Program-made: the position numbers and the translations under genes | DNA from: Thiobacillus sp. | Lineage (GTDB): Bacteria > Pseudomonadota > Gammaproteobacteria > Burkholderiales > Thiobacillaceae | Direction: 5' to 3' | DNA: 64,000 bases | Assembly (NCBI RefSeq): GCF_030696885.1 | Contig: NZ_JAUYRI010000031.1 | Coordinates: 1 to 64,000, forward strand | In this document: positions 1-64,000 of the stretch, one piece after another | Layout of the letters: each line of letters starts with the position of its first letter | Position numbering within the stretch: the stretch's first letter is position 1 | The notes under the pieces: generated by a model | The model's input: the letters and a program-made list of their open reading frames with translations, nothing else | Told to the model about the DNA's origin: nothing | Database searches by the model: none

Positions 1-330
1 CGAAAGCGCAATATTGGCTTTCAGGTGCCCGAACAGCTCGCCTGTGCTCAGAAATTTGCTCTCGGCAGGCGCATCCCAGGGCACGACATCCACGACTTCC
101 CAGCGTATGCCGAATGCCCGCACCCAAATTGCAGAAACCCTATTGATCGAGCTTCTGATTTCGCTTTCCCAGTCTGGCCGCTGTCTTGAATCCATGTCGG
201 CGGCAATCCTGAGCTTAATAGTCCGTGACCACGTATCTGACTGGCCTGCGCTGGCATTATGCACCCCGGTCAGCATGGCCAGGGCGAACACAACGATTCG
301 TAGAAAATCCAAGGCGAAGGTTTTCATCAT
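1..330 (-). CDS. Partial secreted protein, N-terminal 110 residues
   Basis: The frame runs open from an ATG at 330 (a second ATG follows at 327) to the left edge of the window, so the gene continues outside. The first ~28 residues form a signal peptide: a charged MMKTF start, a hydrophobic stretch, then an NASAG-like cleavage region. The mature part is ordinary soluble sequence with a conserved-looking run (IRWEVVDVVPWD). It vaguely recalls the N-terminus of secreted zinc-metalloprotease-like proteins, but no metal motif is reached here, so the function is unknown. No strong Shine-Dalgarno is visible. A copy of a dispersed short repeat starts 17 bases upstream of the ATG. Confidence 0.6.
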   Translation of the reverse strand, partial: MMKTFALDFLRIVVFALAMLTGVHNASAGQSDTWSRTIKLRIAADMDSRQRPDWESEIRSSINRVSAIWVRAFGIRWEVVDVVPWDAPAESKFLSTGELFGHLKANIALS

Positions 331-346
331 CACATTCCGAATGAAT

Positions 347-366
347 AAGGTGTCTGACCCCATTTA
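347..366 (+). repeat. Short dispersed repeat, copy 1
   Basis: The sequence AAGGTGTCTGACCCCATTTA recurs at 407-425 (one base shorter inside) and at 1087-1105. A related inverted form, AATGAGGTCAGA, is at 1273-1284. Such GGGGTCAGACACC-like words are often seen at the edges of eroded mobile or gene-cassette regions in proteobacteria. Confidence 0.6.
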
Positions 367-406
367 TGCAGTGCAACCGCTCGAGCTGGGCGGCTTGCAG
401 ACAATT

Positions 407-425
407 AAGGTGCTGACCCCATTTT
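407..425 (+). repeat. Short dispersed repeat, copy 2
   Basis: AAGGTGCTGACCCCATTTT differs from the copies at 347 and 1087 by a small deletion (GTGTCTG to GTGCTG). It lies just past the 3' end of the minus-strand membrane protein gene at 448. Confidence 0.55.
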
Positions 426-447
426 TTTGTTATTGCAATTGCAGTGC

Positions 448-1041
448 TTATTCTGTGTGCGCACAGGGATGCTTCGATGAATCCCGGTATCCAATAGAAA
501 CTGGAGTCATGCAGGCCAAGCTGAATTCCGGGCGCCCCGACTCCCTGGAAACATCAACAATGGCATATACCGTGGCGCCGGATCTCACGGAGAACTCATA
601 GCGAATAGGCACTGGCCCGACCACTACGGCCGGGTAAACCTCGAACTTCTCGCCGACAGCTTGAATCACGGCCGGATTCTTCCTCACAAACTCCTGAGCG
701 AGAAACTGCTCGTCCTTGAGGTCTTGCTTCTGCTCTTTCTGGTTCATCCAATAGAGTCCTGCCGCCCCGACGGCAACCAGAACCATCAGCGCAAATGAAG
801 CTGAAGCTATTGCTCGTTTTCGCGAACGGCCACCGGGTACCCCACCGTAAACAAGTAACGTTATTGTCGCGATGGAAAATGTCATCAGCGATACTGGCAT
901 CGCCGCAATGATGTACCAAGGGGCAACGGTCCAGTATTCCGACGAAGGACCGTGATATCTGAAACTTTCGACGTAGACAAAAATACTTGCCGCTATAACT
1001 GGCAGCAATCCAAATCCGATAACGAAAATAATTTTTTTCAT
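448..1041 (-). CDS. Hypothetical membrane protein
   Basis: The protein has 197 residues and starts MKKIIFVIGF. This start is chosen over a longer frame because a GGAG Shine-Dalgarno lies about 6 bases upstream and a hydrophobic N-terminus begins here; the longer frame runs back through the repeat at 1087 and a RibD fragment. Three hydrophobic segments are visible (about residues 4-22, 40-65 and 75-97), followed by a soluble C-terminal half with a charged EQKQDLKDEQ stretch. I do not recognise the family. The gene is bounded by dispersed repeats on both sides (407 and 1087), which suggests it arrived as a cassette-like insertion. Confidence 0.6.
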   Translation of the reverse strand: MKKIIFVIGFGLLPVIAASIFVYVESFRYHGPSSEYWTVAPWYIIAAMPVSLMTFSIATITLLVYGGVPGGRSRKRAIASASFALMVLVAVGAAGLYWMNQKEQKQDLKDEQFLAQEFVRKNPAVIQAVGEKFEVYPAVVVGPVPIRYEFSVRSGATVYAIVDVSRESGRPEFSLACMTPVSIGYRDSSKHPCAHTE

Positions 1042-1086
1042 TCTGCTCCAAGGGGATTCGAATTGTTCGCGCACAACGGGGAGGAA

Positions 1087-1105
1087 AAGGTGTCTGACCC
1101 CATTT
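1087..1105 (+). repeat. Short dispersed repeat, copy 3, at a gene breakpoint
   Basis: AAGGTGTCTGACCCCATTT matches copy 1 over 19 bases. It sits exactly where the coding similarity of the neighbouring RibD/DHFR-like fragment (1106-1253) ends, so it probably marks the junction of an insertion or deletion. Confidence 0.6.
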
Positions 1106-1253
1106 GCCCCCATTCCATGTGCGCCGCGTAACCGCAGTCCTCCCCGGCGGGCACGTGCCGGTTGGCTTGCTCCAGCCAGTCGATCGCACCGTCCGCGCGG
1201 GCAATGTAGCCGTCGAGCGATGTGGCGATGAAAACGGTCGTGCGTAGTGTCAT
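1106..1253 (-). pseudogene. Truncated RibD/dihydrofolate-reductase-like gene, 5' fragment
   Basis: The minus strand from the ATG at 1253 reads a typical start of the bacterial RibD C-terminal/DHFR-like reductase family: MTLRTTVFIATSLDGYIA, then an ADGAIDWL motif and a CGYAAHME stretch. Homologues continue with a conserved nucleotide-binding strand and helix, but here the similarity stops at the dispersed repeat at 1105 after about 49 codons. The remaining three quarters of the gene is missing and the frame runs on into unrelated sequence. It is almost certainly nonfunctional. Confidence 0.65.
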
Positions 1254-1272
1254 CAGTCAAGGGCGCAATTGA

Positions 1273-1284
1273 AATGAGGTCAGA
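1273..1284 (-). repeat. Degenerate inverted copy of the short repeat
   Basis: AATGAGGTCAGA on the plus strand is, with one change, the reverse complement of TCTGACCCCATT in the copies at 347 and 1087. It lies 20 bases upstream of the RibD fragment start, so the fragment is framed by inverted copies. Confidence 0.4.
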
Positions 1285-1308
1285 TTGAGCTAACCCTGGC
1301 CCCTTTGA

Positions 1309-1476
1309 TTATTTTTTGTTCGTATTCCAGAAAATTGACAGCGATGTTGCCGAGATAGAGGAAAAAGCCAAGGCTACTGCCATGTTGTATTCATTCCAGA
1401 GCAGATACGCTGGAAAAATGGTAAAAATTGCTATGACGATCAATGTCCCGATCCACTCACTAATCACACCAGTCAT
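1309..1476 (-). CDS. Small membrane protein, 55 aa
   Basis: The frame runs from ATG at 1476 to TAA at 1309-1311, with a GGGGGGAG Shine-Dalgarno four bases before the ATG. The peptide starts MTGVISEWIGTL and has two hydrophobic segments (about residues 8-26 and 30-48) separated by a short WNEYN loop, so it should be an integral membrane protein. It lies 71 bases downstream of the DUF6680-like gene on the same strand and may be cotranscribed with it. No family is recognised. Confidence 0.6.
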   Translation of the reverse strand: MTGVISEWIGTLIVIAIFTIFPAYLLWNEYNMAVALAFSSISATSLSIFWNTNKK

Positions 1477-1547
1477 TACACTCCCCCCTGTTTTTGTCTA
1501 AGGAAAACCGTGGTCCCCTTTTGTTACTCTATGGTAATTCCTTCAGG

Positions 1548-2186
1548 TCACTCAACTTTACTGTCATCTTTGATAGCGACTGTAAGCGCGCCACTGCCGT
1601 CTAAGGCAGAGGACAGTTTTGATTGAAGCTCTAGCTGTGCCTTAAGGGCTTCATCGTGGATGGGGAAACTAGTTACTTCCATCTTTAGTGAGGTATCACC
1701 AGCAAGTACGTCAATTGCCAGTTTGCGAAGTGCCCTTTGTTGATCTTCTAGTTCACCGTGTGCGATTGGCGAATATGAACCTTTTTTCAACTGCACGCGA
1801 TCGAACTTATAACCCACATCGTCTGCCATAGCGAAAAGCATATTAATGAAAAGTTCGTCGCCATTAATGTGCCAGATCCGCAGTGCATCATCGTCGACCT
1901 TTGTATTCAGGTGGTCGTGGTATTCGCGCCATGTGTCAATCACGGACTGTTCAGATTTGCTGCGCCGGTGAATGCCAAAAATTTTCTGACCATAGAAGGC
2001 GAGGTCAATCATATTTAATGCTTGGACATGCTCAGACGAAACGCGCGCGGCACGGGTAGCCATCAGCTGATGGAAAACCCAGGACTTCCGTGACCCACGT
2101 TCACGCGCGCGCTCAACGGCCTTCTGAGCTTGCACAGCAAGCACCGGCCCAAGCAGCGTAGCCAGAACTACTGACCAGTCATTCAT
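1548..2186 (-). CDS. DUF6680-like conserved protein
   Basis: The protein has 212 residues and begins MNDWSVVLATLLGPVLAV. The start at 2186 is preferred over one seven codons upstream because a GGAGG Shine-Dalgarno lies directly before it. A hydrophobic N-terminal helix (residues ~4-20) probably anchors it in the membrane, followed by a soluble helical domain with conserved-looking RAARVSSEHVQALNMID and a W..Y..HLNT stretch. I recall this pattern as the DUF6680 family, of unknown function, found sporadically in accessory regions. Codon use is less GC-biased than in the core genes to the right, consistent with acquisition. Confidence 0.7.
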   Translation of the reverse strand: MNDWSVVLATLLGPVLAVQAQKAVERARERGSRKSWVFHQLMATRAARVSSEHVQALNMIDLAFYGQKIFGIHRRSKSEQSVIDTWREYHDHLNTKVDDDALRIWHINGDELFINMLFAMADDVGYKFDRVQLKKGSYSPIAHGELEDQQRALRKLAIDVLAGDTSLKMEVTSFPIHDEALKAQLELQSKLSSALDGSGALTVAIKDDSKVE

Positions 2187-2277
2187 TATTCCTCCTTCGA
2201 AGCCCAACGATTATTCACTTGGCCCATGGGGCCGATGGATTTCCGAATCGGATCTGGCATCAACACTCCACGCCAAC

Positions 2278-2308
2278 AAAAAAGGCGCAGTCTCCTGCGC
2301 CTTTTTGT
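2278..2308. terminator. Bidirectional rho-independent terminator
   Basis: AAAAGGCGCAG-TCTC-CTGCGCCTTTTT is a perfect stem with an A tract on one side and a T tract on the other. It lies 12 bases beyond the nrdB stop codon, so it terminates nrdB on the minus strand. Confidence 0.85.
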
Positions 2309-2320
2309 CATCCCAGCCGG

Positions 2321-3466
2321 TCAATCCCAGCTCAACGCCCCGCCCGTCTGATACTCCGTGACGCGCGTCTCGAAGAAGTTCTTCTCCTTCTTCAAATCGA
2401 TCATCTCGGCCATCCAGGGGAAGGGGTTGGTGACGCCGGGGAACATTTCGTCGAGGCCGATCTGCTGGCAGCGGCGGTTGGCGATGAAGCGCAGGTATTC
2501 CTTGAACTGGGCCGAGTTCAGGCCCAGCACGCCGCGCGGCATGGTGTCTTCGGCGTAGCGGTATTCGAGTTCGACGCCCTTCTGGATCAGGTCACGGATT
2601 TCGGCCTTGAACTCGCTGGTCCACAGGTGGGGGTTTTCCAGCTTGATGGTGTTGATGAGATCGATGCCGAAGTTGCAGTGCATGGACTCGTCGCGCAGGA
2701 TGTACTGGTACTGCTCGGCGGCGCCGGTCATCTTGTTCTGGCGGCCCAGCGCGAGGATCTGCACGAAGCCGACGTAGAAGAAGATGCCTTCCATGATGCA
2801 GGCGAAGACGATCAGCGACTTCAGCAGGGCCTGGTCGGCCTCGGGGGTGCCGGTCTTGAATTCGGGGTTGGTCAGCGTGTCGATGAAGGGGATGAGGAAG
2901 TCATCCTTGTCGCGGATGCTGGCGACTTCGTGATAGGCGTTGAAGATTTCGCCTTCGTCCAGACCCAGGCTTTCGACGATGTACTGGTAGGCGTGGGTGT
3001 GGATGGCCTCTTCGAACGCCTGGCGCAGCAGGTACTGGCGGCACTCGGGCGCGGTGATGTGGCGATAAGTGCCAAGCACGATGTTGTTGGCGGCGAGCGA
3101 ATCGGCGGTGACGAAGAAGCCGAGGTTGCGCTTGACCAGGCGGCGCTCGTCTTCGGTGAGCGCGGTGGGGTCTTTCCACTGCGCAATGTCGCGGCTCATG
3201 TTTACTTCCTGCGGCATCCAGTGGTTGGCGCAGCCGGCGAGGTATTTTTCCCACGCCCATTTGTATTTGAAGGGGACGAGCTGGTTCACATCCGTCGCGC
3301 CGTTGATCACGCGCTTGTCGGAAGCCTGCACGCGGCGGGTCTGCGGCGCTACCGCCGGGGCGTCGGCCACGTGGGCCGCCGGTGCGGTGGATTCCTTGCG
3401 CAGGAAAGCCGGCACGTCGATGGCGGGCTGTACGGCGGGGGTGAAGTCTTCTTCAAAATTCAGCAT
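2321..3466 (-). CDS. nrdB: Ribonucleoside-diphosphate reductase beta subunit, class Ia
   Basis: The 381-residue protein is the diferric-tyrosyl radical subunit that partners NrdA to make deoxyribonucleotides. The iron and radical ligands are visible: an E-x2-H-x3-Y arrangement in the [12 protein letters not shown] helix (the Tyr is the radical site), a second Glu in CIMEGIFF, and the Glu/His pair of RDESMH. The start MLNFEEDF at 3466 is supported by AAAGGAG about 10 bases upstream; a longer frame to 3511 has no such signal. The N-terminal ~70 residues are low-complexity and Ala/Pro rich before the conserved fold. It lies 547 bases downstream of nrdA on the same strand with repeat hairpins between, so it may have its own promoter. 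Confidence 0.97.
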
Positions 3467-3531
3467 CGTTCTAAATCTCCTTTGGTTTTCCCAAAGTGGG
3501 CCTGGGCCCACACTGCTTTTAATCTATTGAG

Positions 3532-3776
3532 CGGGCTGAAAGCCCACCCGACGTTCCTTATTGGTCCCCTTCTGCGCCACCTCGACTGGATCGAGTCAGC
3601 GGGGATGAAGGCGAGCACTGTCTGAGCTCCGCAGTGAGGCGCGTTTTGTGCGCCTCGCCAGGGCGAGTTGCGCAGCCGCCCCGATGGCTCGGTTCAGTCG
3701 AGGCCCGCCCCGAAGGGGTGGCGCAGCAGGGCGGCTTTCTCTTTGGTTACTTTCTCTTGGCCGTGCAAGAGAAAGT
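3532..3776. repeat. Intergenic repeat cluster with several hairpins
   Basis: The nrdA-nrdB spacer holds no convincing gene. This half carries GGGCTGAAAGCCC (3532-3544), GAGGCGC-N7-GCGCCTC (3636-3656) and an 11-bp stem ACTTTCTCTTG/CAAGAGAAAGT (3749-3776), within a GC-rich block whose style resembles dispersed intergenic repeats of beta- and gammaproteobacteria. The longer open frames here are artefacts of composition. Confidence 0.5.
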
Positions 3777-3886
3777 GACTAGCCGCCGGGCTACCCCCGG
3801 CCAACGGACCGTCGCACATCACGACGGCATCCATTGACTAGGTTTGCCTCTTCTTTAGTGCCCCTCCTCCTACAACCTCTTTCGTC

Positions 3887-3991
3887 ACCCCGGCGCACGC
3901 CGGGGTCCAGTTAAATTCGCTGGATTCCGGCGTTCACCCGCAAGGGGTAGGCCGTGGTTGTAAACAGCTAAAGCTGTAACAACCACGCACC
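3887..3991. repeat. Nested inverted repeats (GTCATTCCGGCG-type element)
   Basis: CCCCGGCG-CA-CGCCGGGG at 3888-3905 is followed by GGATTCCGGCG... and a matching CGCCGGAATGACG that closes an outer stem. The inner arm GTGGTTGT...ACAACCAC (about 3954-3985) encloses ACAGCT/AGCTGT. This looks like a dispersed palindromic intergenic element just beyond the nrdA stop, and it may act as an mRNA end. Confidence 0.5.
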
Positions 3992-4013
3992 GCCGGAATG
4001 ACGGTATGCCCCT

Positions 4014-6908
4014 TTACTGGCAGGCCTCGCATTCCTCAAACCCCGGATCCCCTGGCCGCATCGTGCATGCCTGGCCGACAATCTCCGGCTCCGGCAGGTG
4101 CTTGGGCCCGGACGCGTGGCTGCCCATCGCCCCGGCGCCGCCGCTGGAAGAAACAGCATTCAGCTCGCCGCCCTTTCCAGTGGATTTCTCCGCCGACGTC
4201 GCCCCCAGCGTGCGCAGGTAATACGTGGTCTTCAGGCCGCGAATCCACGCCAGCTTGTAGGTCTCGTCGAGCTTCTTGCCGGAGGCGCCGGCCATGTAGA
4301 TGTTCAGGCTCTGCGCCTGGTCGATCCACTTCTGGCGACGGCTCGCGCATTCGACCAGCCAGCTGGTTTCCATCTCGAACGCGGTGGCGTACAGCGTGCG
4401 GATGTCGGCCGGGATGCGGTCGATCTTGGCCAGGCTGCCGTCGAAGTACTTGATGTCGGCGACCATGACCTCGTCCCACAGGCCCAGCTTCTTCAGGTCG
4501 TTGACCAGGTATTTGTTGGCGACGGTGAATTCGCCCGACAGGTTGGATTTGACGTAGATGTTCTGATACGTCGGCTCGATCGACGCGGAGACGCCGACGA
4601 TGTTGGCAATCGTCGCGGTCGGCGCGATCGCCAGGCAGTTGGAGTTGCGCATGCCGTACTGGCTGATGCGCTCGCGCAGGCTGCTCCAGTCGAGCGTGCT
4701 GCTCATGTCGACTTCCAGGTAGCCGCCGCGCTCTTCGGCCAGCAGTTTCAGCGAATCCTGCGGCAGGATGCCGCGGCTCCACAGGCTGCCTTCGTAGCTG
4801 GAATAGCGGCCGCGTTCCTGCGCCAGTTCGGTCGACGCCCAGAAGGCGTAGTAGGCGACGGCTTCCATCGAGCGGTCGGCAAAATCCACCGCCGCGTTCG
4901 ACGCGTAGGCCACGCGCAGTTCCTGCAGCGCATCCTGGAAGCCCATGATGCCGAGGCCCACCGGACGGTGCTTGAGGTTGGAATTGCGCGCCTTGCCGAC
5001 GGCGTAGTAGTTGACGTCCACGACGTTGTCGAGCATGCGCATCGCGGTGTGGATCGTGGCCTTCAGCTTCTCCAGATCCAGCGCGCCGTCTTTCAGGTGA
5101 TTGACGAGGTTGACCGAACCGAGGTTGCAGACCGCGACTTCCTGCTCGTTGGTATTGAGCGTGATCTCGGTGCACAGGTTGGAGCTGTGGACGACGCCGA
5201 CGTGCTGCTGCGGGCTGCGGATGTTGCACGGGTCCTTGAACGTGATCCAGGGATGGCCGGTTTCGAACAGCATCGACAGCATCTTGCGCCACATCTGCAG
5301 CGCGGGAATGCGGCGGAACACCTTGATCTCGCCGCGGTCGGCCTTGCGCTCGTATTCGCAATAGGCTTCGGCGAAGGCGCGGCCGTACAGGTCGTGCAGG
5401 TCGGGCACGTCGTTGGGGGAGAACAGCGTCCAGTCGCCGGCTTCCATCACGCGCTGCATGAACAGGTCCGGAATCCAGTTCGCGGTGTTCATGTCGTGGG
5501 TGCGGCGGCGGTCGTCGCCGGTGTTCTTGCGCAGGTCGAGGAATTCCTCGATGTCGAGGTGCCAGGTTTCAAGGTAGGCACAGACCGCGCCCTTGCGCTT
5601 GCCGCCCTGGTTGACCGCGACCGCGGTGTCGTTGACGACTTTGAGGAAGGGCACGACGCCCTGCGATTTGCCGTTGGTGCCCTTGATGCGGGCGCCCATC
5701 GCGCGTACCGGGGTCCAGTCGTTGCCGAGGCCGCCGGCATACTTCTGCAGCATCGCGTTTTCCTTGATCGCCTGGTAGATGCCGTCGAGGTCGTCGGTGA
5801 CGGTGGTCAGGTAGCACGACGACAATTGCGAATGACGGGTGCCGGCGTTGAACAGCGTCGGGGTCGAGCTCATGAAGTCGAACGAGGACAGCACCTGGTA
5901 GAACTCGATCGCGCGCGACTCGCGATCGACTTCGTTGATCGCGAGGCCCATCGCCACGCGCAGGAAGAAGGCCTGCGGCAGTTCGATGCGCGACTCTTCA
6001 ATGTGCAGGAAATAGCGGTCGTACAGCGTCTGCAGGCCGAGGTAGCCGAACTGGTAGTCACGGCCGGCGTCGAGCTCTTTGGCCAGGCGCGCCAGGTCGA
6101 ACTGGGCGAGCTTCTCGTCCAGCAGTTCGGCGGCGATGCCCTTCTTGATGAATTGCGGGAAATACTCGGCGTAGCGTTCGCCCATCTGCGCCTGCATCAC
6201 CGCTTCGCCCAGCACTTCGTGGCGGATGGAGTTCAGCAGCAGGCGTGCGGAGACGAAGGAATAGCCGGGGTCCTGCTCGATCATCGAGCGGGCGGCCAGC
6301 ACCAGCGCCTTTTCGACTTCGGCCATCGGCACGCCGTCGTAGAGGTCGCGCAGCACGGTGTGCATGATCGGCTCGGCCTTGACGTTGTCGCCGAGGCCGG
6401 TGCAGGCGTCGGCCAAGAGGCCGGCCAGACGCGCGGTGTCGAGCGGCTTTTTGACGCCGTCCTCGATCACGTGCAGCTGGGCTTCGGGCACGCCGGCGGC
6501 CTTTTGCGCGGCGCGCTCCTGGGTGCGCTTTTCGCGGTAGAGCACGTAGGCGCGGGCGACTTCATGCTCGCCCGAGCGCATCAGCGCCAGTTCGACCTGG
6601 TCCTGGATGTCCTCGATGTGGAAGGTGCCGCCGTTGGGGGTGCGCCGCATCAGCGCCGCGGTCACCTGGCCGGTGATCGACTCGACCAGTTCGCGGATGC
6701 GCGCCGACGCTGCCGCCTGCCCGCCCTGCACCGCGATGAAGGCCTTGGTGACGGCAATCGCGATCTTGCTGGGCGCAAAGCCGACCACCGAGCCGTTGCG
6801 GCGGATGATCTTGTAGTCGGCGTAGCGCGAGTCGGTCAGGGTCGGTTCGGCGGTTTCAAGCGGGGGAATGGGCGGGGGTGCAGCGGATTCGGTGGCGACG
6901 TTCAGCAT
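4014..6908 (-). CDS. nrdA: Ribonucleoside-diphosphate reductase alpha subunit, class Ia
   Basis: The 964-residue protein is the catalytic and allosteric subunit that reduces NDPs with NrdB. The N-terminal ~230 residues look like two successive ATP-cone modules (the first from about residue 32 to 130, a second from about 145 to 230), as in the roughly 960-residue Pseudomonas-type NrdA. Active-site elements are present: the SSCYL cysteine near residue 363, NLCTEI near 577 (Asn, Cys and Glu of the radical site), AVCNLGSVN near 594 and a QNIYVK tyrosine region. The extreme C-terminus carries the CEAC shuttle pair. Possible NrdR and DnaA sites lie upstream. The ATG at 6908 has GGAG nearby. Confidence 0.97.
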   Translation of the reverse strand: MLNVATESAAPPPIPPLETAEPTLTDSRYADYKIIRRNGSVVGFAPSKIAIAVTKAFIAVQGGQAAASARIRELVESITGQVTAALMRRTPNGGTFHIEDIQDQVELALMRSGEHEVARAYVLYREKRTQERAAQKAAGVPEAQLHVIEDGVKKPLDTARLAGLLADACTGLGDNVKAEPIMHTVLRDLYDGVPMAEVEKALVLAARSMIEQDPGYSFVSARLLLNSIRHEVLGEAVMQAQMGERYAEYFPQFIKKGIAAELLDEKLAQFDLARLAKELDAGRDYQFGYLGLQTLYDRYFLHIEESRIELPQAFFLRVAMGLAINEVDRESRAIEFYQVLSSFDFMSSTPTLFNAGTRHSQLSSCYLTTVTDDLDGIYQAIKENAMLQKYAGGLGNDWTPVRAMGARIKGTNGKSQGVVPFLKVVNDTAVAVNQGGKRKGAVCAYLETWHLDIEEFLDLRKNTGDDRRRTHDMNTANWIPDLFMQRVMEAGDWTLFSPNDVPDLHDLYGRAFAEAYCEYERKADRGEIKVFRRIPALQMWRKMLSMLFETGHPWITFKDPCNIRSPQQHVGVVHSSNLCTEITLNTNEQEVAVCNLGSVNLVNHLKDGALDLEKLKATIHTAMRMLDNVVDVNYYAVGKARNSNLKHRPVGLGIMGFQDALQELRVAYASNAAVDFADRSMEAVAYYAFWASTELAQERGRYSSYEGSLWSRGILPQDSLKLLAEERGGYLEVDMSSTLDWSSLRERISQYGMRNSNCLAIAPTATIANIVGVSASIEPTYQNIYVKSNLSGEFTVANKYLVNDLKKLGLWDEVMVADIKYFDGSLAKIDRIPADIRTLYATAFEMETSWLVECASRRQKWIDQAQSLNIYMAGASGKKLDETYKLAWIRGLKTTYYLRTLGATSAEKSTGKGGELNAVSSSGGAGAMGSHASGPKHLPEPEIVGQACTMRPGDPGFEECEACQ

Positions 6909-6980
6909 CGAGGGGGCTCCTTGGTGGCGATGACATAAAACCAGGCGCTGCGCGGTCGTTGATTCACAACTTATCCCGAC

Positions 6981-6989
6981 TTATGCACA
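6981..6989 (+). promoter_or_regulatory. DnaA-box-like site upstream of nrdA
   Basis: TTATGCACA fits the DnaA consensus TTWTNCACA exactly and lies 73 bases upstream of the nrdA start. A second, weaker TTATCCCGA is 10 bases away. In E. coli DnaA binds the nrdAB promoter, so the placement is plausible, but a 9-mer can occur by chance. Confidence 0.4.
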
Positions 6990-7019
6990 GCTTTCCCAGC
7001 CCCCGTGCACAGTTCTATT

Positions 7020-7068
7020 CACAACATATTGTGGTGCTGACGGAGGGCAGGTACAAATTCTAGGTGTC
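7020..7068. promoter_or_regulatory. Candidate pair of NrdR boxes upstream of nrdA
   Basis: CACAACATATTGTGGT at 7020-7035 is a near-palindrome resembling the 16-bp NrdR box. A weaker half-degenerate partner, ACAAATTCTAGGTGTC, lies at 7053-7068, with box centres 33 bases apart, close to the three-helical-turn spacing usual for NrdR. The rest of the 501-base spacer between nrdA and purU holds no further gene that I can support. Confidence 0.5.
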
Positions 7069-7409
7069 CGGCCCGGCATGTCAACCCGGAATTGCATCCG
7101 GATGCAGGGTTTTTTCGGGGCCCGGAAAATCCCATGGCAAATCAAAGTTTTTGCCGGGCGGCATGCCTAAAATTTGCACAGCTGAAAGGCAGAATGCGCC
7201 CTGGCGACGAGAAACGCCCGGCCAGCCCGATGAATGCGTTAGCGTTTGATGAATCCGCCGCGCCGAATCGGGGAGGCGCTGCGCAAAGACTGCTGAATCC
7301 TTGCGCGCGCAGCTGTCGAACCGCTGACAAGGCATGGATTTGCCTGCGGGAATGCAGGGGTTTTGGTTATGATGGTGAAAAAAACCGCCCCGAGATTGCC
7401 GGGAATACC

Positions 7410-8264
7410 ATGCGTCATACCGCCGTATTGCTGATTTCCTGCCCCGACCAGAAGGGGCTGGTTGCCGCCATCGCCGATTTCCTGCTGCAGCACAACGCCA
7501 ACATCCTGCATGCCGACCAGCATCAGGATGCCGAGCTGAAGCTGTTCTTGATGCGGGTGGAATGGGAACTGGCGGAGTTCAGCCTCGACCTGGCCGAGTT
7601 CGCCACCGCCTTCGGCCCGATCGCCGAGCGCTTCGGGATGACCTGGCGGCTGGCCGAGTCGAGCCGCAAGCCACGTCTGGCCGTGTTCGTCTCCAAGTTC
7701 GACCATTGCCTGGCCGACCTGCTGTACCGCTACCAGAGCGGCGAGCTGCACTGCGAGCTGCCGATTATTCTCAGCAATCACGAAGACACGCGCTGGCTGG
7801 CCGACGCCTACCGGGTGCCCTACCAGCACCTGGTGGTGCACAAGGATGGCAAGCACGAGGCCGAGCAGATCCAGATGGCGATCCTGCGCGACCAGAAAAT
7901 CGACTTCATCGTGCTGGCGCGCTACATGCAGGTGTTGTCGGCTGACTTCATCCGCCACTTTCCCAACCGCATCATCAATATCCACCATTCCTTCCTGCCG
8001 GCGTTTCACGGCGCCAAGCCGTATCACCGGGCGTTCGAGCGCGGCGTCAAGCTGATCGGCGCGACTGCGCACTACGTGACCGAAACGCTGGACGACGGCC
8101 CGATCATCGAGCAGGACGTGGCGCGCATTTCGCACCGCGACAGCCTCGACGATCTGATCACCAAGGGCGCCGACTTGGAAAAGGTGGTGCTGTCGCGCGC
8201 CGTGAAATGGCACCTCGACAACCGCGTGCTGGTGTACGCCAACAAGACCGTCGTGTTCGACTGA
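7410..8264 (+). CDS. purU: Formyltetrahydrofolate deformylase
   Basis: The 284-residue enzyme hydrolyses 10-formyl-THF to THF and formate, balancing one-carbon pools. It has an N-terminal ACT domain (residues ~5-80, with LLISCPDQKGLVAAI) and a C-terminal formyltransferase-type domain with the HHSFLPAF histidine motif and the TLDDGPII aspartate. I start it at the ATG at 7410 (MRHTAVLL), where homologues begin, rather than in the longer frame from 7092. The next gene starts 4 bases after the stop, suggesting one transcript through 10774. Confidence 0.95.
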   Translation: MRHTAVLLISCPDQKGLVAAIADFLLQHNANILHADQHQDAELKLFLMRVEWELAEFSLDLAEFATAFGPIAERFGMTWRLAESSRKPRLAVFVSKFDHCLADLLYRYQSGELHCELPIILSNHEDTRWLADAYRVPYQHLVVHKDGKHEAEQIQMAILRDQKIDFIVLARYMQVLSADFIRHFPNRIINIHHSFLPAFHGAKPYHRAFERGVKLIGATAHYVTETLDDGPIIEQDVARISHRDSLDDLITKGADLEKVVLSRAVKWHLDNRVLVYANKTVVFD

Positions 8265-8268
8265 CCCC

Positions 8269-10774
<2,506 letters not shown>

Positions 10775-10860
10775 CCCGGGCCAACGATGACTCACAACGC
10801 GAACGGCGACCGCCTCCGTAGGCCGGGACACAGAGTCGACGCGCTTTCCGGACGCCCATG

Positions 10861-10886
10861 AAAAACGCCCCAGACGGGGCGTTTTT
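10861..10886. terminator. Rho-independent terminator between convergent genes
   Basis: AAAAACGCCCC-AGAC-GGGGCGTTTTT is a symmetric stem with A and T tracts. It can serve the purU-to-DUF2069 operon from the left and leuA from the right. Confidence 0.85.
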
Positions 10887-10905
10887 CCATTGCTGCATCA
10901 CGCTA

Positions 10906-12441
10906 CTACACCTGCGGATGCGCCCGCTCGCGCTTGCTGTGCAGCTTGTTCAGCGCGTGCAGGTAGGCCTTGGCCGAGGCCACGACGATGTCGGTGTCGG
11001 CGCCCTGGCCGTTGACCACGCGCCCGTCCTGCGCCAGCCGCACGGTGACTTCGCCCTGCGCGTCGGTGCCGCTGGTGATGTTGTTGACCGAGTACAGCAG
11101 CAGGTCGGCGCCGCTGTTGACCACCGATTCGAGCGCCTTGAAGGCGGCGTCGACCGGGCCCGAGCCGTTGCCATCGGCATGCCATTCGGCGCCGTCGTCG
11201 GTGAACACCAGCTTGGCGTGCGGCACTTCGCCGGTCTCGGAGCACACTTTCATCGACACCAGCTTGTAGCGCTCGTGCTCGGTCGCGTAGCCCTCGTCGG
11301 AGACCAGCGCCTGCAGGTCTTCGTCGAAGATTTCGCGCTTCTTGTCGGCGAGGTCCTTGAAGCGGGCGAAGGCGGTGTTGAGCGCTTCCTCGCTGTCGAG
11401 CACGATGCCGAGTTCGGCGAGCTTGGTCTTGAACGCGTTGCGGCCCGAGAGCTTGCCGAGCGTCAGCCGATTGGCGTTCCAGCCGACGTCCTCGGCCCGC
11501 ATGATTTCGTAGGTCTCGCGGTGCTTGAGGACGCCGTCCTGGTGGATGCCGGATTCATGCGCAAAGGCATTGGCCCCGACGATGGCCTTGTTGGGCTGCA
11601 CCGGGTAGCCGGTGATGGTGGAGACGAGCTTGGACGCCGGCACAATCTGCGTCGCGTCGATGCGGGTGTCGCAGTTGAACACGTCACGGCGGGTGCGCAC
11701 CGCCATCACGATTTCTTCCAGCGAGGCGTTGCCGGCGCGCTCGCCCAGCCCGTTGATGGTGCACTCGACCTGGCGCGCGCCGTTCATCACCGCGGCGAGC
11801 GAGTTGGCGACCGCCATGCCAAGGTCGTTGTGGCAGTGGGTCGACCAGATCACCTTGTCCGAGCCGGGCACGCGCTCGATCAGCTGCTTCATGCGCTCGC
11901 CCCACAGCGCCGGAATGCTGTAGCCGACGGTGTCGGGCACGTTGATGGTTTTGGCGCCGGCCTTGATCACCTCGTCGAACACGCGCACCAGGAAATCCAT
12001 CTCGGAGCGCACCGCATCCTCGGCCGAGAACTCGACGTCGTCGGTGTATTCGAGCGCGAGCTTGACTGCCTTGACCGCGGCCTCGACCACCTGGTCGGGC
12101 TGCATGCGCAGCTTCTTTTCCATGTGGATCGGGCTGGTGGCGATGAAGGTGTGGATGCGCCCCGACTTGGCCGGCTTGATGGCGCCGCCGGCGGCATGGA
12201 TGTCGCGCTCGTTGGCGCGCGCCAGCGAGCAGATGGTGGAGTTCTTGATGGTTTCGGCAATGGCGCGGATCGCTTCGGCGTCGCCCGGACTGGCGACGGC
12301 AAATCCGGCTTCGATGACGTCGACGCCGAGCTTTTCCAGCTGGCGCGCGATGCGGAGCTTCTCTTCCTTGGTCATCGAGGCGCCGGGGCTTTGCTCGCCG
12401 TCACGCAAGGTGGTGTCGAAAATAAACAAACGGTCGTTCAT
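10906..12441 (-). CDS. leuA: 2-isopropylmalate synthase
   Basis: The 511-residue enzyme condenses acetyl-CoA and 2-ketoisovalerate in the first committed step of leucine synthesis. The N-terminal HMGL-type barrel carries [12 protein letters not shown] and [13 protein letters not shown], which supply metal and substrate ligands. The C-terminal ~120 residues form the LeuA allosteric domain for leucine feedback. I place the start at MNDRLFIF (12441), which has GGAG upstream, rather than at the ATG four codons earlier. It stands alone but close to the ilv genes that make its substrate. Confidence 0.96.
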
Positions 12442-12652
12442 GGCAGGCTCCATGGTGGGTCGGGCCGGGGTTCAGTCGATTCGGGCCGACGCATTATATC
12501 GGGGTTGCCGCGTGAAGCTGGCGGCGCGGGTACTGCAGGGAGGGGAATTTAATGTGTGCGCGTGACGCGCAGCAGCAGGCTGCCGAACAGAACGTTCGAC
12601 AGACAGAGAAGGCAGGACGGTTGCGGCCAAGTAGACATGGTCTAAATTGTAT

Positions 12653-13447
12653 CTATTTTTCGCGGTCCGGCAAGGGGGCCGTCGCAGCGGCCTGCTTCCT
12701 GCGCTGCAGCAGCTGCCACAGCGCGTCGGCATAGCCCGACAGGCCATACAGCACGAACGCGCCGAACAGCACTTCGGGCGGGCTGGTCGAGACCAGGATG
12801 AAGGCCAGCACGATCAGCAGGATGACGAAGAAGGGCACGCTCTTCCTGAGGTTGATTTCCTTGCCGCTGTAGAAGCGGAAGTTGCTGACCATGGACAGGC
12901 CGCCGAACAGCGCGATCGCCGCCGCCAGCCAGCGCGCATCGTCACCGGTGAGGCCGTACTCGACCATGACCCAGATGAAGCCGGCGATCAGCGCCGCCGC
13001 CGCCGGGCTGGGCAGGCCCTGGAAGAAGCGCTTGTCGGTGACGGTGTCGAGTTGGGTGTTGAAGCGCGCCAGCCGGAGTGCGGCGCCAGCGCAATAGACG
13101 AAGGCGGCGATCCAGCCGAACTTGCCCATGTCCTGCAGCGCGAATTCATAGATCACCAGCGCGGGGGCAACGCCGAACGACACCATGTCGGACAGGCTGT
13201 CGTACTCGGCGCCGAAGGCGCTCTGGGTGTGCGTCATGCGGGCCACCCGACCGTCGAGCCCATCGAGCACCATCGCGATGAAGATCGCCACCGCGGCATA
13301 CTCGTAGCGGCCATTCATCGCCTGTACGATGGCGTAGAAGCCGGCAAACAGCGCGCCGGTGGTGAACAGGTTGGGCAGCAGGTAGATGCCGCGGTCACGC
13401 ATTCGCGGGCGTTTCAGTTCGGCTTTGCGGCGTTCGAAATCAAGCAT
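12653..13447 (-). CDS. pssA: CDP-diacylglycerol--serine O-phosphatidyltransferase
   Basis: The 264-residue membrane enzyme makes phosphatidylserine. It contains the CDP-alcohol phosphatidyltransferase signature (DGLDGRVAR...GAEYDSLSD) near residues 70-95 and about seven hydrophobic segments. The start MLDFERRKAELKRP at 13447 is the usual start of the family; the longer frame overlaps psd. It lies 25 bases downstream of psd, the next enzyme of the same pathway, in one transcription unit. Confidence 0.95.
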   Translation of the reverse strand: MLDFERRKAELKRPRMRDRGIYLLPNLFTTGALFAGFYAIVQAMNGRYEYAAVAIFIAMVLDGLDGRVARMTHTQSAFGAEYDSLSDMVSFGVAPALVIYEFALQDMGKFGWIAAFVYCAGAALRLARFNTQLDTVTDKRFFQGLPSPAAAALIAGFIWVMVEYGLTGDDARWLAAAIALFGGLSMVSNFRFYSGKEINLRKSVPFFVILLIVLAFILVSTSPPEVLFGAFVLYGLSGYADALWQLLQRRKQAAATAPLPDREK

Positions 13448-13472
13448 GGGCAGGCACAGCCTCGGATTAGGA

Positions 13473-14102
13473 TTACCAGCGAGCGAGTATGGTACGCCCC
13501 CCGGTGACCTTCTGCCCAATCGAGACTTCGGCGCGCGCCGTGGCCGGCAGGTAGACATCGACCCGCGAGCCGAAGCGGATGAAGCCGTAGCGCTGGCCGC
13601 GCGTCAGCGTGTCGCCCGGCTTGACGTAGCACAGGATGCGGCGCGCGATCAGGCCGGCGATCTGAACGCAGGTGACGTCGCCGCGCGCGGTGGCGATGTG
13701 AAGCGCGTTGCGCTCGTTTTCGGTGGAGGCCTTGTCGAGGTCTGCATTGACGAAGCTGCCCGGCGTGTACCAGAGGCCCTTGATCTCGCCGTCGACCGGG
13801 CTCTTGTTCGAGTGCACGTTGAACACGTTCATGAAAACGCTGATCTTCAGCGCCTCGCGATTCAGATATTCGTCGCGAACCTTTTCCACCACGACAATGC
13901 GGCCGTCGGCCGGTGCGATCACCGCGTCGGCGTCGGCCGGCGGCACGCGCGCCGGATCACGGAAGAACTGCAGCGCGAACACCGCCCAGATCCAGAACGG
14001 AACCGACCACCAGCCGACCAGCCAGGTCGCAATGAGCGCGGCAGCAAATGCGGCCAGCAATACCAGCCAGCCCTCGCGGGCGATAGGGGGATGTTTGTTC
14101 AT
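13473..14102 (-). CDS. psd: Phosphatidylserine decarboxylase, short form
   Basis: The 209-residue proenzyme converts phosphatidylserine to phosphatidylethanolamine. It has N-terminal membrane segments (residues ~12-45), the [14 protein letters not shown] histidine region, and the self-cleavage site in [11 protein letters not shown] near the C-terminus, where cleavage between Gly and Ser makes the pyruvoyl group. This corresponds to the short, single-domain Psd class (about 210 residues). It is upstream of pssA in the same operon, so both steps of phosphatidylethanolamine synthesis are encoded together. Confidence 0.95.
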
Positions 14103-14103
14103 A

Positions 14104-14198
14104 GGGGTCAGGATTCAGGGATCAGGATTCAGGGAAAACAAGAGGCGCGGCGTAGCCGCACAAAACCCCCTGAATCCTGAATCCTAGCCCCTAGTCCC
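14104..14198. repeat. Direct and inverted CAGGATTCAGGG repeats
   Basis: CAGGATTCAGGGATCAGGATTCAGGG (14109-14134, two direct copies) faces CCCCCTGAATCCTGAATCCTAG (about 14166-14187), so the spacer between ilvC and psd can fold into a long stem. It resembles small dispersed intergenic repeats and may act as a transcript end for ilvC on the minus strand. Confidence 0.55.
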
Positions 14199-15723
<1,525 letters not shown>

Positions 15724-15727
<4 letters not shown>

Positions 15728-17436
15728 AGCTCCTCCGCCAGGATCATTTCGGACAGGCCCTTGCCGCCTTCCACCATCGGGAAGACGTTTTCAGTCTGGT
15801 CGGTCTGGAAGTCCATGAACACCAGACGCTCCTTCAGCGCCGGCGAGAAGGCTTCCTTCAGCGCGCCCTCGACGTCTTCCGGCTTGTCGATGCGCATGCC
15901 GATGTGACCGTAGGCCTCGGCCAACTTGACGAAGTCAGGCAGCGATTCCATATAGGACTCGGCGTAGCGGCTGCCATAGAAGAATTCCTGCCACTGCCGC
16001 ACCATGCCCATGTAGCGGTTGTTGAGCGTGACGACCTTGACCGGAATGCGGTACTGCTTGCAGGTCGACAGTTCCTGGATGCACATCTGGATCGAGGACT
16101 CGCCGGTGATGCAGGCGACCTGCGCGTCGGGGAACGCGAGCTGCACGCCCATCGCATACGGCAGGCCGACACCCATGGTGCCGAGGCCGCCGGAGTTGAT
16201 CCAGCGGCGCGGCTTGTCGAACTTGTAATACTGCGCCGCCCACATCTGGTGTTGACCGACGTCGGAGGTGATGTAGGCATCGCCCTGGGTCACTTCCCAC
16301 AGCTTTTCGACCACATACTGCGGCTTGATGATGGCGCCGTTCTGGTTGTACTTGAGGCAGTTCTTGGAGCGCCACAATTCGACCTGCGTCCACCACGCAT
16401 TCAGCGCGGGCGCATCGGGCTTTTCCTTGGCCTGCTTCAGCAGGGCCAGCATGTCGTTCAGCACGTTCTTGACATCACCGACGATGGGCACGTCGACTTT
16501 GACGCGCTTGGAAATCGACGAGGGGTCGACATCGATATGGATGATGCGGCGCTGCTCGCGCGCAAAGTGTGCTGGGTTGCCGATCACGCGGTCGTCGAAG
16601 CGCGCCCCGACGGCCAGCAGCACGTCACAGTGCTGCATCGCCATGTTGGCTTCGTAGGTGCCGTGCATGCCGAGCATGCCGAGGTTCTGCTTGTCGGTAG
16701 CGGGATGCCCGCCCAGGCCCATCAGGGTGTTGGTGACGGGGAAGCCCAGCAGGCGCGCCAGTTCCAGCAACTGCGCCGAGGCATCGCCCAGCACCACGCC
16801 GCCGCCGGCATAGATCATTGGGCGCCGCGCTTCGAGCAGCATCTGCACCGCACGCTTCATCTGCCCGCTGTGGCCCTTGACCACCGGGTTGTAGGAACGC
16901 ATCTCCACCGTGTCCGGATAGACGAAATCGGTGATGTGCGCGGTCACGTCCTTGGGCACGTCGACCACGACCGGACCCGGACGGCCGGTGGCAGCGATGA
17001 TGAAGGCCTTCTTCATCGTTGCCGCCAGATCCTTCACGTCCTTGACCAGGAAGTTGTGCTTGACGCAGGGACGCGTGATGCCGACGGTGTCGACTTCCTG
17101 GAACGCATCCAGGCCGATCGCCGGCGTCGGCACCTGGCCGGTGACGACGACGATGGGAATCGAATCCATGTAGGCGGTGGCAATGCCGGTCACCGCGTTG
17201 GTGACGCCGGGGCCCGAGGTCACCAGGGCCACGCCGACGCGGCCGGTGGCCCGCGCATAGGCGTCGGCCGCGTGAACGGCGGCCTGTTCATGGCGCACCA
17301 GCACATGCTTGAATTTGTTCTGCTTGAAGATTTCGTCGTAGATGTTGAGCACGGCCCCGCCGGGATAGCCGAACACGAACTCGACGCCCTCTTCAGCCAG
17401 ACAACGTACAACGATCTCGGCGCCCGTGGCATCCAT
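15724..17436 (-). CDS. ilvB: Acetolactate synthase large (catalytic) subunit
   Basis: The 570-residue ThDP enzyme makes acetolactate from pyruvate. It shows the three usual domains: N-terminal Pyr domain with the FGYPGGAVLNIYDE motif and the catalytic Glu in VRHEQAAVHAADAYAR, a central FAD-type domain, and a C-terminal PP domain with LNNRYMGMVRQWQ. The ThDP-Mg motif reads ITGESSIQM where many homologues have GDG; I believe such GE variants are usual in betaproteobacteria. The start MDATGAEI at 17436 fits a predicted promoter 37 bases upstream; a frame reaching 17655 crosses a terminator and is unlikely. Confidence 0.96.
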
Positions 17437-17472
17437 AATCTGGCAATAAATCAATTCGTTGGTGGACCGGCG

Positions 17473-17502
17473 AGAGTAATCGGTTTGCCCCGTTTCGGTC
17501 AA
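17473..17502 (-). promoter_or_regulatory. Predicted sigma70 promoter of ilvBHC
   Basis: On the minus strand TTGACC (17502-17497) and TACTCT (17478-17473) are separated by 18 bases. A start about 7 bases on would give a leader of roughly 30 nucleotides before the ilvB ATG at 17436. The leader is too short for a classical attenuator peptide. Confidence 0.45.
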
Positions 17503-17575
17503 GAAAACCCGCCCAATACGCCTGTCCGCTGCACTTTTTGCCCGTTCTGCCTGCAAAACGGCTGTTTGGGGCATG

Positions 17576-17603
17576 AAAAACCCTCCGCGCACGGAGGGTT
17601 TTT
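17576..17603 (-). terminator. Rho-independent terminator after the DUF2173 cluster
   Basis: AAAAACCCTCCG-CGCA-CGGAGGGTTTTT forms a strong stem with a T tract in both directions. It lies 24 bases beyond the stop of the last DUF2173 gene and upstream of the predicted ilvB promoter, so it separates the two transcripts. Confidence 0.85.
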
Positions 17604-17626
17604 CAGGATGAAACGGCTGAACCTGT

Positions 17627-17962
17627 CTATTCGTGCGCGGTTTCGCCCAGCGCACGCATGATCTCGTTGAGCGAGCCCTGCGCGTTGTCGATCATGCAGA
17701 CCATGTTGCCCACGCTGCAGACTGTCATCGCGGCACCCTGCACGACCCAGCCCTGCGACGGCGACCAGCCGCGCATCTGCGAAAACAGCGACAGCACGTC
17801 GGTATTGCCCGACACCATGCGGCGATACCATTGGGCGAACTTCGCCATGCGTTCCATCTGATCGCGCGACAGCATGCCCTCGGCCTCCATCACCACGCCA
17901 TCGTCGCGAAAACGGCATACCGCCGTCACGCCGTCGAGCACCAGAATTTTTCTCAGCGACAT
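17627..17962 (-). CDS. DUF2173 family protein, copy 3 of 3
   Basis: This 111-residue soluble protein begins MSLRKILVLDGVTAVCRF, the typical 'short helix then LPGV-x-AA' start of DUF2173, and contains the SPSQGWVVQGAAMTVCSVGNMVCMI beta-hairpin that lines up with the WxVxxGxxxIxAVGN core of its two neighbours. The function of DUF2173 is unknown; a roadblock/LC7-like fold is my inference from the length and pattern. It is the last gene of a three-gene tandem array ending in the terminator at 17576. Cysteines at QGAAMTVC and GNMVC are not shared by the other copies. Confidence 0.8.
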   Translation of the reverse strand: MSLRKILVLDGVTAVCRFRDDGVVMEAEGMLSRDQMERMAKFAQWYRRMVSGNTDVLSLFSQMRGWSPSQGWVVQGAAMTVCSVGNMVCMIDNAQGSLNEIMRALGETAHE

Positions 17963-17972
17963 ACGCGCACCC

Positions 17973-18311
17973 TCAGGCTGACTGCACGGCTTTGAACGAG
18001 GCTTCGTAGTCGGCGTCCCGGTTCTTGACGACCACGCCGCAGTTGCCGTCGACGATCACCGACCATTCCAGACCGACCACCGAAAAGCCCTTCAGCGGCT
18101 GAAAGCCGCTCTGCCCCGTGAGCGCTTCCCAACCACGCGCCTCCATCGCTGCAATCGCCAGATTGGCCACGCAGGAGTGCGCCAGCAGGTCCAGCACCTG
18201 CGGCGTCAGCTCGGTGCCCTCGCGCAGCACGTGCGACTGCAGCTCGCCCTTGTCGGTGTAGGTGAACGCGGCCAGCGCACCCGGCAAATCCATCATTTTT
18301 TCCAGATTCAT
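17973..18311 (-). CDS. DUF2173 family protein, copy 2 of 3
   Basis: This 112-residue protein begins MNLEKMMDLPGALAAFTYTDKGEL, the canonical DUF2173 N-terminus, and continues with a helical middle (LLAHSCVANLAIAAMEARGWEALTG) and a GLEWSVIVDGNCGVVVKN strand region. It lies 10 bases upstream of copy 3 and 28 bases after copy 1, clearly one operon. The three copies are strongly diverged from one another, so they are not a recent amplification and probably have separate roles. Members occur often in sulfur- and iron-oxidising bacteria. Confidence 0.82.
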   Translation of the reverse strand: MNLEKMMDLPGALAAFTYTDKGELQSHVLREGTELTPQVLDLLAHSCVANLAIAAMEARGWEALTGQSGFQPLKGFSVVGLEWSVIVDGNCGVVVKNRDADYEASFKAVQSA

Positions 18312-18339
18312 TCGGCTTTCTCCCTATTGGTATCGGTCT

Positions 18340-18744
18340 TCAGTACAAGGCTTCCCGGGTATCGCCACCCAGCTTGGCATACAGGTTGACCAGCAGGTCG
18401 TCGTGCACGTCGCCGACCTTGGCCCGCATGATGGTCATGACGTCGTTCAGCAGTTCGTCGCGGTTTTCGATGAAGGCAAAATAATTGCCCACCGCGCAGA
18501 TGGTGATCTGGTCACCGTGCGCGATCCAGCCCTGCACCGGGCGACAGCCGATGTTTTCGGCAAAGGAGTCGAATATCTCGGCCTGCATGTTGACCGACAG
18601 CGTATTGGCCCGGCACAGGATCGAGGCCATGCGCGCAAACTCGTCGGTCAGCGCGCCCTCGTACGAGAAGCGGTCGCCGCGATAGGCATACTCGCCGGCT
18701 GCGACCACGCCGGGAATCACCATGAGTTGCTTTACGATATGCAT
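18340..18744 (-). CDS. DUF2173 family protein, copy 1 of 3
   Basis: The first and longest copy (134 residues) begins MHIVKQLMVIPGVVAAGEYAYRGDRFSYEG, then has the helical segment and PVQGWIAHGDQITICAVGNYFAFIENRDEL, equivalent to the hairpin in copies 2 and 3. A C-terminal tail of about 20 residues is absent from the others. It starts the minus-strand operon and is divergently arranged against the RDD gene, with only 76 bases between the start codons, so both promoters lie in that short gap. Confidence 0.82.
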   Translation of the reverse strand: MHIVKQLMVIPGVVAAGEYAYRGDRFSYEGALTDEFARMASILCRANTLSVNMQAEIFDSFAENIGCRPVQGWIAHGDQITICAVGNYFAFIENRDELLNDVMTIMRAKVGDVHDDLLVNLYAKLGGDTREALY

Positions 18745-18820
18745 CGAGTCCCCTTTAAATTGTGCTTATGCTTGCGGCACCCGTGGCAAAGTGTCGCGCC
18801 AGACAGAATATAGAACCAGC

Positions 18821-19258
18821 ATGCAAGACAACGCAATAGCCCCCGTCCCGGCCCCCTTCCTGGCACGCATTGCCGCCATGATTTACGAGGCGCTGCTCGT
18901 CACCGCGGTGATCTTCATCGCCGCGCTGCCTTTTCTCTATCTGGTAGGCAATGCCGAGACCGGCTGGCGGCATCTGGCCTTTCAGCTGTATCTGCTGGGC
19001 GTGCTGTTCGCCTACTTCAGCACATTCTGGCTGCGCAGCGGGCAGACGCTGGCGATGAAGACCTGGCGCATCCGCCTGGTCAACCTGGCCGGCGGCACGA
19101 TCTCGCTCAAACAGGCCGCGCTGCGCTTTGTGCTCGCGCTGGTCGGCCTGATGCTGGCCGGCGCCGGGTTCTGGTGGGCGCTGTTCGATCGCGACCGCCA
19201 GTTCCTGCACGACCGCCTCGCCCGCACTCGGCTGGTGCGCGTGCCGCGCAAGGCATAG
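18821..19258 (+). CDS. RDD family membrane protein
   Basis: The 145-residue protein starts at ATG 18821 (MQDNAIAPVPAPFLARIAAM). It carries the RDD pattern: an Arg in the first helix region (LARIAAMIYEALLV), a second helix (LAFQLYLLGVLFAYFSTFW) and the loop W..SGQTLAMKTWRIRLV, then a third helix and the RDRQFLHDRLARTRLV tail. RDD proteins are small inner-membrane proteins thought to act in transport or ion exchange. The TAG stop overlaps the left end of a 267-bp inverted-repeat element, which lies between this gene and the next. Confidence 0.9.
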   Translation: MQDNAIAPVPAPFLARIAAMIYEALLVTAVIFIAALPFLYLVGNAETGWRHLAFQLYLLGVLFAYFSTFWLRSGQTLAMKTWRIRLVNLAGGTISLKQAALRFVLALVGLMLAGAGFWWALFDRDRQFLHDRLARTRLVRVPRKA

Positions 19259-19523
19259 GGCGTGTTAATGCTAATTTCACGTCCGCGTTGCCGCGAGAAA
19301 GCGATGGATGCAAGGCGTGCCGCGCAGGCAAGGGCCATCCCTTGCCAAGTGGCGCAACGCCGCAGACGCGCTTTCTCGCGACAACCCGAAGGGACGGGCC
19401 GATTCGGGCGCATCCCTTTGTCGCAAGCCGCTTGCAGTGAACGACACTGCGGCGCGTCTCGCTTCGCGGCCTGCATCCCGAATCGACCTCGTCGCGGGCG
19501 TGAAATTAGTGTTAACAGGCCCT
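19257..19523. mobile_element. 267-bp element with 30-bp terminal inverted repeats (MITE-like)
   Basis: The left end (19257-19286, beginning AGGGCGTGTTAATGC) and the reverse complement of the right end (19494-19523, AGGGCCTGTTAACAC) match at 26 of 30 positions. Inside are further palindromic arms (CGCGAGAAAGCG near 19291 and CGCTTTCTCGCG near 19370). There is no transposase, so it would be nonautonomous, or a large REP-type palindrome. The left end covers the last bases of the RDD stop codon and the right end extends into the start region of the DUF6231-like gene. No target-site duplication is evident. Confidence 0.6.
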
Positions 19524-19952
19524 AACTGGCGCGCGCAGCTGGAGGCCCGCCTGCGCGAGATCCGGCCCGCCAGTGTGTGTGCGCTCGACGCGGCGGCGCG
19601 GCAACTGGCCGGCGACGTGCTGCCCGCCACACCGCAGGTGTCGCCGACGCCGCAGCCGCCCTTGCCGTGCGCGCTGGCGCTGGGCATCGACGCGCTGGAC
19701 GGCCTCGACGCCAACGCAGCGCGCCAACTAATCGGCCGGACGCGCCTGTACGTTGCGCCGCATATCCTGCTGGCCGTGCCCGCCGGCTGCGCGCTGGACG
19801 AGGCGATGTTTCGCGCGCTCGGCTTCACGCTGTGCGCCACCGATGCGACTGCGGGCATGCGCATCCATGAGTACGACATCGAAACCTACAAGAGCGTGCC
19901 GGACTGGCTCAATTCCCGCTTCTGGGCCAATCCCGAGCGCTGGGAGCCCTAA
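19509..19952 (+). CDS. DUF6231-like protein with a start codon inside the repeat element
   Basis: The C-terminal half reads IEHEYDIETYKSVPDWLNSRFWANPERW-like sequence (the exact stretch is MRIHEYDIETYK then PDWLNSRFWANPERW) together with LYVAPHILLAVP. I associate this pattern with DUF6231, a family of about 160 residues of unknown function. No ATG lies where homologues would begin. The frame is open through the element from an ATG at 19308, but the nearest usable starts are GTG at 19509 (chosen, 147 residues) or 19500, both inside its right inverted repeat. The element probably replaced the original 5' end and promoter. Expression is therefore uncertain. Confidence 0.6.
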   Translation: MLTGPNWRAQLEARLREIRPASVCALDAAARQLAGDVLPATPQVSPTPQPPLPCALALGIDALDGLDANAARQLIGRTRLYVAPHILLAVPAGCALDEAMFRALGFTLCATDATAGMRIHEYDIETYKSVPDWLNSRFWANPERWEP

Positions 19953-19954
19953 AG

Positions 19955-19997
19955 GACTCCGATCCACTACGCACTGAAGTGCGTGTGGAGTCGTATG
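19955..19997. terminator. Imperfect hairpin after the DUF6231-like gene
   Basis: GACTCCGATCCACTACGCACT and AGTGCGTGTGGAGTC are arms of an imperfect inverted repeat starting three bases past the stop. There is no T tract, so it may be an mRNA-stabilising stem rather than a true terminator. Confidence 0.35.
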
Positions 19998-20081
19998 CCC
20001 TAAAGGACTGCCCCTGCGCTCGCGCGCGCAAGCGCCGTCGCTTGCGTTACACTGGCCCTTGACCCGCCCCGCCCGACGCCC

Positions 20082-20504
20082 ATGACGAATTTCATTCCCC
20101 ATAACGCGCTTGAAGAGCAGCTGGCTGCTGTCCATGCCGGCACGCTCGAACCCGAAACTTTTGTGATGCAGCTGATCGACCAGCAGCTGTTCATGCCGGT
20201 ACGCGACGAAAAAAACCCGATCCAGGGCTTCCAGCGCAGCACCCAGGCCGACCCGCTGATCATCGAGGACGAGGACGGCGAGCGCGTGCTGGTGCTGTTC
20301 ACCAGCCCCGAGCGCGCGAAGCCGTTCGCCGAGCATTACCCCGATTTTTCCGGCGGTCTGCTGACCGAATTTTCCTGGCTGCTGCGCCGCATCGGCGGCG
20401 GCGTGCCGATCGCGCTGAATCCGGGCTGGGACATCGGCATGGACTTCGACGCCGAGATGATCGCCCAGCTGCGTGCCCAGCTGCCGCCCGAGCACTCGGC
20501 CTGA
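20082..20504 (+). CDS. SseB family protein
   Basis: The 140-residue protein matches the SseB N-terminal domain: NALEEQLAAVHAGTLEPETFVMQLIDQQLFMPV, then a LVLFTSPERAKPFAEHYPDF strand-turn-helix and GVPIALNPGWDIGMDFDAEMI, where NPG is the family hallmark. The biochemical role is unclear; E. coli SseB affects serine sensitivity. It lies 22 bases before the FAD oxidase and probably shares its transcript. Confidence 0.88.
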   Translation: MTNFIPHNALEEQLAAVHAGTLEPETFVMQLIDQQLFMPVRDEKNPIQGFQRSTQADPLIIEDEDGERVLVLFTSPERAKPFAEHYPDFSGGLLTEFSWLLRRIGGGVPIALNPGWDIGMDFDAEMIAQLRAQLPPEHSA

Positions 20505-20526
20505 CCCCCGCTTTCCCCCGTTTGCC

Positions 20527-21912
20527 ATGCTGTCCGATCGCGCGCTTGCCGCTTTCCGTTCCGCCCTCGGCGCCGATCACGTGTTCGACGATGCGGCCAC
20601 CCGCACGCTGTATGGCAGCGACGAAACCCCACGCCATGTCGAGCCCGACGCGGTGCTGTTTCCCACCTCGCACGACGACGTCGCCGCGCTCGCGCACATC
20701 GCATTCGAACACCGCATTGCGCTGACGCCGCGCGGCGCCGGCTCCGGCAACGTCGGCGGTGCGCTGCCCGCGCCCGGCAGCGTGGTGGTCAGCTTCGAGT
20801 GCATGCGCCGCGTGCTCGAATTCGATCCCGCCAACCGCCTGATCGTCGTCGAGCCCGGCGTGGTCACCGAGGAAATCGACCGCATTGCGCGCAGCGCCGG
20901 CCTGTTCTACCCGCCCGACCCCGGCAGCAACGCGTATTGCCGCATCGGTGGCAACCTCGCGATGAATGCTGCCGGCCCGCGCGCGGTGAAATACGGCGTC
21001 ACTCGCGACTACGTGCTGGGGCTGCGCGCGGTCACCGGCGACGGCCAGGAGATCCGCACCGGCTGCCGCACCACCAAGGGTGTCACCGGCTACGACCTCA
21101 CCCGCCTGCTGGTCGGCTCCGAAGGCACGCTCGCGCTGATCACCGAAGCCACACTGAAACTCCTGCCCGCGCCCGAAGCGGTCGCCACGCTGCGCCTGTG
21201 CTTCGCCGACAACCGCAGCGCGCTCGACGCGGTCAGCCGCGTCATGCATCAGGCCGTGGTGCCGTGCGCGCTCGAATTCATGGACCACCGTGCCATCGAC
21301 GCGATCCGCCCGACCGGCGCCGCGGACGACCTGGCGCCCGGCACGCGGGCGCTGCTGATGGTCGAAGCCGACGGCGCCGCCGCGGACCTGCCGCGCCAGA
21401 TCGCCGGGCTGGAAGCCGCGCTCGCCGGCAACGGCCTGCTCGAAATGAAGAGCGGCTTCACGCGCGAAGCCATCGTGCAGCTGTGGACCGCGCGCAAATC
21501 GCTGTCGCATGCGGTCAAGCAGATCGCCCCGCTCAAGATCAACGAGGACGTGGTGGTGCCGGTGTCCCAACTCGCCGACTTCGTAGACTTCATCGACCAC
21601 ACCGCCGACACGCACCGGCTGGCCGTGGTGTCGTTCGGCCACGCCGGCAACGGCAACCTGCACGTCAACCTGATGGTGCACCCCGACGACGCCGACGAAA
21701 TGGATCGCGCCCATCTGGCACTCGATGCCATCATGCAGCGCGTGCTGGCGCTGGGCGGTACGCTGTCCGGGGAGCACGGCATCGGTACCGAAAAGCGCCG
21801 ATTCGTGCCGCAGGAAATCGATTCCGCCACGCTTGCGCTGATGCGCGGCATCAAACGGCAATTCGATCCGCACGGCCTGTTGAACCCCGACAAGCTTTTT
21901 CCGGATCAATGA
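20527..21912 (+). CDS. FAD-linked oxidase, glycolate/D-lactate dehydrogenase subunit GlcD type
   Basis: The 461-residue flavoprotein has an N-terminal FAD-binding domain of the VAO/PCMH type (TPRGAGSGNVGGALP, VEPGVV, NLAMNAAGPRAVKYG, GSEGTLALITE) and a C-terminal cap with FGHAGNGNLHVN and LSGEHGIGTEKRRF. It should oxidise a 2-hydroxy acid such as D-lactate or glycolate and pass electrons to an unknown acceptor. No GlcE or GlcF partners follow, so a stand-alone D-lactate dehydrogenase role is as likely as glycolate oxidase. The ATG at 20527 is chosen; the longer frame overlaps the SseB gene. Confidence 0.9.
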   Translation: MLSDRALAAFRSALGADHVFDDAATRTLYGSDETPRHVEPDAVLFPTSHDDVAALAHIAFEHRIALTPRGAGSGNVGGALPAPGSVVVSFECMRRVLEFDPANRLIVVEPGVVTEEIDRIARSAGLFYPPDPGSNAYCRIGGNLAMNAAGPRAVKYGVTRDYVLGLRAVTGDGQEIRTGCRTTKGVTGYDLTRLLVGSEGTLALITEATLKLLPAPEAVATLRLCFADNRSALDAVSRVMHQAVVPCALEFMDHRAIDAIRPTGAADDLAPGTRALLMVEADGAAADLPRQIAGLEAALAGNGLLEMKSGFTREAIVQLWTARKSLSHAVKQIAPLKINEDVVVPVSQLADFVDFIDHTADTHRLAVVSFGHAGNGNLHVNLMVHPDDADEMDRAHLALDAIMQRVLALGGTLSGEHGIGTEKRRFVPQEIDSATLALMRGIKRQFDPHGLLNPDKLFPDQ

Positions 21913-21966
21913 CGCCACAGAGGCTTTACAAGCACGCAAGGCATCTATAGAATGCGCGGCTTCGTT

Positions 21967-22042
<76 letters not shown>

Positions 22043-22058
22043 ACTAACAGGAAGTGCG

Positions 22059-22247
22059 ATGCACAAGCTTGGCGTCATCACCACATTGCTGGGGCTGATA
22101 CTGAGTGTCGTCGGACTGATCGTTGGATTTTGGAAAATGTTGAATGGCGGTGAGAACCCCGAAGTCTGGATCTCGCTGGTACCATTGGGTTTCGTCGGAT
22201 TGCTGCTCGGCGTGACCTTGACCCAGCTTTCCAACAATAAGCAGTAG
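22059..22247 (+). CDS. Small membrane protein, 62 aa
   Basis: The frame lies between two tRNA genes with AGGAAG seven bases before the ATG. Two transmembrane helices are clear (about residues 4-24 and 36-56), joined by a polar loop (KMLNGGENPEVWIS). I do not recognise a family. Because it sits on the tRNA-Ala transcript side, it may be read through from the tRNA promoter. Confidence 0.55.
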   Translation: MHKLGVITTLLGLILSVVGLIVGFWKMLNGGENPEVWISLVPLGFVGLLLGVTLTQLSNNKQ

Positions 22248-22294
22248 CGACGCGAGTCGCAGCAGTAACGTAGGCGGTTCACACCGTCGTCCGG

Positions 22295-22370
22295 GTCCCC
22301 ATCGTCTAGAGGCCTAGGACACTACCCTTTCACGGTAGGTACCGGGGTTCGAATCCCCGTGGGGACGCCA
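22295..22370 (+). tRNA. tRNA-Glu (anticodon TTC)
   Basis: A complete cloverleaf with acceptor GTCCCCA/TGGGGAC, anticodon stem CTACC/GGTAG with loop CTTTCAC (TTC), T arm CGGGG/CCCCG and encoded CCA. Confidence 0.97.
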
Positions 22371-22509
22371 AATACGCAAGCATCCTGCTTGACGTCGTTT
22401 GTACACCATCCATTGATTGCCTTTGTCAGCCGCCTCGTGCCGGGCTGTGGCTTTGCCATTTCCGCGCGTGCGGAGACGGACACGCCCTCAAATCCGGGAC
22501 GGCCTGTCG

Positions 22510-22647
22510 TCAGCGGCGGATGATTCGAAGCAGGATCACCACGATCGCGATGACCAGCAGGATGTGGATCAGCCCGCCCATGGTGTACGAGGTCACCAGA
22601 CCCAGTAGCCACAGGACGATCAGTATGATTACGATGGTCTCAAGCAT
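22510..22647 (-). CDS. lmo0937-family membrane peptide, 45 aa
   Basis: Read from ATG 22647, the peptide starts MLETIVIILIVLWLLGLVTS and has a second hydrophobic helix (GGLIHILLVIAIVVILLRI) ending in RIIRR. Two helices joined by YTMGG and this length are the lmo0937 (DUF5670) pattern. A GGGAGA lies about 10 bases upstream. These peptides are common stress-region genes of unknown function. It opens the accessory region and is followed by the Crp/Fnr cluster. Confidence 0.75.
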   Translation of the reverse strand: MLETIVIILIVLWLLGLVTSYTMGGLIHILLVIAIVVILLRIIRR

Positions 22648-22707
22648 GTGTGCCACGTCTCCCTGAATGTGGACAAGCGCCGCGCAGGGCGCCCTTCGGC
22701 CAGCCCA

Positions 22708-23418
22708 TTACCCTTGCATCACCCTTGCATAGCTTGCCTTGTCTTCTTTGTAGCACCCACAGGAGGCGATTTCCAGGCCCGCCCGATCGAGCACCGTGAT
22801 GTCACCGCGGTGATAACGGATCAGTTCGCGCGCCTGCAGCGCGCTGGCCGCCTTGGTGACGCCGACGCGGCGTACGCCGAGCATGTAGGCGAGGAATTCA
22901 TGAGTGATATGAAATGCATCCGCATGAGCCCGATCCTGCGTCATCAGAAGCCAGCGGGCGAGTCGCGCCTCCAGCATATGGAATCGGGTACACGCTGCCG
23001 TTTGCGCGAGCTGGGCCATCACCACATGGAGATAGCGCTTGAGAATCCGCTGCAGCGCGGCGCTCGATTCGAGCTCCCGACGAAACTGCGCAGCGTCCAT
23101 TCGCAGCGAGGACCCCGCGCCCTGGACCACGGCGTGCAGCGACGACACGTCGACCCCCAGCACAAGCGGCAAGCCGAGCATGCCCTCGTCGCCGACCATG
23201 CCGACTTCCAGGTTGTTGGATTGGTCGATCGTCGACACCATGGAAATGAAGCTGTCGGTAGGAAAATATACATGGCGGATCCGTTCGCCGGGTTTGGCGA
23301 GGACGTCGGCGAACACCAGTTCGACCGCTTCGCATGCCGCCAGAAAACGCTGGCGATCCTTGCGCGGCAAGGCGTCGAGCAGGCGGTTGGCAGCGGGGTC
23401 GGGCTGGGTGCGCGGCAC
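22708..23418 (-). CDS. Crp/Fnr family transcriptional regulator 1
   Basis: The 236-residue protein has an N-terminal cyclic-nucleotide-binding-type barrel (residues ~20-130, with [13 protein letters not shown] and [11 protein letters not shown]), a dimerisation helix, and a C-terminal winged helix ([23 protein letters not shown], then [17 protein letters not shown]). The recognition helix reads RRVGVTKAA, lacking the Glu present in regulators 2 and 3, so DNA preference may differ. It lacks Fnr-type N-terminal cysteines. A weak copy of the 16-bp palindrome (TGGGC-GGTAGC-GCACC, 23504-23519) lies 85 bases upstream. Confidence 0.9.
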
Positions 23419-23550
23419 GTAGACACTCCTGAAGTCGCTTCGGCCCGTGGCAGGACTGCTCGGGGATGATCGATTCAGTGTGGCGTGTGTTACCGGGCCT
23501 GTCTGGGCGGTAGCGCACCAAACTGGCTGGGCACAGCCCCGGATCGGGGC

Positions 23551-24285
23551 TTACGAAGTGCCGCGCTGAGGCAGCAGGCGGTCGAACTCCCGCTTGACCA
23601 CGGCATAGCACTCGCACACCCGTGCCTCCAGGCCCGCCCGGTCGCGGACGATGATGCGGCCCCGGTGGTACTCGATCAGGCCGGCGCGCTGCACGTTGCC
23701 GGCGGCTTCGGTCACGCTTTCGCGGCGCACCCCGAGCATGTTGGCGATCAGTTCCTGCGTCATGACCAGTTCATTGGTGGGCAGGCGGTCGAGGCTGAGC
23801 AGCAGCCAGCGGCAGAACTGCTGGTCCAGCGAATGATGGCGATTGCACACCGCCGTCTGCGCCATCTGCGTCAGCAGCGCCTGGGTGTAGCGCAACAGCA
23901 GGTCATGGAATACCCCGGCACGACGCCCGCCAGCACGGTGGAATATTTCCTTCAGCAACTGTCCCTTGAGCCGGTAGGCATGGCCAGAGCTTTGCACCAC
24001 CGCCCGGCTCGGTGTGGTTTCGCCGCCCATGAACAGGGATACGCCCACCACGCCCTCGTTGCCGACAACGGCGATTTCTGCGGAGGCCCCATCCTCCATC
24101 ACATAGAGCATGGATACGATCGCATCGACGGGGAAATAGACGTAGCGCATCTGCTCGCCGGATTCGTAGAGCACCTGCCCGAGCGGCATCGGGACCCGTT
24201 CCAGATTGGGAAGCAAGCGCACATATTCCTCCTCCGGCAACGCAGCGAGCAAACGATTCTGGTGGGGATGAAACAGATCTGACAT
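23551..24285 (-). CDS. Crp/Fnr family transcriptional regulator 2
   Basis: The 244-residue protein starts MSDLFHPHQNRLLAAL at 24285, chosen because AGGAG lies just upstream. The barrel carries YVYFPVDAIVSMLYVMEDGASAEIAVVGNEGVVGVSLFMGG. The helix-turn-helix is LIANMLGVRRESVTEAAG with the Arg-Glu pair seen in Crp recognition helices. The end has GLEARVCECYAVV, a Cys-x-Cys pair also in regulator 3. It is divergent from the histidine kinase gene; a TGTGT-N6-GCACA site lies between them at 24410. The effector is unknown. Confidence 0.92.
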   Translation of the reverse strand: MSDLFHPHQNRLLAALPEEEYVRLLPNLERVPMPLGQVLYESGEQMRYVYFPVDAIVSMLYVMEDGASAEIAVVGNEGVVGVSLFMGGETTPSRAVVQSSGHAYRLKGQLLKEIFHRAGGRRAGVFHDLLLRYTQALLTQMAQTAVCNRHHSLDQQFCRWLLLSLDRLPTNELVMTQELIANMLGVRRESVTEAAGNVQRAGLIEYHRGRIIVRDRAGLEARVCECYAVVKREFDRLLPQRGTS

Positions 24286-24409
24286 AGGCACTCCTGACAC
24301 TCGGGTCGCAGTTGGCACCTGATGCGCTGCACCCATCGATTATTTCAGCGCAACAATACACGACCGTCCGCCTGCTGTCCCGGATGGATGCCGTTCCGAA
24401 TCGCGGCTA

Positions 24410-24425
24410 TGTGTGCCAGCGCACA
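24410..24425. promoter_or_regulatory. Crp-like palindrome TGTGT-GCCAGC-GCACA, site A
   Basis: This 16-mer has the half-site and spacing geometry of a Crp-family operator. It lies in the gap between regulator 2 and the hybrid kinase, 125 and 148 bases from the two start codons. Near-identical sites are at 37563, 41410, 44470 and 54676. Confidence 0.5.
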
Positions 24426-24572
24426 GATTGCCGGGCGCAATAACGCGATGATCCGGACTCCAGCCGGGCACGCGCCGCGCCAGCCCCTGTACGGCCATGC
24501 CATCCGGCCTTGCCGGCATCCGCAGACCCGGCCTTGCTCCGCACCGCCGCACGCTTTTCACGGAACGCCGCC

Positions 24573-26273
24573 ATGTCCGAAACAGTCAACGCCTCCTTTC
24601 TTGCCGACGCCGCCGGCCCGGCGGCCGGCGGCGTCGAAACGCAGCGTCAGCAAGCCCTGCTCAAAACGGGCACCTTGCAGAACGCGATCCTGACCAGCGC
24701 CAATTTCGCCATCATCGCCACCGACGACCAGGGCATCATCCAGCTGTTCAATATCGGCGCCGAGCGCCTGCTCGGCTACCACGCCGCCGAAGTCGTAAAC
24801 CAGCGCAGCCCGAGCGAGATGCACGATCCGCAGGACGTGATGGCGCGCGCGCAGGCGCTGAGCAGCGAACTCGCCACGCCGATTGCGCCCGGCTTCGAGG
24901 CCCTGGCCTTCAAGGCTTCACGCGGGATCGAGGACGTTTACGAGACGACCATCATCCGCCGGGACGGCAGCCGCTTTGCCGCCAAGGTATCGATCACGGC
25001 CTTGCGCGACGCCGCAGGCGAACTCATCGGCTATTTGCTGATCTGCGCCGACAACTCCGTGCGCAAGCAGGTCGAGGCCAAGCTGAACGAGGCGCTGGCC
25101 GCGGCGGAAACCGCCAACCGCGCCAAAACCGATTTTCTTTCCGGCATGAGCCATGAGCTGCGCACGCCGCTCAATGCGATTCTCGGCTTTGCCCAGCTGA
25201 TGGAATCCGGCTCGCCGCAGCCGACGCTCGCCCAGCAGCGCAGCCTCGATCAGGTGCTGAAGGCGGGCTGGTATCTGCTGGAACTGATCAACGAGATTCT
25301 CGACCTCGCGCTGATCGAATCGGGCAAGGTGACGCTGTCGCAGGAACCCGTTTCGCTGGCCGAGGTGATGCTCGAATGCCGGGCCATGATCGAGCCCCAG
25401 GCCCAGAAGCGCGGCATCGGCATGCGGTTCCCGCGCTTCGACACGCCCTGCTTCGTCAAGGCGGACCGCACCCGGATCAAGCAGGTGCTGATCAACCTGC
25501 TGTTCAATGCCATCAAATACAACACGCCCGGCGGCAGCGTGGTCGTCGAGCTGCTGCCGGCGCCGCCGGACGCGTTGCGCATCAGCGTGCGCGACACCGG
25601 CGCCGGGCTCGCGCCCGAGCAGCTTGCCCAACTGTTCCAGCCGTTCAACCGGCTCGGCAAGGAAGCCGGCGCTGAGGAAGGCACCGGCATCGGCCTGGTG
25701 GTGACCAAGCGGCTGGTCGAGCTGATGGGCGGCGTCCTCGGTGTCGACAGCAGCGTCGGCATCGGCAGCGTGTTCTGGGTGGAACTGGGGCTGAGCGCGG
25801 CCCCGGATCGGGCGGTGCTCGCTGCCACCGACCCTGCCCTGAAGCAGCCGCGTCTGCCGGACGGCACGCCGCTGCGCACGATTCTCTATGTCGAGGACAA
25901 CCCGGCCAACCTCGATCTGGTCGAACAGATCATTGCGCGCCGAGCCGACCTGCGGCTGCTCTCGGCGGCAGACGGCCAGCTCGGCATCGAGTTTGCGCGC
26001 GCCTACCAGCCGGAAGTGATCCTGATGGACATCAACCTGCTCGGCATCAGCGGCCTCGAAGCGATGCACGTGCTGCGCAACGATCCTCTGACCGCGCATA
26101 TCCCGATCATTGCGATCAGCGCCAATGCGCTCGCCAGCGACATCGAGCATGCCCTCGCCGCGGGCTTCTTCAATTACCTGACCAAGCCGATCAAGGTCAA
26201 CGCCTTCCTCGAGGCACTGGACGTGGCACTGCGCTACGCGCAAACCCAGGCGGCTGAAAAGGGGCAGACATGA
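24573..26273 (+). CDS. Hybrid sensor histidine kinase (PAS-HisKA-HATPase-REC)
   Basis: The 566-residue cytoplasmic kinase has no membrane helix. A PAS domain spans about residues 35-160 (FAIIATDDQGIIQLFNIGAERLLGY). The HisKA motif SHELRTPLNAILGF has its phospho-His near residue 194, then the N-box (LLFNAIKYN), the G boxes (RDTGAGL and GTGIGLVVTKRL), and a C-terminal receiver (ILYVEDNPANL; phospho-Asp in VILMDINLLG near 485) with Lys in FNYLTKPIK. The start at 24573 is the first ATG that does not extend into the upstream gap. It overlaps the following response regulator gene by four bases. Confidence 0.93.
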   Translation: MSETVNASFLADAAGPAAGGVETQRQQALLKTGTLQNAILTSANFAIIATDDQGIIQLFNIGAERLLGYHAAEVVNQRSPSEMHDPQDVMARAQALSSELATPIAPGFEALAFKASRGIEDVYETTIIRRDGSRFAAKVSITALRDAAGELIGYLLICADNSVRKQVEAKLNEALAAAETANRAKTDFLSGMSHELRTPLNAILGFAQLMESGSPQPTLAQQRSLDQVLKAGWYLLELINEILDLALIESGKVTLSQEPVSLAEVMLECRAMIEPQAQKRGIGMRFPRFDTPCFVKADRTRIKQVLINLLFNAIKYNTPGGSVVVELLPAPPDALRISVRDTGAGLAPEQLAQLFQPFNRLGKEAGAEEGTGIGLVVTKRLVELMGGVLGVDSSVGIGSVFWVELGLSAAPDRAVLAATDPALKQPRLPDGTPLRTILYVEDNPANLDLVEQIIARRADLRLLSAADGQLGIEFARAYQPEVILMDINLLGISGLEAMHVLRNDPLTAHIPIIAISANALASDIEHALAAGFFNYLTKPIKVNAFLEALDVALRYAQTQAAEKGQT

Positions 26274-27094
26274 GAATCAGCGAACCGGACCTCCTCAATG
26301 CCCGCATCCTGATCGTCGACGACCAGGAATCCAACGTCATGCTGCTCGCGCAAATGCTGAGCGCGGCGGGCTACACCCAGGTGAGCTCGACCATGGATCC
26401 GCACGAGGTATTCGCGCTGCACCGCAGGGATCCCTACGACCTCATCCTGCTCGACCTGCAGATGCCCGGCCTGGATGGTTTCCAGGTGATGGAGGGGCTC
26501 AAGACCAACGATGCGGAAAGCTATCTGCCGGTGCTCGTGATCACGGCGCAGCCAGGACACAAGCTGCGCGCGCTGCAGGCCGGCGCCAAGGACTTCATCA
26601 GCAAGCCGTTCGATCTGGTCGAAGCCAAGGTGCGCATCCACAACATGCTGGAGGTGCGATTGCTGTACAAAAAACTCGACGACTACAACCAGGTGCTGGA
26701 GCAGACGGTGCTGGAGCGCACCGCCGAGTTGCGCGAAAGTGAAGCCCGCTACCGCAGCCTGACAGAACTGGCCTCGGACTGGTACTGGGAACAGGACGAG
26801 AACATGAATTTCACCAAGGTCTCGGGGCCGGTGCTGGAAATGCTCGGCATCCGGGTGGGCACGCTCGGCGAGAATAACGGCGGCGACCAGGTTGCAGGCT
26901 GGGATCCGCAAGAGCGGGCCGTGCTGCAGGCCACCATTGCCGCGCGCCAGCCCTTCCTCGATTTCGTATACAGCCGCGTCAATGCCGATGGCTCGCACCA
27001 GCGCTTCAGGGTCAGCGGCGAACCCATGTTCACCCAGGCCTGCCGCTTCATCGGCTACCGTGGCATCGGCGTTGAAATCATCACCCGCAAATAA
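26270..27094 (+). CDS. Response regulator with PAS domain
   Basis: The 274-residue protein has an N-terminal receiver (ILIVDDQESNVMLL; phospho-Asp in LILLDLQMPG near residue 61; Lys in DFISKPFD), a coiled-coil linker (about residues 130-160, LDDYNQVLEQTVLERTAELRESEARYRSL), and a PAS domain (ELASDWYWEQDENMNFTKVSGPVLEMLG to the end). No DNA-binding or enzymatic output is present, so it may relay the signal to another protein. It starts inside the kinase stop codon and ends 22 bases before Crp regulator 3. Confidence 0.9.
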   Translation: MRISEPDLLNARILIVDDQESNVMLLAQMLSAAGYTQVSSTMDPHEVFALHRRDPYDLILLDLQMPGLDGFQVMEGLKTNDAESYLPVLVITAQPGHKLRALQAGAKDFISKPFDLVEAKVRIHNMLEVRLLYKKLDDYNQVLEQTVLERTAELRESEARYRSLTELASDWYWEQDENMNFTKVSGPVLEMLGIRVGTLGENNGGDQVAGWDPQERAVLQATIAARQPFLDFVYSRVNADGSHQRFRVSGEPMFTQACRFIGYRGIGVEIITRK

Positions 27095-27116
27095 CCCCCG
27101 CTTTATCCCGCACCCC

Positions 27117-27869
27117 ATGACGACATCGCACCCTAGCCAGAACCACCTGCTTGCTGCCCTGCCTGCTGAGGAATTCGAGCCCCTGCTTGCCCACCTGGAA
27201 CGGGTCGAGCTCGCGCTCGGCGACATGCTCTACGAACCCGGCAGCCAGCTGCGGTACGCCTACTTTCCGACCAGCGCCATCGTCTCGCTGCACTACGTCA
27301 TGGCATCCGGCGCCTCGTCCGAGTCGGCCGGCGTGGGCAACGAAGGCGTCGTCGGCGTCTCGCTGTTCATGGGCGGCGACACCACGTCCAGCTCGGCCGT
27401 GGTGCAGACCGCCGGCGTGGCCTACCGGATGCCGGCCGCCACGCTGCTGCAGGAATTCAACCGCGCCGGCCTGTTCCAGCGCCTGCTGCTGCGCTACACC
27501 CAGGCACTGATGACGCAGATGGCGCAGACCACGGTCTGCACGCGCCACCACTCGGTGGAACAGCAGTTGTGCCGCTGGCTGCTGCTGACGCTGGACCGCC
27601 TGCCGTCGAACCAGTTGGTCATGACGCAGGAGTTGATCGCCAACATGCTCGGCGTGCGCCGCGAAGGCATCACCGAAGCGGCCGGCAGGCTGCAGGATGC
27701 GGGCGTGATCAGCTACCGCCGCGGCCACATCGCGGTGCTCGATCGCAAGGGACTCGAAACCCGCGTCTGCGAGTGCTACGGCGTGGTGAAGGCGGAACTC
27801 GATCGCCTGCTGTGCGACGTGCGTTACCGGCAGGACAGCGACACCCCGACACACGCCGTGTCGGAATGA
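27117..27869 (+). CDS. Crp/Fnr family transcriptional regulator 3
   Basis: This 250-residue protein is closely similar to regulator 2 along its length: AYFPTSAIVSLHYVMASGASSESAGVGNEGVVGVSLFMGG, the MTQELIANMLGVRREGITEAAG helix-turn-helix, and an RVCECYGVV end. It differs from regulator 2 in an approximately 20-residue C-terminal extension. Placed last in the kinase/regulator operon, it is the likely DNA-binding output of that system, although no phospho-acceptor is visible in it. ATG 27117 is chosen, since the longer frame from 26892 overlaps the response regulator. Confidence 0.92.
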   Translation: MTTSHPSQNHLLAALPAEEFEPLLAHLERVELALGDMLYEPGSQLRYAYFPTSAIVSLHYVMASGASSESAGVGNEGVVGVSLFMGGDTTSSSAVVQTAGVAYRMPAATLLQEFNRAGLFQRLLLRYTQALMTQMAQTTVCTRHHSVEQQLCRWLLLTLDRLPSNQLVMTQELIANMLGVRREGITEAAGRLQDAGVISYRRGHIAVLDRKGLETRVCECYGVVKAELDRLLCDVRYRQDSDTPTHAVSE

Positions 27870-28090
27870 CGGCATGACGCGCGGGGCGCGCGTGCGACCT
27901 ATGTTCGATAGCAGACAGACGGCGACGCGCGCATTCCCTATCCTTGTCGCATCTTAACCAGCACGCGTGCACTCCCTGCACCGTGGCCATGCGCACGGCC
28001 CCCGGCGGTGCGCGCCTGGTGAAGACAGGTGCCTGCCCGGCGGGATCGAGGTTCCGCCCCACCCAGGTTCACCTCATCCAAGGAACGCTC

Positions 28091-28306
28091 ATGAAAACCC
28101 TACAGAAATTTGCAATCGGTACTGCGGCCGCCTCCCTGATGCTGGGCCTGGGCGGTTGCGCCGGCATGTCGTCGCAAGACAAGAGCACGGCCGTCGGTGC
28201 CGGTGTCGGTGCCGTCGGCGGCGCCGTCCTCACTGGCGGCAGCGCAATCGGCACCGTGGGCGGCGCAGCCGTCGGCGGCGTCATCGGCCACGAAGTCGGC
28301 AAGTGA
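28091..28306 (+). CDS. OsmB-like glycine-zipper lipoprotein
   Basis: The 71-residue protein begins MKTLQKFAIGTAAASLMLGLGGCAG, a signal peptide with a lipobox (LGGC; Cys 22 would be lipidated). The mature part is a glycine-zipper membrane-inserting segment (GAGVGAVGGAVLTGGSAIGTVGGAAVGGVIGHEVGK). This is the OsmB/YcfJ-type envelope stress protein pattern. AAGGA lies before the ATG. A poor match to the 16-bp palindrome (TGTTC-GATAGC-AGACA, 27902) is upstream. Confidence 0.85.
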   Translation: MKTLQKFAIGTAAASLMLGLGGCAGMSSQDKSTAVGAGVGAVGGAVLTGGSAIGTVGGAAVGGVIGHEVGK

Positions 28307-28314
28307 TGCAGGCC

Positions 28315-28333
28315 GTCCCGGTACGCGCCGGGA
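28315..28333 (+). terminator. Hairpin after the OsmB-like gene
   Basis: GTCCCGG...CCGGGAC is a 7-bp GC-rich stem directly after the stop. It has no long T tract, so termination may be partial. Confidence 0.4.
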
Positions 28334-28501
28334 CGCCTGCACAGACAGGCAGGCGTCGCACGCATCTGGATTGCCGGTGCCAGTATCCGTTCGCAATCCG
28401 TTCTATGCTGATAAGCGCAGCCCGATCAAGGCGAGCCGCCGGCCCGGCGCGCGTCCCGGACGCGTGCCGCATGCACTTTTAATCAACTGGAGAAAACAAA
28501 A

Positions 28502-28717
28502 ATGAATGCAATCAAAATGTTGGGTATCGCGCTGATGGTGGCGGGCGGCCTCGCCCTGTTGTATGGCGGGTTCACCTATACCCAGGACACGCACGAAGCC
28601 AAGCTGGGGCCGATCGAACTGTCGGTCAAGGACAAGAAGACCGTCAACATCCCCATCTGGGCCGGTGTGGGGGCGATCGCGGTGGGTGCATTCCTGCTGT
28701 TTGCACGCAACAAATAG
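28502..28717 (+). CDS. Small membrane protein, 71 aa
   Basis: The start is ATG 28502, with a purine-rich GGAGAA upstream. The protein begins MNAIKMLGIALMVAGGLALLYGGF, a transmembrane helix, then a periplasmic- or cytoplasmic-facing segment (HEAKLGPIELSVKDKKTVNI) and a second helix (PIWAGVGAIAVGAFLLFARNK). This architecture is common in hypothetical proteins of stress regions; I do not attach a family name. It is followed by a long hairpin (28731) that may end the transcript. Confidence 0.7.
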   Translation: MNAIKMLGIALMVAGGLALLYGGFTYTQDTHEAKLGPIELSVKDKKTVNIPIWAGVGAIAVGAFLLFARNK

Positions 28718-28730
28718 GCTGCGAATGCTC

Positions 28731-28766
28731 ACGACCGGCATCCGCCTGGTGCGGAATGCCGGTCGT
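28731..28766 (+). terminator. Long hairpin after the 71-aa gene
   Basis: ACGACCGGCAT...ATGCCGGTCGT is an 11-bp or longer stem with a CCGC/GCGG inner arm. It isolates the small-protein gene from the giant synthase downstream, although no T tract follows. Confidence 0.5.
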
Positions 28767-28907
28767 GATGCGTTTGCGGCCCGGCCAGACGCCGCGGTGA
28801 TCCTCCCGCGAAGTGGCCTGCGGGGAACGCTTTCCCGCAGGTCGGTGCCTCGGTCCGTGCCGCGCTGACCCGACACACGAACACGTCATACGAACAAGGA
28901 GCAGGTC

Positions 28908-31900
28908 ATCAAAATCAAAACGTTCGGGTTTCCCTCAGGCAGGCGGAATGCCCTGCGTCGCGACCGCGACACCGAATTGCTGCGCTCGGAACTGTTCAGC
29001 ATCGAGCAGTTGAAGCGCCACGCCGTCACGCTGGCAGGCAAGCACCGGATCGACACCCACACCGGCCCCGATCGCCTGCTGCCACGGCTGGCGGACAACG
29101 AGCGCGTCCTGCTCGCCGCCTACGACGTCGTGACCGCCGCGGCCCTGCCGGGGCAGCGCATCGTGCCGGCCGAAGCCTGGCTGCTCGACAACTTCTACCT
29201 GATCGAACAGCAGATCGGGCTGGCGCGGCGACATCTGCCACGCGGCTACAGCCGGCAGCTGCCGCGACTGGCCGAGGGCCCCCTGGCCGGTTTCCCGCGC
29301 ATCTACGACCTGGCGCTCGAACTGATCTCCCACATGGACGGCCGCGTCGACAGCGACAACGCCACCCAGTTCATCGCCGCCTACCAGACCATCGAACCGC
29401 TGAAGCTGGGCGAATTGTGGGCCTTCCCCATCATGCTGCAGCTGGCGCTGCTGGAAAACCTGCGCCGCGTCGGCGTGCGCATTGCGCAGCGACGCGAGGA
29501 GCGAGATGCCGCCATCACCTGGGCGGACCGCATGCTCGCCGCGGCCGAAACCGATCCCAAGCAGCTGATCCACCTGCTGGCCGCCTTCGCCCATGCCGAC
29601 GTGCCGCTGACCGCCCCGTTCGTCGAAGAGTTCTACGACCGGCTGCAGGCGCAGGGGGCCGCCATGGCCTTCGTCCAGACCTGGGTCGAACAGAAGCTGC
29701 TCGAACAGGGCGTGACCGCAACCGAGTTGTCGGAGACGGCTGGGCGCGTTGCCGCGGCCAACCAGATTTCCATCGCCAACAGCATCGGCAGCCTGCGTTT
29801 TATCGGCGCGATGGACTGGAAGCAGTTCGTCGAATCGCTCAGCGTCGTCGAGCAGACCCTGCGCGAAGACCCGCTGGACAACTACGCCCAGCAGGATTTC
29901 GCCACCCGCGACCGCTACCGCCACGTGGTCGAGGACGTGGCGCGCCGCAGCACCGTGAGCGAATGGGCGGTGGCGCGCGAAGCCATCACCCTCGCGCAGA
30001 CCGCGGCCGCCCAACACGGACCGGAGGCGCGCAGCGCGCATGTCGGCTATTACCTGATCGATCACGGCCGCCCGCAGCTGGAACGTGCAGTCGCTTGCCG
30101 GCTGCCGTTGAAATCCCGCATCAGCCGCGCCGGTCGGCATCTGCGCCTGTTCGGCTATCTCGGCCCCATCGCGCTGCTCACCGCAGGCGTCGTCGCCGTC
30201 GTGCTGTCCGCGCTCGGTGGCGTCGACCTGCACGACCCGCGCGGGTGGCTGCTGGCACTGCCGCTGCTGATTGCCGCGTCCGCGCTGGCCGCCCCGCTGG
30301 TGAATCTGCTGGTCACGCTGGTGATGCCGCCGCGCGCGCTGCCGCGTCTGGATTTTTCGCATGGCATCCCGGACCGCCACCGCACCATGGTGATCGTCCC
30401 CACCTTGATGATCCGGCCCGAGGACGTCGACACCCTGCTCGAAGCGATGGAGATCCGCTATCTCGGCAACCGCGATCCCAACCTCTTCTTTGCGCTGCTG
30501 ACGGATTTTGCCGATGCGCCCGAGGAAACACTGCCGGGCGACGCCGCGCTGCTCGAGCATGCGCGCACCGCAGTCGAGGCGCTCAACGAAACCTACCGCG
30601 ACGACCGCCCCTGCATCTTCTATCTGTTTCACCGGCCGCGGCTGTGGAATCCCTTCGAACGCGTCTGGATGGGCTACGAGCGCAAGCGCGGCAAGCTGGA
30701 GCAGTTCAATGCCCGGTTGAGGGGCGAGGCGCAAACAGCGTTCTCCGACATCGTCGGCGATCCGTCGCTACTCGAATCCATCCAGTACGTCATCACGCTG
30801 GACACCGACACACAATTGCCGCGCGACGCGGCGCACACGCTGGTCGGCAACCTCGCGCATCCGCTCAACCGGCCGGTCTTTGACGCCGCCAAAGGCCGCA
30901 TCGTCGAAGGCTACGCGATCCTGCAGCCGCGCGCCTCGATCAGCCTGACCAGCGCCGGGCAGTCGCGCTTTACCCGGCTGTTCGCGGGCGACTCGGGGCT
31001 CGATCCCTACACGCGCGAAGTGTCGGACGTCTACCAGGACGTGTTCGGCGAAGGCTCCTTCGTCGGCAAGGGCATCTACGACGTCGACGCGTTTCGCCAG
31101 GCGGTCGACGGCCGCTTTCCGGATAACCTGATCCTCAGCCACGACCTGCTGGAAAGCGGCTATGCCCGTTCGGCCCTGGTGACCGACGTCGAACTGATCG
31201 AGGAACATCCGGCCAGCGTATCAAGCGAAGCCAGCCGCCGCCACCGCTGGATACGCGGCGACTGGCAGCTGGCCGGCTGGCTGCTGCCGTGGGTCCCGGG
31301 GCCGTCCCTGGGTGCGAAGACGAAGCGGCAGGCCAATCCACTGTCGGCACTGTCGTGGTGGAAACTGTTCGACAACCTGCGCCGCAGCCTGGTGGCGCCT
31401 GCGCTGCTGATCCTGCTGGCCGGCGGCTGGCTGCTGGGCCCGGGGCCCGCGTGGCTGTGGACCCTGCTGGTGGTGACGGTGGTGTTTCTGCCTTCTGTGC
31501 TGTCCAGCCTGATCGAGCTGGTGCGCAAGCCGGATGAACGCGACTGGCTGGTGCACCTGAATCTGACCGCAAAATCCGCCGGCCGCCCGCTGATGCTCGC
31601 ACTGCTGAACCTCGCCTTCCTGCCCTACGACACGCGGATCGCCCTCGGCGCAATCCTGCGCTCGGGCGTGCGCATGCTGTTCACGCGGCGCGGCCTGTTG
31701 CTGTGGCAGCTGCCCGCCTACGCGCGCCGCAACGCACGGCAATCGCTGGGCGATTTTTTCCGCGAAATGTGGACCGCGCCGCTGCTCGCGCTGGTGCTCG
31801 CGGTGGCGCTGGCCGCCACGCTGCCACTGTCCGCACCCGCGTGGCTCGCCGCAGCGCCGTTGCTCCTGTTGTGGCTGCTGTCGCCCGTTGCCGGCTGGTG

Positions 31901-34900
31901 GATCAGCCGCCCGCTGGCTGCGCCCGTCCCCGGCCTGAGCGCAGACCAGGAGGCCTTCCTGCGCAGCGCGGCCCGTCGCACCTGGCGCTACTTTGCCGAC
32001 TTCGTCGGCCCCGCGGACAACTGGCTGCCGCCCGACAACTTCCAGCAAAAACCGGCGCCGGCGATCGCCTCGCGCACCTCGCCCACCAACATCGGCATGT
32101 CGCTGCTGGCCGACCTGGCGGCGGTCGATTTCGGCTATCTCACGGTAGGCGAATGCCTGCAGCGCATCGACAACACGCTGGCCTCGATGGAGAAGCTGGA
32201 ACGCTACCGCGGCCATTTCTACAACTGGTACGACACCCGCACCCTGCAGCCGCTGCACCCGCAGTACGTGTCGTCGGTGGACAGCGGCAACCTGGCCGGC
32301 AGCCTGCTCACCCTGCAGGCGGGACTGGCCGAACTCAAGACCCAGCCGGTGCTGGCGGCGCTCGCCCTGCAGGGACTGCAGGACACGCTGACGGTGCTGG
32401 CCGAACAACTGCCCAGCGCCCCCGCGCCCGAGCTGGCGAAAAAAATCGCCCTGCTGCAGGACAGCCTCCACGGTCTGCTGCAGGACGGACCGCCGCAGAC
32501 GCCGGAAGCCGCCACCCGCGTACTCGAGAAAATCCAGCGCGTCGGCGGCACGCTGGCCGAAGCGGTGCCGACCGAAACCGGCATCGAAGACGAACTGTAT
32601 TACTGGGCGCGCGCCTTCGATCTGCAGGTGCGTGCGCTGCGCGACGAGCTGGCCACGCTGGTGCCGGGCGCCTGGAAGGGCAGCGCGATGCCGACCCGGT
32701 TCGAACTGGCCGGCGCCGGCACCCCCGCACAGGCGCAGATCGAGCGCATCGATGCGCTGATCCTGCGCTGCCGCGCGCTGGCGGCAATGGATTTCGAATT
32801 TCTCTACGATGCCGCATGCGGCCTGTTGACGATCGGCTACGACGTCGGCGAGCGGCGCCGCGATCCATCCTGCTACGACCTGCTGGCGTCGGAAGCGCGG
32901 CTGGCGAGCTTCCTGCTCATTGCGCAGGGACAGCTGCCGCAGAAGCACTGGTTTGCGCTCGGTCGCCTGCTCACCAGCCACGGCGGCGAGGTCAGCCTGA
33001 TCTCGTGGAGCGGCTCGATGTTCGAGTACCTGATGCCGCAGCTGATCATGCCGAGCTATCCCAACACCCTGCTGGAGCAGACCTCCAAGGCGGCGGTGGC
33101 GCGCCAGATCGAATACGGCCGGCAACGCGCGGTGCCCTGGGGCATTTCCGAGTCCGGCTACAACGCCACCGACGTCAACCAGGTCTACCAGTACCGGGCA
33201 TTCGGCGTGCCGGGCCTCGGCTTCAAGCGCGGGCTGGGTGACGATCTGGTGATCGCGCCCTACGCCAGCGCGCTGGCGCTGATGGTGATGCCGCGCGAAG
33301 CCTGCCGCAACCTGAAGACGCTGGCCGATCTGGGCTTTCTCGGCGCCTATGGCTTCTACGAGGCGATCGACTACACGCCCACCCGGGTGCCGCGCGGCAA
33401 GCCGCATGCCATCGTGCGGTCGTTCATGGTGCACCACCAGGGCATGAGCCTCTTGGCGTATGCGCATGTCCTGCTCGGCCAGCCGATGCAGCGCCGCTTC
33501 ATGTCCGACCCGCTGGCACGGGCGACCGAACTGCTGCTGCAGGAACGGGTGCCGAAGAAAGGTGCCACGCTGCACCCGCACGCGGCCGAAGTCAGCGCCG
33601 CCGCGCGCCCACCCAGCGCGGACGTCGGCTCGATCATGCGCGTGTTCACCGAGCCCAGCACCCAGCTGCCCGAAGTGCATCTGCTGTCGAACGGCCGCTA
33701 CCATGTGATGGCGACCCACGCCGGCGGCAGCACCAGCCGCTGGCGCGACCTCGCCATCACGCGCTGGCGCGAGGACGCCACCACCGACGGCTGGGGCACC
33801 TTCATCTATCTGCGCGACCGCGCCAGCGGCAAGTACTGGTCGACCGCGCATCAACCCACACTCCAGCGCGCCGACCACTACGAAGCGATCTTCGTGCAGG
33901 CGCGTGCCGAATACCGGCGGCGCGACCATGCGATCGAGGCGCACACCGAGATCAGCGTGTCGCCCGAGGACGATGTCGAGATCCGTCGCGTCACCCTCAC
34001 CAACCAGTCGTCACGCAGCCGCCGCATCGAGGTGACGAGCTACGCTGAAGTGGTGCTGGCGCCATTGAATGCCGACCTCGCGCACCGCGCCTTCAGCAAC
34101 CTGTTCGTGCAGACCGAAATCCTGCCCGAGCGTCAGGCGATCCTTTGCACCCGGCGTCCGCGCACGCCGGGCGAACAGGTGCCCTGGATGTTCCACCTGC
34201 TGGCCGCACCGGGTGCCAAGAGCGACGCGCCGAGCTTCGAGACCGACCGCGCCCGCTTCATCGGCCGCGGCCGCAGCGCGGCCAACCCGAAGGTGCTCGA
34301 GAGCCGCGACAGCCCGCCGCTCTCGAACACAGACGGTTCGGTGCTCGATCCCATCGTGGCGATCCGCCGCACCCTGACCCTGGCGCCCGACGAATCGGCG
34401 AGCGTGCAGATCATTTCCGGGATGGCCGACACGCGCGAAGCCGCGCTGGCGCTGGTGGAAAAATACTGCGACCGCCATTTCGTCGAGCGCGCGTTCGAGA
34501 TGGCCTGGTTCCAGAGCCAGGAGGTGCTGCGCCACCTCAACGCCACCGAAGCCGATGCGCAACTGTTCGGCCGCATGGCCAACTCCGTCGTCTTCGGCAA
34601 TGCCATGCGCCGCGCACCGTCCGGCGTCATCGCGCGCAACCAGCTGGGGCAGTCCGGGCTGTGGCGTTTCGCCATCTCGGGCGACCTGCCGATCGTGCTG
34701 CTGCACATCGGCGACCTCAACCGCATCGACCTGGTCAAGCAGGTGTTGCAGGCGCACGCCTACTGGCGCATGAAGGGGCTGGCCTCCGACCTGGTGATCG
34801 TCAACGAGGATTTCTCCGGCTACCGCGCGGTGCTGCATGACCTGATCATGGGCCTGATCAACGGCGGTCCCGAAGCGCACATGATCGACAAGCCGGGCGG

Positions 34901-37502
34901 CGTCTTCGTGCGCCGCGCCGAAGAACTGACCGAAGACGAACGCGTGCTGCTGCAGACCGTGGCCCGCATCGTGTTCAGCGACACCGCCGAAACCCTGATC
35001 GAGCAGGTGGATCGCCGCGTGTCGAGCGAACGGGCATCGGACCGCCTCGAACCCACGCTGCAGGCACTTGCCGAGCCGGTCTATCCGCTGCCGCAACGCG
35101 AGCGCATTTTCAGCAACGGGCTGGGCGGCTTCACGCCCGATGGCCACGAATACGTCATCACCCTCGAACCCGGCGAGAACACGCCGCTGCCCTGGGTCAA
35201 CGTCATCGCCAGCCCGCACATCGGCACGGTGGTAAGCGAAAGCGGCAGCGCCTACACCTGGGCGGAAAACGCGCACGAGTTCCGCCTCACCACCTGGCAC
35301 AACGATGCGCTCTCCGATGCCAGCGGCGAGGCGTTCTACATCCGCGACGAGGAAACCGGCGCGTTCTGGTCGCCGACACCGCTGCCCGCGCGCGGCAAAT
35401 CCGGTTATGTGTGCCGGCACGGTTTCGGCTACAGCGTGTTCGAGCATTACGAAGCCGGCATCTCATCCGAGCTTTATACCTACGTCGCCATGGACGCGCC
35501 GGTGAAGTTCGTCGTGGTCAAGCTGCGCAACACCTCGCAGCGCACGCGCAGCCTGTCGCTCACCGGCTACTGGGAGCTGGTGCTCGGCGAATGGCGGCAC
35601 GCCAACCAGATGCACATCGTCACCGAAACCGATCCGCCGAGCGGTGCGGTGTTCGCCCGCAATGCCTATGGCCGCGAGTACGCCGGCCGCGTGGTGTTTG
35701 CCCATGTCAGCGAACGCGAGCGTTCGGTGAGCGGCAACCGCACCGAGTTCATCGGCCGCAACGGCTCGCTGGCGCGTCCGGCGGCGATGCGCCGCAAGCG
35801 CCTGTCGGGCCGGACCGGCGCCGGCCTTGATCCGTGCGCCGCGATCCAGACCCGGATCGAGCTGGCCCCCGGTCAGGACCGTGAGATTGTGTTCGTCTTC
35901 GGCGCGGCCGCCCACGCCGACGAGGCGCGGCATTTCATCCAGCGCTTCGGCCGCCGTGCGGGCGCACGGCAGGCGCTGGAAGCGGTGTGGGAACACTGGA
36001 ACCGCACCCTCGGCGCGGTCAACGTGGACACGCCCGACCCCGCGCTCAACGTGCTGGCCAACGGCTGGCTGATCTATCAAACCCTGTCGTGCCGGCTGTG
36101 GGGACGCAGCGGCTATTACCAGTCCGGCGGCGCCTACGGCTTCCGCGACCAGCTGCAGGACACCATGGCGCTGATCCACGCGACGCCGTCGCTGGCACGC
36201 GATCAACTGATCCTGCATGCCGGGCGCCAGTTCCTCAAGGGCGACGTCCAGCACTGGTGGCATCCGCCCAACGGCCAGGGCGTACGCACCCATTTTTCCG
36301 ACGACTATCTGTGGCTGCCCTACGCCACCTGCCGCTATGTGCGTACGACCGGCGACACCGGGGTGCTCGACGAGTCCATCCATTTCCTGGAAGGCCGCGA
36401 GCTGTATGCGGAAGAAGAGGCCTACTACGACCAGCCGCAACGCTCGCCCGAAGCGGCCAGCCTGTACGAGCACTGCGTGCGTGCGCTGAAGCACGGCCTG
36501 CGCTTCGGCGCCCACCAGTTGCCGCTGATGGGCTGCGGCGACTGGAACGACGGCATGAACCTGGTTGGCAAGGACGGCCGCGGCGAAAGCGTGTGGCTGG
36601 CGTGGTTCCTGCTCGAAAACCTCGAGCTGTTTTCCGGCCTGGCGCGCGACCGCAATGATCAGGAGTTTGCCGAGCTGTGCAGCGCGCAGGCGGCCCGGCT
36701 GCGCAGCAACATCGAGGCCCAGGCCTGGGACGGCAACTGGTATCGGCGCGCCTGGTTCGACGACGGCACCCCGCTGGGCTCGGCCAGCAACGATGAATGC
36801 CAGATCGACTCGATCAGCCAGAGCTGGTCGGTCATCTCGAAAGGCGGCGACCCCCGGCGCGCGCAGCAGGCGATGGCGGCGGTCGACCAGCGCCTGGTGC
36901 GGCGCGACAAGCAGATCATCCAGCTGCTCGACCCGCCCTTCGACAAATCCGCGCTGGAGCCCGGCTACATCAAGGGCTACATCCCCGGCGTGCGCGAGAA
37001 CGGCGGCCAGTACACCCATGCCGCGATCTGGACCACGATGGCGTTTGCCATGATGGGTGACACCGAACGCGCCTGGGAATTCTTCGCCATGCTCAATCCG
37101 ATCCTGCACGGCGACACGCCGGAGACGATGCAACGCTACAAGGTCGAGCCCTACGTCATGTGCGCGGACATCTATGCGGTGGCGCCGCACACCGGCCGCG
37201 GTGGCTGGACCTGGTACACCGGCGCGGCGGGCTGGATGTACCGGCTGACCGTGGAAACCCTGCTTGGCCTGCAGCTCGAAGTCGACCATCTGCGCATCTC
37301 ACCGTGCATCCCGGCCGACTGGGATGCCTACAAAGTCCATTACCGCTATCGCGACACCGTCTACCACATCAGGATCCGTCGCGACGGCGAGCCCGCGGGG
37401 CAGGCGACCCGCGTGACGGTAGATGGTGTCGAACAGCACGACGCGCGCATCCCGCTGATCGACGACCGCCGGGAACACCACGCCGAGGTGATCCTGGGCT
37501 GA
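28908..37502 (+). CDS. Cyclic beta-1,2-glucan synthase-like protein (NdvB/ChvB type)
   Basis: The 2864-residue inner-membrane enzyme should polymerise glucose from UDP-glucose and cyclise the chain. Regions in order: a helical N-terminal domain; membrane helices near residues 413-475; a GT84/GT2-like glycosyltransferase domain (about 480-780) with the DTDTQLP aspartates near 630; more helices near 830-1005; a glycoamylase-like domain around 1050-1500 (YNWYDTRT and SSVDSGNLAG); then two GH94-type regions with a catalytic GDWNDG near 2544. The first in-frame ATG lies deep in the conserved sequence and homologous-looking sequence begins upstream. A perfect AAGGAG (28896-28901) precedes an ATC at 28908, reading (M)KIKTFGFPSGRR; TTG at 28977 is the alternative. 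Confidence 0.88.
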   Translation: MKIKTFGFPSGRRNALRRDRDTELLRSELFSIEQLKRHAVTLAGKHRIDTHTGPDRLLPRLADNERVLLAAYDVVTAAALPGQRIVPAEAWLLDNFYLIEQQIGLARRHLPRGYSRQLPRLAEGPLAGFPRIYDLALELISHMDGRVDSDNATQFIAAYQTIEPLKLGELWAFPIMLQLALLENLRRVGVRIAQRREERDAAITWADRMLAAAETDPKQLIHLLAAFAHADVPLTAPFVEEFYDRLQAQGAAMAFVQTWVEQKLLEQGVTATELSETAGRVAAANQISIANSIGSLRFIGAMDWKQFVESLSVVEQTLREDPLDNYAQQDFATRDRYRHVVEDVARRSTVSEWAVAREAITLAQTAAAQHGPEARSAHVGYYLIDHGRPQLERAVACRLPLKSRISRAGRHLRLFGYLGPIALLTAGVVAVVLSALGGVDLHDPRGWLLALPLLIAASALAAPLVNLLVTLVMPPRALPRLDFSHGIPDRHRTMVIVPTLMIRPEDVDTLLEAMEIRYLGNRDPNLFFALLTDFADAPEETLPGDAALLEHARTAVEALNETYRDDRPCIFYLFHRPRLWNPFERVWMGYERKRGKLEQFNARLRGEAQTAFSDIVGDPSLLESIQYVITLDTDTQLPRDAAHTLVGNLAHPLNRPVFDAAKGRIVEGYAILQPRASISLTSAGQSRFTRLFAGDSGLDPYTREVSDVYQDVFGEGSFVGKGIYDVDAFRQAVDGRFPDNLILSHDLLESGYARSALVTDVELIEEHPASVSSEASRRHRWIRGDWQLAGWLLPWVPGPSLGAKTKRQANPLSALSWWKLFDNLRRSLVAPALLILLAGGWLLGPGPAWLWTLLVVTVVFLPSVLSSLIELVRKPDERDWLVHLNLTAKSAGRPLMLALLNLAFLPYDTRIALGAILRSGVRMLFTRRGLLLWQLPAYARRNARQSLGDFFREMWTAPLLALVLAVALAATLPLSAPAWLAAAPLLLLWLLSPVAGWWISRPLAAPVPGLSADQEAFLRSAARRTWRYFADFVGPADNWLPPDNFQQKPAPAIASRTSPTNIGMSLLADLAAVDFGYLTVGECLQRIDNTLASMEKLERYRGHFYNWYDTRTLQPLHPQYVSSVDSGNLAGSLLTLQAGLAELKTQPVLAALALQGLQDTLTVLAEQLPSAPAPELAKKIALLQDSLHGLLQDGPPQTPEAATRVLEKIQRVGGTLAEAVPTETGIEDELYYWARAFDLQVRALRDELATLVPGAWKGSAMPTRFELAGAGTPAQAQIERIDALILRCRALAAMDFEFLYDAACGLLTIGYDVGERRRDPSCYDLLASEARLASFLLIAQGQLPQKHWFALGRLLTSHGGEVSLISWSGSMFEYLMPQLIMPSYPNTLLEQTSKAAVARQIEYGRQRAVPWGISESGYNATDVNQVYQYRAFGVPGLGFKRGLGDDLVIAPYASALALMVMPREACRNLKTLADLGFLGAYGFYEAIDYTPTRVPRGKPHAIVRSFMVHHQGMSLLAYAHVLLGQPMQRRFMSDPLARATELLLQERVPKKGATLHPHAAEVSAAARPPSADVGSIMRVFTEPSTQLPEVHLLSNGRYHVMATHAGGSTSRWRDLAITRWREDATTDGWGTFIYLRDRASGKYWSTAHQPTLQRADHYEAIFVQARAEYRRRDHAIEAHTEISVSPEDDVEIRRVTLTNQSSRSRRIEVTSYAEVVLAPLNADLAHRAFSNLFVQTEILPERQAILCTRRPRTPGEQVPWMFHLLAAPGAKSDAPSFETDRARFIGRGRSAANPKVLESRDSPPLSNTDGSVLDPIVAIRRTLTLAPDESASVQIISGMADTREAALALVEKYCDRHFVERAFEMAWFQSQEVLRHLNATEADAQLFGRMANSVVFGNAMRRAPSGVIARNQLGQSGLWRFAISGDLPIVLLHIGDLNRIDLVKQVLQAHAYWRMKGLASDLVIVNEDFSGYRAVLHDLIMGLINGGPEAHMIDKPGGVFVRRAEELTEDERVLLQTVARIVFSDTAETLIEQVDRRVSSERASDRLEPTLQALAEPVYPLPQRERIFSNGLGGFTPDGHEYVITLEPGENTPLPWVNVIASPHIGTVVSESGSAYTWAENAHEFRLTTWHNDALSDASGEAFYIRDEETGAFWSPTPLPARGKSGYVCRHGFGYSVFEHYEAGISSELYTYVAMDAPVKFVVVKLRNTSQRTRSLSLTGYWELVLGEWRHANQMHIVTETDPPSGAVFARNAYGREYAGRVVFAHVSERERSVSGNRTEFIGRNGSLARPAAMRRKRLSGRTGAGLDPCAAIQTRIELAPGQDREIVFVFGAAAHADEARHFIQRFGRRAGARQALEAVWEHWNRTLGAVNVDTPDPALNVLANGWLIYQTLSCRLWGRSGYYQSGGAYGFRDQLQDTMALIHATPSLARDQLILHAGRQFLKGDVQHWWHPPNGQGVRTHFSDDYLWLPYATCRYVRTTGDTGVLDESIHFLEGRELYAEEEAYYDQPQRSPEAASLYEHCVRALKHGLRFGAHQLPLMGCGDWNDGMNLVGKDGRGESVWLAWFLLENLELFSGLARDRNDQEFAELCSAQAARLRSNIEAQAWDGNWYRRAWFDDGTPLGSASNDECQIDSISQSWSVISKGGDPRRAQQAMAAVDQRLVRRDKQIIQLLDPPFDKSALEPGYIKGYIPGVRENGGQYTHAAIWTTMAFAMMGDTERAWEFFAMLNPILHGDTPETMQRYKVEPYVMCADIYAVAPHTGRGGWTWYTGAAGWMYRLTVETLLGLQLEVDHLRISPCIPADWDAYKVHYRYRDTVYHIRIRRDGEPAGQATRVTVDGVEQHDARIPLIDDRREHHAEVILG

Positions 37503-37562
37503 AGGGTCCGCCCGGCTGCAGGCGGCGGACTGAAGCCCGCATGGCGTCTGCCTCTGCGCCTA

Positions 37563-37578
37563 TGTGCGTGAACGCACA
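37563..37578. promoter_or_regulatory. Crp-like palindrome TGTGC-GTGAAC-GCACA, site B
   Basis: This is the best copy, a perfect 7-bp inverted repeat around GA with the 16-bp Crp-type layout. It lies 169 bases upstream of the ATG of the KaiC-like operon, in the gap after the glucan synthase gene. Confidence 0.55.
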
Positions 37579-37746
37579 GACCCTATGAGGCTGGCGAGGG
37601 ACAATTAATCAGATCTAAATGTCCGGCTTACTCGTCGGCGGCAAAGGGATGTACAGTGGGTGCCGGAAAACGTTTCTCCGCCTATCCAGGCGACCCACGG
37701 TGCAGAGACGAGGTCATCATGTCAGTCGGTTATTTATATTTTTCTT

Positions 37747-38166
37747 ATGATGGAAACCCCTGACCCGCAGCGGCACCAGATCATTGACCGCCTCATGGCG
37801 CAGCACCCCGAGGGGGCGGATACCGTGAGTGTGCTGTGGGAGAAGCTGGCGACCGAGGTCAGTTCGATCGTCGGTGCAGGCGGATTCGATTCACTCTACG
37901 AACGAAGCGTATTTCTCACCCAGTCAACCTTTCCCTGGCTTGCGGCCGGCGCGTCGTCAGCGCAGGCTGATCACCGGTTCACGTCATTGAAAACCAGTCT
38001 GGCGGCCCAGACGCCGACGCACGCCAGCGAAGCCAATCGCCTGCTGCTGGTCACTTTCACCGACATCATGGCCTCGCTGATTGGCGAGGCGCTGACGACC
38101 GGAATTTTACGTTCGGCCTGGGGCGATGCCGCAGCGGACAAGAACGGCGAGGAGCTGAAAAAATGA
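37747..38166 (+). CDS. Small helical partner encoded with a KaiC-like ATPase
   Basis: The 139-residue soluble protein is started at the MM pair at 37747 (a longer frame from 37660 has no support). It is mostly alpha-helical: HQIIDRLMAQHP, VSVLWEKLATEVSSIVG, FDSLYERSVFLTQSTFPWLA and RLLLVTFTDIMASLIGEALTTGILRSAWG. I do not know a named family, but it opens the operon and its stop overlaps the ATPase start by four bases (ATGA), so a direct partner role is the simplest reading. A Crp-like palindrome lies upstream. Confidence 0.75.
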   Translation: MMETPDPQRHQIIDRLMAQHPEGADTVSVLWEKLATEVSSIVGAGGFDSLYERSVFLTQSTFPWLAAGASSAQADHRFTSLKTSLAAQTPTHASEANRLLLVTFTDIMASLIGEALTTGILRSAWGDAAADKNGEELKK

Positions 38167-39617
38167 GTAGCAAGGTCACGATACGTCGCCTGCCTTCGGG
38201 AGTGCCCGGCCTGGACAACCTGCTGGGCGGCGGTCTGCCGGAGTTCTCGTTCAACCTGATTGCGGGCACGCCGGGAAGCGGGAAAACGACGCTCGCGCAC
38301 CAGATGATGTTCTCGCTGGCCACCCCGGAATACCGGGCGCTGTTCTTCACCGTGCTCGGCGAGCCCACCCTGAAAATGCTGCGCTACCAGCAGCAATTTG
38401 CGTTTTTCGATCACGACAAGATCAATCAGTCGATTCGCTTCGTCAACCTGGCGACCGAGCTGCTGGAGGGCGATTTCGACCGCGTCCTGGCGCGCATCGC
38501 CGCCGAGGTGAAAGACTTTGAACCCAGACTGGTGTTCGTCGACTCGTTTCGATCCGTCGTGCAGTCGGGCCGTCCCCAAGACGGGAATGTGTTCGATCTG
38601 CAGCACTTTGTGCAGCAGCTCGGCATGCAGATGACCAGCTGGCAGGCCACCACCTTCCTGATCGGTGAATACCTGGCGCCCGAATCCGAATCGAGTCCGG
38701 TCTTCACCGTGGCGGACGGCATCCTGTGGCTGTCGCAAAACCTGCATCGCAATTCCATGGTGCGCAAGATGCAGGTGGTCAAGATGCGTGGCCAGGCCCA
38801 GGCGCCCGGTTTGCATACCTTCCGTATCAGTGAGGCCGGCGTCCAGGTTTTTCCACGGGCGATCGTCCAGCCGCACGAGGCAGTCGGACCGGCTCCCGCG
38901 GGCGGCACGGAACGGGTTTCCATGGGGGTCGCGGGCCTGGACGAGATGCTGGGGGGCGGTTTGCCGGCCGGTTATTCGCTGCTCGCAGTCGGCCCCTCGG
39001 GTTCCGGGAAAACCATCCTGTCGACGGCATTTCTCGCCGAAGGGGCACGCTGCGGCGAGACTGGCGTGATCGCGGCGTTCGAAAAAAGTCCGAGCCAGCT
39101 GCTGAACAACAAGTTACATGCGCTGGTGAGTGCCGGGCAGGTGGGGGTGATCGACACGCGTTCGCTGGATTTGTCGATCGATGAAACCCTGCATGACCTG
39201 ATCGAGATGATCCATAGGATGCAGGCCAAGCGCGTCGTCATCGATTCGCTGTCGGGTTTCGAGCTGGCACTGGCGCCCGAGTTCAGCGAGGATTTTCGCG
39301 GTTCGCTGTACCGGATGGTGGCCGAACTGACCAGCATGGGCGTGACCATCCTGATGACCTCGGAACTGGAAGACCGCTACACCGATTTGCGTTTCAGTCC
39401 GTTTGGCAGCGCGTTTCTCGCCGATGCCATCCTGGTGCAGCGCTATGTCGAACTCGCGGGCCAGCTCAGGCGCGTCTTCTCGGTCGTCAAGGTGCGCGGC
39501 AGCGACCACAGCAAAGACATCCGGCTGTTCGACATCAACGACGAGGGCATCGTGATTGGCGAGTCCTTGTCCGAATACGACGGCATCATGACCGGTCATC
39601 CCAGGATCGGTTCCTAG
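38163..39617 (+). CDS. KaiC-like tandem RecA ATPase
   Basis: The 484-residue protein has two KaiC-type domains. The first has SGVPGLDNLLGGGLP and Walker A GTPGSGKTT near residue 36; the second has GVAGLDEMLGGGLP and GPSGSGKTI near residue 276. Walker B-like strands (RLVFVDSF and RVVIDSLSGFE) follow. The second domain has FEKS where circadian KaiC has a catalytic Glu pair, so one catalytic Glu is missing there. There is no KaiA or KaiB nearby. The gene overlaps its neighbours, with a GGDEF-EAL protein 28 bases downstream, suggesting signalling by ATPase cycling rather than a full clock. Confidence 0.88.
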   Translation: MSSKVTIRRLPSGVPGLDNLLGGGLPEFSFNLIAGTPGSGKTTLAHQMMFSLATPEYRALFFTVLGEPTLKMLRYQQQFAFFDHDKINQSIRFVNLATELLEGDFDRVLARIAAEVKDFEPRLVFVDSFRSVVQSGRPQDGNVFDLQHFVQQLGMQMTSWQATTFLIGEYLAPESESSPVFTVADGILWLSQNLHRNSMVRKMQVVKMRGQAQAPGLHTFRISEAGVQVFPRAIVQPHEAVGPAPAGGTERVSMGVAGLDEMLGGGLPAGYSLLAVGPSGSGKTILSTAFLAEGARCGETGVIAAFEKSPSQLLNNKLHALVSAGQVGVIDTRSLDLSIDETLHDLIEMIHRMQAKRVVIDSLSGFELALAPEFSEDFRGSLYRMVAELTSMGVTILMTSELEDRYTDLRFSPFGSAFLADAILVQRYVELAGQLRRVFSVVKVRGSDHSKDIRLFDINDEGIVIGESLSEYDGIMTGHPRIGS

Positions 39618-39645
39618 CGTGGACAGCCGCGTAAGGGAGGGGGCA

Positions 39646-41388
39646 ATGAACAGCCAGGACAAGGACGGCGCGTCTGATACAGGTGAATCCGACACCCCCG
39701 GTCAAACGGACACGCGCAGGGATCAAACCCGCCTCGCCGCCGAGGACGCTGTTCTAAGTCGGGAGAAATCGGCGGACTTGCGTGAAGATGCCGCCAACTT
39801 GCGTGAAGATGCCGCGGATGTGCGTGAAGATGCCGCCAACCTGCGTGAAGACGCGGTCCATCTGCGCGAGGACGCGGCACATGCACGCGAAGCATCCGCC
39901 ACATCGCGCGAGCAGGACCTTGGCTCGGGCGACGCGCAGACCGCGTCCGATGATCACATTTCCAAGCTGCGGCAGGCGAACGAACACCTGGTCATCGCGA
40001 CCATCGAAGCGAGCGTGATGGCCGAGGAAATCCAGGCCGCCAAAGATACGCTCGAGCATCTGGTCCATTACGACACGCTCACCGGCCTGCCGAACCGGGC
40101 ACTGCTGCAGGACCGGCTGGGTCAGGCCATCGAGCTGGCCCGCCGCCAGGACAGGCAGCTGGCAGTGATGTTCATCGACCTGGATCAGTTCAAGCCCATC
40201 AACGATTCCCTCGGACATCTGGTGGGCGACCAGCTGCTGCAATCGGTGGCCCAGCGCCTGGTGGGAAGTGTGCGCCACTCCGATACCGTCAGCCGGCAGG
40301 GCGGCGACGAATTCGTCCTGCTGCTGCCCTATATCGAACACGCTGCAGACGCGGCGCTGTCGGCGCAAAAAGTGCTCGCGGCACTGGCGCCGCCTCACCA
40401 TCTCGCCGAACACGAGCTGCATATCGGCGCGAGTATCGGCATCAGCATCTACCCCGACGACGGCCGGGATGCGGAAACCCTGATCAAGTGCGCAGACACC
40501 GCGATGTACGATGCCAAGGCCGGTGGGAGCAACAGTTACAAATTCTTCGAGCCGCGCATGAATGCCCAGGCAATCGAGCGGCAATCCATTGAAGCCAGTC
40601 TGCGCCTCGCGCTGGAACGGCAGGAATTCGTGCTGCACTACCAGCCGAAAATCGATCTTCAGCGCGGCACGACAACGGGCGTCGAGGCGCTGATCCGCTG
40701 GCAGCATCCGCAACGCGGGCTGCTGGCGTCCGCGCAGTTCGTGCCGACAGCCGAAGCGTGCGGCCTGATCCTGCCGATCGGCCGCTGGGTGCTGCGCGAA
40801 GCCTGCAGGCAGGCCCAGGCCTGGCTGCAGGCTGGCTTGCCGCCTGTCACGCTCTCCATCAATGTCTCCACGGCCGAGTTCCTTGCGGCGGATTATCTCG
40901 ATAACGTACGCGCGGCCCTCGAGGAAGCGCATCTGGAACCGCGCACACTGGAACTCGATCTGACCGAGGGCGTTCTGATGCGCGACGTCGCGTCCACCGA
41001 ACCCGTACTGCATGCGCTCGCCGACCTGGGCGTCAAGCTCGCGGTCGACGACTTCGGCATCGGCTATTCCAGCCTGCGTTCTCTAAGGACGTATCGGATC
41101 GATACCCTGAAGATCGACCCCTCGTTCGTCAGCAGGATGATTGGCAATGCGGACGATGCCGCCATCGTCTGCGCAGCGATCAGCCTCGCCCGGTCCCTCG
41201 GGCTGCGCGTCAGCGCGGAGGGCGTGGAGACCGTCGAGCAGGCTCGGTTTCTTCGCGACCGGCAGTGCGACGAGGCCCAGGGCGATTACTTCGCCCGTCC
41301 GCTGGCGGCCGACGCACTCGCCGCCCTGCTGCAGACCGGTACCGTCCACGCATTTCAGCCCACCGCCGGGGATAGGCCACCGCAGTGA
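39646..41388 (+). CDS. GGDEF-EAL cyclic-di-GMP enzyme with heptad-repeat N-terminus
   Basis: The 580-residue cytoplasmic protein starts MNSQDKDG at 39646, with GGGAGGGGG upstream. Residues ~45-90 are near-perfect 7-residue repeats (LREDAAN-like) predicted to be a coiled coil. A GGDEF domain follows, with intact GGDEF near residue 218 and an RxxD inhibitory site five residues before it (RHSD). The EAL domain has EALIRW near 346 and DDFGIGYSSL, so both cyclase and phosphodiesterase sites look intact. It is the last gene of the KaiC-like operon and is the likely output of that ATPase. Confidence 0.92.
   Translation: MNSQDKDGASDTGESDTPGQTDTRRDQTRLAAEDAVLSREKSADLREDAANLREDAADVREDAANLREDAVHLREDAAHAREASATSREQDLGSGDAQTASDDHISKLRQANEHLVIATIEASVMAEEIQAAKDTLEHLVHYDTLTGLPNRALLQDRLGQAIELARRQDRQLAVMFIDLDQFKPINDSLGHLVGDQLLQSVAQRLVGSVRHSDTVSRQGGDEFVLLLPYIEHAADAALSAQKVLAALAPPHHLAEHELHIGASIGISIYPDDGRDAETLIKCADTAMYDAKAGGSNSYKFFEPRMNAQAIERQSIEASLRLALERQEFVLHYQPKIDLQRGTTTGVEALIRWQHPQRGLLASAQFVPTAEACGLILPIGRWVLREACRQAQAWLQAGLPPVTLSINVSTAEFLAADYLDNVRAALEEAHLEPRTLELDLTEGVLMRDVASTEPVLHALADLGVKLAVDDFGIGYSSLRSLRTYRIDTLKIDPSFVSRMIGNADDAAIVCAAISLARSLGLRVSAEGVETVEQARFLRDRQCDEAQGDYFARPLAADALAALLQTGTVHAFQPTAGDRPPQ
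39778..39903 (+). repeat. In-frame 21-bp tandem repeats
   Basis: About six 21-bp units (TTGCGTGAAGATGCCGCCAAC type) each encode LREDAAN or a close variant. The first three units are almost identical in DNA and later units diverge, as expected for copy-number change by slippage. They lie within the coiled-coil N-terminus of the GGDEF-EAL gene. Confidence 0.85.
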
Positions 41389-41409
41389 CGCGGGGCTGAG
41401 GCGGGCCTG

Positions 41410-41425
41410 TGTGTCGCAGCGCACA
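41410..41425. promoter_or_regulatory. Crp-like palindrome TGTGT-CGCAGC-GCACA, site C
   Basis: The site lies 96 bases upstream of the YXWGXW-type gene and 22 bases past the GGDEF-EAL stop. It shares TGTGT and GCACA with site A exactly, differing in three of the six spacer bases. Confidence 0.5.
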
Positions 41426-41520
41426 GATCGACCGGCACGGCAGCGCTAGGATGAATGGTCAGGCAATGGGGTCGCATTCTGCGCGACGCCGGTTGCCGCC
41501 CTCAAACTGGAGGTCACACC

Positions 41521-42366
41521 ATGCCGAACATTCGCACCCTCATCCTTGTGCTGGGGCTGTCGCTGTCCCCGCTGGCGACTGCCGCGGTCCAGGTCAGCAT
41601 CAGCATCGGCGTGCCGGCCTACCCGCGGCTCGTCGTCGTCCCCGGCTATCCGGTCTACTACGCGCCGCAAGTGCAGGCGAACTACTTCTTCTATGACGGC
41701 ATGTACTGGGTGTATCAGGCGGACAACTGGTACGCGAGTTCCTGGTACAACGGTCCCTGGTGGTATGTGGAGCCCTATGCCGTGCCGGTGTATATCCTGC
41801 GCGTTCCGGTACGCTACTACCGCCAGCCGCCGGCCTACTTTCGCGGCTGGCGTCCGGATGCGCCGCCGCGCTGGAGCAATCACTGGGGCCGTGAGTGGCA
41901 ACAGAAGCGAAGCGGCTGGGACACCTGGGACCGCCGCGCCGCCCCACCGCCGGCGCCGCTGCCCGCTTACCAAAGGCTGTATTCGGGCGACCGCTACCCG
42001 CGCCAGATCGAGCAGCAGTACCTCATTCAGCAACAGCGCTACCCCTACCAGCCGCGCGATCCCGTGGTGCAGCAGCGCTACCAGCAGCGCGAACAGGTCC
42101 GGCCGTCACAACGCGTCCCCACCCAGCAGAACAGGCAGGACGCCACCAACGGTACGCGCACGCAAACCCAGCAACGCGACAACGTTCAACGGCCCGCCGC
42201 ATCCGTGCGACCCGATAACGGCGTGAACCCGCGCGATACCCGGCAGGGCCCCCAGCCCTGGCTGGACCCGCGCGAGCCCCAGGCACGGGATGGCCGAACG
42301 CAGGACAGGACCGCGCCGCCACCGCACAGCCGCGACCCGGCCCAGCGGAACGACGGGGAACGTTGA
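41521..42366 (+). CDS. Exported YXWGXW-type protein, 281 aa
   Basis: The protein has a signal peptide (MPNIRTLILVLGLSLSPLATAA), then a Tyr/Trp-rich segment with YYAPQVQANYFFYDGMYWVYQADNWYASSWYNGPWWYVEP-like blocks (shown here in parts: YFFYDGMYWVYQ, NWYASSWYNGPWW) that resemble YXWGXW outer-membrane-associated domains. The C-terminal half is a low-complexity Gln/Arg/Pro tail (QQRYPYQPRDPVVQQ and similar) likely to be disordered or wall-associated. The function is unknown; envelope stress is a guess from neighbours. A Crp-like site is 96 bases upstream. Confidence 0.8.
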   Translation: MPNIRTLILVLGLSLSPLATAAVQVSISIGVPAYPRLVVVPGYPVYYAPQVQANYFFYDGMYWVYQADNWYASSWYNGPWWYVEPYAVPVYILRVPVRYYRQPPAYFRGWRPDAPPRWSNHWGREWQQKRSGWDTWDRRAAPPPAPLPAYQRLYSGDRYPRQIEQQYLIQQQRYPYQPRDPVVQQRYQQREQVRPSQRVPTQQNRQDATNGTRTQTQQRDNVQRPAASVRPDNGVNPRDTRQGPQPWLDPREPQARDGRTQDRTAPPPHSRDPAQRNDGER

Positions 42367-42467
42367 CGCAACGCGTCGCCTTCCTGCTCGCCCACGGCGT
42401 GGTGACGTGAACGCCGGATAGCCGAACAAGGCGGCCGATACGCTTGAACGCCTTCGGAGGGCCGCTC

Positions 42468-43988
42468 ATGAACGTACTCATCATTCTCGGACATCCGCGC
42501 ACCGACAGCCTGTGCGGGGCACTGGCGGACGCCTACGGCGCGGGAGCGCGGGCGGCAGGCACCGACGTTCGCCGCCTCGATCTGGCGACGCTCGATTTCG
42601 ATCCCGACGTCCACACCCCGTCGCCCAATCAGCAGGATTTTGAAGCGGACATCCGCGCCGCCCGCGAACTGATCCTGTGGGCCGAGCATCTGGTGTTCGT
42701 CTACCCGACCTGGTGGGGCACCCTGCCCGCGCTGCTGAAGGGCTTTCTCGACCGTGTGCTGACGCCCCATTTCGCGTTCATTACCTGCGAGGGCGGCACT
42801 GGCTACCAGGGTCTGCTCGGCGGCCGATCCGCACAACTGATCACCACCATGGACACGCCGCCGCTGATCCACCGCCTGGTCTACCGGCAACCCGGCCGCA
42901 ATGCGATGGCGCGGGCAACACTAGGCTTCTGCGGCGTCCGGCCCGTGCGTTCGCTGGTCTGCGGTTCGGTCAAGGACTCCACCCTGCAGCAACGGCAGCA
43001 ATGGATCGAGCAGGCCCGCCGTCAGGGACGCGCGCTCGAACAGGGCCGCATCACGCGGTGGGAACAGCTTCGACACAAGGCCGCCGCCTGGCTCAAGGCC
43101 ATGCGGCTGCAGTTTTATCCCATGACCTGGCTGGCCTACACCGTGGGCGCGCTGGCCGCGTTTCCCGCGGACGGCGTGTTCGGCAATCCGCTGTTCTGGA
43201 TCGGCTACCTCTGCCTGTTTCTGGGGGAGGTGGCCACCGTGCTGATCAACGAAGTGGTGGATTTTCCGAGCGACCGCAACAACCGCTTCTTCAGTCCTTT
43301 CACCGGCGGCTCGCGCGTGCTGGTGGAAGGCCTGCTCAGTCGGCACGAACTGCAGATCGGCATCGCCGTGACGCTGGCAGGCGCCGTCGCCAGCGCGGCA
43401 TGGCTGCTGACCCTGACGCCGGCCGGCACGTCCGCGGTGCTGTCGGTGCTGGGCGTGATGGCGATCCTGGCCCTGGGCTACACCGCGCCGCCGCTGAAAC
43501 TGTGCTATCGAGGCCTGGGGGAGCTGGACGTGGCGCTCACCCACAGCATCGTCGTCATCCTGTGCGGCTACGTGTTTCTGGGTGGCGCCTGGAATGACCC
43601 GCTTCCGTGGCTGCTGGGCCTGCCGCTGCTGCTGGCGATCGTGCCGTCGATCACCCTGTCTGGCATCCCGGATCTGGAAGCCGACGCAGCCGTCGGCAAA
43701 CGCACCCTGGCGGTGCGCCTGGGGCAACGCGGCGCGCTGTGGCTTTGCCTGGTGTTTACCGTGCTGGCAGCCGGGGCCACGCTGATGGCGCAGGTGCTGA
43801 ACATGGCGGGGGGCGCGTTCGCGGGCATCGCCTACGTGGTCATACCCCACGCGATCTGGCTGGCGTGGCTGTTGCGCAAGCGCATGGAATCAGGCAAACC
43901 GCCGGGCCGCATCGACGGATTGATGGCGGCCTCGCTGACATACGTCCTGTGGTTCGGGCTGTTTCCGCTGCTCAGGCTGGCCGGGTAA
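42468..43988 (+). CDS. Fusion of NAD(P)H-quinone-reductase-like flavodoxin fold and UbiA prenyltransferase
   Basis: The 506-residue protein starts at 42468, supported by GGAGG seven bases upstream. Residues ~1-200 look like an NQO1/MdaB-type flavodoxin fold (MNVLIILGHPRTDSL, LVFVYPTWWGTLPALLKGFLDRV, GLLGGRSAQLITTMDTP). Residues ~220-506 are a polytopic UbiA-family prenyltransferase with its first Asp-rich motif NEVVDFPSDRNNRF and second DLEADAAVGKRTLAVRLG. A quinone reductase joined to a prenyltransferase on one chain is unusual and suggests direct handling of a prenylated quinone or similar aromatic. I see no frameshift at the junction, near residues 203-222. It lies 101 bases after the YXWGXW gene. 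Confidence 0.85.
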   Translation: MNVLIILGHPRTDSLCGALADAYGAGARAAGTDVRRLDLATLDFDPDVHTPSPNQQDFEADIRAARELILWAEHLVFVYPTWWGTLPALLKGFLDRVLTPHFAFITCEGGTGYQGLLGGRSAQLITTMDTPPLIHRLVYRQPGRNAMARATLGFCGVRPVRSLVCGSVKDSTLQQRQQWIEQARRQGRALEQGRITRWEQLRHKAAAWLKAMRLQFYPMTWLAYTVGALAAFPADGVFGNPLFWIGYLCLFLGEVATVLINEVVDFPSDRNNRFFSPFTGGSRVLVEGLLSRHELQIGIAVTLAGAVASAAWLLTLTPAGTSAVLSVLGVMAILALGYTAPPLKLCYRGLGELDVALTHSIVVILCGYVFLGGAWNDPLPWLLGLPLLLAIVPSITLSGIPDLEADAAVGKRTLAVRLGQRGALWLCLVFTVLAAGATLMAQVLNMAGGAFAGIAYVVIPHAIWLAWLLRKRMESGKPPGRIDGLMAASLTYVLWFGLFPLLRLAG

Positions 43989-44064
43989 GCGTTTGATCCG
44001 CCGTCATCAGCGCAGAAGATCGACGCAGCCGCCTGCGGGGCTGCCGCGTCAACCTGCTCGGGCT

Positions 44065-44139
44065 TTAGCGCAATCCAAAGAACGACAGGATTGCGATGAT
44101 GATGACGATGGCGCCGACGATGTAGACGATGTTGTTCAT
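44065..44139 (-). CDS. 24-aa single-helix membrane peptide
   Basis: ATG 44139 to TAA 44065-44067 encodes a peptide starting MNNIVYIVGAIVIII and ending SFFGLR. AGGGG lies about 7 bases upstream. Nearly the whole peptide is one transmembrane helix. Short peptides with this VYIVG...FFGLR pattern recur in betaproteobacteria, in my recollection. The gene is too short for automatic callers but has every sign of a translated small protein. Confidence 0.55.
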   Translation of the reverse strand: MNNIVYIVGAIVIIIAILSFFGLR

Positions 44140-44469
44140 GAGATGCCCCTTATGTGAGATAAAAATCCGTGCGTTTAAAAACGGACCCGAACGGGATGTG
44201 CGCTTCTCTGCCCACCCCCTAACAGTACCCTGTGCCATCCAGCGCCGCTGTAAGCGCCCATAACGTCAATGTGTCCGACTACCGCTTGCCGGGTTGACGG
44301 ATCACTCCGCATCCCCTTGTGCTGCCTGCCTTCCGGCGGCGAGCGGCAGCCCCGGACCCGGGGCGCGGCGTCGGCGTGAAGCCGTTCAAATACCGTGAAT
44401 CATCGTCGCGCGATTCGACGACATTGCCGTATCCTTGCCTGCATTATTCCGCAGCAAACGGCAGACTTC
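44140..44469. other. Non-coding gap upstream of the SRPBCC gene
   Basis: I see no supported gene between the 24-aa peptide and the palindrome at 44470. A frame from 44395 joins the SRPBCC frame, but it has no ribosome site and its first half is not conserved-looking. A half-site-like TGTGC-CATCCA-GCGCC lies at about 44232. Confidence 0.4.
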
Positions 44470-44485
44470 TGTACGGCAGCGCACA
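44470..44485. promoter_or_regulatory. Crp-like palindrome TGTAC-GGCAGC-GCACA, site D
   Basis: One base off the TGTGC half-site. It lies 92 bases upstream of the GTG start of the SRPBCC gene. Confidence 0.42.
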
Positions 44486-44577
44486 TTGAATCCGATCGCC
44501 GGCTTTCAGCTGTTGCGGTCCGCTCCCCGCTTGGCCTGGCTGCGGCCGTTTCACTTCCGTTCTGCATTGGAGATCTC

Positions 44578-45084
44578 GTGGCGCACTATCACTTGCTGAC
44601 GATCTGGCGCATCCAGGCGCCGCTGGATTCGGTCTATGCCGCCATCCACAACACGCCCGGCTGGACCGACTGGTGGCCGGGCGTGATGAAAGTGGAAAAG
44701 CTTGCGGCCGGCGACGCCGACGGTATCAACAGCGTGCTGCGCTACGTCTGGCAGGGGCGGCTGCCTTACCGAATGGTGTTCGAGGTGCGCGCCACCCGCA
44801 TCGAAGCGCAGGTGGCCATCGAAGGCACGGTCCAGGGCGATCTCGAAGGTGTCGGCCGCTGGCGTTTTGCGCACGCGGGCGCAGTCAGCACAGTGCGCTA
44901 CGAATGGCATGTGCACAGCACCCGCTGGTGGATGAACCTGGTCGCACCATTTGCCCGCCCCCTGTTTATCCGCAACCACGGACACCTGATGCAGCAGGGG
45001 GCGGAAGGCCTCGCGCGGATGCTGGGTGCGCCGCTGCTGAGCCAGGAAAACATTGACCTGAAAGCCGGCGTCACGAACGTCTGA
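44578..45084 (+). CDS. SRPBCC/polyketide-cyclase-like protein
   Basis: The 168-residue protein is started at GTG 44578 because TTGGAG lies eight bases before it and the conserved sequence (HYHLLTIWRIQAPLDSVYAAIHNTPGWTDWWPG) begins there; an ATG at 44395 is unlikely. The N-terminal strand-helix plus W..WWPGV and the beta-rich centre (VWQGRLPYRMVFEVRATRIEAQVAIEG) fit the START/SRPBCC lipid- or ligand-binding fold. The ligand is unknown. A strongly decayed second copy is at 47119-47312, and a folE remnant follows 13 bases after the stop, both from a shared duplication. Confidence 0.8.
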   Translation: MAHYHLLTIWRIQAPLDSVYAAIHNTPGWTDWWPGVMKVEKLAAGDADGINSVLRYVWQGRLPYRMVFEVRATRIEAQVAIEGTVQGDLEGVGRWRFAHAGAVSTVRYEWHVHSTRWWMNLVAPFARPLFIRNHGHLMQQGAEGLARMLGAPLLSQENIDLKAGVTNV

Positions 45085-45097
45085 CAGACGCGGTGAT

Positions 45098-45181
45098 GCC
45101 GAGAACGCAGTGCGCACGTTGAAAGGCGTCGCAGTCGTGATCGAGGGCTCGCACCCGTGCATGACCACGCGGGGCCGTTGA
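45098..45181 (+). pseudogene. folE remnant with in-frame internal deletion
   Basis: The 27-codon frame reads AENAVRT, then jumps to [19 protein letters not shown] and stops. Both parts match the intact folE gene at 48153 (its residues ~24-30 and ~153-171) at the DNA level, 41 or so of 46 bases in the second part. About 120 codons, including one of the zinc-binding segments, are missing. There is no start codon or ribosome site of its own. Confidence 0.8.
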
Positions 45182-45204
45182 GCAACACCTGAGCAGGTTA
45201 TCGT

Positions 45205-45522
45205 TCAGCGCGGTCCTAGGCGTTGCTGATGCGCTTGCAGCGCTGCGATTTCATCCAACAAATCCAGCGCCAGCGCCACGCCGGGCGGATTGATTTCCAG
45301 ATCGCGGGTGAGCCACACGGCCAGTCGTGCGCGATGCAGGGACGCACCGGTGAAACGCCAGTCCTGCGGTGTTTCACCGAGCGGCTCGAGCACCCCCTCC
45401 ACGACCCAGGCGACCACGTGCTCCCGGGAGGCGCAACACGCCTGACACAAGTCTTCCAGTGTCAGCGGGATATCCTCTTCGACGATCAGGCCATGGAAGG
45501 ATTGAATGTCTGTTGTGCTCAT
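45205..45522 (-). CDS. cbpM: Chaperone modulator CbpM
   Basis: The 105-residue MerR-like protein binds the J-domain co-chaperone CbpA and inhibits it. The match rests on its length, the EDIPLTLEDLCQACCASREHVVAWVVEGVLEP helix-turn-helix-like N-terminus and the Q..WRFTGASLHRARLAVWLTRDLEINPPGVALALDLLDEI dimerising helices. It is six bases downstream of cbpA on the same strand, the standard cbpAM order. Confidence 0.92.
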   Translation of the reverse strand: MSTTDIQSFHGLIVEEDIPLTLEDLCQACCASREHVVAWVVEGVLEPLGETPQDWRFTGASLHRARLAVWLTRDLEINPPGVALALDLLDEIAALQAHQQRLGPR

Positions 45523-45528
45523 AACGGA

Positions 45529-46467
45529 TCAGCCTTTCATTGGCGCGCGCGCATTGAAATCAAAGGCTTCGGCCATTGCGCGGTAGGCCGCCTGCGCCTT
45601 TTCGCTGACGGCCGGTGGCAAGACGATTTTCAGCACAGCGTATAGATCGCCGGGCGCCTTGCCCGGAATGCCTTTGCCCTTCAGCCGCAGTTGCCGGCCC
45701 GCCGCCGATCCCGCCGGAATCGTGAGTTGCACCGATCCTTCGGGCGTCGGCACGGTCAGCGAACAACCGAGCGCGGCCTCCCAAGGCGCCAGCGGCAAAT
45801 CCAGATAGACATCCGGGCCGACGACGCGGAATTGCGCGTGCGGCTTGAATTCAATCTCCAGAAACAAATCGCCGGGCGGCCCTTCGCCCACGCCCGGATC
45901 GCCCTGCCCGGCCAGGCGCAAATGCTGGCCCGCACGAATGCCCTTGGGGATGCGAACGTCGAGCTTGCGCTCCCGCAGCGCGATGCGCCCGTGCTCATCC
46001 GGCACCGGCATCCGCAGTGAGATGCTGCGCTGGGCGCCCTGGTAAGCGTCTTCCAGATCGATCAACACCTTGGCATGGTGGTCCTCGCCGCGGGCATGCA
46101 TGCCGGGCCGTTGTCTGCCTCGAGCCTGGCGTCCAAACAGCGCTTCGAAGAAGTCGCTGTGAGTCGGGCCATTGCCTGATCCGAAGTCGCGCCCGCTGAA
46201 TTCAAATCCGGCATCCCAGTCAGGCGGCGGCTGGAAATCCTGTCCGGCCTTCCACTGGCTGCCAACCTGATCGTAGGCCGCGCGTTTCTCGGGATCCTTC
46301 AGGACGGCATAGGCCTCCCCCAGTTCCTTGAAACGCACATCGGCATTGGCATCCTTGCTGACATCCGGGTGATATTTACGGGCCAGCTTGCGGTAAGCGC
46401 GCTTGATGTCGTCCTGGGTCGCATCGCGCGGCACCCCAAAAATTTCATAGTAATCCTTGAATTTCAT
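45529..46467 (-). CDS. cbpA: Curved-DNA-binding J-domain co-chaperone CbpA
   Basis: The 312-residue DnaJ-like protein has a J-domain (residues 1-70, HPD at 33-35), a short Gly/Phe-type linker, and two C-terminal beta-domains (VPDEHGRIALRERKLDVRIPKGIRAGQHLRLAGQG and GCSLTVPTPEGSVQLTIPAG), with no zinc finger, as in CbpA. It stimulates DnaK and can bind DNA. It is cotranscribed with cbpM. Confidence 0.95.
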   Translation of the reverse strand: MKFKDYYEIFGVPRDATQDDIKRAYRKLARKYHPDVSKDANADVRFKELGEAYAVLKDPEKRAAYDQVGSQWKAGQDFQPPPDWDAGFEFSGRDFGSGNGPTHSDFFEALFGRQARGRQRPGMHARGEDHHAKVLIDLEDAYQGAQRSISLRMPVPDEHGRIALRERKLDVRIPKGIRAGQHLRLAGQGDPGVGEGPPGDLFLEIEFKPHAQFRVVGPDVYLDLPLAPWEAALGCSLTVPTPEGSVQLTIPAGSAAGRQLRLKGKGIPGKAPGDLYAVLKIVLPPAVSEKAQAAYRAMAEAFDFNARAPMKG

Positions 46468-46621
46468 GACGGCCGCTGTGTAGGTCAGATTAAGTGAGCG
46501 ACAGCAATGACCTGCTGTTTTGAGCCAAGGGCCCGCACCGAGAATAGGTAAACGCTTTCTCGCCGCCCATCGGAACCCGCTACGAGCGGGCTTCCCTCAT
46601 CGTTCCGCTGCACCTTGGAAC

Positions 46622-46990
46622 TCAGACCGCGCTGCCCATGCCCTGATCCCGGGTTCCTGCGGGCGGTTCCACGCCGGCAAGCAGACAACCTTGGGCCAGG
46701 GGGCCCTCGGGGAACAACTGGTAGAGATACTTGATGCCGCCTTCGGCATGAAAATGCTCATCGAGCGCATCGTGCAGGTCGCGCGCGTTCAGAGCAGGTT
46801 CCGCATTCTGTGTACACAGTTCCTGCAAGGCACGCACGACCTCCCAGTGCGCCTCAGTCAGTTCCAGCCCTTCCGTTTGGGCGACTTCCTCGGCCTGTTC
46901 GAGAGACCAGTCGGAGGGGGCATGGGGGAAACCCGGAATGGGCTGGGTTTCGAAGCCAGGACGTACAAAATCCTGAGTTGCATCGTTCAT
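46622..46990 (-). CDS. DsrC/TusE-family protein lacking the terminal reactive cysteine
   Basis: The 122-residue protein starts MNDATQDFVRPGF at 46990, where AGGAG lies upstream. DsrC-family features are present: DWSLEQAEEVAQTEGLELTEAHWEVVRALQE and the C-terminal YLYQLFPEGPLAQGCLLAGVEPPAGT. The Cys at 102 matches the inner conserved Cys of DsrC, but position 113, where DsrC has its penultimate redox Cys, is Thr, and a nine-residue tail follows. It therefore cannot form the normal intramolecular trisulfide or disulfide. No other dsr or tus gene is seen nearby. A regulatory or degenerate paralogue role is possible. Confidence 0.85.
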   Translation of the reverse strand: MNDATQDFVRPGFETQPIPGFPHAPSDWSLEQAEEVAQTEGLELTEAHWEVVRALQELCTQNAEPALNARDLHDALDEHFHAEGGIKYLYQLFPEGPLAQGCLLAGVEPPAGTRDQGMGSAV

Positions 46991-47118
46991 GATCGTGCTC
47001 CTATCGTTCAATCAGGTTTCTGACAGTAGGGCAAGGAGTGACTCTCTGTGGCAGCCCTCATCACCGGTCTGCTTTCGCGGCCGCCGCTGATTCACTTTAG
47101 TCCACATTGGAAGACACC

Positions 47119-47312
47119 GTGGCGGAATGTCGCTTGCTGACAATCAGGCGCATCGAGTGAATGAATCGGGTCGCGCCATCTGCCCATACCCTGTTTATCC
47201 GCAACCACGGACGCCTGATGCAGCAGGGCGCGGAAGGTCTCGCGCGGATGCTGGGTGACCGCTGCTGAACCCGGAAAACATCGACCTGAAAGCCGGCATC
47301 ACGCGGGTCTGA
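47119..47312 (+). pseudogene. Decayed copy of the SRPBCC gene
   Basis: The 5' part (GTG at 47119, after ATTGGAAGA) parallels the start of the gene at 44578. After 13 codons a TGA appears. From 47161 (ATGAATCGGGTC) the sequence matches the last ~50 codons of the intact gene, with a one-base deletion near 47258 that shifts the frame. The intervening ~105 codons are missing. The shared tail TGACAGACGCGGTGATGCCG follows both copies. Confidence 0.8.
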
Positions 47313-47447
47313 CAGACGCGGTGATGCCGTCACGTACGCTGGCGTACAGAACTTGCCGCGAAATCGGGCTATCAATAGATCTGTGGCGAGCGCCGCGCAG
47401 TGCGCGTTGTGCCTGACGCCACGCCCCACCACTCCAAGGAGCACATC

Positions 47448-47639
47448 ATGAACAAGGACCAGGCAAAAGGACGCGTCAAGGAAGTACAGGGCAAGGCCAA
47501 GGAAATCACCGGCAAGGTGATCGGCGACAAGTCCATGGAATTGAAAGGCAAGCTTGAACGCGCCGGTGGAAAAGGCCAGGGCCTGTATGGCGACGTCAAG
47601 GCCAATCTCAAAAAGTCATCCGAACGGACGACCCGCTGA
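47448..47639 (+). CDS. CsbD family stress protein
   Basis: The 63-residue protein MNKDQAKGRVKEVQGKAKEITGKVIGD... has the charged, helical repeat pattern of CsbD, with KGKLERAGGKGQGLYGDVK at the C-terminus. GGAG lies 6 bases upstream. CsbD proteins are induced in general stress and have no known catalysis. A PRC-barrel gene follows 31 bases later. Confidence 0.92.
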   Translation: MNKDQAKGRVKEVQGKAKEITGKVIGDKSMELKGKLERAGGKGQGLYGDVKANLKKSSERTTR

Positions 47640-47670
47640 GCCGCGCGGCCCCCCCGACAGGAAACATGAA

Positions 47671-48102
47671 ATGAATATGCCCACTCACGAAACCGACCGC
47701 ATTCAGACGGACAGCCCCAGCAAGGGGCGCCACCCCCCCACGCTATTCGGCGCAAAAGCTTTTCTCGGGGACGAGGTCTACAATCGTAGAGAAGACCGGC
47801 TGGGGATACTCAAAGAATTCATGCTGGACCTCCACAGCGGCAGGATCTGCTATGCCGTCATGTCCTCCGGAGGTTTCCTGGGGGTGGGTGAAAAGCTGTT
47901 TGCGATCCCTTGGCGCGCATTGACGCTTGATGCGGAAAACGCGTGCTTCGTGCTCGACATCACTGAAGAGCGCCTGAGGAATTCGCCGGCTTTCGACAAG
48001 CGACATTGGCCTGACATGGGCGATGCCGGCTGGATGAAAGACATCGACACGTTTTACGGCGTTTTGCCGGACGCCCGCTCGGGAAAGGACATCACCCTAT
48101 AA
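47671..48102 (+). CDS. PRC-barrel domain protein
   Basis: The 143-residue protein is started at 47671 ([11 protein letters not shown]), with AGGAAA upstream. The central part ([60 protein letters not shown]) is a PRC-barrel: a beta strand pair with ligand-presenting [10 protein letters not shown]. The C-terminal [20 protein letters not shown] tail is typical of single-domain PRC proteins of stress regions. It probably shares a transcript with csbD. Confidence 0.9.
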
Positions 48103-48152
48103 GCAGCGCGCGCGTTCTGGTGAAGGCATATCCATACGAAAGGCACGTCCAG

Positions 48153-48794
48153 ATGAGCAAGAAAAAGGCCACACGCCCCCCCGCTGCACCCACGCTTCCG
48201 GACCGCCCCGACCGCGGCGAGGCCGAGAACGCAGTGCGCACGCTGATCCGCTGGGCGGGTGACGACCCGGATCGGGAAGGCCTGCTCGACACGCCGTCGC
48301 GCGTCGTGCGGGCCTACGAGGAGTTCTTCGCCGGCTATCTCGAGGATCCGGTGCAGCTCCTGTCGCGCACCTTCGGCGAGGTGGATGGCTACGACGAGAT
48401 GGTCGTGATGACCGACATCCGCTTCGAAAGCCATTGCGAGCACCACATGGTGCCCATCATCGGCAAGGCGCATGTGGCCTACCTGCCGGGCCGCCGGGTG
48501 GTGGGCATTTCCAAGCTGGCCCGGCTGGTCGACCTCTATGCCAAGCGGCTGCAGATCCAGGAGCGCATGACGGTGCAGATTGCCGACACACTGAACGACG
48601 TGCTGCAGCCGAAAGGCGTCGCCGTGGTGATCGAGGGCTCGCACCAGTGCATGACCACGCGCGGCGTGCACAAGCCGGGCTCGGCCATGGTCACCAGCCG
48701 CATGCTCGGCGCGTTCCGCGACGATCCCTCCACCCGCCGCGAGTTTCTGGCGATGATCGGTCGCAGCGGCGTGGGGCCATTGAACAATTCATAA
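48153..48794 (+). CDS. folE: GTP cyclohydrolase I
   Basis: The 213-residue enzyme makes 7,8-dihydroneopterin triphosphate. The zinc site is visible ([11 protein letters not shown] and [10 protein letters not shown]), with the [22 protein letters not shown] and [11 protein letters not shown] segments. The start at ATG 48153 (MSKKKATRP) is used, since conserved sequence begins after residue 20; an ATG 11 codons upstream is possible. No downstream folate gene is adjacent, and the flavoprotein following at 48863 may share its promoter. A remnant of this gene lies at 45098. Confidence 0.95.
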
Positions 48795-48862
48795 ATGGCG
48801 CAATTCCTGAGCGGGCCGCCGTCCCACCGGGCGGATCGACCCGGTAGCCCACGGACGTCATC

Positions 48863-49933
48863 ATGATCAAGGTTCGCAAAGGCCAGTCCCCTGCCCCCGT
48901 CTCGCGTGCCGAGTTCGGCACCCGGTTTCGGGCCGCCTTCGCCGACCCCGCGTTCCGTGCCGAAGACGCGTCCATTGCCCGCCTCGAAGAGATTGCCTGG
49001 CAAGCCCACACCGAATATCGCAAGTCGCCCTTCACCCAGAAGGCGGGGCCCGGGTATGCCAATCCGGACTACGACCTGTCGTCCGAGTGGCTGGCCACGA
49101 AACAGCGCATCGACGCGGCACAACGGCGCTGGGCCGATCCGGCGAGCCCGTCACGGGTGTTGCTGGTGTGCGGCTCGGCGCGCAACGATGGCAGCTGCCC
49201 GGGCGAGATGTCCAAAACCTTCCGGCTGCTGGAAATCGCGCGCGACACCCTGGCGCAGGCCGACCTGCAGACCGATGTGCTCGATCTCAGCCTGCTCGTC
49301 TCGGAGTACGGCCGCACGATCCACCCCTGTAAGGGCTGCGTGTCGACCGCCATGCCCCTGTGCAACTGGCCGTGCAGCTGTTACCCCAACCACGCGCTCA
49401 ACCAGACCAACGACTGGATGGCCGAGATCTACGAGCGCTGGGCCGCTGCCCATGCGGTGATCATCGTCACGCCGGTGTACTGGTATCAGAGCCCCGGCCC
49501 GCTGAAGCTGATGATCGATCGGCTGGTCTGCGCCGACGGCGGCAACCCCGATCCCACTTCGACTTCGGGCAAGAACCCCGACAAGGCAAAAGCACTCGAG
49601 ATGGCGGGCTGGGACTATCCGCAGCATCTGGCGGGGCGCGTCTACGGGCTGATCGTCCACGGCGACGTCGCCGGGATCGAGGAATCGCGCCGCGCCCTGT
49701 CGGACTGGCTCGATTGGATGGGCTTCATCGACGCCGGCGCGCAGGCGCGACTGGACCGCTATATCGGCTACTACGCGCCGTATGCGACCAGTCACGAGAG
49801 TCTCGATCGGGACGAAGCCGTGCAGGAAGAAACGCGCAATGTGGCGCGTGCGGTGGCAAAGGCGGTGGACGAATTGCGAGCCGGCCGCTTACAGGCGGTG
49901 CAGCCGCGTTTGCCGCGGCCGAGACCCAAATAA
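48863..49933 (+). CDS. NADPH-dependent FMN-reductase-like flavoprotein with a cysteine cluster
   Basis: The 356-residue protein has an N-terminal ~95-residue extension, then a flavodoxin-like fold (SRVLLVCGSARNDGSCPGEMSKTFRLLEIA, AAHAVIIVTPVYWYQSPGPLKLMIDRLV). Between these lies a cluster of five cysteines (HPCKGCVSTAMPLCNWPCSCYP), near residues 156-173, which recalls the compact cysteine motif of iron-sulfur flavoproteins. I infer an FeS cluster or redox-active site, not proven. It is 69 bases downstream of folE. The electron donor and substrate are unknown. Confidence 0.85.
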   Translation: MIKVRKGQSPAPVSRAEFGTRFRAAFADPAFRAEDASIARLEEIAWQAHTEYRKSPFTQKAGPGYANPDYDLSSEWLATKQRIDAAQRRWADPASPSRVLLVCGSARNDGSCPGEMSKTFRLLEIARDTLAQADLQTDVLDLSLLVSEYGRTIHPCKGCVSTAMPLCNWPCSCYPNHALNQTNDWMAEIYERWAAAHAVIIVTPVYWYQSPGPLKLMIDRLVCADGGNPDPTSTSGKNPDKAKALEMAGWDYPQHLAGRVYGLIVHGDVAGIEESRRALSDWLDWMGFIDAGAQARLDRYIGYYAPYATSHESLDRDEAVQEETRNVARAVAKAVDELRAGRLQAVQPRLPRPRPK

Positions 49934-50012
49934 ATTTGTCATGCCGCGTTAGCGCGTGCAAGCGCAATCACGACCGGCTTCGCGGTCACCCGCTCACCGG
50001 AAACCGGCACGA

Positions 50013-50087
50013 TCAGAAGATGAAGTAGATGATCACCAGCAGGAAGACCGGTACGCCCAGCAACCAGGCTATGAAGTATTTCCCCAT
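50013..50087 (-). CDS. 24-aa single-helix membrane peptide
   Basis: ATG 50087 to TGA encodes a peptide starting MGKYFIAWLLGVPV and ending IYFIF. An AAAGGAG Shine-Dalgarno precedes the ATG by about seven bases, stronger than for most genes here. The peptide is one hydrophobic helix with a charged start. It has the same length as the peptide at 44065 but no evident similarity. It is too short for ordinary gene finding. Confidence 0.6.
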   Translation of the reverse strand: MGKYFIAWLLGVPVFLLVIIYFIF

Positions 50088-50155
50088 CGTTATGCTCCTT
50101 TCATTTAACAAATCGTGATACAGATCCCGGGTGACGATCACGGGGGCGGCGCACT

Positions 50156-50929
50156 TCACTTCAGCTTCAGGGATGCCAGCCGGCGCGGCGCGACGACGTC
50201 ATATGAATTGAACACCTGCTGCACGGGCTTGACCTCGGGCAGCACGTACACAATGGCCCGCTGCGTGGCCACCGTGGGGCTCACATAGGCTTCGTAAAAC
50301 GCGACTGGCACGTTGATGCAGCCATACGAAATCCGGTTGTCGTCGACGGTCGGCGTGGCGAGCCGCTCCAGCCGCTGTTCGACGGGCTTGGTGGCACGTA
50401 CGCGATGCATCGATACCGCCGCGTCGTAGTCGACCCAGACCACGTCCTCGCCATTCAGATTGCGGCCGCGTTCGGCAACGAAGCGGCCGGCGGGGGTCGT
50501 CCGCTCTTCGGGGCGCACCTCCGCGATCGGCCGCGTGCCAATGCCGGGCACCGACTCATCGCCCAACGCGGCGCCGAGCAATACCGGGCTCGAACCGCGC
50601 AGGCGCGCGTCGGCGTCGAACACATAGACGCGTGCATCGCGCTTGTCGACGATGATGAACTCGGCATTCGCGTTGTCGCGCGAATCGGCGACCCAGTCGG
50701 CCACGTGGCGGGCCTCCGGCGAGGGCGACGCGTCGCCAAAGTCCGCCAGGCGGACTGCAGTTGGCGACGAAGGCAGGGACGATATCGCTGACAGGATCGG
50801 GATGCCGCCGGACACCATGCCCAGCGTCAGCACGGCGACCAGGCTGACCGCGCCGATCGTCAGCGTTTTGCGGATGGCCGCATGCTTGCGCACGCGCCCA
50901 TCATGTAATTTGGGGGATTCAACGGGCAT
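50156..50929 (-). CDS. L,D-transpeptidase (YkuD family)
   Basis: The 257-residue protein starts MPVESPKLHDGRV at 50929. An N-terminal membrane anchor (residues ~18-45) is followed by a periplasmic YkuD domain with the conserved His in VSMHRV and the catalytic Cys in ISYGCINVP near residue 203. Such enzymes make 3-3 peptidoglycan cross-links or attach proteins to peptidoglycan. The Gly-Cys motif is SYGCIN rather than the common SHGC(I/V)R. It lies upstream of the 24-aa peptide gene on the same strand, about 68 bases apart. Confidence 0.88.
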   Translation of the reverse strand: MPVESPKLHDGRVRKHAAIRKTLTIGAVSLVAVLTLGMVSGGIPILSAISSLPSSPTAVRLADFGDASPSPEARHVADWVADSRDNANAEFIIVDKRDARVYVFDADARLRGSSPVLLGAALGDESVPGIGTRPIAEVRPEERTTPAGRFVAERGRNLNGEDVVWVDYDAAVSMHRVRATKPVEQRLERLATPTVDDNRISYGCINVPVAFYEAYVSPTVATQRAIVYVLPEVKPVQQVFNSYDVVAPRRLASLKLK

Positions 50930-51051
50930 GATGCAGCCTGCCCGCAAGCAACCCGGCCAGGCCGGGCACCGCCACCCGCTCAAGCGCGGTCCCGGCTCTC
51001 AGTGGAGCCGGCGCACTTGAACAGCGGAGACTGCCCATCCAGGCACCGCTA

Positions 51052-51333
51052 TTAGTTGCGGTCTGCACGTGCCACGCGCTCGTTGTACATGGGTTGCGAA
51101 CGCGTCGTGCTGGTGGAGTCCATGTTGGTGCTGGAGTCCATGTTGGTGGAGCCCTGGGGCGTGGTGCTGGAGCCCGGGGTGGTGGTACCGGTGGCATCCT
51201 GCTGATTCATCGTGCCCTGGTTCGTGGTCCCGGTCTGCGGATCGCTATAGGTGGACTGCGCGTAGGCAATGCCCAGAACGCTTGCCATCGACAGGGCTGC
51301 AACGGTTGAAACAACGATATGGGTAACTTTCAT
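51052..51333 (-). CDS. Secreted low-complexity Ser/Thr/Gln-rich protein
   Basis: The 93-residue protein starts at ATG 51333 (AAGGAG six bases upstream; the longer frame begins with TTG). A signal peptide (MKVTHIVVSTVAALSMASVLGIAYAQ) precedes a mature part with repeats of STNMDSSTNMDST and many Thr, Gly and Gln residues. It lacks enzymatic motifs and may be a surface or stress-responsive protein. A weak palindrome TGGGT-TTCGTC-GCACA (51351) lies too near its start to be a typical activator site. Confidence 0.7.
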   Translation of the reverse strand: MKVTHIVVSTVAALSMASVLGIAYAQSTYSDPQTGTTNQGTMNQQDATGTTTPGSSTTPQGSTNMDSSTNMDSTSTTRSQPMYNERVARADRN

Positions 51334-51579
51334 GGTCAATCTCCTTGAGTTGGGTTTCGTCGCACATGCCAGGTGGCACGGACAGTGACAAGACTAGACT
51401 TCTGGTTCAAAAGCGCTGTAGGACTTGCTCAAGACTTGTGTAGGAGATATCCGAATATTTTTGTGGACCCCCTTTGCGGACCAAGCCGGCGCAGCCGTAT
51501 GGGTTCGGCACCGCACAGACTCCGTCCCGGCGAGCGTTTAGGCTTGAGCTCCGATCAGATTGGATTCAGGACGCTTGAA

Positions 51580-51951
51580 ATGAACGCGAACATCGACGAA
51601 GACCGCAACCCGGCCGAAGGCGTCGCGGCTTCGCGCAGAACACTGCTGCGCGGCGTGCTGCTGGCGGGCTGTAGCCTGTTGCTGCCGGCTGCATTGATGG
51701 GATGCGATTCGCAGGCTGGCATCGACGCAGCCGATGCCGGCGGCGGCTCAGGCCCTGCTGCCGCAGACGCCGAGGCGACGCGGCTGTCCGCAAAAGTGTC
51801 GCAGGAAAGCGTGACGCACCAGCGGCAGCCGAAAGGTGAGCAGCAATGCGACGGCTGCCTGCATTTTCTCGCTGCATCGAATACCTGCCAGGTGGTGGAA
51901 GGTGCGATCAGTGCCGACAACTGGTCCAGCATGTGGACCCCGCGGGTCTGA
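51580..51951 (+). CDS. HiPIP-like Tat-exported protein with the fourth Cys replaced by Ser
   Basis: The 123-residue protein starts MNANIDEDRNPAEG at 51580. A Tat-type signal is present (SRRTLLRGVLLAG). The C-terminal part has the high-potential iron-sulfur protein layout: Cys90, Cys93 (QQCDGCLHF), Cys103 (NTCQVVEGAI), and then NWSSMW, where family members have a Cys in the GWC/NWC position. Residue 116 is encoded by TCC (51925-51927), one base from TGC. A HiPIP holds a [4Fe-4S] cluster by four cysteines and shuttles electrons to cytochromes. Here the cluster would need Ser ligation or would be incomplete. There is no cytochrome gene beside it. Confidence 0.85.
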   Translation: MNANIDEDRNPAEGVAASRRTLLRGVLLAGCSLLLPAALMGCDSQAGIDAADAGGGSGPAAADAEATRLSAKVSQESVTHQRQPKGEQQCDGCLHFLAASNTCQVVEGAISADNWSSMWTPRV

Positions 51952-51961
51952 CACCTGCGTG

Positions 51962-51988
51962 CGCCCGGGGAACCCTGCCGGGGCGCGC
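51962..51988 (+). terminator. GC-rich hairpin after the HiPIP gene
   Basis: GCGCCCCGG-like arms (GCGCCCGGGG...CCGGGGCGCG) form a stem about 10 bases past the stop. There is no T tract. Confidence 0.4.
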
Positions 51989-52129
51989 CCTTGTCTCCCG
52001 CCTTGCAGACTGTAGCGACGGGAAAGCCAGCCTGGACAACCTGGCACGTGCTTTCCATGAACCCGTCTGGCCGTCTCCAGCTGCTTTCCGCTGCAGCCAG
52101 AGCGGCATCGATCATGAAAGGAGATTGAG

Positions 52130-52186
52130 ATGGACCGAATACCCGTTTTGAACTGTTCAGCCCCAACAGGGGTCGAGTCCTCATGA
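52130..52186 (+). CDS. 18-codon leader ORF coupled to the zinc-ribbon gene
   Basis: An AAAGGAG Shine-Dalgarno (52117-52123) sits seven bases before ATG 52130. The frame reads MDRIPVLNCSAPTGVESS and stops at TGA 52184-52186, which overlaps the ATG of the next gene (ATGA). The next gene has no good ribosome site, so translation is probably coupled through this leader. I do not know a protein role for the peptide itself. Confidence 0.45.
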   Translation: MDRIPVLNCSAPTGVESS

Positions 52187-52419
52187 ATTCCGCCCCCCAC
52201 AACGGCAGCAACCGTCCCCCGGTTGTGAGCTATACCAGCCCCGGCTGCATCTGCCCCCGCTGCAAGGGCACCGCCGTCCGCATTCCGCGGCGGCTGGCCG
52301 ACTTGCTGCTGAGCATGTTCGTCACAGTCGGGCGCTTTCGCTGCATCGCCGAAGACTGTGGCTGGGAAGGCCGGATGCGGGTGAAACGGCATCCCCTGCT
52401 GGTGCAGGGGCCATGGTGA
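52183..52419 (+). CDS. Small CxxC zinc-ribbon-like protein
   Basis: The 78-residue protein has CICPRC (positions ~22-27) and FRCIAEDCGWEG, a CxxC...CxxxxC pair typical of zinc ribbons. The C-terminus is basic (RMRVKRHPLL). It has no good ribosome site of its own and overlaps a leader ORF upstream and the exported-protein gene downstream (seven bases), so the three are probably translated together. The function is unknown. Confidence 0.65.
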   Translation: MNSAPHNGSNRPPVVSYTSPGCICPRCKGTAVRIPRRLADLLLSMFVTVGRFRCIAEDCGWEGRMRVKRHPLLVQGPW

Positions 52420-53333
52420 ACACCGCGATCGGTAACACGATCCTCACTCGGCTGCTGCGCACGCTGTGGCTGGCCGCCACGATGCTGATCGGCGCGGAAA
52501 CGGCGCTGGCCGCCGGACCGGATGCATCTGCCGCCGCCGCACTGCACGCCCACTATGCCGCGCTCGGCGAGCGCCTCCACAACAATCCGTTCCGGCGTGC
52601 GCTGACCCTCGATTCGTCGGAATCGGACAATGAGGTGAAGGGCGACATTCACGCCCGCATCGACTACCCGTTTTTCACAGTCCAGGCGGCGCTCAACGAT
52701 CCGGCGCACTGGTGCGACGTGCTGATCCTGCACATCAACACCAAGCATTGCCGCGCCACCACCGATGCCGACGGCACCGTGCTCGCCGTCAGCATCGGCA
52801 AGAAGACGCCGCAGCCGATCAAGGACGCCTATCCCATTGAGTTTTCCTATCGCGTCGTAACCGCCACGTCGAATTATCTGGAGCTCCGGCTGCATGCGCC
52901 GCAGGGGCCGCTCAGCACCCACGACTACCACATCCAGTTGCAGGCGGTGCCGGTTGAAAACGGACGCACTTTTCTGCGCCTCACCTATTCATATGATTAC
53001 GGCACCGCGGGACGCATCGCGATGAAGACCTATCTCGCCACGCTGGGCAGCGGCAAGGTGGGATTCACCCGTACCGGCCGGCAGCCCGGCGGTGCGCCCG
53101 AGCATATCGGCGGCATGCGTGGCGCGATCGAACGCAATGCCATGCGCTACTACCTGGCGATCGATGCCTATCTCGCAACCTATGGAACGCCCTCGGCCCA
53201 GCAGCTGCAGCAACGCCTGCACACCTGGTTTTCCGCCACCGAGCAATACCCCCGCCAGTTGCGCGAACTCGATCGAACCGCCTATATCGACATGAAACGC
53301 AGCGAGTATCAGCGTCAGCAGGCGGTGCAATAG
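52413..53333 (+). CDS. Exported hypothetical protein, 306 aa
   Basis: The protein starts with a long, charged N-region and a signal peptide (LLRTLWLAATMLIGAETALAAG, cleaved near residue 34). The mature part is soluble with a helical start (LHAHYAALGERLHNNPFRRALTLDSSES), a beta-rich middle (WCDVLILHINTKHCRATTDADG) and C-terminal helices. Two cysteines (W-C-D and K-H-C) may form a disulfide. I do not recognise the family. It overlaps the zinc-ribbon gene by seven bases. Confidence 0.75.
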   Translation: MVNTAIGNTILTRLLRTLWLAATMLIGAETALAAGPDASAAAALHAHYAALGERLHNNPFRRALTLDSSESDNEVKGDIHARIDYPFFTVQAALNDPAHWCDVLILHINTKHCRATTDADGTVLAVSIGKKTPQPIKDAYPIEFSYRVVTATSNYLELRLHAPQGPLSTHDYHIQLQAVPVENGRTFLRLTYSYDYGTAGRIAMKTYLATLGSGKVGFTRTGRQPGGAPEHIGGMRGAIERNAMRYYLAIDAYLATYGTPSAQQLQQRLHTWFSATEQYPRQLRELDRTAYIDMKRSEYQRQQAVQ

Positions 53334-53466
53334 CGCTGCCGCACCGAGCGACCACTCGCTCAGCGCGTCTTGGGATAAATGGGATCAATGCAGGCGGCAA
53401 GGCCTGCCGCTTAATTTGCCGTGCTGACTAACGCCCCTGACCGGCGGGCGCCCTTAATCCCACCTG

Positions 53467-53739
53467 TCAGCGCAGCCTGCGCCCGATCTGCCACGCCAGC
53501 CAGCCGCGTCGCAGCCATTTGCCCGCGCCCCGGGGACGCACCGCCGCAAACAGCAGCGCGACGCCCAGGATCAGGAACGGACGGCGTCTGAGATACCGGA
53601 TCGCGGCCACGCCCTGGTCGACCAGCGCCAGCCGCGCACGCCAGGGCACCATGTCCTGCACCAGCGCGGCTCGCTGGAAAGCGGCCTGCGCCACAAGTTG
53701 GCGGCGACGGTCGGCCAGTTGGGCGAGTTTTCCGTTCAT
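53467..53739 (-). CDS. YqjK-like protein
   Basis: The 90-residue protein has a charged helical N-terminus (LAQLADRRRQLVAQAAFQRAAL), a basic stretch and one hydrophobic helix (FLILGVALLFAAV). The size, composition and position directly after a YqjE-type gene match YqjK, the third protein of the yqjDEK stress operon. Its ATG overlaps the upstream stop by four bases. Confidence 0.75.
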   Translation of the reverse strand: MNGKLAQLADRRRQLVAQAAFQRAALVQDMVPWRARLALVDQGVAAIRYLRRRPFLILGVALLFAAVRPRGAGKWLRRGWLAWQIGRRLR

Positions 53740-54128
53740 GGCTCGGCGTTGAGGTGCTGGCGGTCTTTGGACAACTCGGCGAGGCTCGCCTCAAACAGCC
53801 GCGGCCGGGTGCGGGCCTTGTGCAGGGCGAACGCCACCAGACCTGCGCCGGCTGCCAGAAAAAACCCAGTCAGCCCGCCCAGCGCCGCGAGCCGATGCGT
53901 GTCCCAAAAGATCACGACAATCAGCATCGCCAGCAGCACCACGCCCACGCCAAAACAGAACAGGGCGAGCAGGCCCAGCACCAGCAGTCGGGTCAGATGC
54001 AGCCGTTCTTCGGCGATATCGGTGGACAGCAGCTCAAGGCGGGTTTGAACAAGGCTAACCAGACTCCCCGACAGCGTTTTCAGGGAGTCGAACAGGCCGC
54101 CCGCTGCCGCGTGCGATTCGTCTGCCAT
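53736..54128 (-). CDS. Phage-holin-like YqjE/DUF1469 family membrane protein
   Basis: The 130-residue protein has an N-terminal amphipathic region (GGLFDSLKTLSGSLVSLVQTRLELLSTDIAEE), then two transmembrane helices (LLVLGLLALFCFGVGVVLLAMLIVVIFW and GGLTGFFLAAGAGLVAFAL) and a charged tail. This is the YqjE pattern (DUF1469). It is seven bases downstream of the YqjD-like gene and coupled to the YqjK-like gene. Confidence 0.9.
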   Translation of the reverse strand: MADESHAAAGGLFDSLKTLSGSLVSLVQTRLELLSTDIAEERLHLTRLLVLGLLALFCFGVGVVLLAMLIVVIFWDTHRLAALGGLTGFFLAAGAGLVAFALHKARTRPRLFEASLAELSKDRQHLNAEP

Positions 54129-54135
54129 CTTCGGC

Positions 54136-54471
54136 CTAGCGACGTCCGATCAGCACACCGATGATCAGGCCAATGCTGGCCGCAGCGCCGACAGCCTGCC
54201 ACGGATGCACGTGCACATATTCGTCGGTTGCCTTGGCAGCAGCCTTGGTCTTGGCCAGCATCGCGGCCTGGGCTTCGCTCATGCGCACTTTGGCGGTGGC
54301 AAGGGACGCTTCGGCCTTGGCACGCGCTGCAGCCAGCGCCTCGCCACCCTGGCCTGCCGTCGCCCTCAGCAGGGCTTCCGCATCGGAAACCACCACCTTG
54401 AAATCATTGATCAGCTGTTCTTTCGTCACATTGACGGATTCTGCATGGGCAGACGTGTTATTCGCATTCAT
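54136..54471 (-). CDS. YqjD/ElaB/DUF883 family ribosome-associated membrane protein
   Basis: The 111-residue protein starts at ATG 54471 (MNANNTSAHAESVNVTKEQLINDF). It is a long charged helix (residues ~20-85) ending in EYVHVHPWQAVGAAASIGLIIGVLIGRR, where the DUF883 C-terminal helix anchors to the membrane. E. coli YqjD binds ribosomes in stationary phase. It is the first gene of the minus-strand yqjDEK-type operon. A palindrome related to the Crp-like sites lies about 205 bases upstream. Confidence 0.9.
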   Translation of the reverse strand: MNANNTSAHAESVNVTKEQLINDFKVVVSDAEALLRATAGQGGEALAAARAKAEASLATAKVRMSEAQAAMLAKTKAAAKATDEYVHVHPWQAVGAAASIGLIIGVLIGRR

Positions 54472-54675
54472 GGAAAGTATTCCTCTTGGTGTATCAAGTT
54501 CAAAAAAGCCCACGCCCGATTGCTCGCGTGAACCGGCTCAAGGCATCCTGATTATTCACTTCATGGCAGAACACTCGCACTACAACCTTAGACTTTCCTA
54601 AGGCCCTTGCAAAGGATCGCCGCATGACTGCGTCTGTTCAGGCTGGCCAGACTAGGGCGGAATGCGCAGCCGGTC

Positions 54676-54691
54676 GGTGCGCCAGCGCACA
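54676..54691. promoter_or_regulatory. Crp-like palindrome GGTGC-GCCAGC-GCACA, site E
   Basis: The spacer GCCAGC is identical to site A at 24410, and the right half is exact; the left half differs at one base. It lies between the yqjD operon and tRNA-Arg. Confidence 0.42.
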
Positions 54692-54723
54692 GTGCGCGAT
54701 TATCCGCAGGGTTCTTGATGGTG

Positions 54724-54799
54724 TGGCGCCCCGAAGACGAATCGAACGTCCGACCTACCCCTTAGGAGGGGGTTGCTCTATCCACTGAGCTACCGGGGC
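54724..54799 (-). tRNA. tRNA-Arg (anticodon CCT)
   Basis: On the minus strand the cloverleaf is GCCCCGG...TCGGGGC with D arm GCTC/GAGC, anticodon stem ACCCC/GGGGT with loop CTCCTAA (CCT), T arm GGACG/CGTCT and encoded CCA. Confidence 0.96.
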
Positions 54800-54885
54800 G
54801 TGGCGGGCATTCTACCGAATCACGCGCGCATTGCCGACCGTGCCGATTGTGTCAGAACCTGACTATGATGGAGTTAGGAGAACTT

Positions 54886-55458
54886 ATGACCAAAACAATA
54901 CTGGTGGGCGTGGCCGCGCTGCTGGTGGTGGCAAGTGCGGTCCTGTGGATGCTGCGGCCGGGGCTCCGGCGGGCGGTAGGCAGCGCCGCGCCGGACTTTG
55001 CGCTGCAGGACCAGGATGGCCGGCGCCATCAGCTGGCCGATTATGCGGGACGCTGGCTGGTGCTGTATTTCTATCCCCGCGACGACACGCCGGGCTGCAC
55101 CGTGGAGGCCTGCCGCTTTCGCGACGACATTGGCATCCTGAATGCGCACACGGCAGCTGTGCTGGGCGTCAGCATCGACAGCAGCGCCTCGCACGCCGAC
55201 TTTGCCCGCAAATACCAGTTGCCGTTTCCGCTGCTGTCCGATCCCGACGGAAAAACGGCAGCCGCCTACGACAGCCTGCTCAATCTGGGCATCGTGCGCT
55301 TCGCCCGCCGCCGCACCTTCATCATCGCGCCGGACGGGCGCATTGCCGCCCGCTTCGACCGGGTCCGGCCTGCGCATCACGTTGCCGAGGTGACGCGCAC
55401 CCTGGCGGCCCTGCAAAGCGCCGGCGCGGGACGATCCGCGCCGCCCGCGCCCGAATAG
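54886..55458 (+). CDS. Membrane-anchored peroxiredoxin (Bcp/PrxQ type)
   Basis: The 190-residue protein starts at 54886 (MTKTILVG), with AGGAGAA upstream. An N-terminal transmembrane or signal-anchor helix (residues ~4-24) precedes a thioredoxin-fold peroxiredoxin domain with YFYPRDDTPGCTVEACRFRDD. The peroxidatic Cys and the resolving Cys five residues on (near 71 and 76) identify the atypical PrxQ class. It reduces peroxides or thiol peroxides at the membrane face. It is 10 bases from the following diguanylate cyclase gene. Confidence 0.9.
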   Translation: MTKTILVGVAALLVVASAVLWMLRPGLRRAVGSAAPDFALQDQDGRRHQLADYAGRWLVLYFYPRDDTPGCTVEACRFRDDIGILNAHTAAVLGVSIDSSASHADFARKYQLPFPLLSDPDGKTAAAYDSLLNLGIVRFARRRTFIIAPDGRIAARFDRVRPAHHVAEVTRTLAALQSAGAGRSAPPAPE

Positions 55459-55468
55459 CCGACACGCC

Positions 55469-56674
55469 ATGCTGCGGGGACTCGCGCTCAATACCCGAAT
55501 CGCCTTCACCACGCTGATCGCCCTGATCTGCGGCCTGCTGATCAACAGCCTGTATCAACTGCATGAACTGGGTACGCAGATTGAGGTCGTCGTGGAGCGC
55601 CATAACAAAAAGATCGACTTCATCACCCAGACCCAGGTGGCGGCACACCTGCGCACCGACAGCCTGTTTCGCATGGCGCTGACCGAGGACCCGTTCGAGC
55701 GCGATGCCTATTTCATGGAATTCAACCGGGCGGGGTTCCTCGTCGGTAGCGGCCGCAATGCCCTGCGTTCGCTGGGCTTCACCGCGACCGAGCAAGGCGA
55801 GTTCGACGAACAGACGCGCCTGGTCACTGAAATCCAGTCCGTGCAGGAACGCGTGGTCGATCTGTTCAACGCCGATCGCGAAGCGGAGGCCCGCCAGCTG
55901 CTGGTGCAGGAATCGATTCCCCTGCAGGAAGCGTTCAACCACCATCTGGCCAGCTTGCGCAGCGCCTACCAACGCGCCAACATGGCCGCCCAGCAGCGGG
56001 CGCAAACCACCTATCAGCGCGCGCTGTTCCTCACACTTGTGTTCGGTCTCACAGCGCTTGGCCTGGCGGCCCTGATCGCCTGGCGCACATTGCACCGGAA
56101 CCGACTGAAATCCGAACAGATCCACCAACACCTGCAGGCGCTCGAATATTCGCGCAGCGCGCTGCGCGAGGAAGCCACCCATGACCCGCTGACCGGACTG
56201 GCGAATCGGCGGCTGTTCTATGACCGCCTGCAGCAGGCGATTCTTCATGCCAACCGCTACGGCAGCAAACTGGGCATCCTGTACGTGGATCTGGACCGTT
56301 TCAAGGAAATCAACGACACCCACGGGCACCATGTCGGCGACGCCGTGCTGACCGAGGTGGCGAGGCGCCTGACCGCCAGTGTGCGCGACTCCGACTCGGT
56401 CGCGCGGCTCGGCGGCGACGAGTTTGTGGTGCTGCTGACGGAATTGCAGGCGCGCGAGGACTATCTGGCGGTTGCGGAGAAAATCGAACAGGCACTCAAT
56501 ACCGGGACCCAGTTTTACGGTCTCGACATCGACATCACCGCCAGCATCGGGGAAGCGATCTATCCCGACGACGGCGCCGACGAGGATGCGCTGGTGCGGG
56601 CCGCCGACACGGCCATGTACCGGATCAAGGCCACGCGCACAGGCGAACGCAGGCGCGCCACCCGCGATGAATAG
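55469..56674 (+). CDS. Membrane-bound diguanylate cyclase
   Basis: The 401-residue protein has TM1 (residues ~9-28), a helical periplasmic sensor of the four-helix-bundle type (about 30-185), TM2 (~188-210), and a GGDEF domain (HDPLTGLANRRLFYDRL; GGDEF near residue 315). An RxxD inhibitory site (RDSD) precedes the motif by five residues, so it should be feedback inhibited. It synthesises cyclic-di-GMP. It probably shares a transcript with the peroxiredoxin. Confidence 0.92.
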   Translation: MLRGLALNTRIAFTTLIALICGLLINSLYQLHELGTQIEVVVERHNKKIDFITQTQVAAHLRTDSLFRMALTEDPFERDAYFMEFNRAGFLVGSGRNALRSLGFTATEQGEFDEQTRLVTEIQSVQERVVDLFNADREAEARQLLVQESIPLQEAFNHHLASLRSAYQRANMAAQQRAQTTYQRALFLTLVFGLTALGLAALIAWRTLHRNRLKSEQIHQHLQALEYSRSALREEATHDPLTGLANRRLFYDRLQQAILHANRYGSKLGILYVDLDRFKEINDTHGHHVGDAVLTEVARRLTASVRDSDSVARLGGDEFVVLLTELQAREDYLAVAEKIEQALNTGTQFYGLDIDITASIGEAIYPDDGADEDALVRAADTAMYRIKATRTGERRRATRDE

Positions 56675-56680
56675 GGCTGC

Positions 56681-57253
56681 TCAGCGCGTCAGCCGGGCGG
56701 CCAGCCGCTCGCGGCGCGCCTTGGCAGTCCAGATCCACACATACTGCATGCCGGAGACCACGGCGATCACGAACACGCTGACAAACAGCAGCTGCAGCCA
56801 GTCGGTCAGATCGAGCAGCTCGGCAAGCCCAGCCAGCACCAGGGTCAGCAGCGCGAATTCGGCAAACATGTGGGCCTTGCCCAGCCAGGTGGGATGGATT
56901 TCGATATGCCCCGCCAGCCCGCGGTAGCTCAGGGCACCCAGCACGATGATGCTGTCGCGCAGCAGGATCGCCAGCGTCACCCACAGCGGAATCGTCCCGG
57001 CCTGGGTCAGCATCACCAGCGTGATCACGCCCAGCGCCTTGTCGGCGACGGTGTCGAGGGCGGCGCCGAGTTGGGTCATCTGATTAAGCCAGCGCGCCAG
57101 CAGGCCGTCGATTCCGTCCGTCACCGCGGCGGCGAGAAACAGCCAGCAGGCCGCTTCCCAGTGCTGCTGCAGAATCAGCCACGCCACGACCGGCACGGCG
57201 GCGATCCGCAGCAGGGTAATGACGTTCGGCAGGTTGAGTACGCGCTCGCTCAT
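56681..57253 (-). CDS. CDP-alcohol phosphatidyltransferase (PgsA-like)
   Basis: The 190-residue membrane protein carries the signature DGIDGLLARWLNQMTQLGAALDTVADK (D-x2-D-G-x2-A-R...G-x3-D-x3-D), which places it in this enzyme superfamily. The N-terminus (LNLPNVITLLRIAAVPVVAWL) is typical of phosphatidylglycerophosphate synthase, but the substrate cannot be told from sequence. Five or six helices are visible. It lies 13 bases after hrpA on the same strand. Confidence 0.9.
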   Translation of the reverse strand: MSERVLNLPNVITLLRIAAVPVVAWLILQQHWEAACWLFLAAAVTDGIDGLLARWLNQMTQLGAALDTVADKALGVITLVMLTQAGTIPLWVTLAILLRDSIIVLGALSYRGLAGHIEIHPTWLGKAHMFAEFALLTLVLAGLAELLDLTDWLQLLFVSVFVIAVVSGMQYVWIWTAKARRERLAARLTR

Positions 57254-57266
57254 GCCGGCAGACTAC

Positions 57267-60200
57267 TCAAGCCAGGGGCTGTCTGGCAAGTGTGTCCCAT
57301 AGCTTGTCGAGCCGCTTGACCGACACCGGATAGGGCGTTTTGAGCTCCTGGGCAAACAGCGAAATGCGCAATTCCTCCAGCTGCCAGCGGAAGTCGTCGA
57401 GTTCGGCAGGCGCCTCGCCCTTCACCTGGCCGCGCCGCGCCGCATACTTGTTCTGCAGCGTCAGCACGCCTGCCATGCCGCGCGAATCGCGCTGCTCGGA
57501 CGCGGGCAGCTTTTCCAGCCGCTTGAGGATGCCCTGCAGATAGCGCGGCAGGTCCTTCAGGTGCGTCCACGGCGTCGCGGTGACGAAGTCCGCCGGCACC
57601 AGCGCGGCGAGATGCGTGGTTTCGTCGCGCATCGCGGCGGTGAACTGCGGCTTGGCATTGAGCCGCGCCGCCACCTGCGCGTGCAGGTCGAGGATCTCGG
57701 CGACGTCGCGCAGCAACGCTTGCTTCACCACGGCGATCCGCGGCTTGGCGCGTTCCTTCTGCTTGCCGAAGGTCTTCGCGTCGCGCGGCGTGTCGTCGTC
57801 GCCCAGCAGTGCGCGCGTGGCGATCGCATCGATCAGCGCCGCGCGCAATTGATCGGCGCTGCCAAAGTTGCGGAACTTCATCGCCAGTGCGGCTTCGCGC
57901 GAGAGGTCCTTGTCGAGCTGCTTGAATTGCGCGTCGAGTGCGATGCGCAGCAGGCGCACGACGCCGCGGCGGGTTTCCGCTTCCGCCACGTCGGCGGCTT
58001 CGAGCAGGCGCAGATCAACGCTTTCTTCATTGTCGACCAGCGCCGGATAACCGATCAGCTCGCGCCCGCCGCGCTTGAATTTGACCTGCTCCGGCAGGTC
58101 GCCGAAATTCCATTCGACGAGGCCCGTGCGCTCGAACTCGCTGTCCTCGGCACCACCGCCGTAGGTGATGCGCGCCGCGCCGCCCAACTGCGCGCGCAGC
58201 GCGACGAGATCGCGGCCGCTGGCGAGCTCCTGCCCGCTGTCGTCGATCACGTTGAGGTTCATCTGCAGGTGTGCCGGCAGTTCGCCCTTCCATTCGTCGG
58301 GGTGGATGTCGGTGCCGGTCTGCTTGCGGATGAACGCGGCGAGCGCCGCAGTCAGCGTCTGCTCGCCCGGCTTCGCCACCGACAGAAAGGCCGTCACGGT
58401 ATCGGGCAGCGGTATCAGCGGACGCCGCTTGTCCTTGGGCAGCGACTTCAAGAGCAGCGTGAGCTTTTCGCGTATCAGGCCGGGCACCAGCCAGTCGACC
58501 TGCGCTACTTCAATTTTATTAAGCAGATACAGCGGCAGCTGCAGCGTCACGCCGTCGAGTGCGTGGCCGGGCTCGAAGCGATATTTGAGCTTGCACGCGA
58601 CGCCGTCGACCGCCATGGTTTCCGGGAACAGCGTGTGGTCGGCGCCGAGTCCTTCACCGAGGATGTCCTCACGCTGCAGGAACATGGTTTTGGGGTTGGT
58701 AGCTTCGGCTTCCGCTCGCCATTGCTCGAACGCCGCACCGTTGTGGAGCTCGGCCGGAATGCGCGCGTCGAATACGCGGTAGATGCGCTCCTCGTCCAGC
58801 CACACGCCGGATTTGCGCGCCTTGTGTTCGAGGTCCTCGATTTCCTTGATCAGTGCTCGGTTGTGAGCGAACCACGGCGCTTTCGTGTCGTATTCGCCGG
58901 CCACCAGCGCGCCACGGATGAACAGCTCGCGCGACAGCACCGGATCGATCGGGCCATAGTGGATCTTGCGCCGCGGCACCAGCGTGATGCCATACAGGCT
59001 CACACGCTCGAAGGCGACCACGCGCGCGCCCTCCTGCTCCCAGTGCGGCTCGATGAACATGCGCGTCAGCAGATGCCGCCCTGCCGCCTCGATCCATTCC
59101 GGCCGCACCTCGGCGACGGTGCGCGCGAGCAGGCGCCCGGTGTCGGTGAGCTCGGCCGCCATGATCCACTTCGGTCCTTTCTTCGCCAGCGCCGAACCGG
59201 GGTGGATCGACAGCTTGATGCCGCGTGCACCGTGGTAGTTGCCCTCGCCGGGCTTGGGGCGGCCTTTCACGTCGTCGGACTTGAAACCGATATTGCCGAG
59301 AAGCCCCGTCAGCAGCGCCTGATGGATCGTGTCGTAGCCGGCCTCCTTCTCATTCTCCTTAAGCCCCCGCAAGGGGGACGCCACCAGACGCTCGCCCTTC
59401 GGGCGGTCTTGGTGCAGACCCAGCTCGCTCATCTGCGCATGCAGCTGGCCGTGGATGTCGCGCCATTCGCGCATCCGCCGCGGCGACAGGAAATGATCCT
59501 GCAGCAGCGTCTGCAGCTGGCGGTTGGTCTTCTTGTGCTGCACCTGCTCCTCGTACCAGCGCCACAGCTTGATCCAGCCCATGAAGTCGGAACGCTCGTC
59601 GGCGAACAACTTGTGTTTTTCGTCGGCCGCCTGTGCGCGCTCCATCGGACGGTCGCGTGGGTCCTGCACCGACAGGGCGCTGGCGATGATCAGCACTTCG
59701 CGCACGCAGCGCTGCTGTTCGGCAGCCAGCAGCATGCGGGCAATGCGCGGGTCGAGCGGCAGCTTGGCCAGCTTGACGCCGATCTTGGTCAGCTGCCCCT
59801 GCTCATCCAGCGCATGCAGCTCGGCCAGCAGCTGGTAGCCGTCGGTGACCAAGCGCGAACTCGGCGGATCGATGAAGGGAAAACCGACCACGTCGCCCAG
59901 ACCGAGCGACTTCATGCGCAGGATGACGCCGGCCAATGAGGATCGCAGCAGTTCGGGGTCGGTGAAGCGCGGCCGGTTGCCGAAATCGGACTCGTCGTAG
60001 AGGCGGATGCAGACGCCGTCGGCGACCCTGCCGCAGCGGCCGGCGCGCTGGTTGGCCGACGCCTGCGACACCTTCTCGATCAAGAGCTGCTCGACCTTGT
60101 TGCGCGCCGAATAGCGCTTCACCCGCGCGGTGCCGGGATCGATCACGTAGCGGATGCCCGGCACGGTCAGCGAGGTTTCCGCCACATTGGTGGCGAGCAC

Positions 60201-61112
60201 GATGCGCCGCAAGGCATTCGTCGGCTTGAAGATTGCGTCCTGCTCGGCGACCGACAGGCGGGAAAACAGCGGCAGGATTTCGGTGCCGGGCGGATGGTGC
60301 TTCCGCAGCGCTTCGGCGGTGTCGCGGATTTCGCGTTCGCCCGGCAGGAAAACCAGGATGTCGCCGGAACCCAGCCGCGCCAGCTCGTCGGTGGCATCGA
60401 GGATGGCGGCGATCTGGTCGGGGGCATCCTTGTCCTTTTTCTCGCGCTCGCCCTTGGCCGGTGTCGCCGGCTCCTCGCGTTCGATCGGTCGCCAGCGGAT
60501 TTCCACCGGATAGGTGCGCCCCGACACCTCGATCACCGGCGCGTCGTTGAAGTGCTTCGAGAAGCGCTCGGCGTCGATCGTGGCCGAGGTGATCACCACG
60601 CGCAGGTCGTCACGCTTTTCCACCAGGGTTTTCAGATAACCGAGCAGGAAATCGATGTTGAGGCTGCGTTCGTGCGCCTCGTCGATGATGATCGTGTCGT
60701 AGCGCGAGAGCAGCGGATCGCCCTGGCTTTCGGCCAGCAGGATGCCGTCGGTCATCACCTTGATCGCGGTATCGTGGCGCACGGTGTCGGTGAAGCGCAC
60801 CTTGTAGCCGACCCGGCCGCCAAGCTCGCCGCCGAGTTCCTGCGCAATGCGCGCCGCCACCGAGCGCGCGGCGATGCGGCGCGGCTGTGTGCAACCGATC
60901 AGCTTGCCGGGCTTCGCCGTGCCGGATGCAGACTGCGCTTCCAGGCACATCTTGGGAATCTGCGTGGTCTTGCCGGAGCCGGTTTCGCCACACAGGATCA
61001 GCACCCGGTGCTTCTGCAACGCGGCGAGGATGTCGTCGCGGCGCGCGGCAACCGGAAGGTCGGGATAGGTGATGTGCAAGGGACTACTTGTTCTGGATGT
61101 ATTTGGCGTCAT
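57267..61112 (-). CDS. hrpA: ATP-dependent RNA helicase HrpA
   Basis: The 1281-residue DEAH-box helicase has Walker A GETGSGKTTQIPK near residue 45, DEAHERSLNIDFLLG, SATID, the NVAETSLTVPGIRYVIDPG motif V region and QRAGRCGR. An OB-like and C-terminal HrpA domain follow (residues ~650-1281). The length is normal for HrpA. It helps resolve stalled ribosomes and process mRNA. The start at 61112 overlaps the upstream gene by 29 bases; homologues begin nearby with ITYPDLPVAARRDDIL, so the start is uncertain by a few codons. Confidence 0.95.
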   Translation of the reverse strand: MTPNTSRTSSPLHITYPDLPVAARRDDILAALQKHRVLILCGETGSGKTTQIPKMCLEAQSASGTAKPGKLIGCTQPRRIAARSVAARIAQELGGELGGRVGYKVRFTDTVRHDTAIKVMTDGILLAESQGDPLLSRYDTIIIDEAHERSLNIDFLLGYLKTLVEKRDDLRVVITSATIDAERFSKHFNDAPVIEVSGRTYPVEIRWRPIEREEPATPAKGEREKKDKDAPDQIAAILDATDELARLGSGDILVFLPGEREIRDTAEALRKHHPPGTEILPLFSRLSVAEQDAIFKPTNALRRIVLATNVAETSLTVPGIRYVIDPGTARVKRYSARNKVEQLLIEKVSQASANQRAGRCGRVADGVCIRLYDESDFGNRPRFTDPELLRSSLAGVILRMKSLGLGDVVGFPFIDPPSSRLVTDGYQLLAELHALDEQGQLTKIGVKLAKLPLDPRIARMLLAAEQQRCVREVLIIASALSVQDPRDRPMERAQAADEKHKLFADERSDFMGWIKLWRWYEEQVQHKKTNRQLQTLLQDHFLSPRRMREWRDIHGQLHAQMSELGLHQDRPKGERLVASPLRGLKENEKEAGYDTIHQALLTGLLGNIGFKSDDVKGRPKPGEGNYHGARGIKLSIHPGSALAKKGPKWIMAAELTDTGRLLARTVAEVRPEWIEAAGRHLLTRMFIEPHWEQEGARVVAFERVSLYGITLVPRRKIHYGPIDPVLSRELFIRGALVAGEYDTKAPWFAHNRALIKEIEDLEHKARKSGVWLDEERIYRVFDARIPAELHNGAAFEQWRAEAEATNPKTMFLQREDILGEGLGADHTLFPETMAVDGVACKLKYRFEPGHALDGVTLQLPLYLLNKIEVAQVDWLVPGLIREKLTLLLKSLPKDKRRPLIPLPDTVTAFLSVAKPGEQTLTAALAAFIRKQTGTDIHPDEWKGELPAHLQMNLNVIDDSGQELASGRDLVALRAQLGGAARITYGGGAEDSEFERTGLVEWNFGDLPEQVKFKRGGRELIGYPALVDNEESVDLRLLEAADVAEAETRRGVVRLLRIALDAQFKQLDKDLSREAALAMKFRNFGSADQLRAALIDAIATRALLGDDDTPRDAKTFGKQKERAKPRIAVVKQALLRDVAEILDLHAQVAARLNAKPQFTAAMRDETTHLAALVPADFVTATPWTHLKDLPRYLQGILKRLEKLPASEQRDSRGMAGVLTLQNKYAARRGQVKGEAPAELDDFRWQLEELRISLFAQELKTPYPVSVKRLDKLWDTLARQPLA

Positions 61113-61767
61113 CGAAGGTTTCGAGCCAGGCCGGCCGGTACACGGCCATCACTGTAATGGCCATGCCGGTGGAGAAGGCTTCGGCCCAGCTGATCAGCAG
61201 GGTGGCGTACGGCGTGTAGTGGGTGAGCAGATAATCGAGCGAATACACGCCGGCGACGGACATCAGCGCCGTGGTGGCAAGACCGATGGCGGCGACCGAC
61301 AGGGCCGCGCCGAAAAAACCGTTGCCCAGCACGTAGACGAAAAAATGATTCGGCAGTTTCCATTCCAGCACGCGGTACACGCTCCAGCTCACCGCCGCCG
61401 GCAGTGCGGCCACCAGCAGGGCGTCGACGCCCAGCGCATTCCAGCTGCTGCGCCCGAAGGCTGCGTTCGCCAGCAGGATCAGCACGCCGGCAAAGGTCGC
61501 GCGCCAGAAGCCGAACATCAGCGTCAGCGCCGCGATGCCGTACAGATGAAACGCCAGCCCCGGCTGGATCCCGGTGCGTATCTGCCACAGCGCCAGCACC
61601 GCCACGGTGGCGGCCAGAAACAGGTTCAGCTTTGAGGGTTCGGCCAGGCGGCGCCAGTCGCCCGACATCAGCCAGCGCCAGGCCAGGAAAGCCAGGCCCA
61701 GCCAGCCGATCAGATAAAAGGATTCGGGCAGGACGGATGCAGCCAGCCCCGGCGCGGTAAAATTCAT
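61084..61767 (-). CDS. ECF-type energy-coupling transporter permease-like protein
   Basis: The 227-residue membrane protein has about six hydrophobic helices: LPESFYLIGWLGLAFLAW, LNLFLAATVAVLALWQI, AFHLYGIAALTLMFGFW, ALLVAALPAAVSW, FFGAALSVAAIGLAT and YATLLISWAEAFSTGMAI. A His in FHLYGIAALTLMFG and a conserved late glycine resemble the CbiM-like permease family that carries metal ions or vitamins. No ATPase gene is adjacent. It precedes and overlaps hrpA. Confidence 0.75.
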   Translation of the reverse strand: MNFTAPGLAASVLPESFYLIGWLGLAFLAWRWLMSGDWRRLAEPSKLNLFLAATVAVLALWQIRTGIQPGLAFHLYGIAALTLMFGFWRATFAGVLILLANAAFGRSSWNALGVDALLVAALPAAVSWSVYRVLEWKLPNHFFVYVLGNGFFGAALSVAAIGLATTALMSVAGVYSLDYLLTHYTPYATLLISWAEAFSTGMAITVMAVYRPAWLETFDDAKYIQNK

Positions 61768-61813
61768 GGGCGGATTTTACGCGATGCGCCGGTCCGCACC
61801 CTTAATCGAAAGT

Positions 61814-62503
61814 ATGCGAGCCCACGCCATGTCCGCTGCCAAATCCGCCCATGCCCCGCTCCGCGACGAGGAAATCGATGAACTGGCCGAGCTGGTCGAC
61901 CTGATCGACGAGCGCATTGACGTGCCGCTCTCGCTGGAGGGGCTCGACGGCTTTCTGACCGCGCTGGTGTGCAGCCCGCGCGCCATTCCGGCGGATGAAT
62001 TCTTTCCGGTGCTGCTCGACCGCACCGACGGCCTGACCACGATCTTTGAGGATGCGGCCGACGAGGCGCGCTTTCTGGCGCTGTTCGAGCGTCGCCGCAA
62101 CGAGATCGCCCGCGCGCTCGCCGCGCCGATCGAGAACCTGGCCGACCCCAAGGCGCTGTCGCCCTTAGTCATGGACTGGGACGGCCTGCTGGCCGAACTG
62201 CCGCCGGCCGAGGCCGGGCAGTTGAAGGACGCCGGCATCCCGCCCTATGCCCAGCTGTGGGCCGGCGGTTTCCTGCTGGCGGTGGAATATTGGGAAGACG
62301 ACTGGAACTTGCCCGCCGACAGCAAGGACGAAGCCTTCGTCGACGAGGTGCTCGATCCCTTTTATGTGCTGGCGGCGCCGTTCGACGAACTCACCCCGGA
62401 AGAACGTGCCACCCGCCGCGAAGACCACCTCGCCCTGGCCCTGTGGGGCGCCTACGAGCTGCGCGAGTTCTGGCTCGACCGCGGCCAGGCGCCGCGCCAC
62501 TGA
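61814..62503 (+). CDS. UPF0149/YecA family protein
   Basis: The 229-residue protein begins near MRAHAMSAAKSAHAPL (ATG 61814; ATG 61829 is the alternative). The N-terminal half has the UPF0149 pattern (DEEIDELAELVDLIDERIDVPLSLEGLDGFLTALVCSPRAIPADEFFPVL), and the C-terminal half has PPYAQLWAGGFLLAVEYWEDDW. It lacks the SEC-C zinc tail of some YecA proteins. The function is unknown. It is transcribed divergently from the ECF-like gene, with about 46 bases between the starts. Confidence 0.85.
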   Translation: MRAHAMSAAKSAHAPLRDEEIDELAELVDLIDERIDVPLSLEGLDGFLTALVCSPRAIPADEFFPVLLDRTDGLTTIFEDAADEARFLALFERRRNEIARALAAPIENLADPKALSPLVMDWDGLLAELPPAEAGQLKDAGIPPYAQLWAGGFLLAVEYWEDDWNLPADSKDEAFVDEVLDPFYVLAAPFDELTPEERATRREDHLALALWGAYELREFWLDRGQAPRH

Positions 62504-62554
62504 TTATTTGTACGTGGCTACTTGTAACTTGCATCTAGTAACCTGCCTCCCGCT

Positions 62555-63220
62555 ATGAAACTCGTCCTCTTCGATCTCGACAACACCCTGCTTGCCGGCG
62601 ACTCCGACTACGAATGGGGGCAATTCCTCATCGCCAAGGGCGCGGTCGACGGCCCCCATTACGAAGCCAAGAACAAGGCGTTCTACGAGGACTACAAGGC
62701 GGGTCGGCTGGACATCTACGCGTTCCTCGCGTTTGCCCTGCGCCCGCTCGCCACCCACCCGCGCGCGCAACTCGACGCCTGGCGCGCCGAATACGTGGAA
62801 ACGCGCATCCGGCCGATGATCCCCCAGGCGGCGCGCGACCTGGTGAACAAGCACCTGAACGAAGCCGACCTGGTTGCCGTCATCACCGCCACCAACAGCT
62901 TCGTCACCGGGCCGATCGCGAAGGAATTCGGCATTGCCCACCTGATCGCCACCGACCCCGAGGAAATCGGCGGCCGCTTCACCGGCGAAGTCGCCGGCAC
63001 GCCGTGCTTCCGCGAGGGCAAGGTGGTGCGCCTCGAACACTTCCTCGAAGCCCACGGCACCCGGCTCGACTGCCTCGACACCAGCTGGTTCTACAGCGAT
63101 TCGCACAACGACCTGCCGCTGCTGGAAAAAGTGCGGCATCCGGTGGCCGTCGACCCCGATCCCACCCTGCGCGCCCATGCCGAGACGCAGGGCTGGCCGG
63201 TGATTTCGCTGCGCGCTTGA
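62555..63220 (+). CDS. HAD-superfamily hydrolase, SerB-like phosphatase
   Basis: The 221-residue protein has the HAD motif I MKLVLFDLDNTLLAGDS (nucleophile Asp7, acid Asp9), motif II in VITATNS, and motif IV with YSDSHNDLPLLE, the subfamily IB arrangement. It is predicted to hydrolyse phosphate monoesters, perhaps phosphoserine or a related metabolite; the substrate is not determinable. The ATG at 62555 is 51 bases after the UPF0149 stop. Confidence 0.9.
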   Translation: MKLVLFDLDNTLLAGDSDYEWGQFLIAKGAVDGPHYEAKNKAFYEDYKAGRLDIYAFLAFALRPLATHPRAQLDAWRAEYVETRIRPMIPQAARDLVNKHLNEADLVAVITATNSFVTGPIAKEFGIAHLIATDPEEIGGRFTGEVAGTPCFREGKVVRLEHFLEAHGTRLDCLDTSWFYSDSHNDLPLLEKVRHPVAVDPDPTLRAHAETQGWPVISLRA

Positions 63221-63261
63221 TCGTGAACATCAACCTGACTGCTGTCGCAGACCGCTCCGAC

Positions 63262-64000
63262 ATGTCCATCTCCACCACCCTTGCCGAAAGCGTCGCCCAG
63301 CAGCGCGAAGCGCTGGCCAACCTGCTGCGCGAACCGCTGGCGCTGGCGGCCGAGGCCTGCAGCCGCGCGTGGCCGAGCCGCGGCGGACTCAATGCCGCGC
63401 TGACGCATGCGCTGACGACGATGCCCGCGTGCAAATATCTGTACGCGCTGGACACCCAGGCAATCCAGCTGTCCGACAACATCAGCCGCGAAGGCCTGGT
63501 CGAGACGGACTACGGGCGCGACCGCGCCGACCGCCCCTACATGCGCGAAGCAGTGCCGAACCAGGGCTTCCTGCTGACCCAGGCCTATATCAGCCTGCGC
63601 GCCAAGCGACCGTCGCTGACCGCGATCCAGATCGTGCGCGACGACGACGGCCAGGTGCTCGGCTTCGTCGGCGCCGACTTCGACCTGCGCGACCTGCCGA
63701 TCACCGCCAAGCTGTACGACGAGCCCACCTACTGGCGCCAGATCAAGGGCGACCCGGCGATCCGCAGTGCGGTGTTCCACCAGACCCGCAGCGACAGCCA
63801 GATGGACCTCAACCTCGACACCGTCATCGGTGTGATGGAAGAGCTGATGACCGACCACGGCGTTTTCCATGGCAAGCTGCATTTTTCCAGCAGCCGCGCC
63901 ACCATGTGGCTGGTCGACGACCCCTATCGCTACCGGCTGCTCGATATCCAGGCGCTGACCGACCCCGACACCTGCCTGATCTACCCGCACGTCGACTATC
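63262..64000 (+). CDS. PDC/dCache sensor protein, partial
   Basis: The frame is open to the right window edge (246 codons visible) and continues outside. It reads MSISTTLAESVAQQREALANLL, then a Cache/PDC-like sensor region (LYALDTQAIQLSDNISREG, GRDRADRPYMREAVPNQGFLLTQAYISLRAKRPSLTAIQIVRDDDGQVLGFVGADFDLRDL). A GTG start 13 codons upstream (63223) is possible. The downstream output domain is not seen, so its partner (kinase, GGDEF or other) is unknown. The HAD gene ends 41 bases before. Confidence 0.75.
   Translation, partial: MSISTTLAESVAQQREALANLLREPLALAAEACSRAWPSRGGLNAALTHALTTMPACKYLYALDTQAIQLSDNISREGLVETDYGRDRADRPYMREAVPNQGFLLTQAYISLRAKRPSLTAIQIVRDDDGQVLGFVGADFDLRDLPITAKLYDEPTYWRQIKGDPAIRSAVFHQTRSDSQMDLNLDTVIGVMEELMTDHGVFHGKLHFSSSRATMWLVDDPYRYRLLDIQALTDPDTCLIYPHVDY

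Follow-up and report, generated by a model that had tools for sequence, protein, structure and literature searches.

The palindromes found in the stress-gene island of the window (the whole 64-kb stretch of DNA that was analysed) are very probably operators of a Crp/Fnr subfamily that includes the island proteins crp2 and crp3, and their sequence and spacing suggest class II activation of the regulators' own neighbourhood, as well as of distant genes. What was computed directly is the motif, its placement in intergenic DNA, the way it co-occurs with the regulator, and the constant spacing between it and a -10 box.

The motif and its statistics

The first-pass annotation described a palindrome, TGTGY-N6-GCACA, with five copies (24410, 37563, 41410, 44470 and 54676), all of which are present at these positions with the letters reported. 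The pattern itself proved too loose and partly wrong, while the underlying motif is real, with the full consensus TnTGTnCG-nYRn-CGnACAnA. With one mismatch allowed, TGTGY-N6-GCACA gives 16 strand-hits in the window, compared to a shuffle mean of 11.3 (16 or more in 21 of 100 shuffles), and is thus no proof on its own within the window. Exact matches are found at only 6 places in the 3.0-Mb genome, 3 of them in the island (binomial P about 2e-5). A de novo search of 24,671 spaced trinucleotide pairs in the intergenic DNA of the island ranked TCT-N12-ACA first, which corresponds to the Crp-like motif (9 observed vs 1.1 expected, P 10^-5.6); after Bonferroni correction, the value of about 0.07 is borderline for the window alone. 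In the dyad list of the relatives, ATC-N3-ATC stands just above the Crp-like motif.

The relatives' matrix was built from 38 intergenic training sites, with no sequence from the window. Matches inside predicted genes were excluded, so the intergenic placement of these training sites is by choice. Above 12 bits, this matrix detects 9 sites in the 64 kb; 30 random dinucleotide-matched sequences yield 0.4 on average and at most 3. All nine are intergenic and lie within 23.5–54.7 kb, and the next-scoring site falls clearly below them; intergenic DNA makes up 15.9% of the island. A second matrix, derived from non-Thiobacillus sequences and likewise free of window sequence, recovers the same nine sites. 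Two of the weaker copies proposed earlier, at 23504 and 27902, are among them. The one at 51351 was rejected, being unsupported by the matrices, which place a site nearby at 51502. They also add a site at 47333 that was absent from the earlier list.

Putative operators and promoter geometry in the window

A 16-bp dyad centred at -41.5 is the layout of Crp/Fnr proteins. The sites here are two-fold symmetric and have this layout: counting from the dyad centre, the -10 box comes 29 bases further on, which places the centre at -41.5, the position of a class II activator and within the 14–16 bp size and class I/II distances of Crp/Fnr operators. The corresponding letters, A+30/T+34, are found in 234 of 478 gene-facing directions, 21 of 169 non-facing directions, and 909 of 20,704 (4.4%) control offsets. 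In the window, seven of the nine sites have a class II -10 box, and so do 7 of the 13 directions that face a gene (P about 4e-7).

Operator 1 (23504..23519), which scores 12.4 bits by the relatives' matrix and 18.0 by the non-Thiobacillus one, is located upstream of crp1, which is faced at class II distance by the -10-like CACACT (23477..23482, minus strand). Relatives L117, L119 and L121 have a site at the same place, between crp1 and crp2. Operator 2 (24410..24425, 23.3 bits) lies between crp2 (minus strand) and a PAS hybrid kinase gene (plus strand). The -10-like GATGAT (24447..24452, plus strand) puts its dyad centre at -41.5 and faces the kinase gene (24510/24573); this PAS hybrid histidine kinase and a response regulator (24510..27094, plus strand) are putative targets. 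Sites of this type occur upstream of crp2 in relatives such as L117, L119, L121 and L144. Operator 3 (27902..27917, 21.5 bits) is found downstream of crp3 and upstream of a glycine-zipper gene (27989-28306), with TATCCT (27939..27944, plus strand) at class II distance. Of 17 crp3-type loci in the genus, 13 have a site that follows the crp3-type gene by no more than about 260 bases.

Operator 4 (37563..37578, 23.1 bits) precedes an operon encoding a KaiC-like ATPase and a GGDEF-EAL protein (37660..41388, plus strand), a putative target, and has the -10-like GACAAT (37600..37605, plus strand) at class II distance. An alignment of the DNA in front of KaiC in relatives mixed orientations and gave no informative footprint; G018, G021, G012 and G029, which were correctly oriented, show no counterpart of the site there. 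Operator 5 (41410..41425; 14.2 bits with the relatives' matrix, 17.4 with the non-Thiobacillus matrix) is located upstream of a gene for a secreted Tyr/Trp/Gln-rich protein, which probably starts at 41521, with TAGGAT (41447..41452, plus strand) at class II distance. Operator 6 (44470..44485), the window's best at 24.2 bits, lies upstream of an SRPBCC gene; its class II -10 box, AATAAT (44443..44448, minus strand), faces a 24-aa membrane ORF (44065-44139). Operator 7 (47333..47348, 18.8 bits), between a dsrC-like gene (minus strand) and csbD (plus strand), has TATCAA on its right side and no exact class II -10. At both operators 6 and 7, a class II -10 toward the nearest annotated gene is absent. 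Operator 8 (51502..51517, 17.7 bits) precedes a HiPIP/iron-oxidase-like gene (51580-51951), whose score is below the family cut-off, with TAGGCT (51539..51544, plus strand) at class II distance. Finally, operator 9 (54676..54691, 20.8 bits) is located upstream of yqjD-yqjE-yqjK (54513-53467, minus strand), a putative target encoding YqjK, holin-X (YqjE-like) and DUF883 (YqjD-like) proteins (53467..54513), which TAGTCT (54649..54654, minus strand) faces at class II distance.

The idea of a shared Crp-family operator and one regulon covering the operons named at first is supported, but the regulon would not be purely local: at least 9 further intergenic sites above 18 bits are present in the same genome outside the island. 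Two matches above 18 bits fall inside genes (contigs C31 and C19). The in-gene matches on C31, C3, C18, C11 and C19 were set aside as chance, as none has a class II -10 facing a gene; the C31 match does have A+30/T+34, in a direction that faces no gene.

The proposed regulator and its distribution

Three Crp/Fnr paralogues, described earlier as all carrying RRE-type recognition helices, are encoded in the island. This description holds for crp2 (23551..24336, minus strand; helix VRRESVTE), which belongs to the subfamily that the operator follows, and for its paralogue crp3 (27117..27869, plus strand; VRREGITE; 67% identical to crp2), but not for crp1 (22708..23418, minus strand; 38% identical to crp2), which reads VRRVGVTK. 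Of 36 aligned proteins, from 33 of 80 loci plus the three window proteins, 35 carry VRRE, with crp1 the sole exception. Both cNMP-binding-type and HTH_Crp domains score above the Pfam cut-off in crp2 and crp3, and the cNMP domain of crp1 falls below it. The AlphaFold2 model of crp2 (mean pLDDT 84.2) adopts a Crp fold, and its best 50 PDB matches, at 15–20% identity, all belong to the Crp/Fnr family (CRP, GlxR, NtcA, FNR, Clp, Clr and others). A homodimer of the crp2/crp3 type would bind TnTGTnCG-nYRn-CGnACAnA through a helix of the form VRRE[G/S]VTE and, from a dyad centre lying at -41.5 relative to the promoter start, would act as a class II activator that recruits RNA polymerase. Within the island, the kinase, KaiC/GGDEF-EAL, glycine-zipper, HiPIP-like and yqjDEK genes would be turned on, as well as several distant genes.

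The 80 loci around crp2 homologues contain 278 sites, compared to 3 with a backward matrix, and 77 of the 80 have at least one; the gene calling behind this count under-predicted genes (38% intergenic). A second count, with better training, gives 331 sites, including the 38 training sites picked as intergenic, and at least one site counted twice (L178 is apparently the same contig as G005 C37, with identical length and site); some loci are near relatives with matching sites (L226/L249, L233/L251). Only 3 of the 331 sites are in coding sequence, though this accounts for 80% of the bases, so the motif is not equally common there, an outcome that the first-pass annotation would have held against it. 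Another 12 of 331 lie between convergent genes. A site is located at most 350 bases upstream of crp in 55 loci, with a -10 facing crp in only 8 of them; thus, autoregulation may take the form of repression, or the site may serve the neighbouring gene.

Within the genus, sites are found in 28 of 28 Crp-positive genomes (one of them, G050, scored from a 62-residue fragment at a contig end), compared to 5 of 28 Crp-negative ones; these five, which lack a close homologue, carry 1–4 strict sites and are 70–91% complete. Across genomes of the order that are at least 90% complete, two or more sites occur in 27 of 39 Crp-positive genomes vs 5 of 110 Crp-negative genomes. The strict site is absent in six Crp-positive genomes of the order. 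The five order genomes with sites (2–13 each) and without a close homologue are G193 and G200, which are partly explained, and G034, G109 and G181, for which there is no explanation. G193 encodes a homologue of 47% identity whose helix reads VRRESIT. Five sites lie no more than about 9 kb from it, and each shows A+30/T+34 in one direction, counted irrespective of the gene faced. A looser pattern, TGTNCG-N4-CGNACA, beats the backward control in many Crp-negative genomes too (12 vs 2 in G041, for example), so only the full motif is specific.

These comparisons bear on what else the copies could be. That they arose by chance, or as dispersed repeats, and have no function would fit the lack of TGTGY-N6-GCACA over-representation against shuffled sequence and the borderline dyad in the window alone. 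It is refuted by the backward-matrix control, the intergenic placement, the fixed -10 distance and the co-occurrence with the regulator, and its probability is negligible; the flanks that were compared differ between sites, so these are not copies of a longer repeat. An assignment of the operator to crp1, or to the three paralogues jointly with crp2 and crp3 competing or modulating, is unlikely. While crp1 adjoins crp2 and has an upstream site with a class II -10, a crp1-type match (40–46% identical to crp2) is present in only 10 of the 28 Crp-positive genus genomes, all of which have sites, and its helix lacks the conserved Glu. Incomplete assemblies may hide crp1-type genes in some genomes, and within the genus crp1 occurs only where crp2-type genes do, so the two are not fully separable.

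Very improbable, too, is that another island-borne regulator binds the motif, such as the response regulator at 26270-27094, with the Crp co-occurrence being indirect. It shares a cluster with the kinase, itself a putative target, but Pfam finds in it a REC domain, weak PAS matches and no DNA-binding domain, and the dyad spacing is that of Crp/Fnr proteins. A receiver domain is found in only 2 of 125 scanned target proteins (125 of 127 non-Crp targets with a -10, excluding L178:5144-5722 from the duplicate contig and the very long L191:3-5750).

Relation to known systems and possible role

CRP operators follow TGTGA-N6-TCACA. They resemble the sites here in their 16-bp two-fold symmetry, TGT start, ACA end, class II placement and the fold of the protein. 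However, the half-sites here have C at position 5 (87%) rather than A, G at position 6 (95%) and a variable position 4, and do not match the operator of CRP proper. The cAMP phosphate-binding cassette reads GE...R[ST], and in one alignment with GlxR, the cassette glutamate is unmatched in crp2. NtcA of cyanobacteria recognizes GTA-N8-TAC with the same geometry; a minority of sites here read GTAC...GTAC, and there are weak NCBIfam and PDB matches to NtcA. However, only 25% of half-sites here have A at that position, the inner CG..CG is nearly invariant, and the family score is 23.6 vs a cut-off of 245, which places the protein outside NtcA. FNR, Anr and DNR, which bind TTGAT-N4-ATCAA, share the Crp/Fnr superfamily and class II activation, but differ in the letters and length of their sites and in the N-terminal cysteines for an iron-sulphur cluster, which crp2 lacks; neither FNR feature is present. 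The first cysteine of crp2 is residue 164, and C164, C241 and C243 are invariant in the subfamily. The LexA consensus, CTGT-N8-ACAG, was rejected, as the spacing here is N10.

In Burkholderia cenocepacia, the low-oxygen-activated (lxa) locus is likewise an island of stress genes, BON and universal stress proteins among them, with a link to a Crp/Fnr regulator. The available parts of the reports propose an Anr-like protein, BCAM0049 (43% to P. aeruginosa Anr), as regulator and do not mention an operator of TnTGTnCG type (PMC6127331, PMC9104464). The locus was thus rejected as a known case, an Anr-type regulator being credited there.

From sequence, the operator is predicted to be common to a Crp subfamily that extends over Beta- and Gammaproteobacteria and whose putative targets resemble a programme of general stress and the cell envelope. 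A regulator of this type is widespread, occurring in many of these bacteria, and apparently unstudied. No earlier description of the operator or subfamily was found among the titles and abstract openings listed from open-access papers; a subscription paper may hold one. Tentatively, and with somewhat less than even probability, this undescribed subfamily could act in general stress as an activator that has an operator code of its own, beside or instead of RpoS and in response to a non-cAMP signal, perhaps via C164, C241 and C243. From class II promoters it would drive genes for CsbD, BON, PRC-barrel, glycine-zipper, cyclopropane-synthase, hopanoid and c-di-GMP functions.

With a defined operator that keeps a constant distance from the promoter, the regulon of these species can be read off their sequence. 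The operator would also tie proteins with poorly known roles (CsbD, BON, YqjD, PRC-barrel, DUF1328, DUF3309 and DUF4398) to one switch, and it offers a ready promoter-reporter assay for finding the regulator's signal. Among the 30 plasmid matches listed, the genes are unannotated or named just 'Crp/Fnr family transcriptional regulator'. Within the order, 40 genomes encode a crp2-type Crp/Fnr protein, 16 of them in two to five copies.

A probable operator motif shared across the island

The first-pass annotation had proposed one local Crp-type regulon from five copies of TGTGY-N6-GCACA (one mismatch allowed). The coordinates of the five palindromes are confirmed, as is the observation that they are shared. 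The interpretation was mostly right, but it understated the scale of a phenomenon that is larger than claimed. The sequence evidence described below points to a new putative operator specificity that belongs to a widespread Crp/Fnr subfamily with a predicted class II promoter architecture.

The original pattern, with one mismatch, gives 16 strand-hits in the window, no significant excess over the 11.3 of shuffled sequence. Exact matches occur at only six places in the 3.0 Mb genome, three of them within 17 kb of the island (the accessory region at 22-54.7 kb), and a longer version (≤2 mismatches) has nine genome-wide matches, four of which, including the best two, are in the island. In an unbiased count over island intergenic DNA, TCT-N12-ACA ranks first among 24,671 spaced trinucleotide pairs (about 0.07 after Bonferroni correction). 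In the islands of relatives, ATC-N3-ATC comes out just ahead of GTA-N9-ACA and TGT-N10-ACA, which take second and third place at ~10^-10.

Same-genus relatives have islands of the same gene content in which such sites cluster; contig 10 of genome G002, for example, has 12 intergenic sites in 60 kb. A matrix of 24 columns, built on 38 intergenic sites of these relatives without window sequence, finds nine window sites that exceed 12 bits. Every one is intergenic and falls in the 23.5-54.7 kb interval; the next best match reaches 9.8. A second matrix, rebuilt from 263 sites that all lie outside loci taken as Thiobacillus, recovers these nine sites with scores of 17.4-24.7 bits, the runner-up scoring 9.9. 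The consensus is TnTGTnCG-nYRn-CGnACAnA, where position 4 is G in about half of the half-sites. This operator differs from the consensus operators of CRP, FNR and NtcA. No description of it appears in the titles and abstract openings of the matches listed in the open PMC literature; passages of PMC4603805, PMC9104464, PMC3759415, PMC11742914, PMC6127331, PMC8510549 and PMC6446978 deal with Anr/FNR-type or other regulators.

Crp paralogues and the link between regulator and sites

Three Crp/Fnr genes are present in the window: crp1 (22708-23418, helix VRRVGVTK), crp2 (23551-24336, VRRESVTE) and crp3 (27117-27869, VRREGITE). Domain content and fold both place the crp2-type protein in the Crp/Fnr family, and its alignment with GlxR leaves the cAMP-cassette glutamate unmatched. 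Among 36 aligned proteins (from 33 of the 80 loci described below, plus the three window proteins), VRRE is found in 35, crp1 being the sole exception, while Cys 164, 241 and 243 are invariant in all 36, crp1 included. We speculate that these cysteines could form a redox or metal sensor. Elsewhere in this genome, G000 C24:70361-71053 encodes another Crp of this type, the fourth, at 58% to crp2; the 14 kb scanned around it contain nothing above 11 bits.

Named loci were taken around the 80 best-matching crp2 homologues, out of more than 585 (68–86% identity in the best segment for the 80); they span Aromatoleum, Accumulibacter, Thiocapsa, Halomonas, Methylomonas, Variovorax, Steroidobacter, Pseudomonas alcaligenes and others. 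These contain 278 sites above 12 bits (3 with the backward matrix), with at least one in 77 of the 80; twenty stretches fetched for another purpose (64.6 kb) contain 2. Because these loci were selected via crp2, they are uninformative on co-occurrence, which was assessed genome-wide using the strict pattern TNTGTRCGNYRNCGYACANA (≤1 mismatch). Thiobacillus is assumed as the genus since several of the nearest named homologues (L176, L198, L204) are so labelled, though others of comparable identity are not. Within the genus (56 genomes; protein scored present at E≤1e-20), all 28 genomes with a crp2-type protein have sites (186 in total; backward control, 6), vs 5 of the 28 without it (15; backward control, 10). 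Among 149 further genomes from the order, all of them ≥90% complete (E≤1e-75), two or more sites occur in 27/39 with the protein vs 5/110 without (Fisher ~1e-15), and at least one in 33/39 vs 25/110.

Two exceptions involve related genes: in G193 a 47% homologue, whose helix reads VRRESIT, is accompanied by five sites inside ~9 kb, and G200 has a broken copy. G034, which has sites and was counted without the protein, contains a 39% fragment only. A homologue search at E≤1e-10 was empty in G109, G181 and five incomplete genus genomes, where sites are present. These seven and G034 are exceptions to the regulator link.

Plasmid records with crp2 homologue matches number 368, of which 163 are typed conjugative; they include P. 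aeruginosa plasmid NC_019202 (71%) and Burkholderia replicons (67-72%). Mobile spread of the regulator is possible.

Placement and predicted promoter geometry

Placement was analyzed for 331 sites in 86 stretches (the 80 loci, five relatives' islands and the window). Coding sequence holds only 3 of them, though 80% of the bases are coding, and 12 sit between convergent genes. In aligned DNA downstream of the dyad a single strong signal stands out: TAnnnT, beginning 29 bases beyond the centre, is found at 36.8% of 152 one-directional sites vs an average of 0.8% across all offsets. By this spacing the dyad is centred at -41.5, where class II activators such as CRP and FNR sit. The corresponding A+30/T+34 pair is found in 234/478 directions facing a gene start and in 21/169 of the rest, against a rate of 4.4% at other offsets; for 224/316 sites, one or more facing directions contain it. 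From this geometry we infer that the crp2-type regulator probably acts as an activator. A site lies within 350 bases upstream of crp in 55 of the 80 loci. Since a -10 faces crp in only 8 of these, crp may be negatively autoregulated, or the site may act on an adjacent gene.

In the window, the pair is found in 7 of 13 facing directions (P ~4e-7), facing left at sites 23504 and 54676 and right at 24410, 27902, 37563, 41410 and 51502. The class II site 44470 faces left toward an unannotated gene (44065-44139, minus strand) for a 24-residue membrane peptide of the MNNIVYIVG type. Five copies of this peptide were found, among them the window copy and those in genomes G043 and G005 and locus L200; two of the five are one and the same contig. 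Only the window and L200 copies have a site upstream, and there a class II site faces the peptide, unlike in G043 and G005. Operator 51502 precedes a small protein (51580-51951, plus strand) that begins in twin-arginine-like fashion and weakly matches the iron oxidase Iro (34.9 bits; cut-off, 100). In an odd-looking single ORF (42444-43988, plus strand), to which no operator was assigned, a flavodoxin/NAD(P)H dehydrogenase-like domain is fused with a UbiA prenyltransferase. The KaiC-like gene (38163-39617, plus strand) is patchy, with an 82–92% identical full-length or cut copy in 8 of 24 other genus genomes sampled, fitting an accessory island.

Putative targets beyond the window

The stretches fetched from the rest of the genome contain at least nine intergenic sites above 18 bits; two more such matches sit inside genes (contigs C31 and C19). 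All nine intergenic sites have A+30/T+34 in one direction, facing a predicted gene in seven. Putative targets there include BON, OmpA, rhodanese/metallo-hydrolase, DUF3309 and small unknown genes.

Among non-Crp putative targets in the 80 loci, 127 have a class II -10, and 125 of their proteins were scanned with Pfam. The counts, which describe putative targets alone, are CsbD 12, glycine zipper 2TM 12, PAS 8, BON 8, GGDEF 5, PRC-barrel 5, cyclopropane synthase 3, EAL 3, squalene-hopene cyclase 2 and OmpA 2. Since families of this sort are characteristic of general-stress and envelope programmes, we read the crp2-type regulon as a putative stress regulon. A second operator cluster in this genome (G000 C17:262246-273373) lies beside BON, DUF3309 and DUF4398 genes, the last just below the cut-off.
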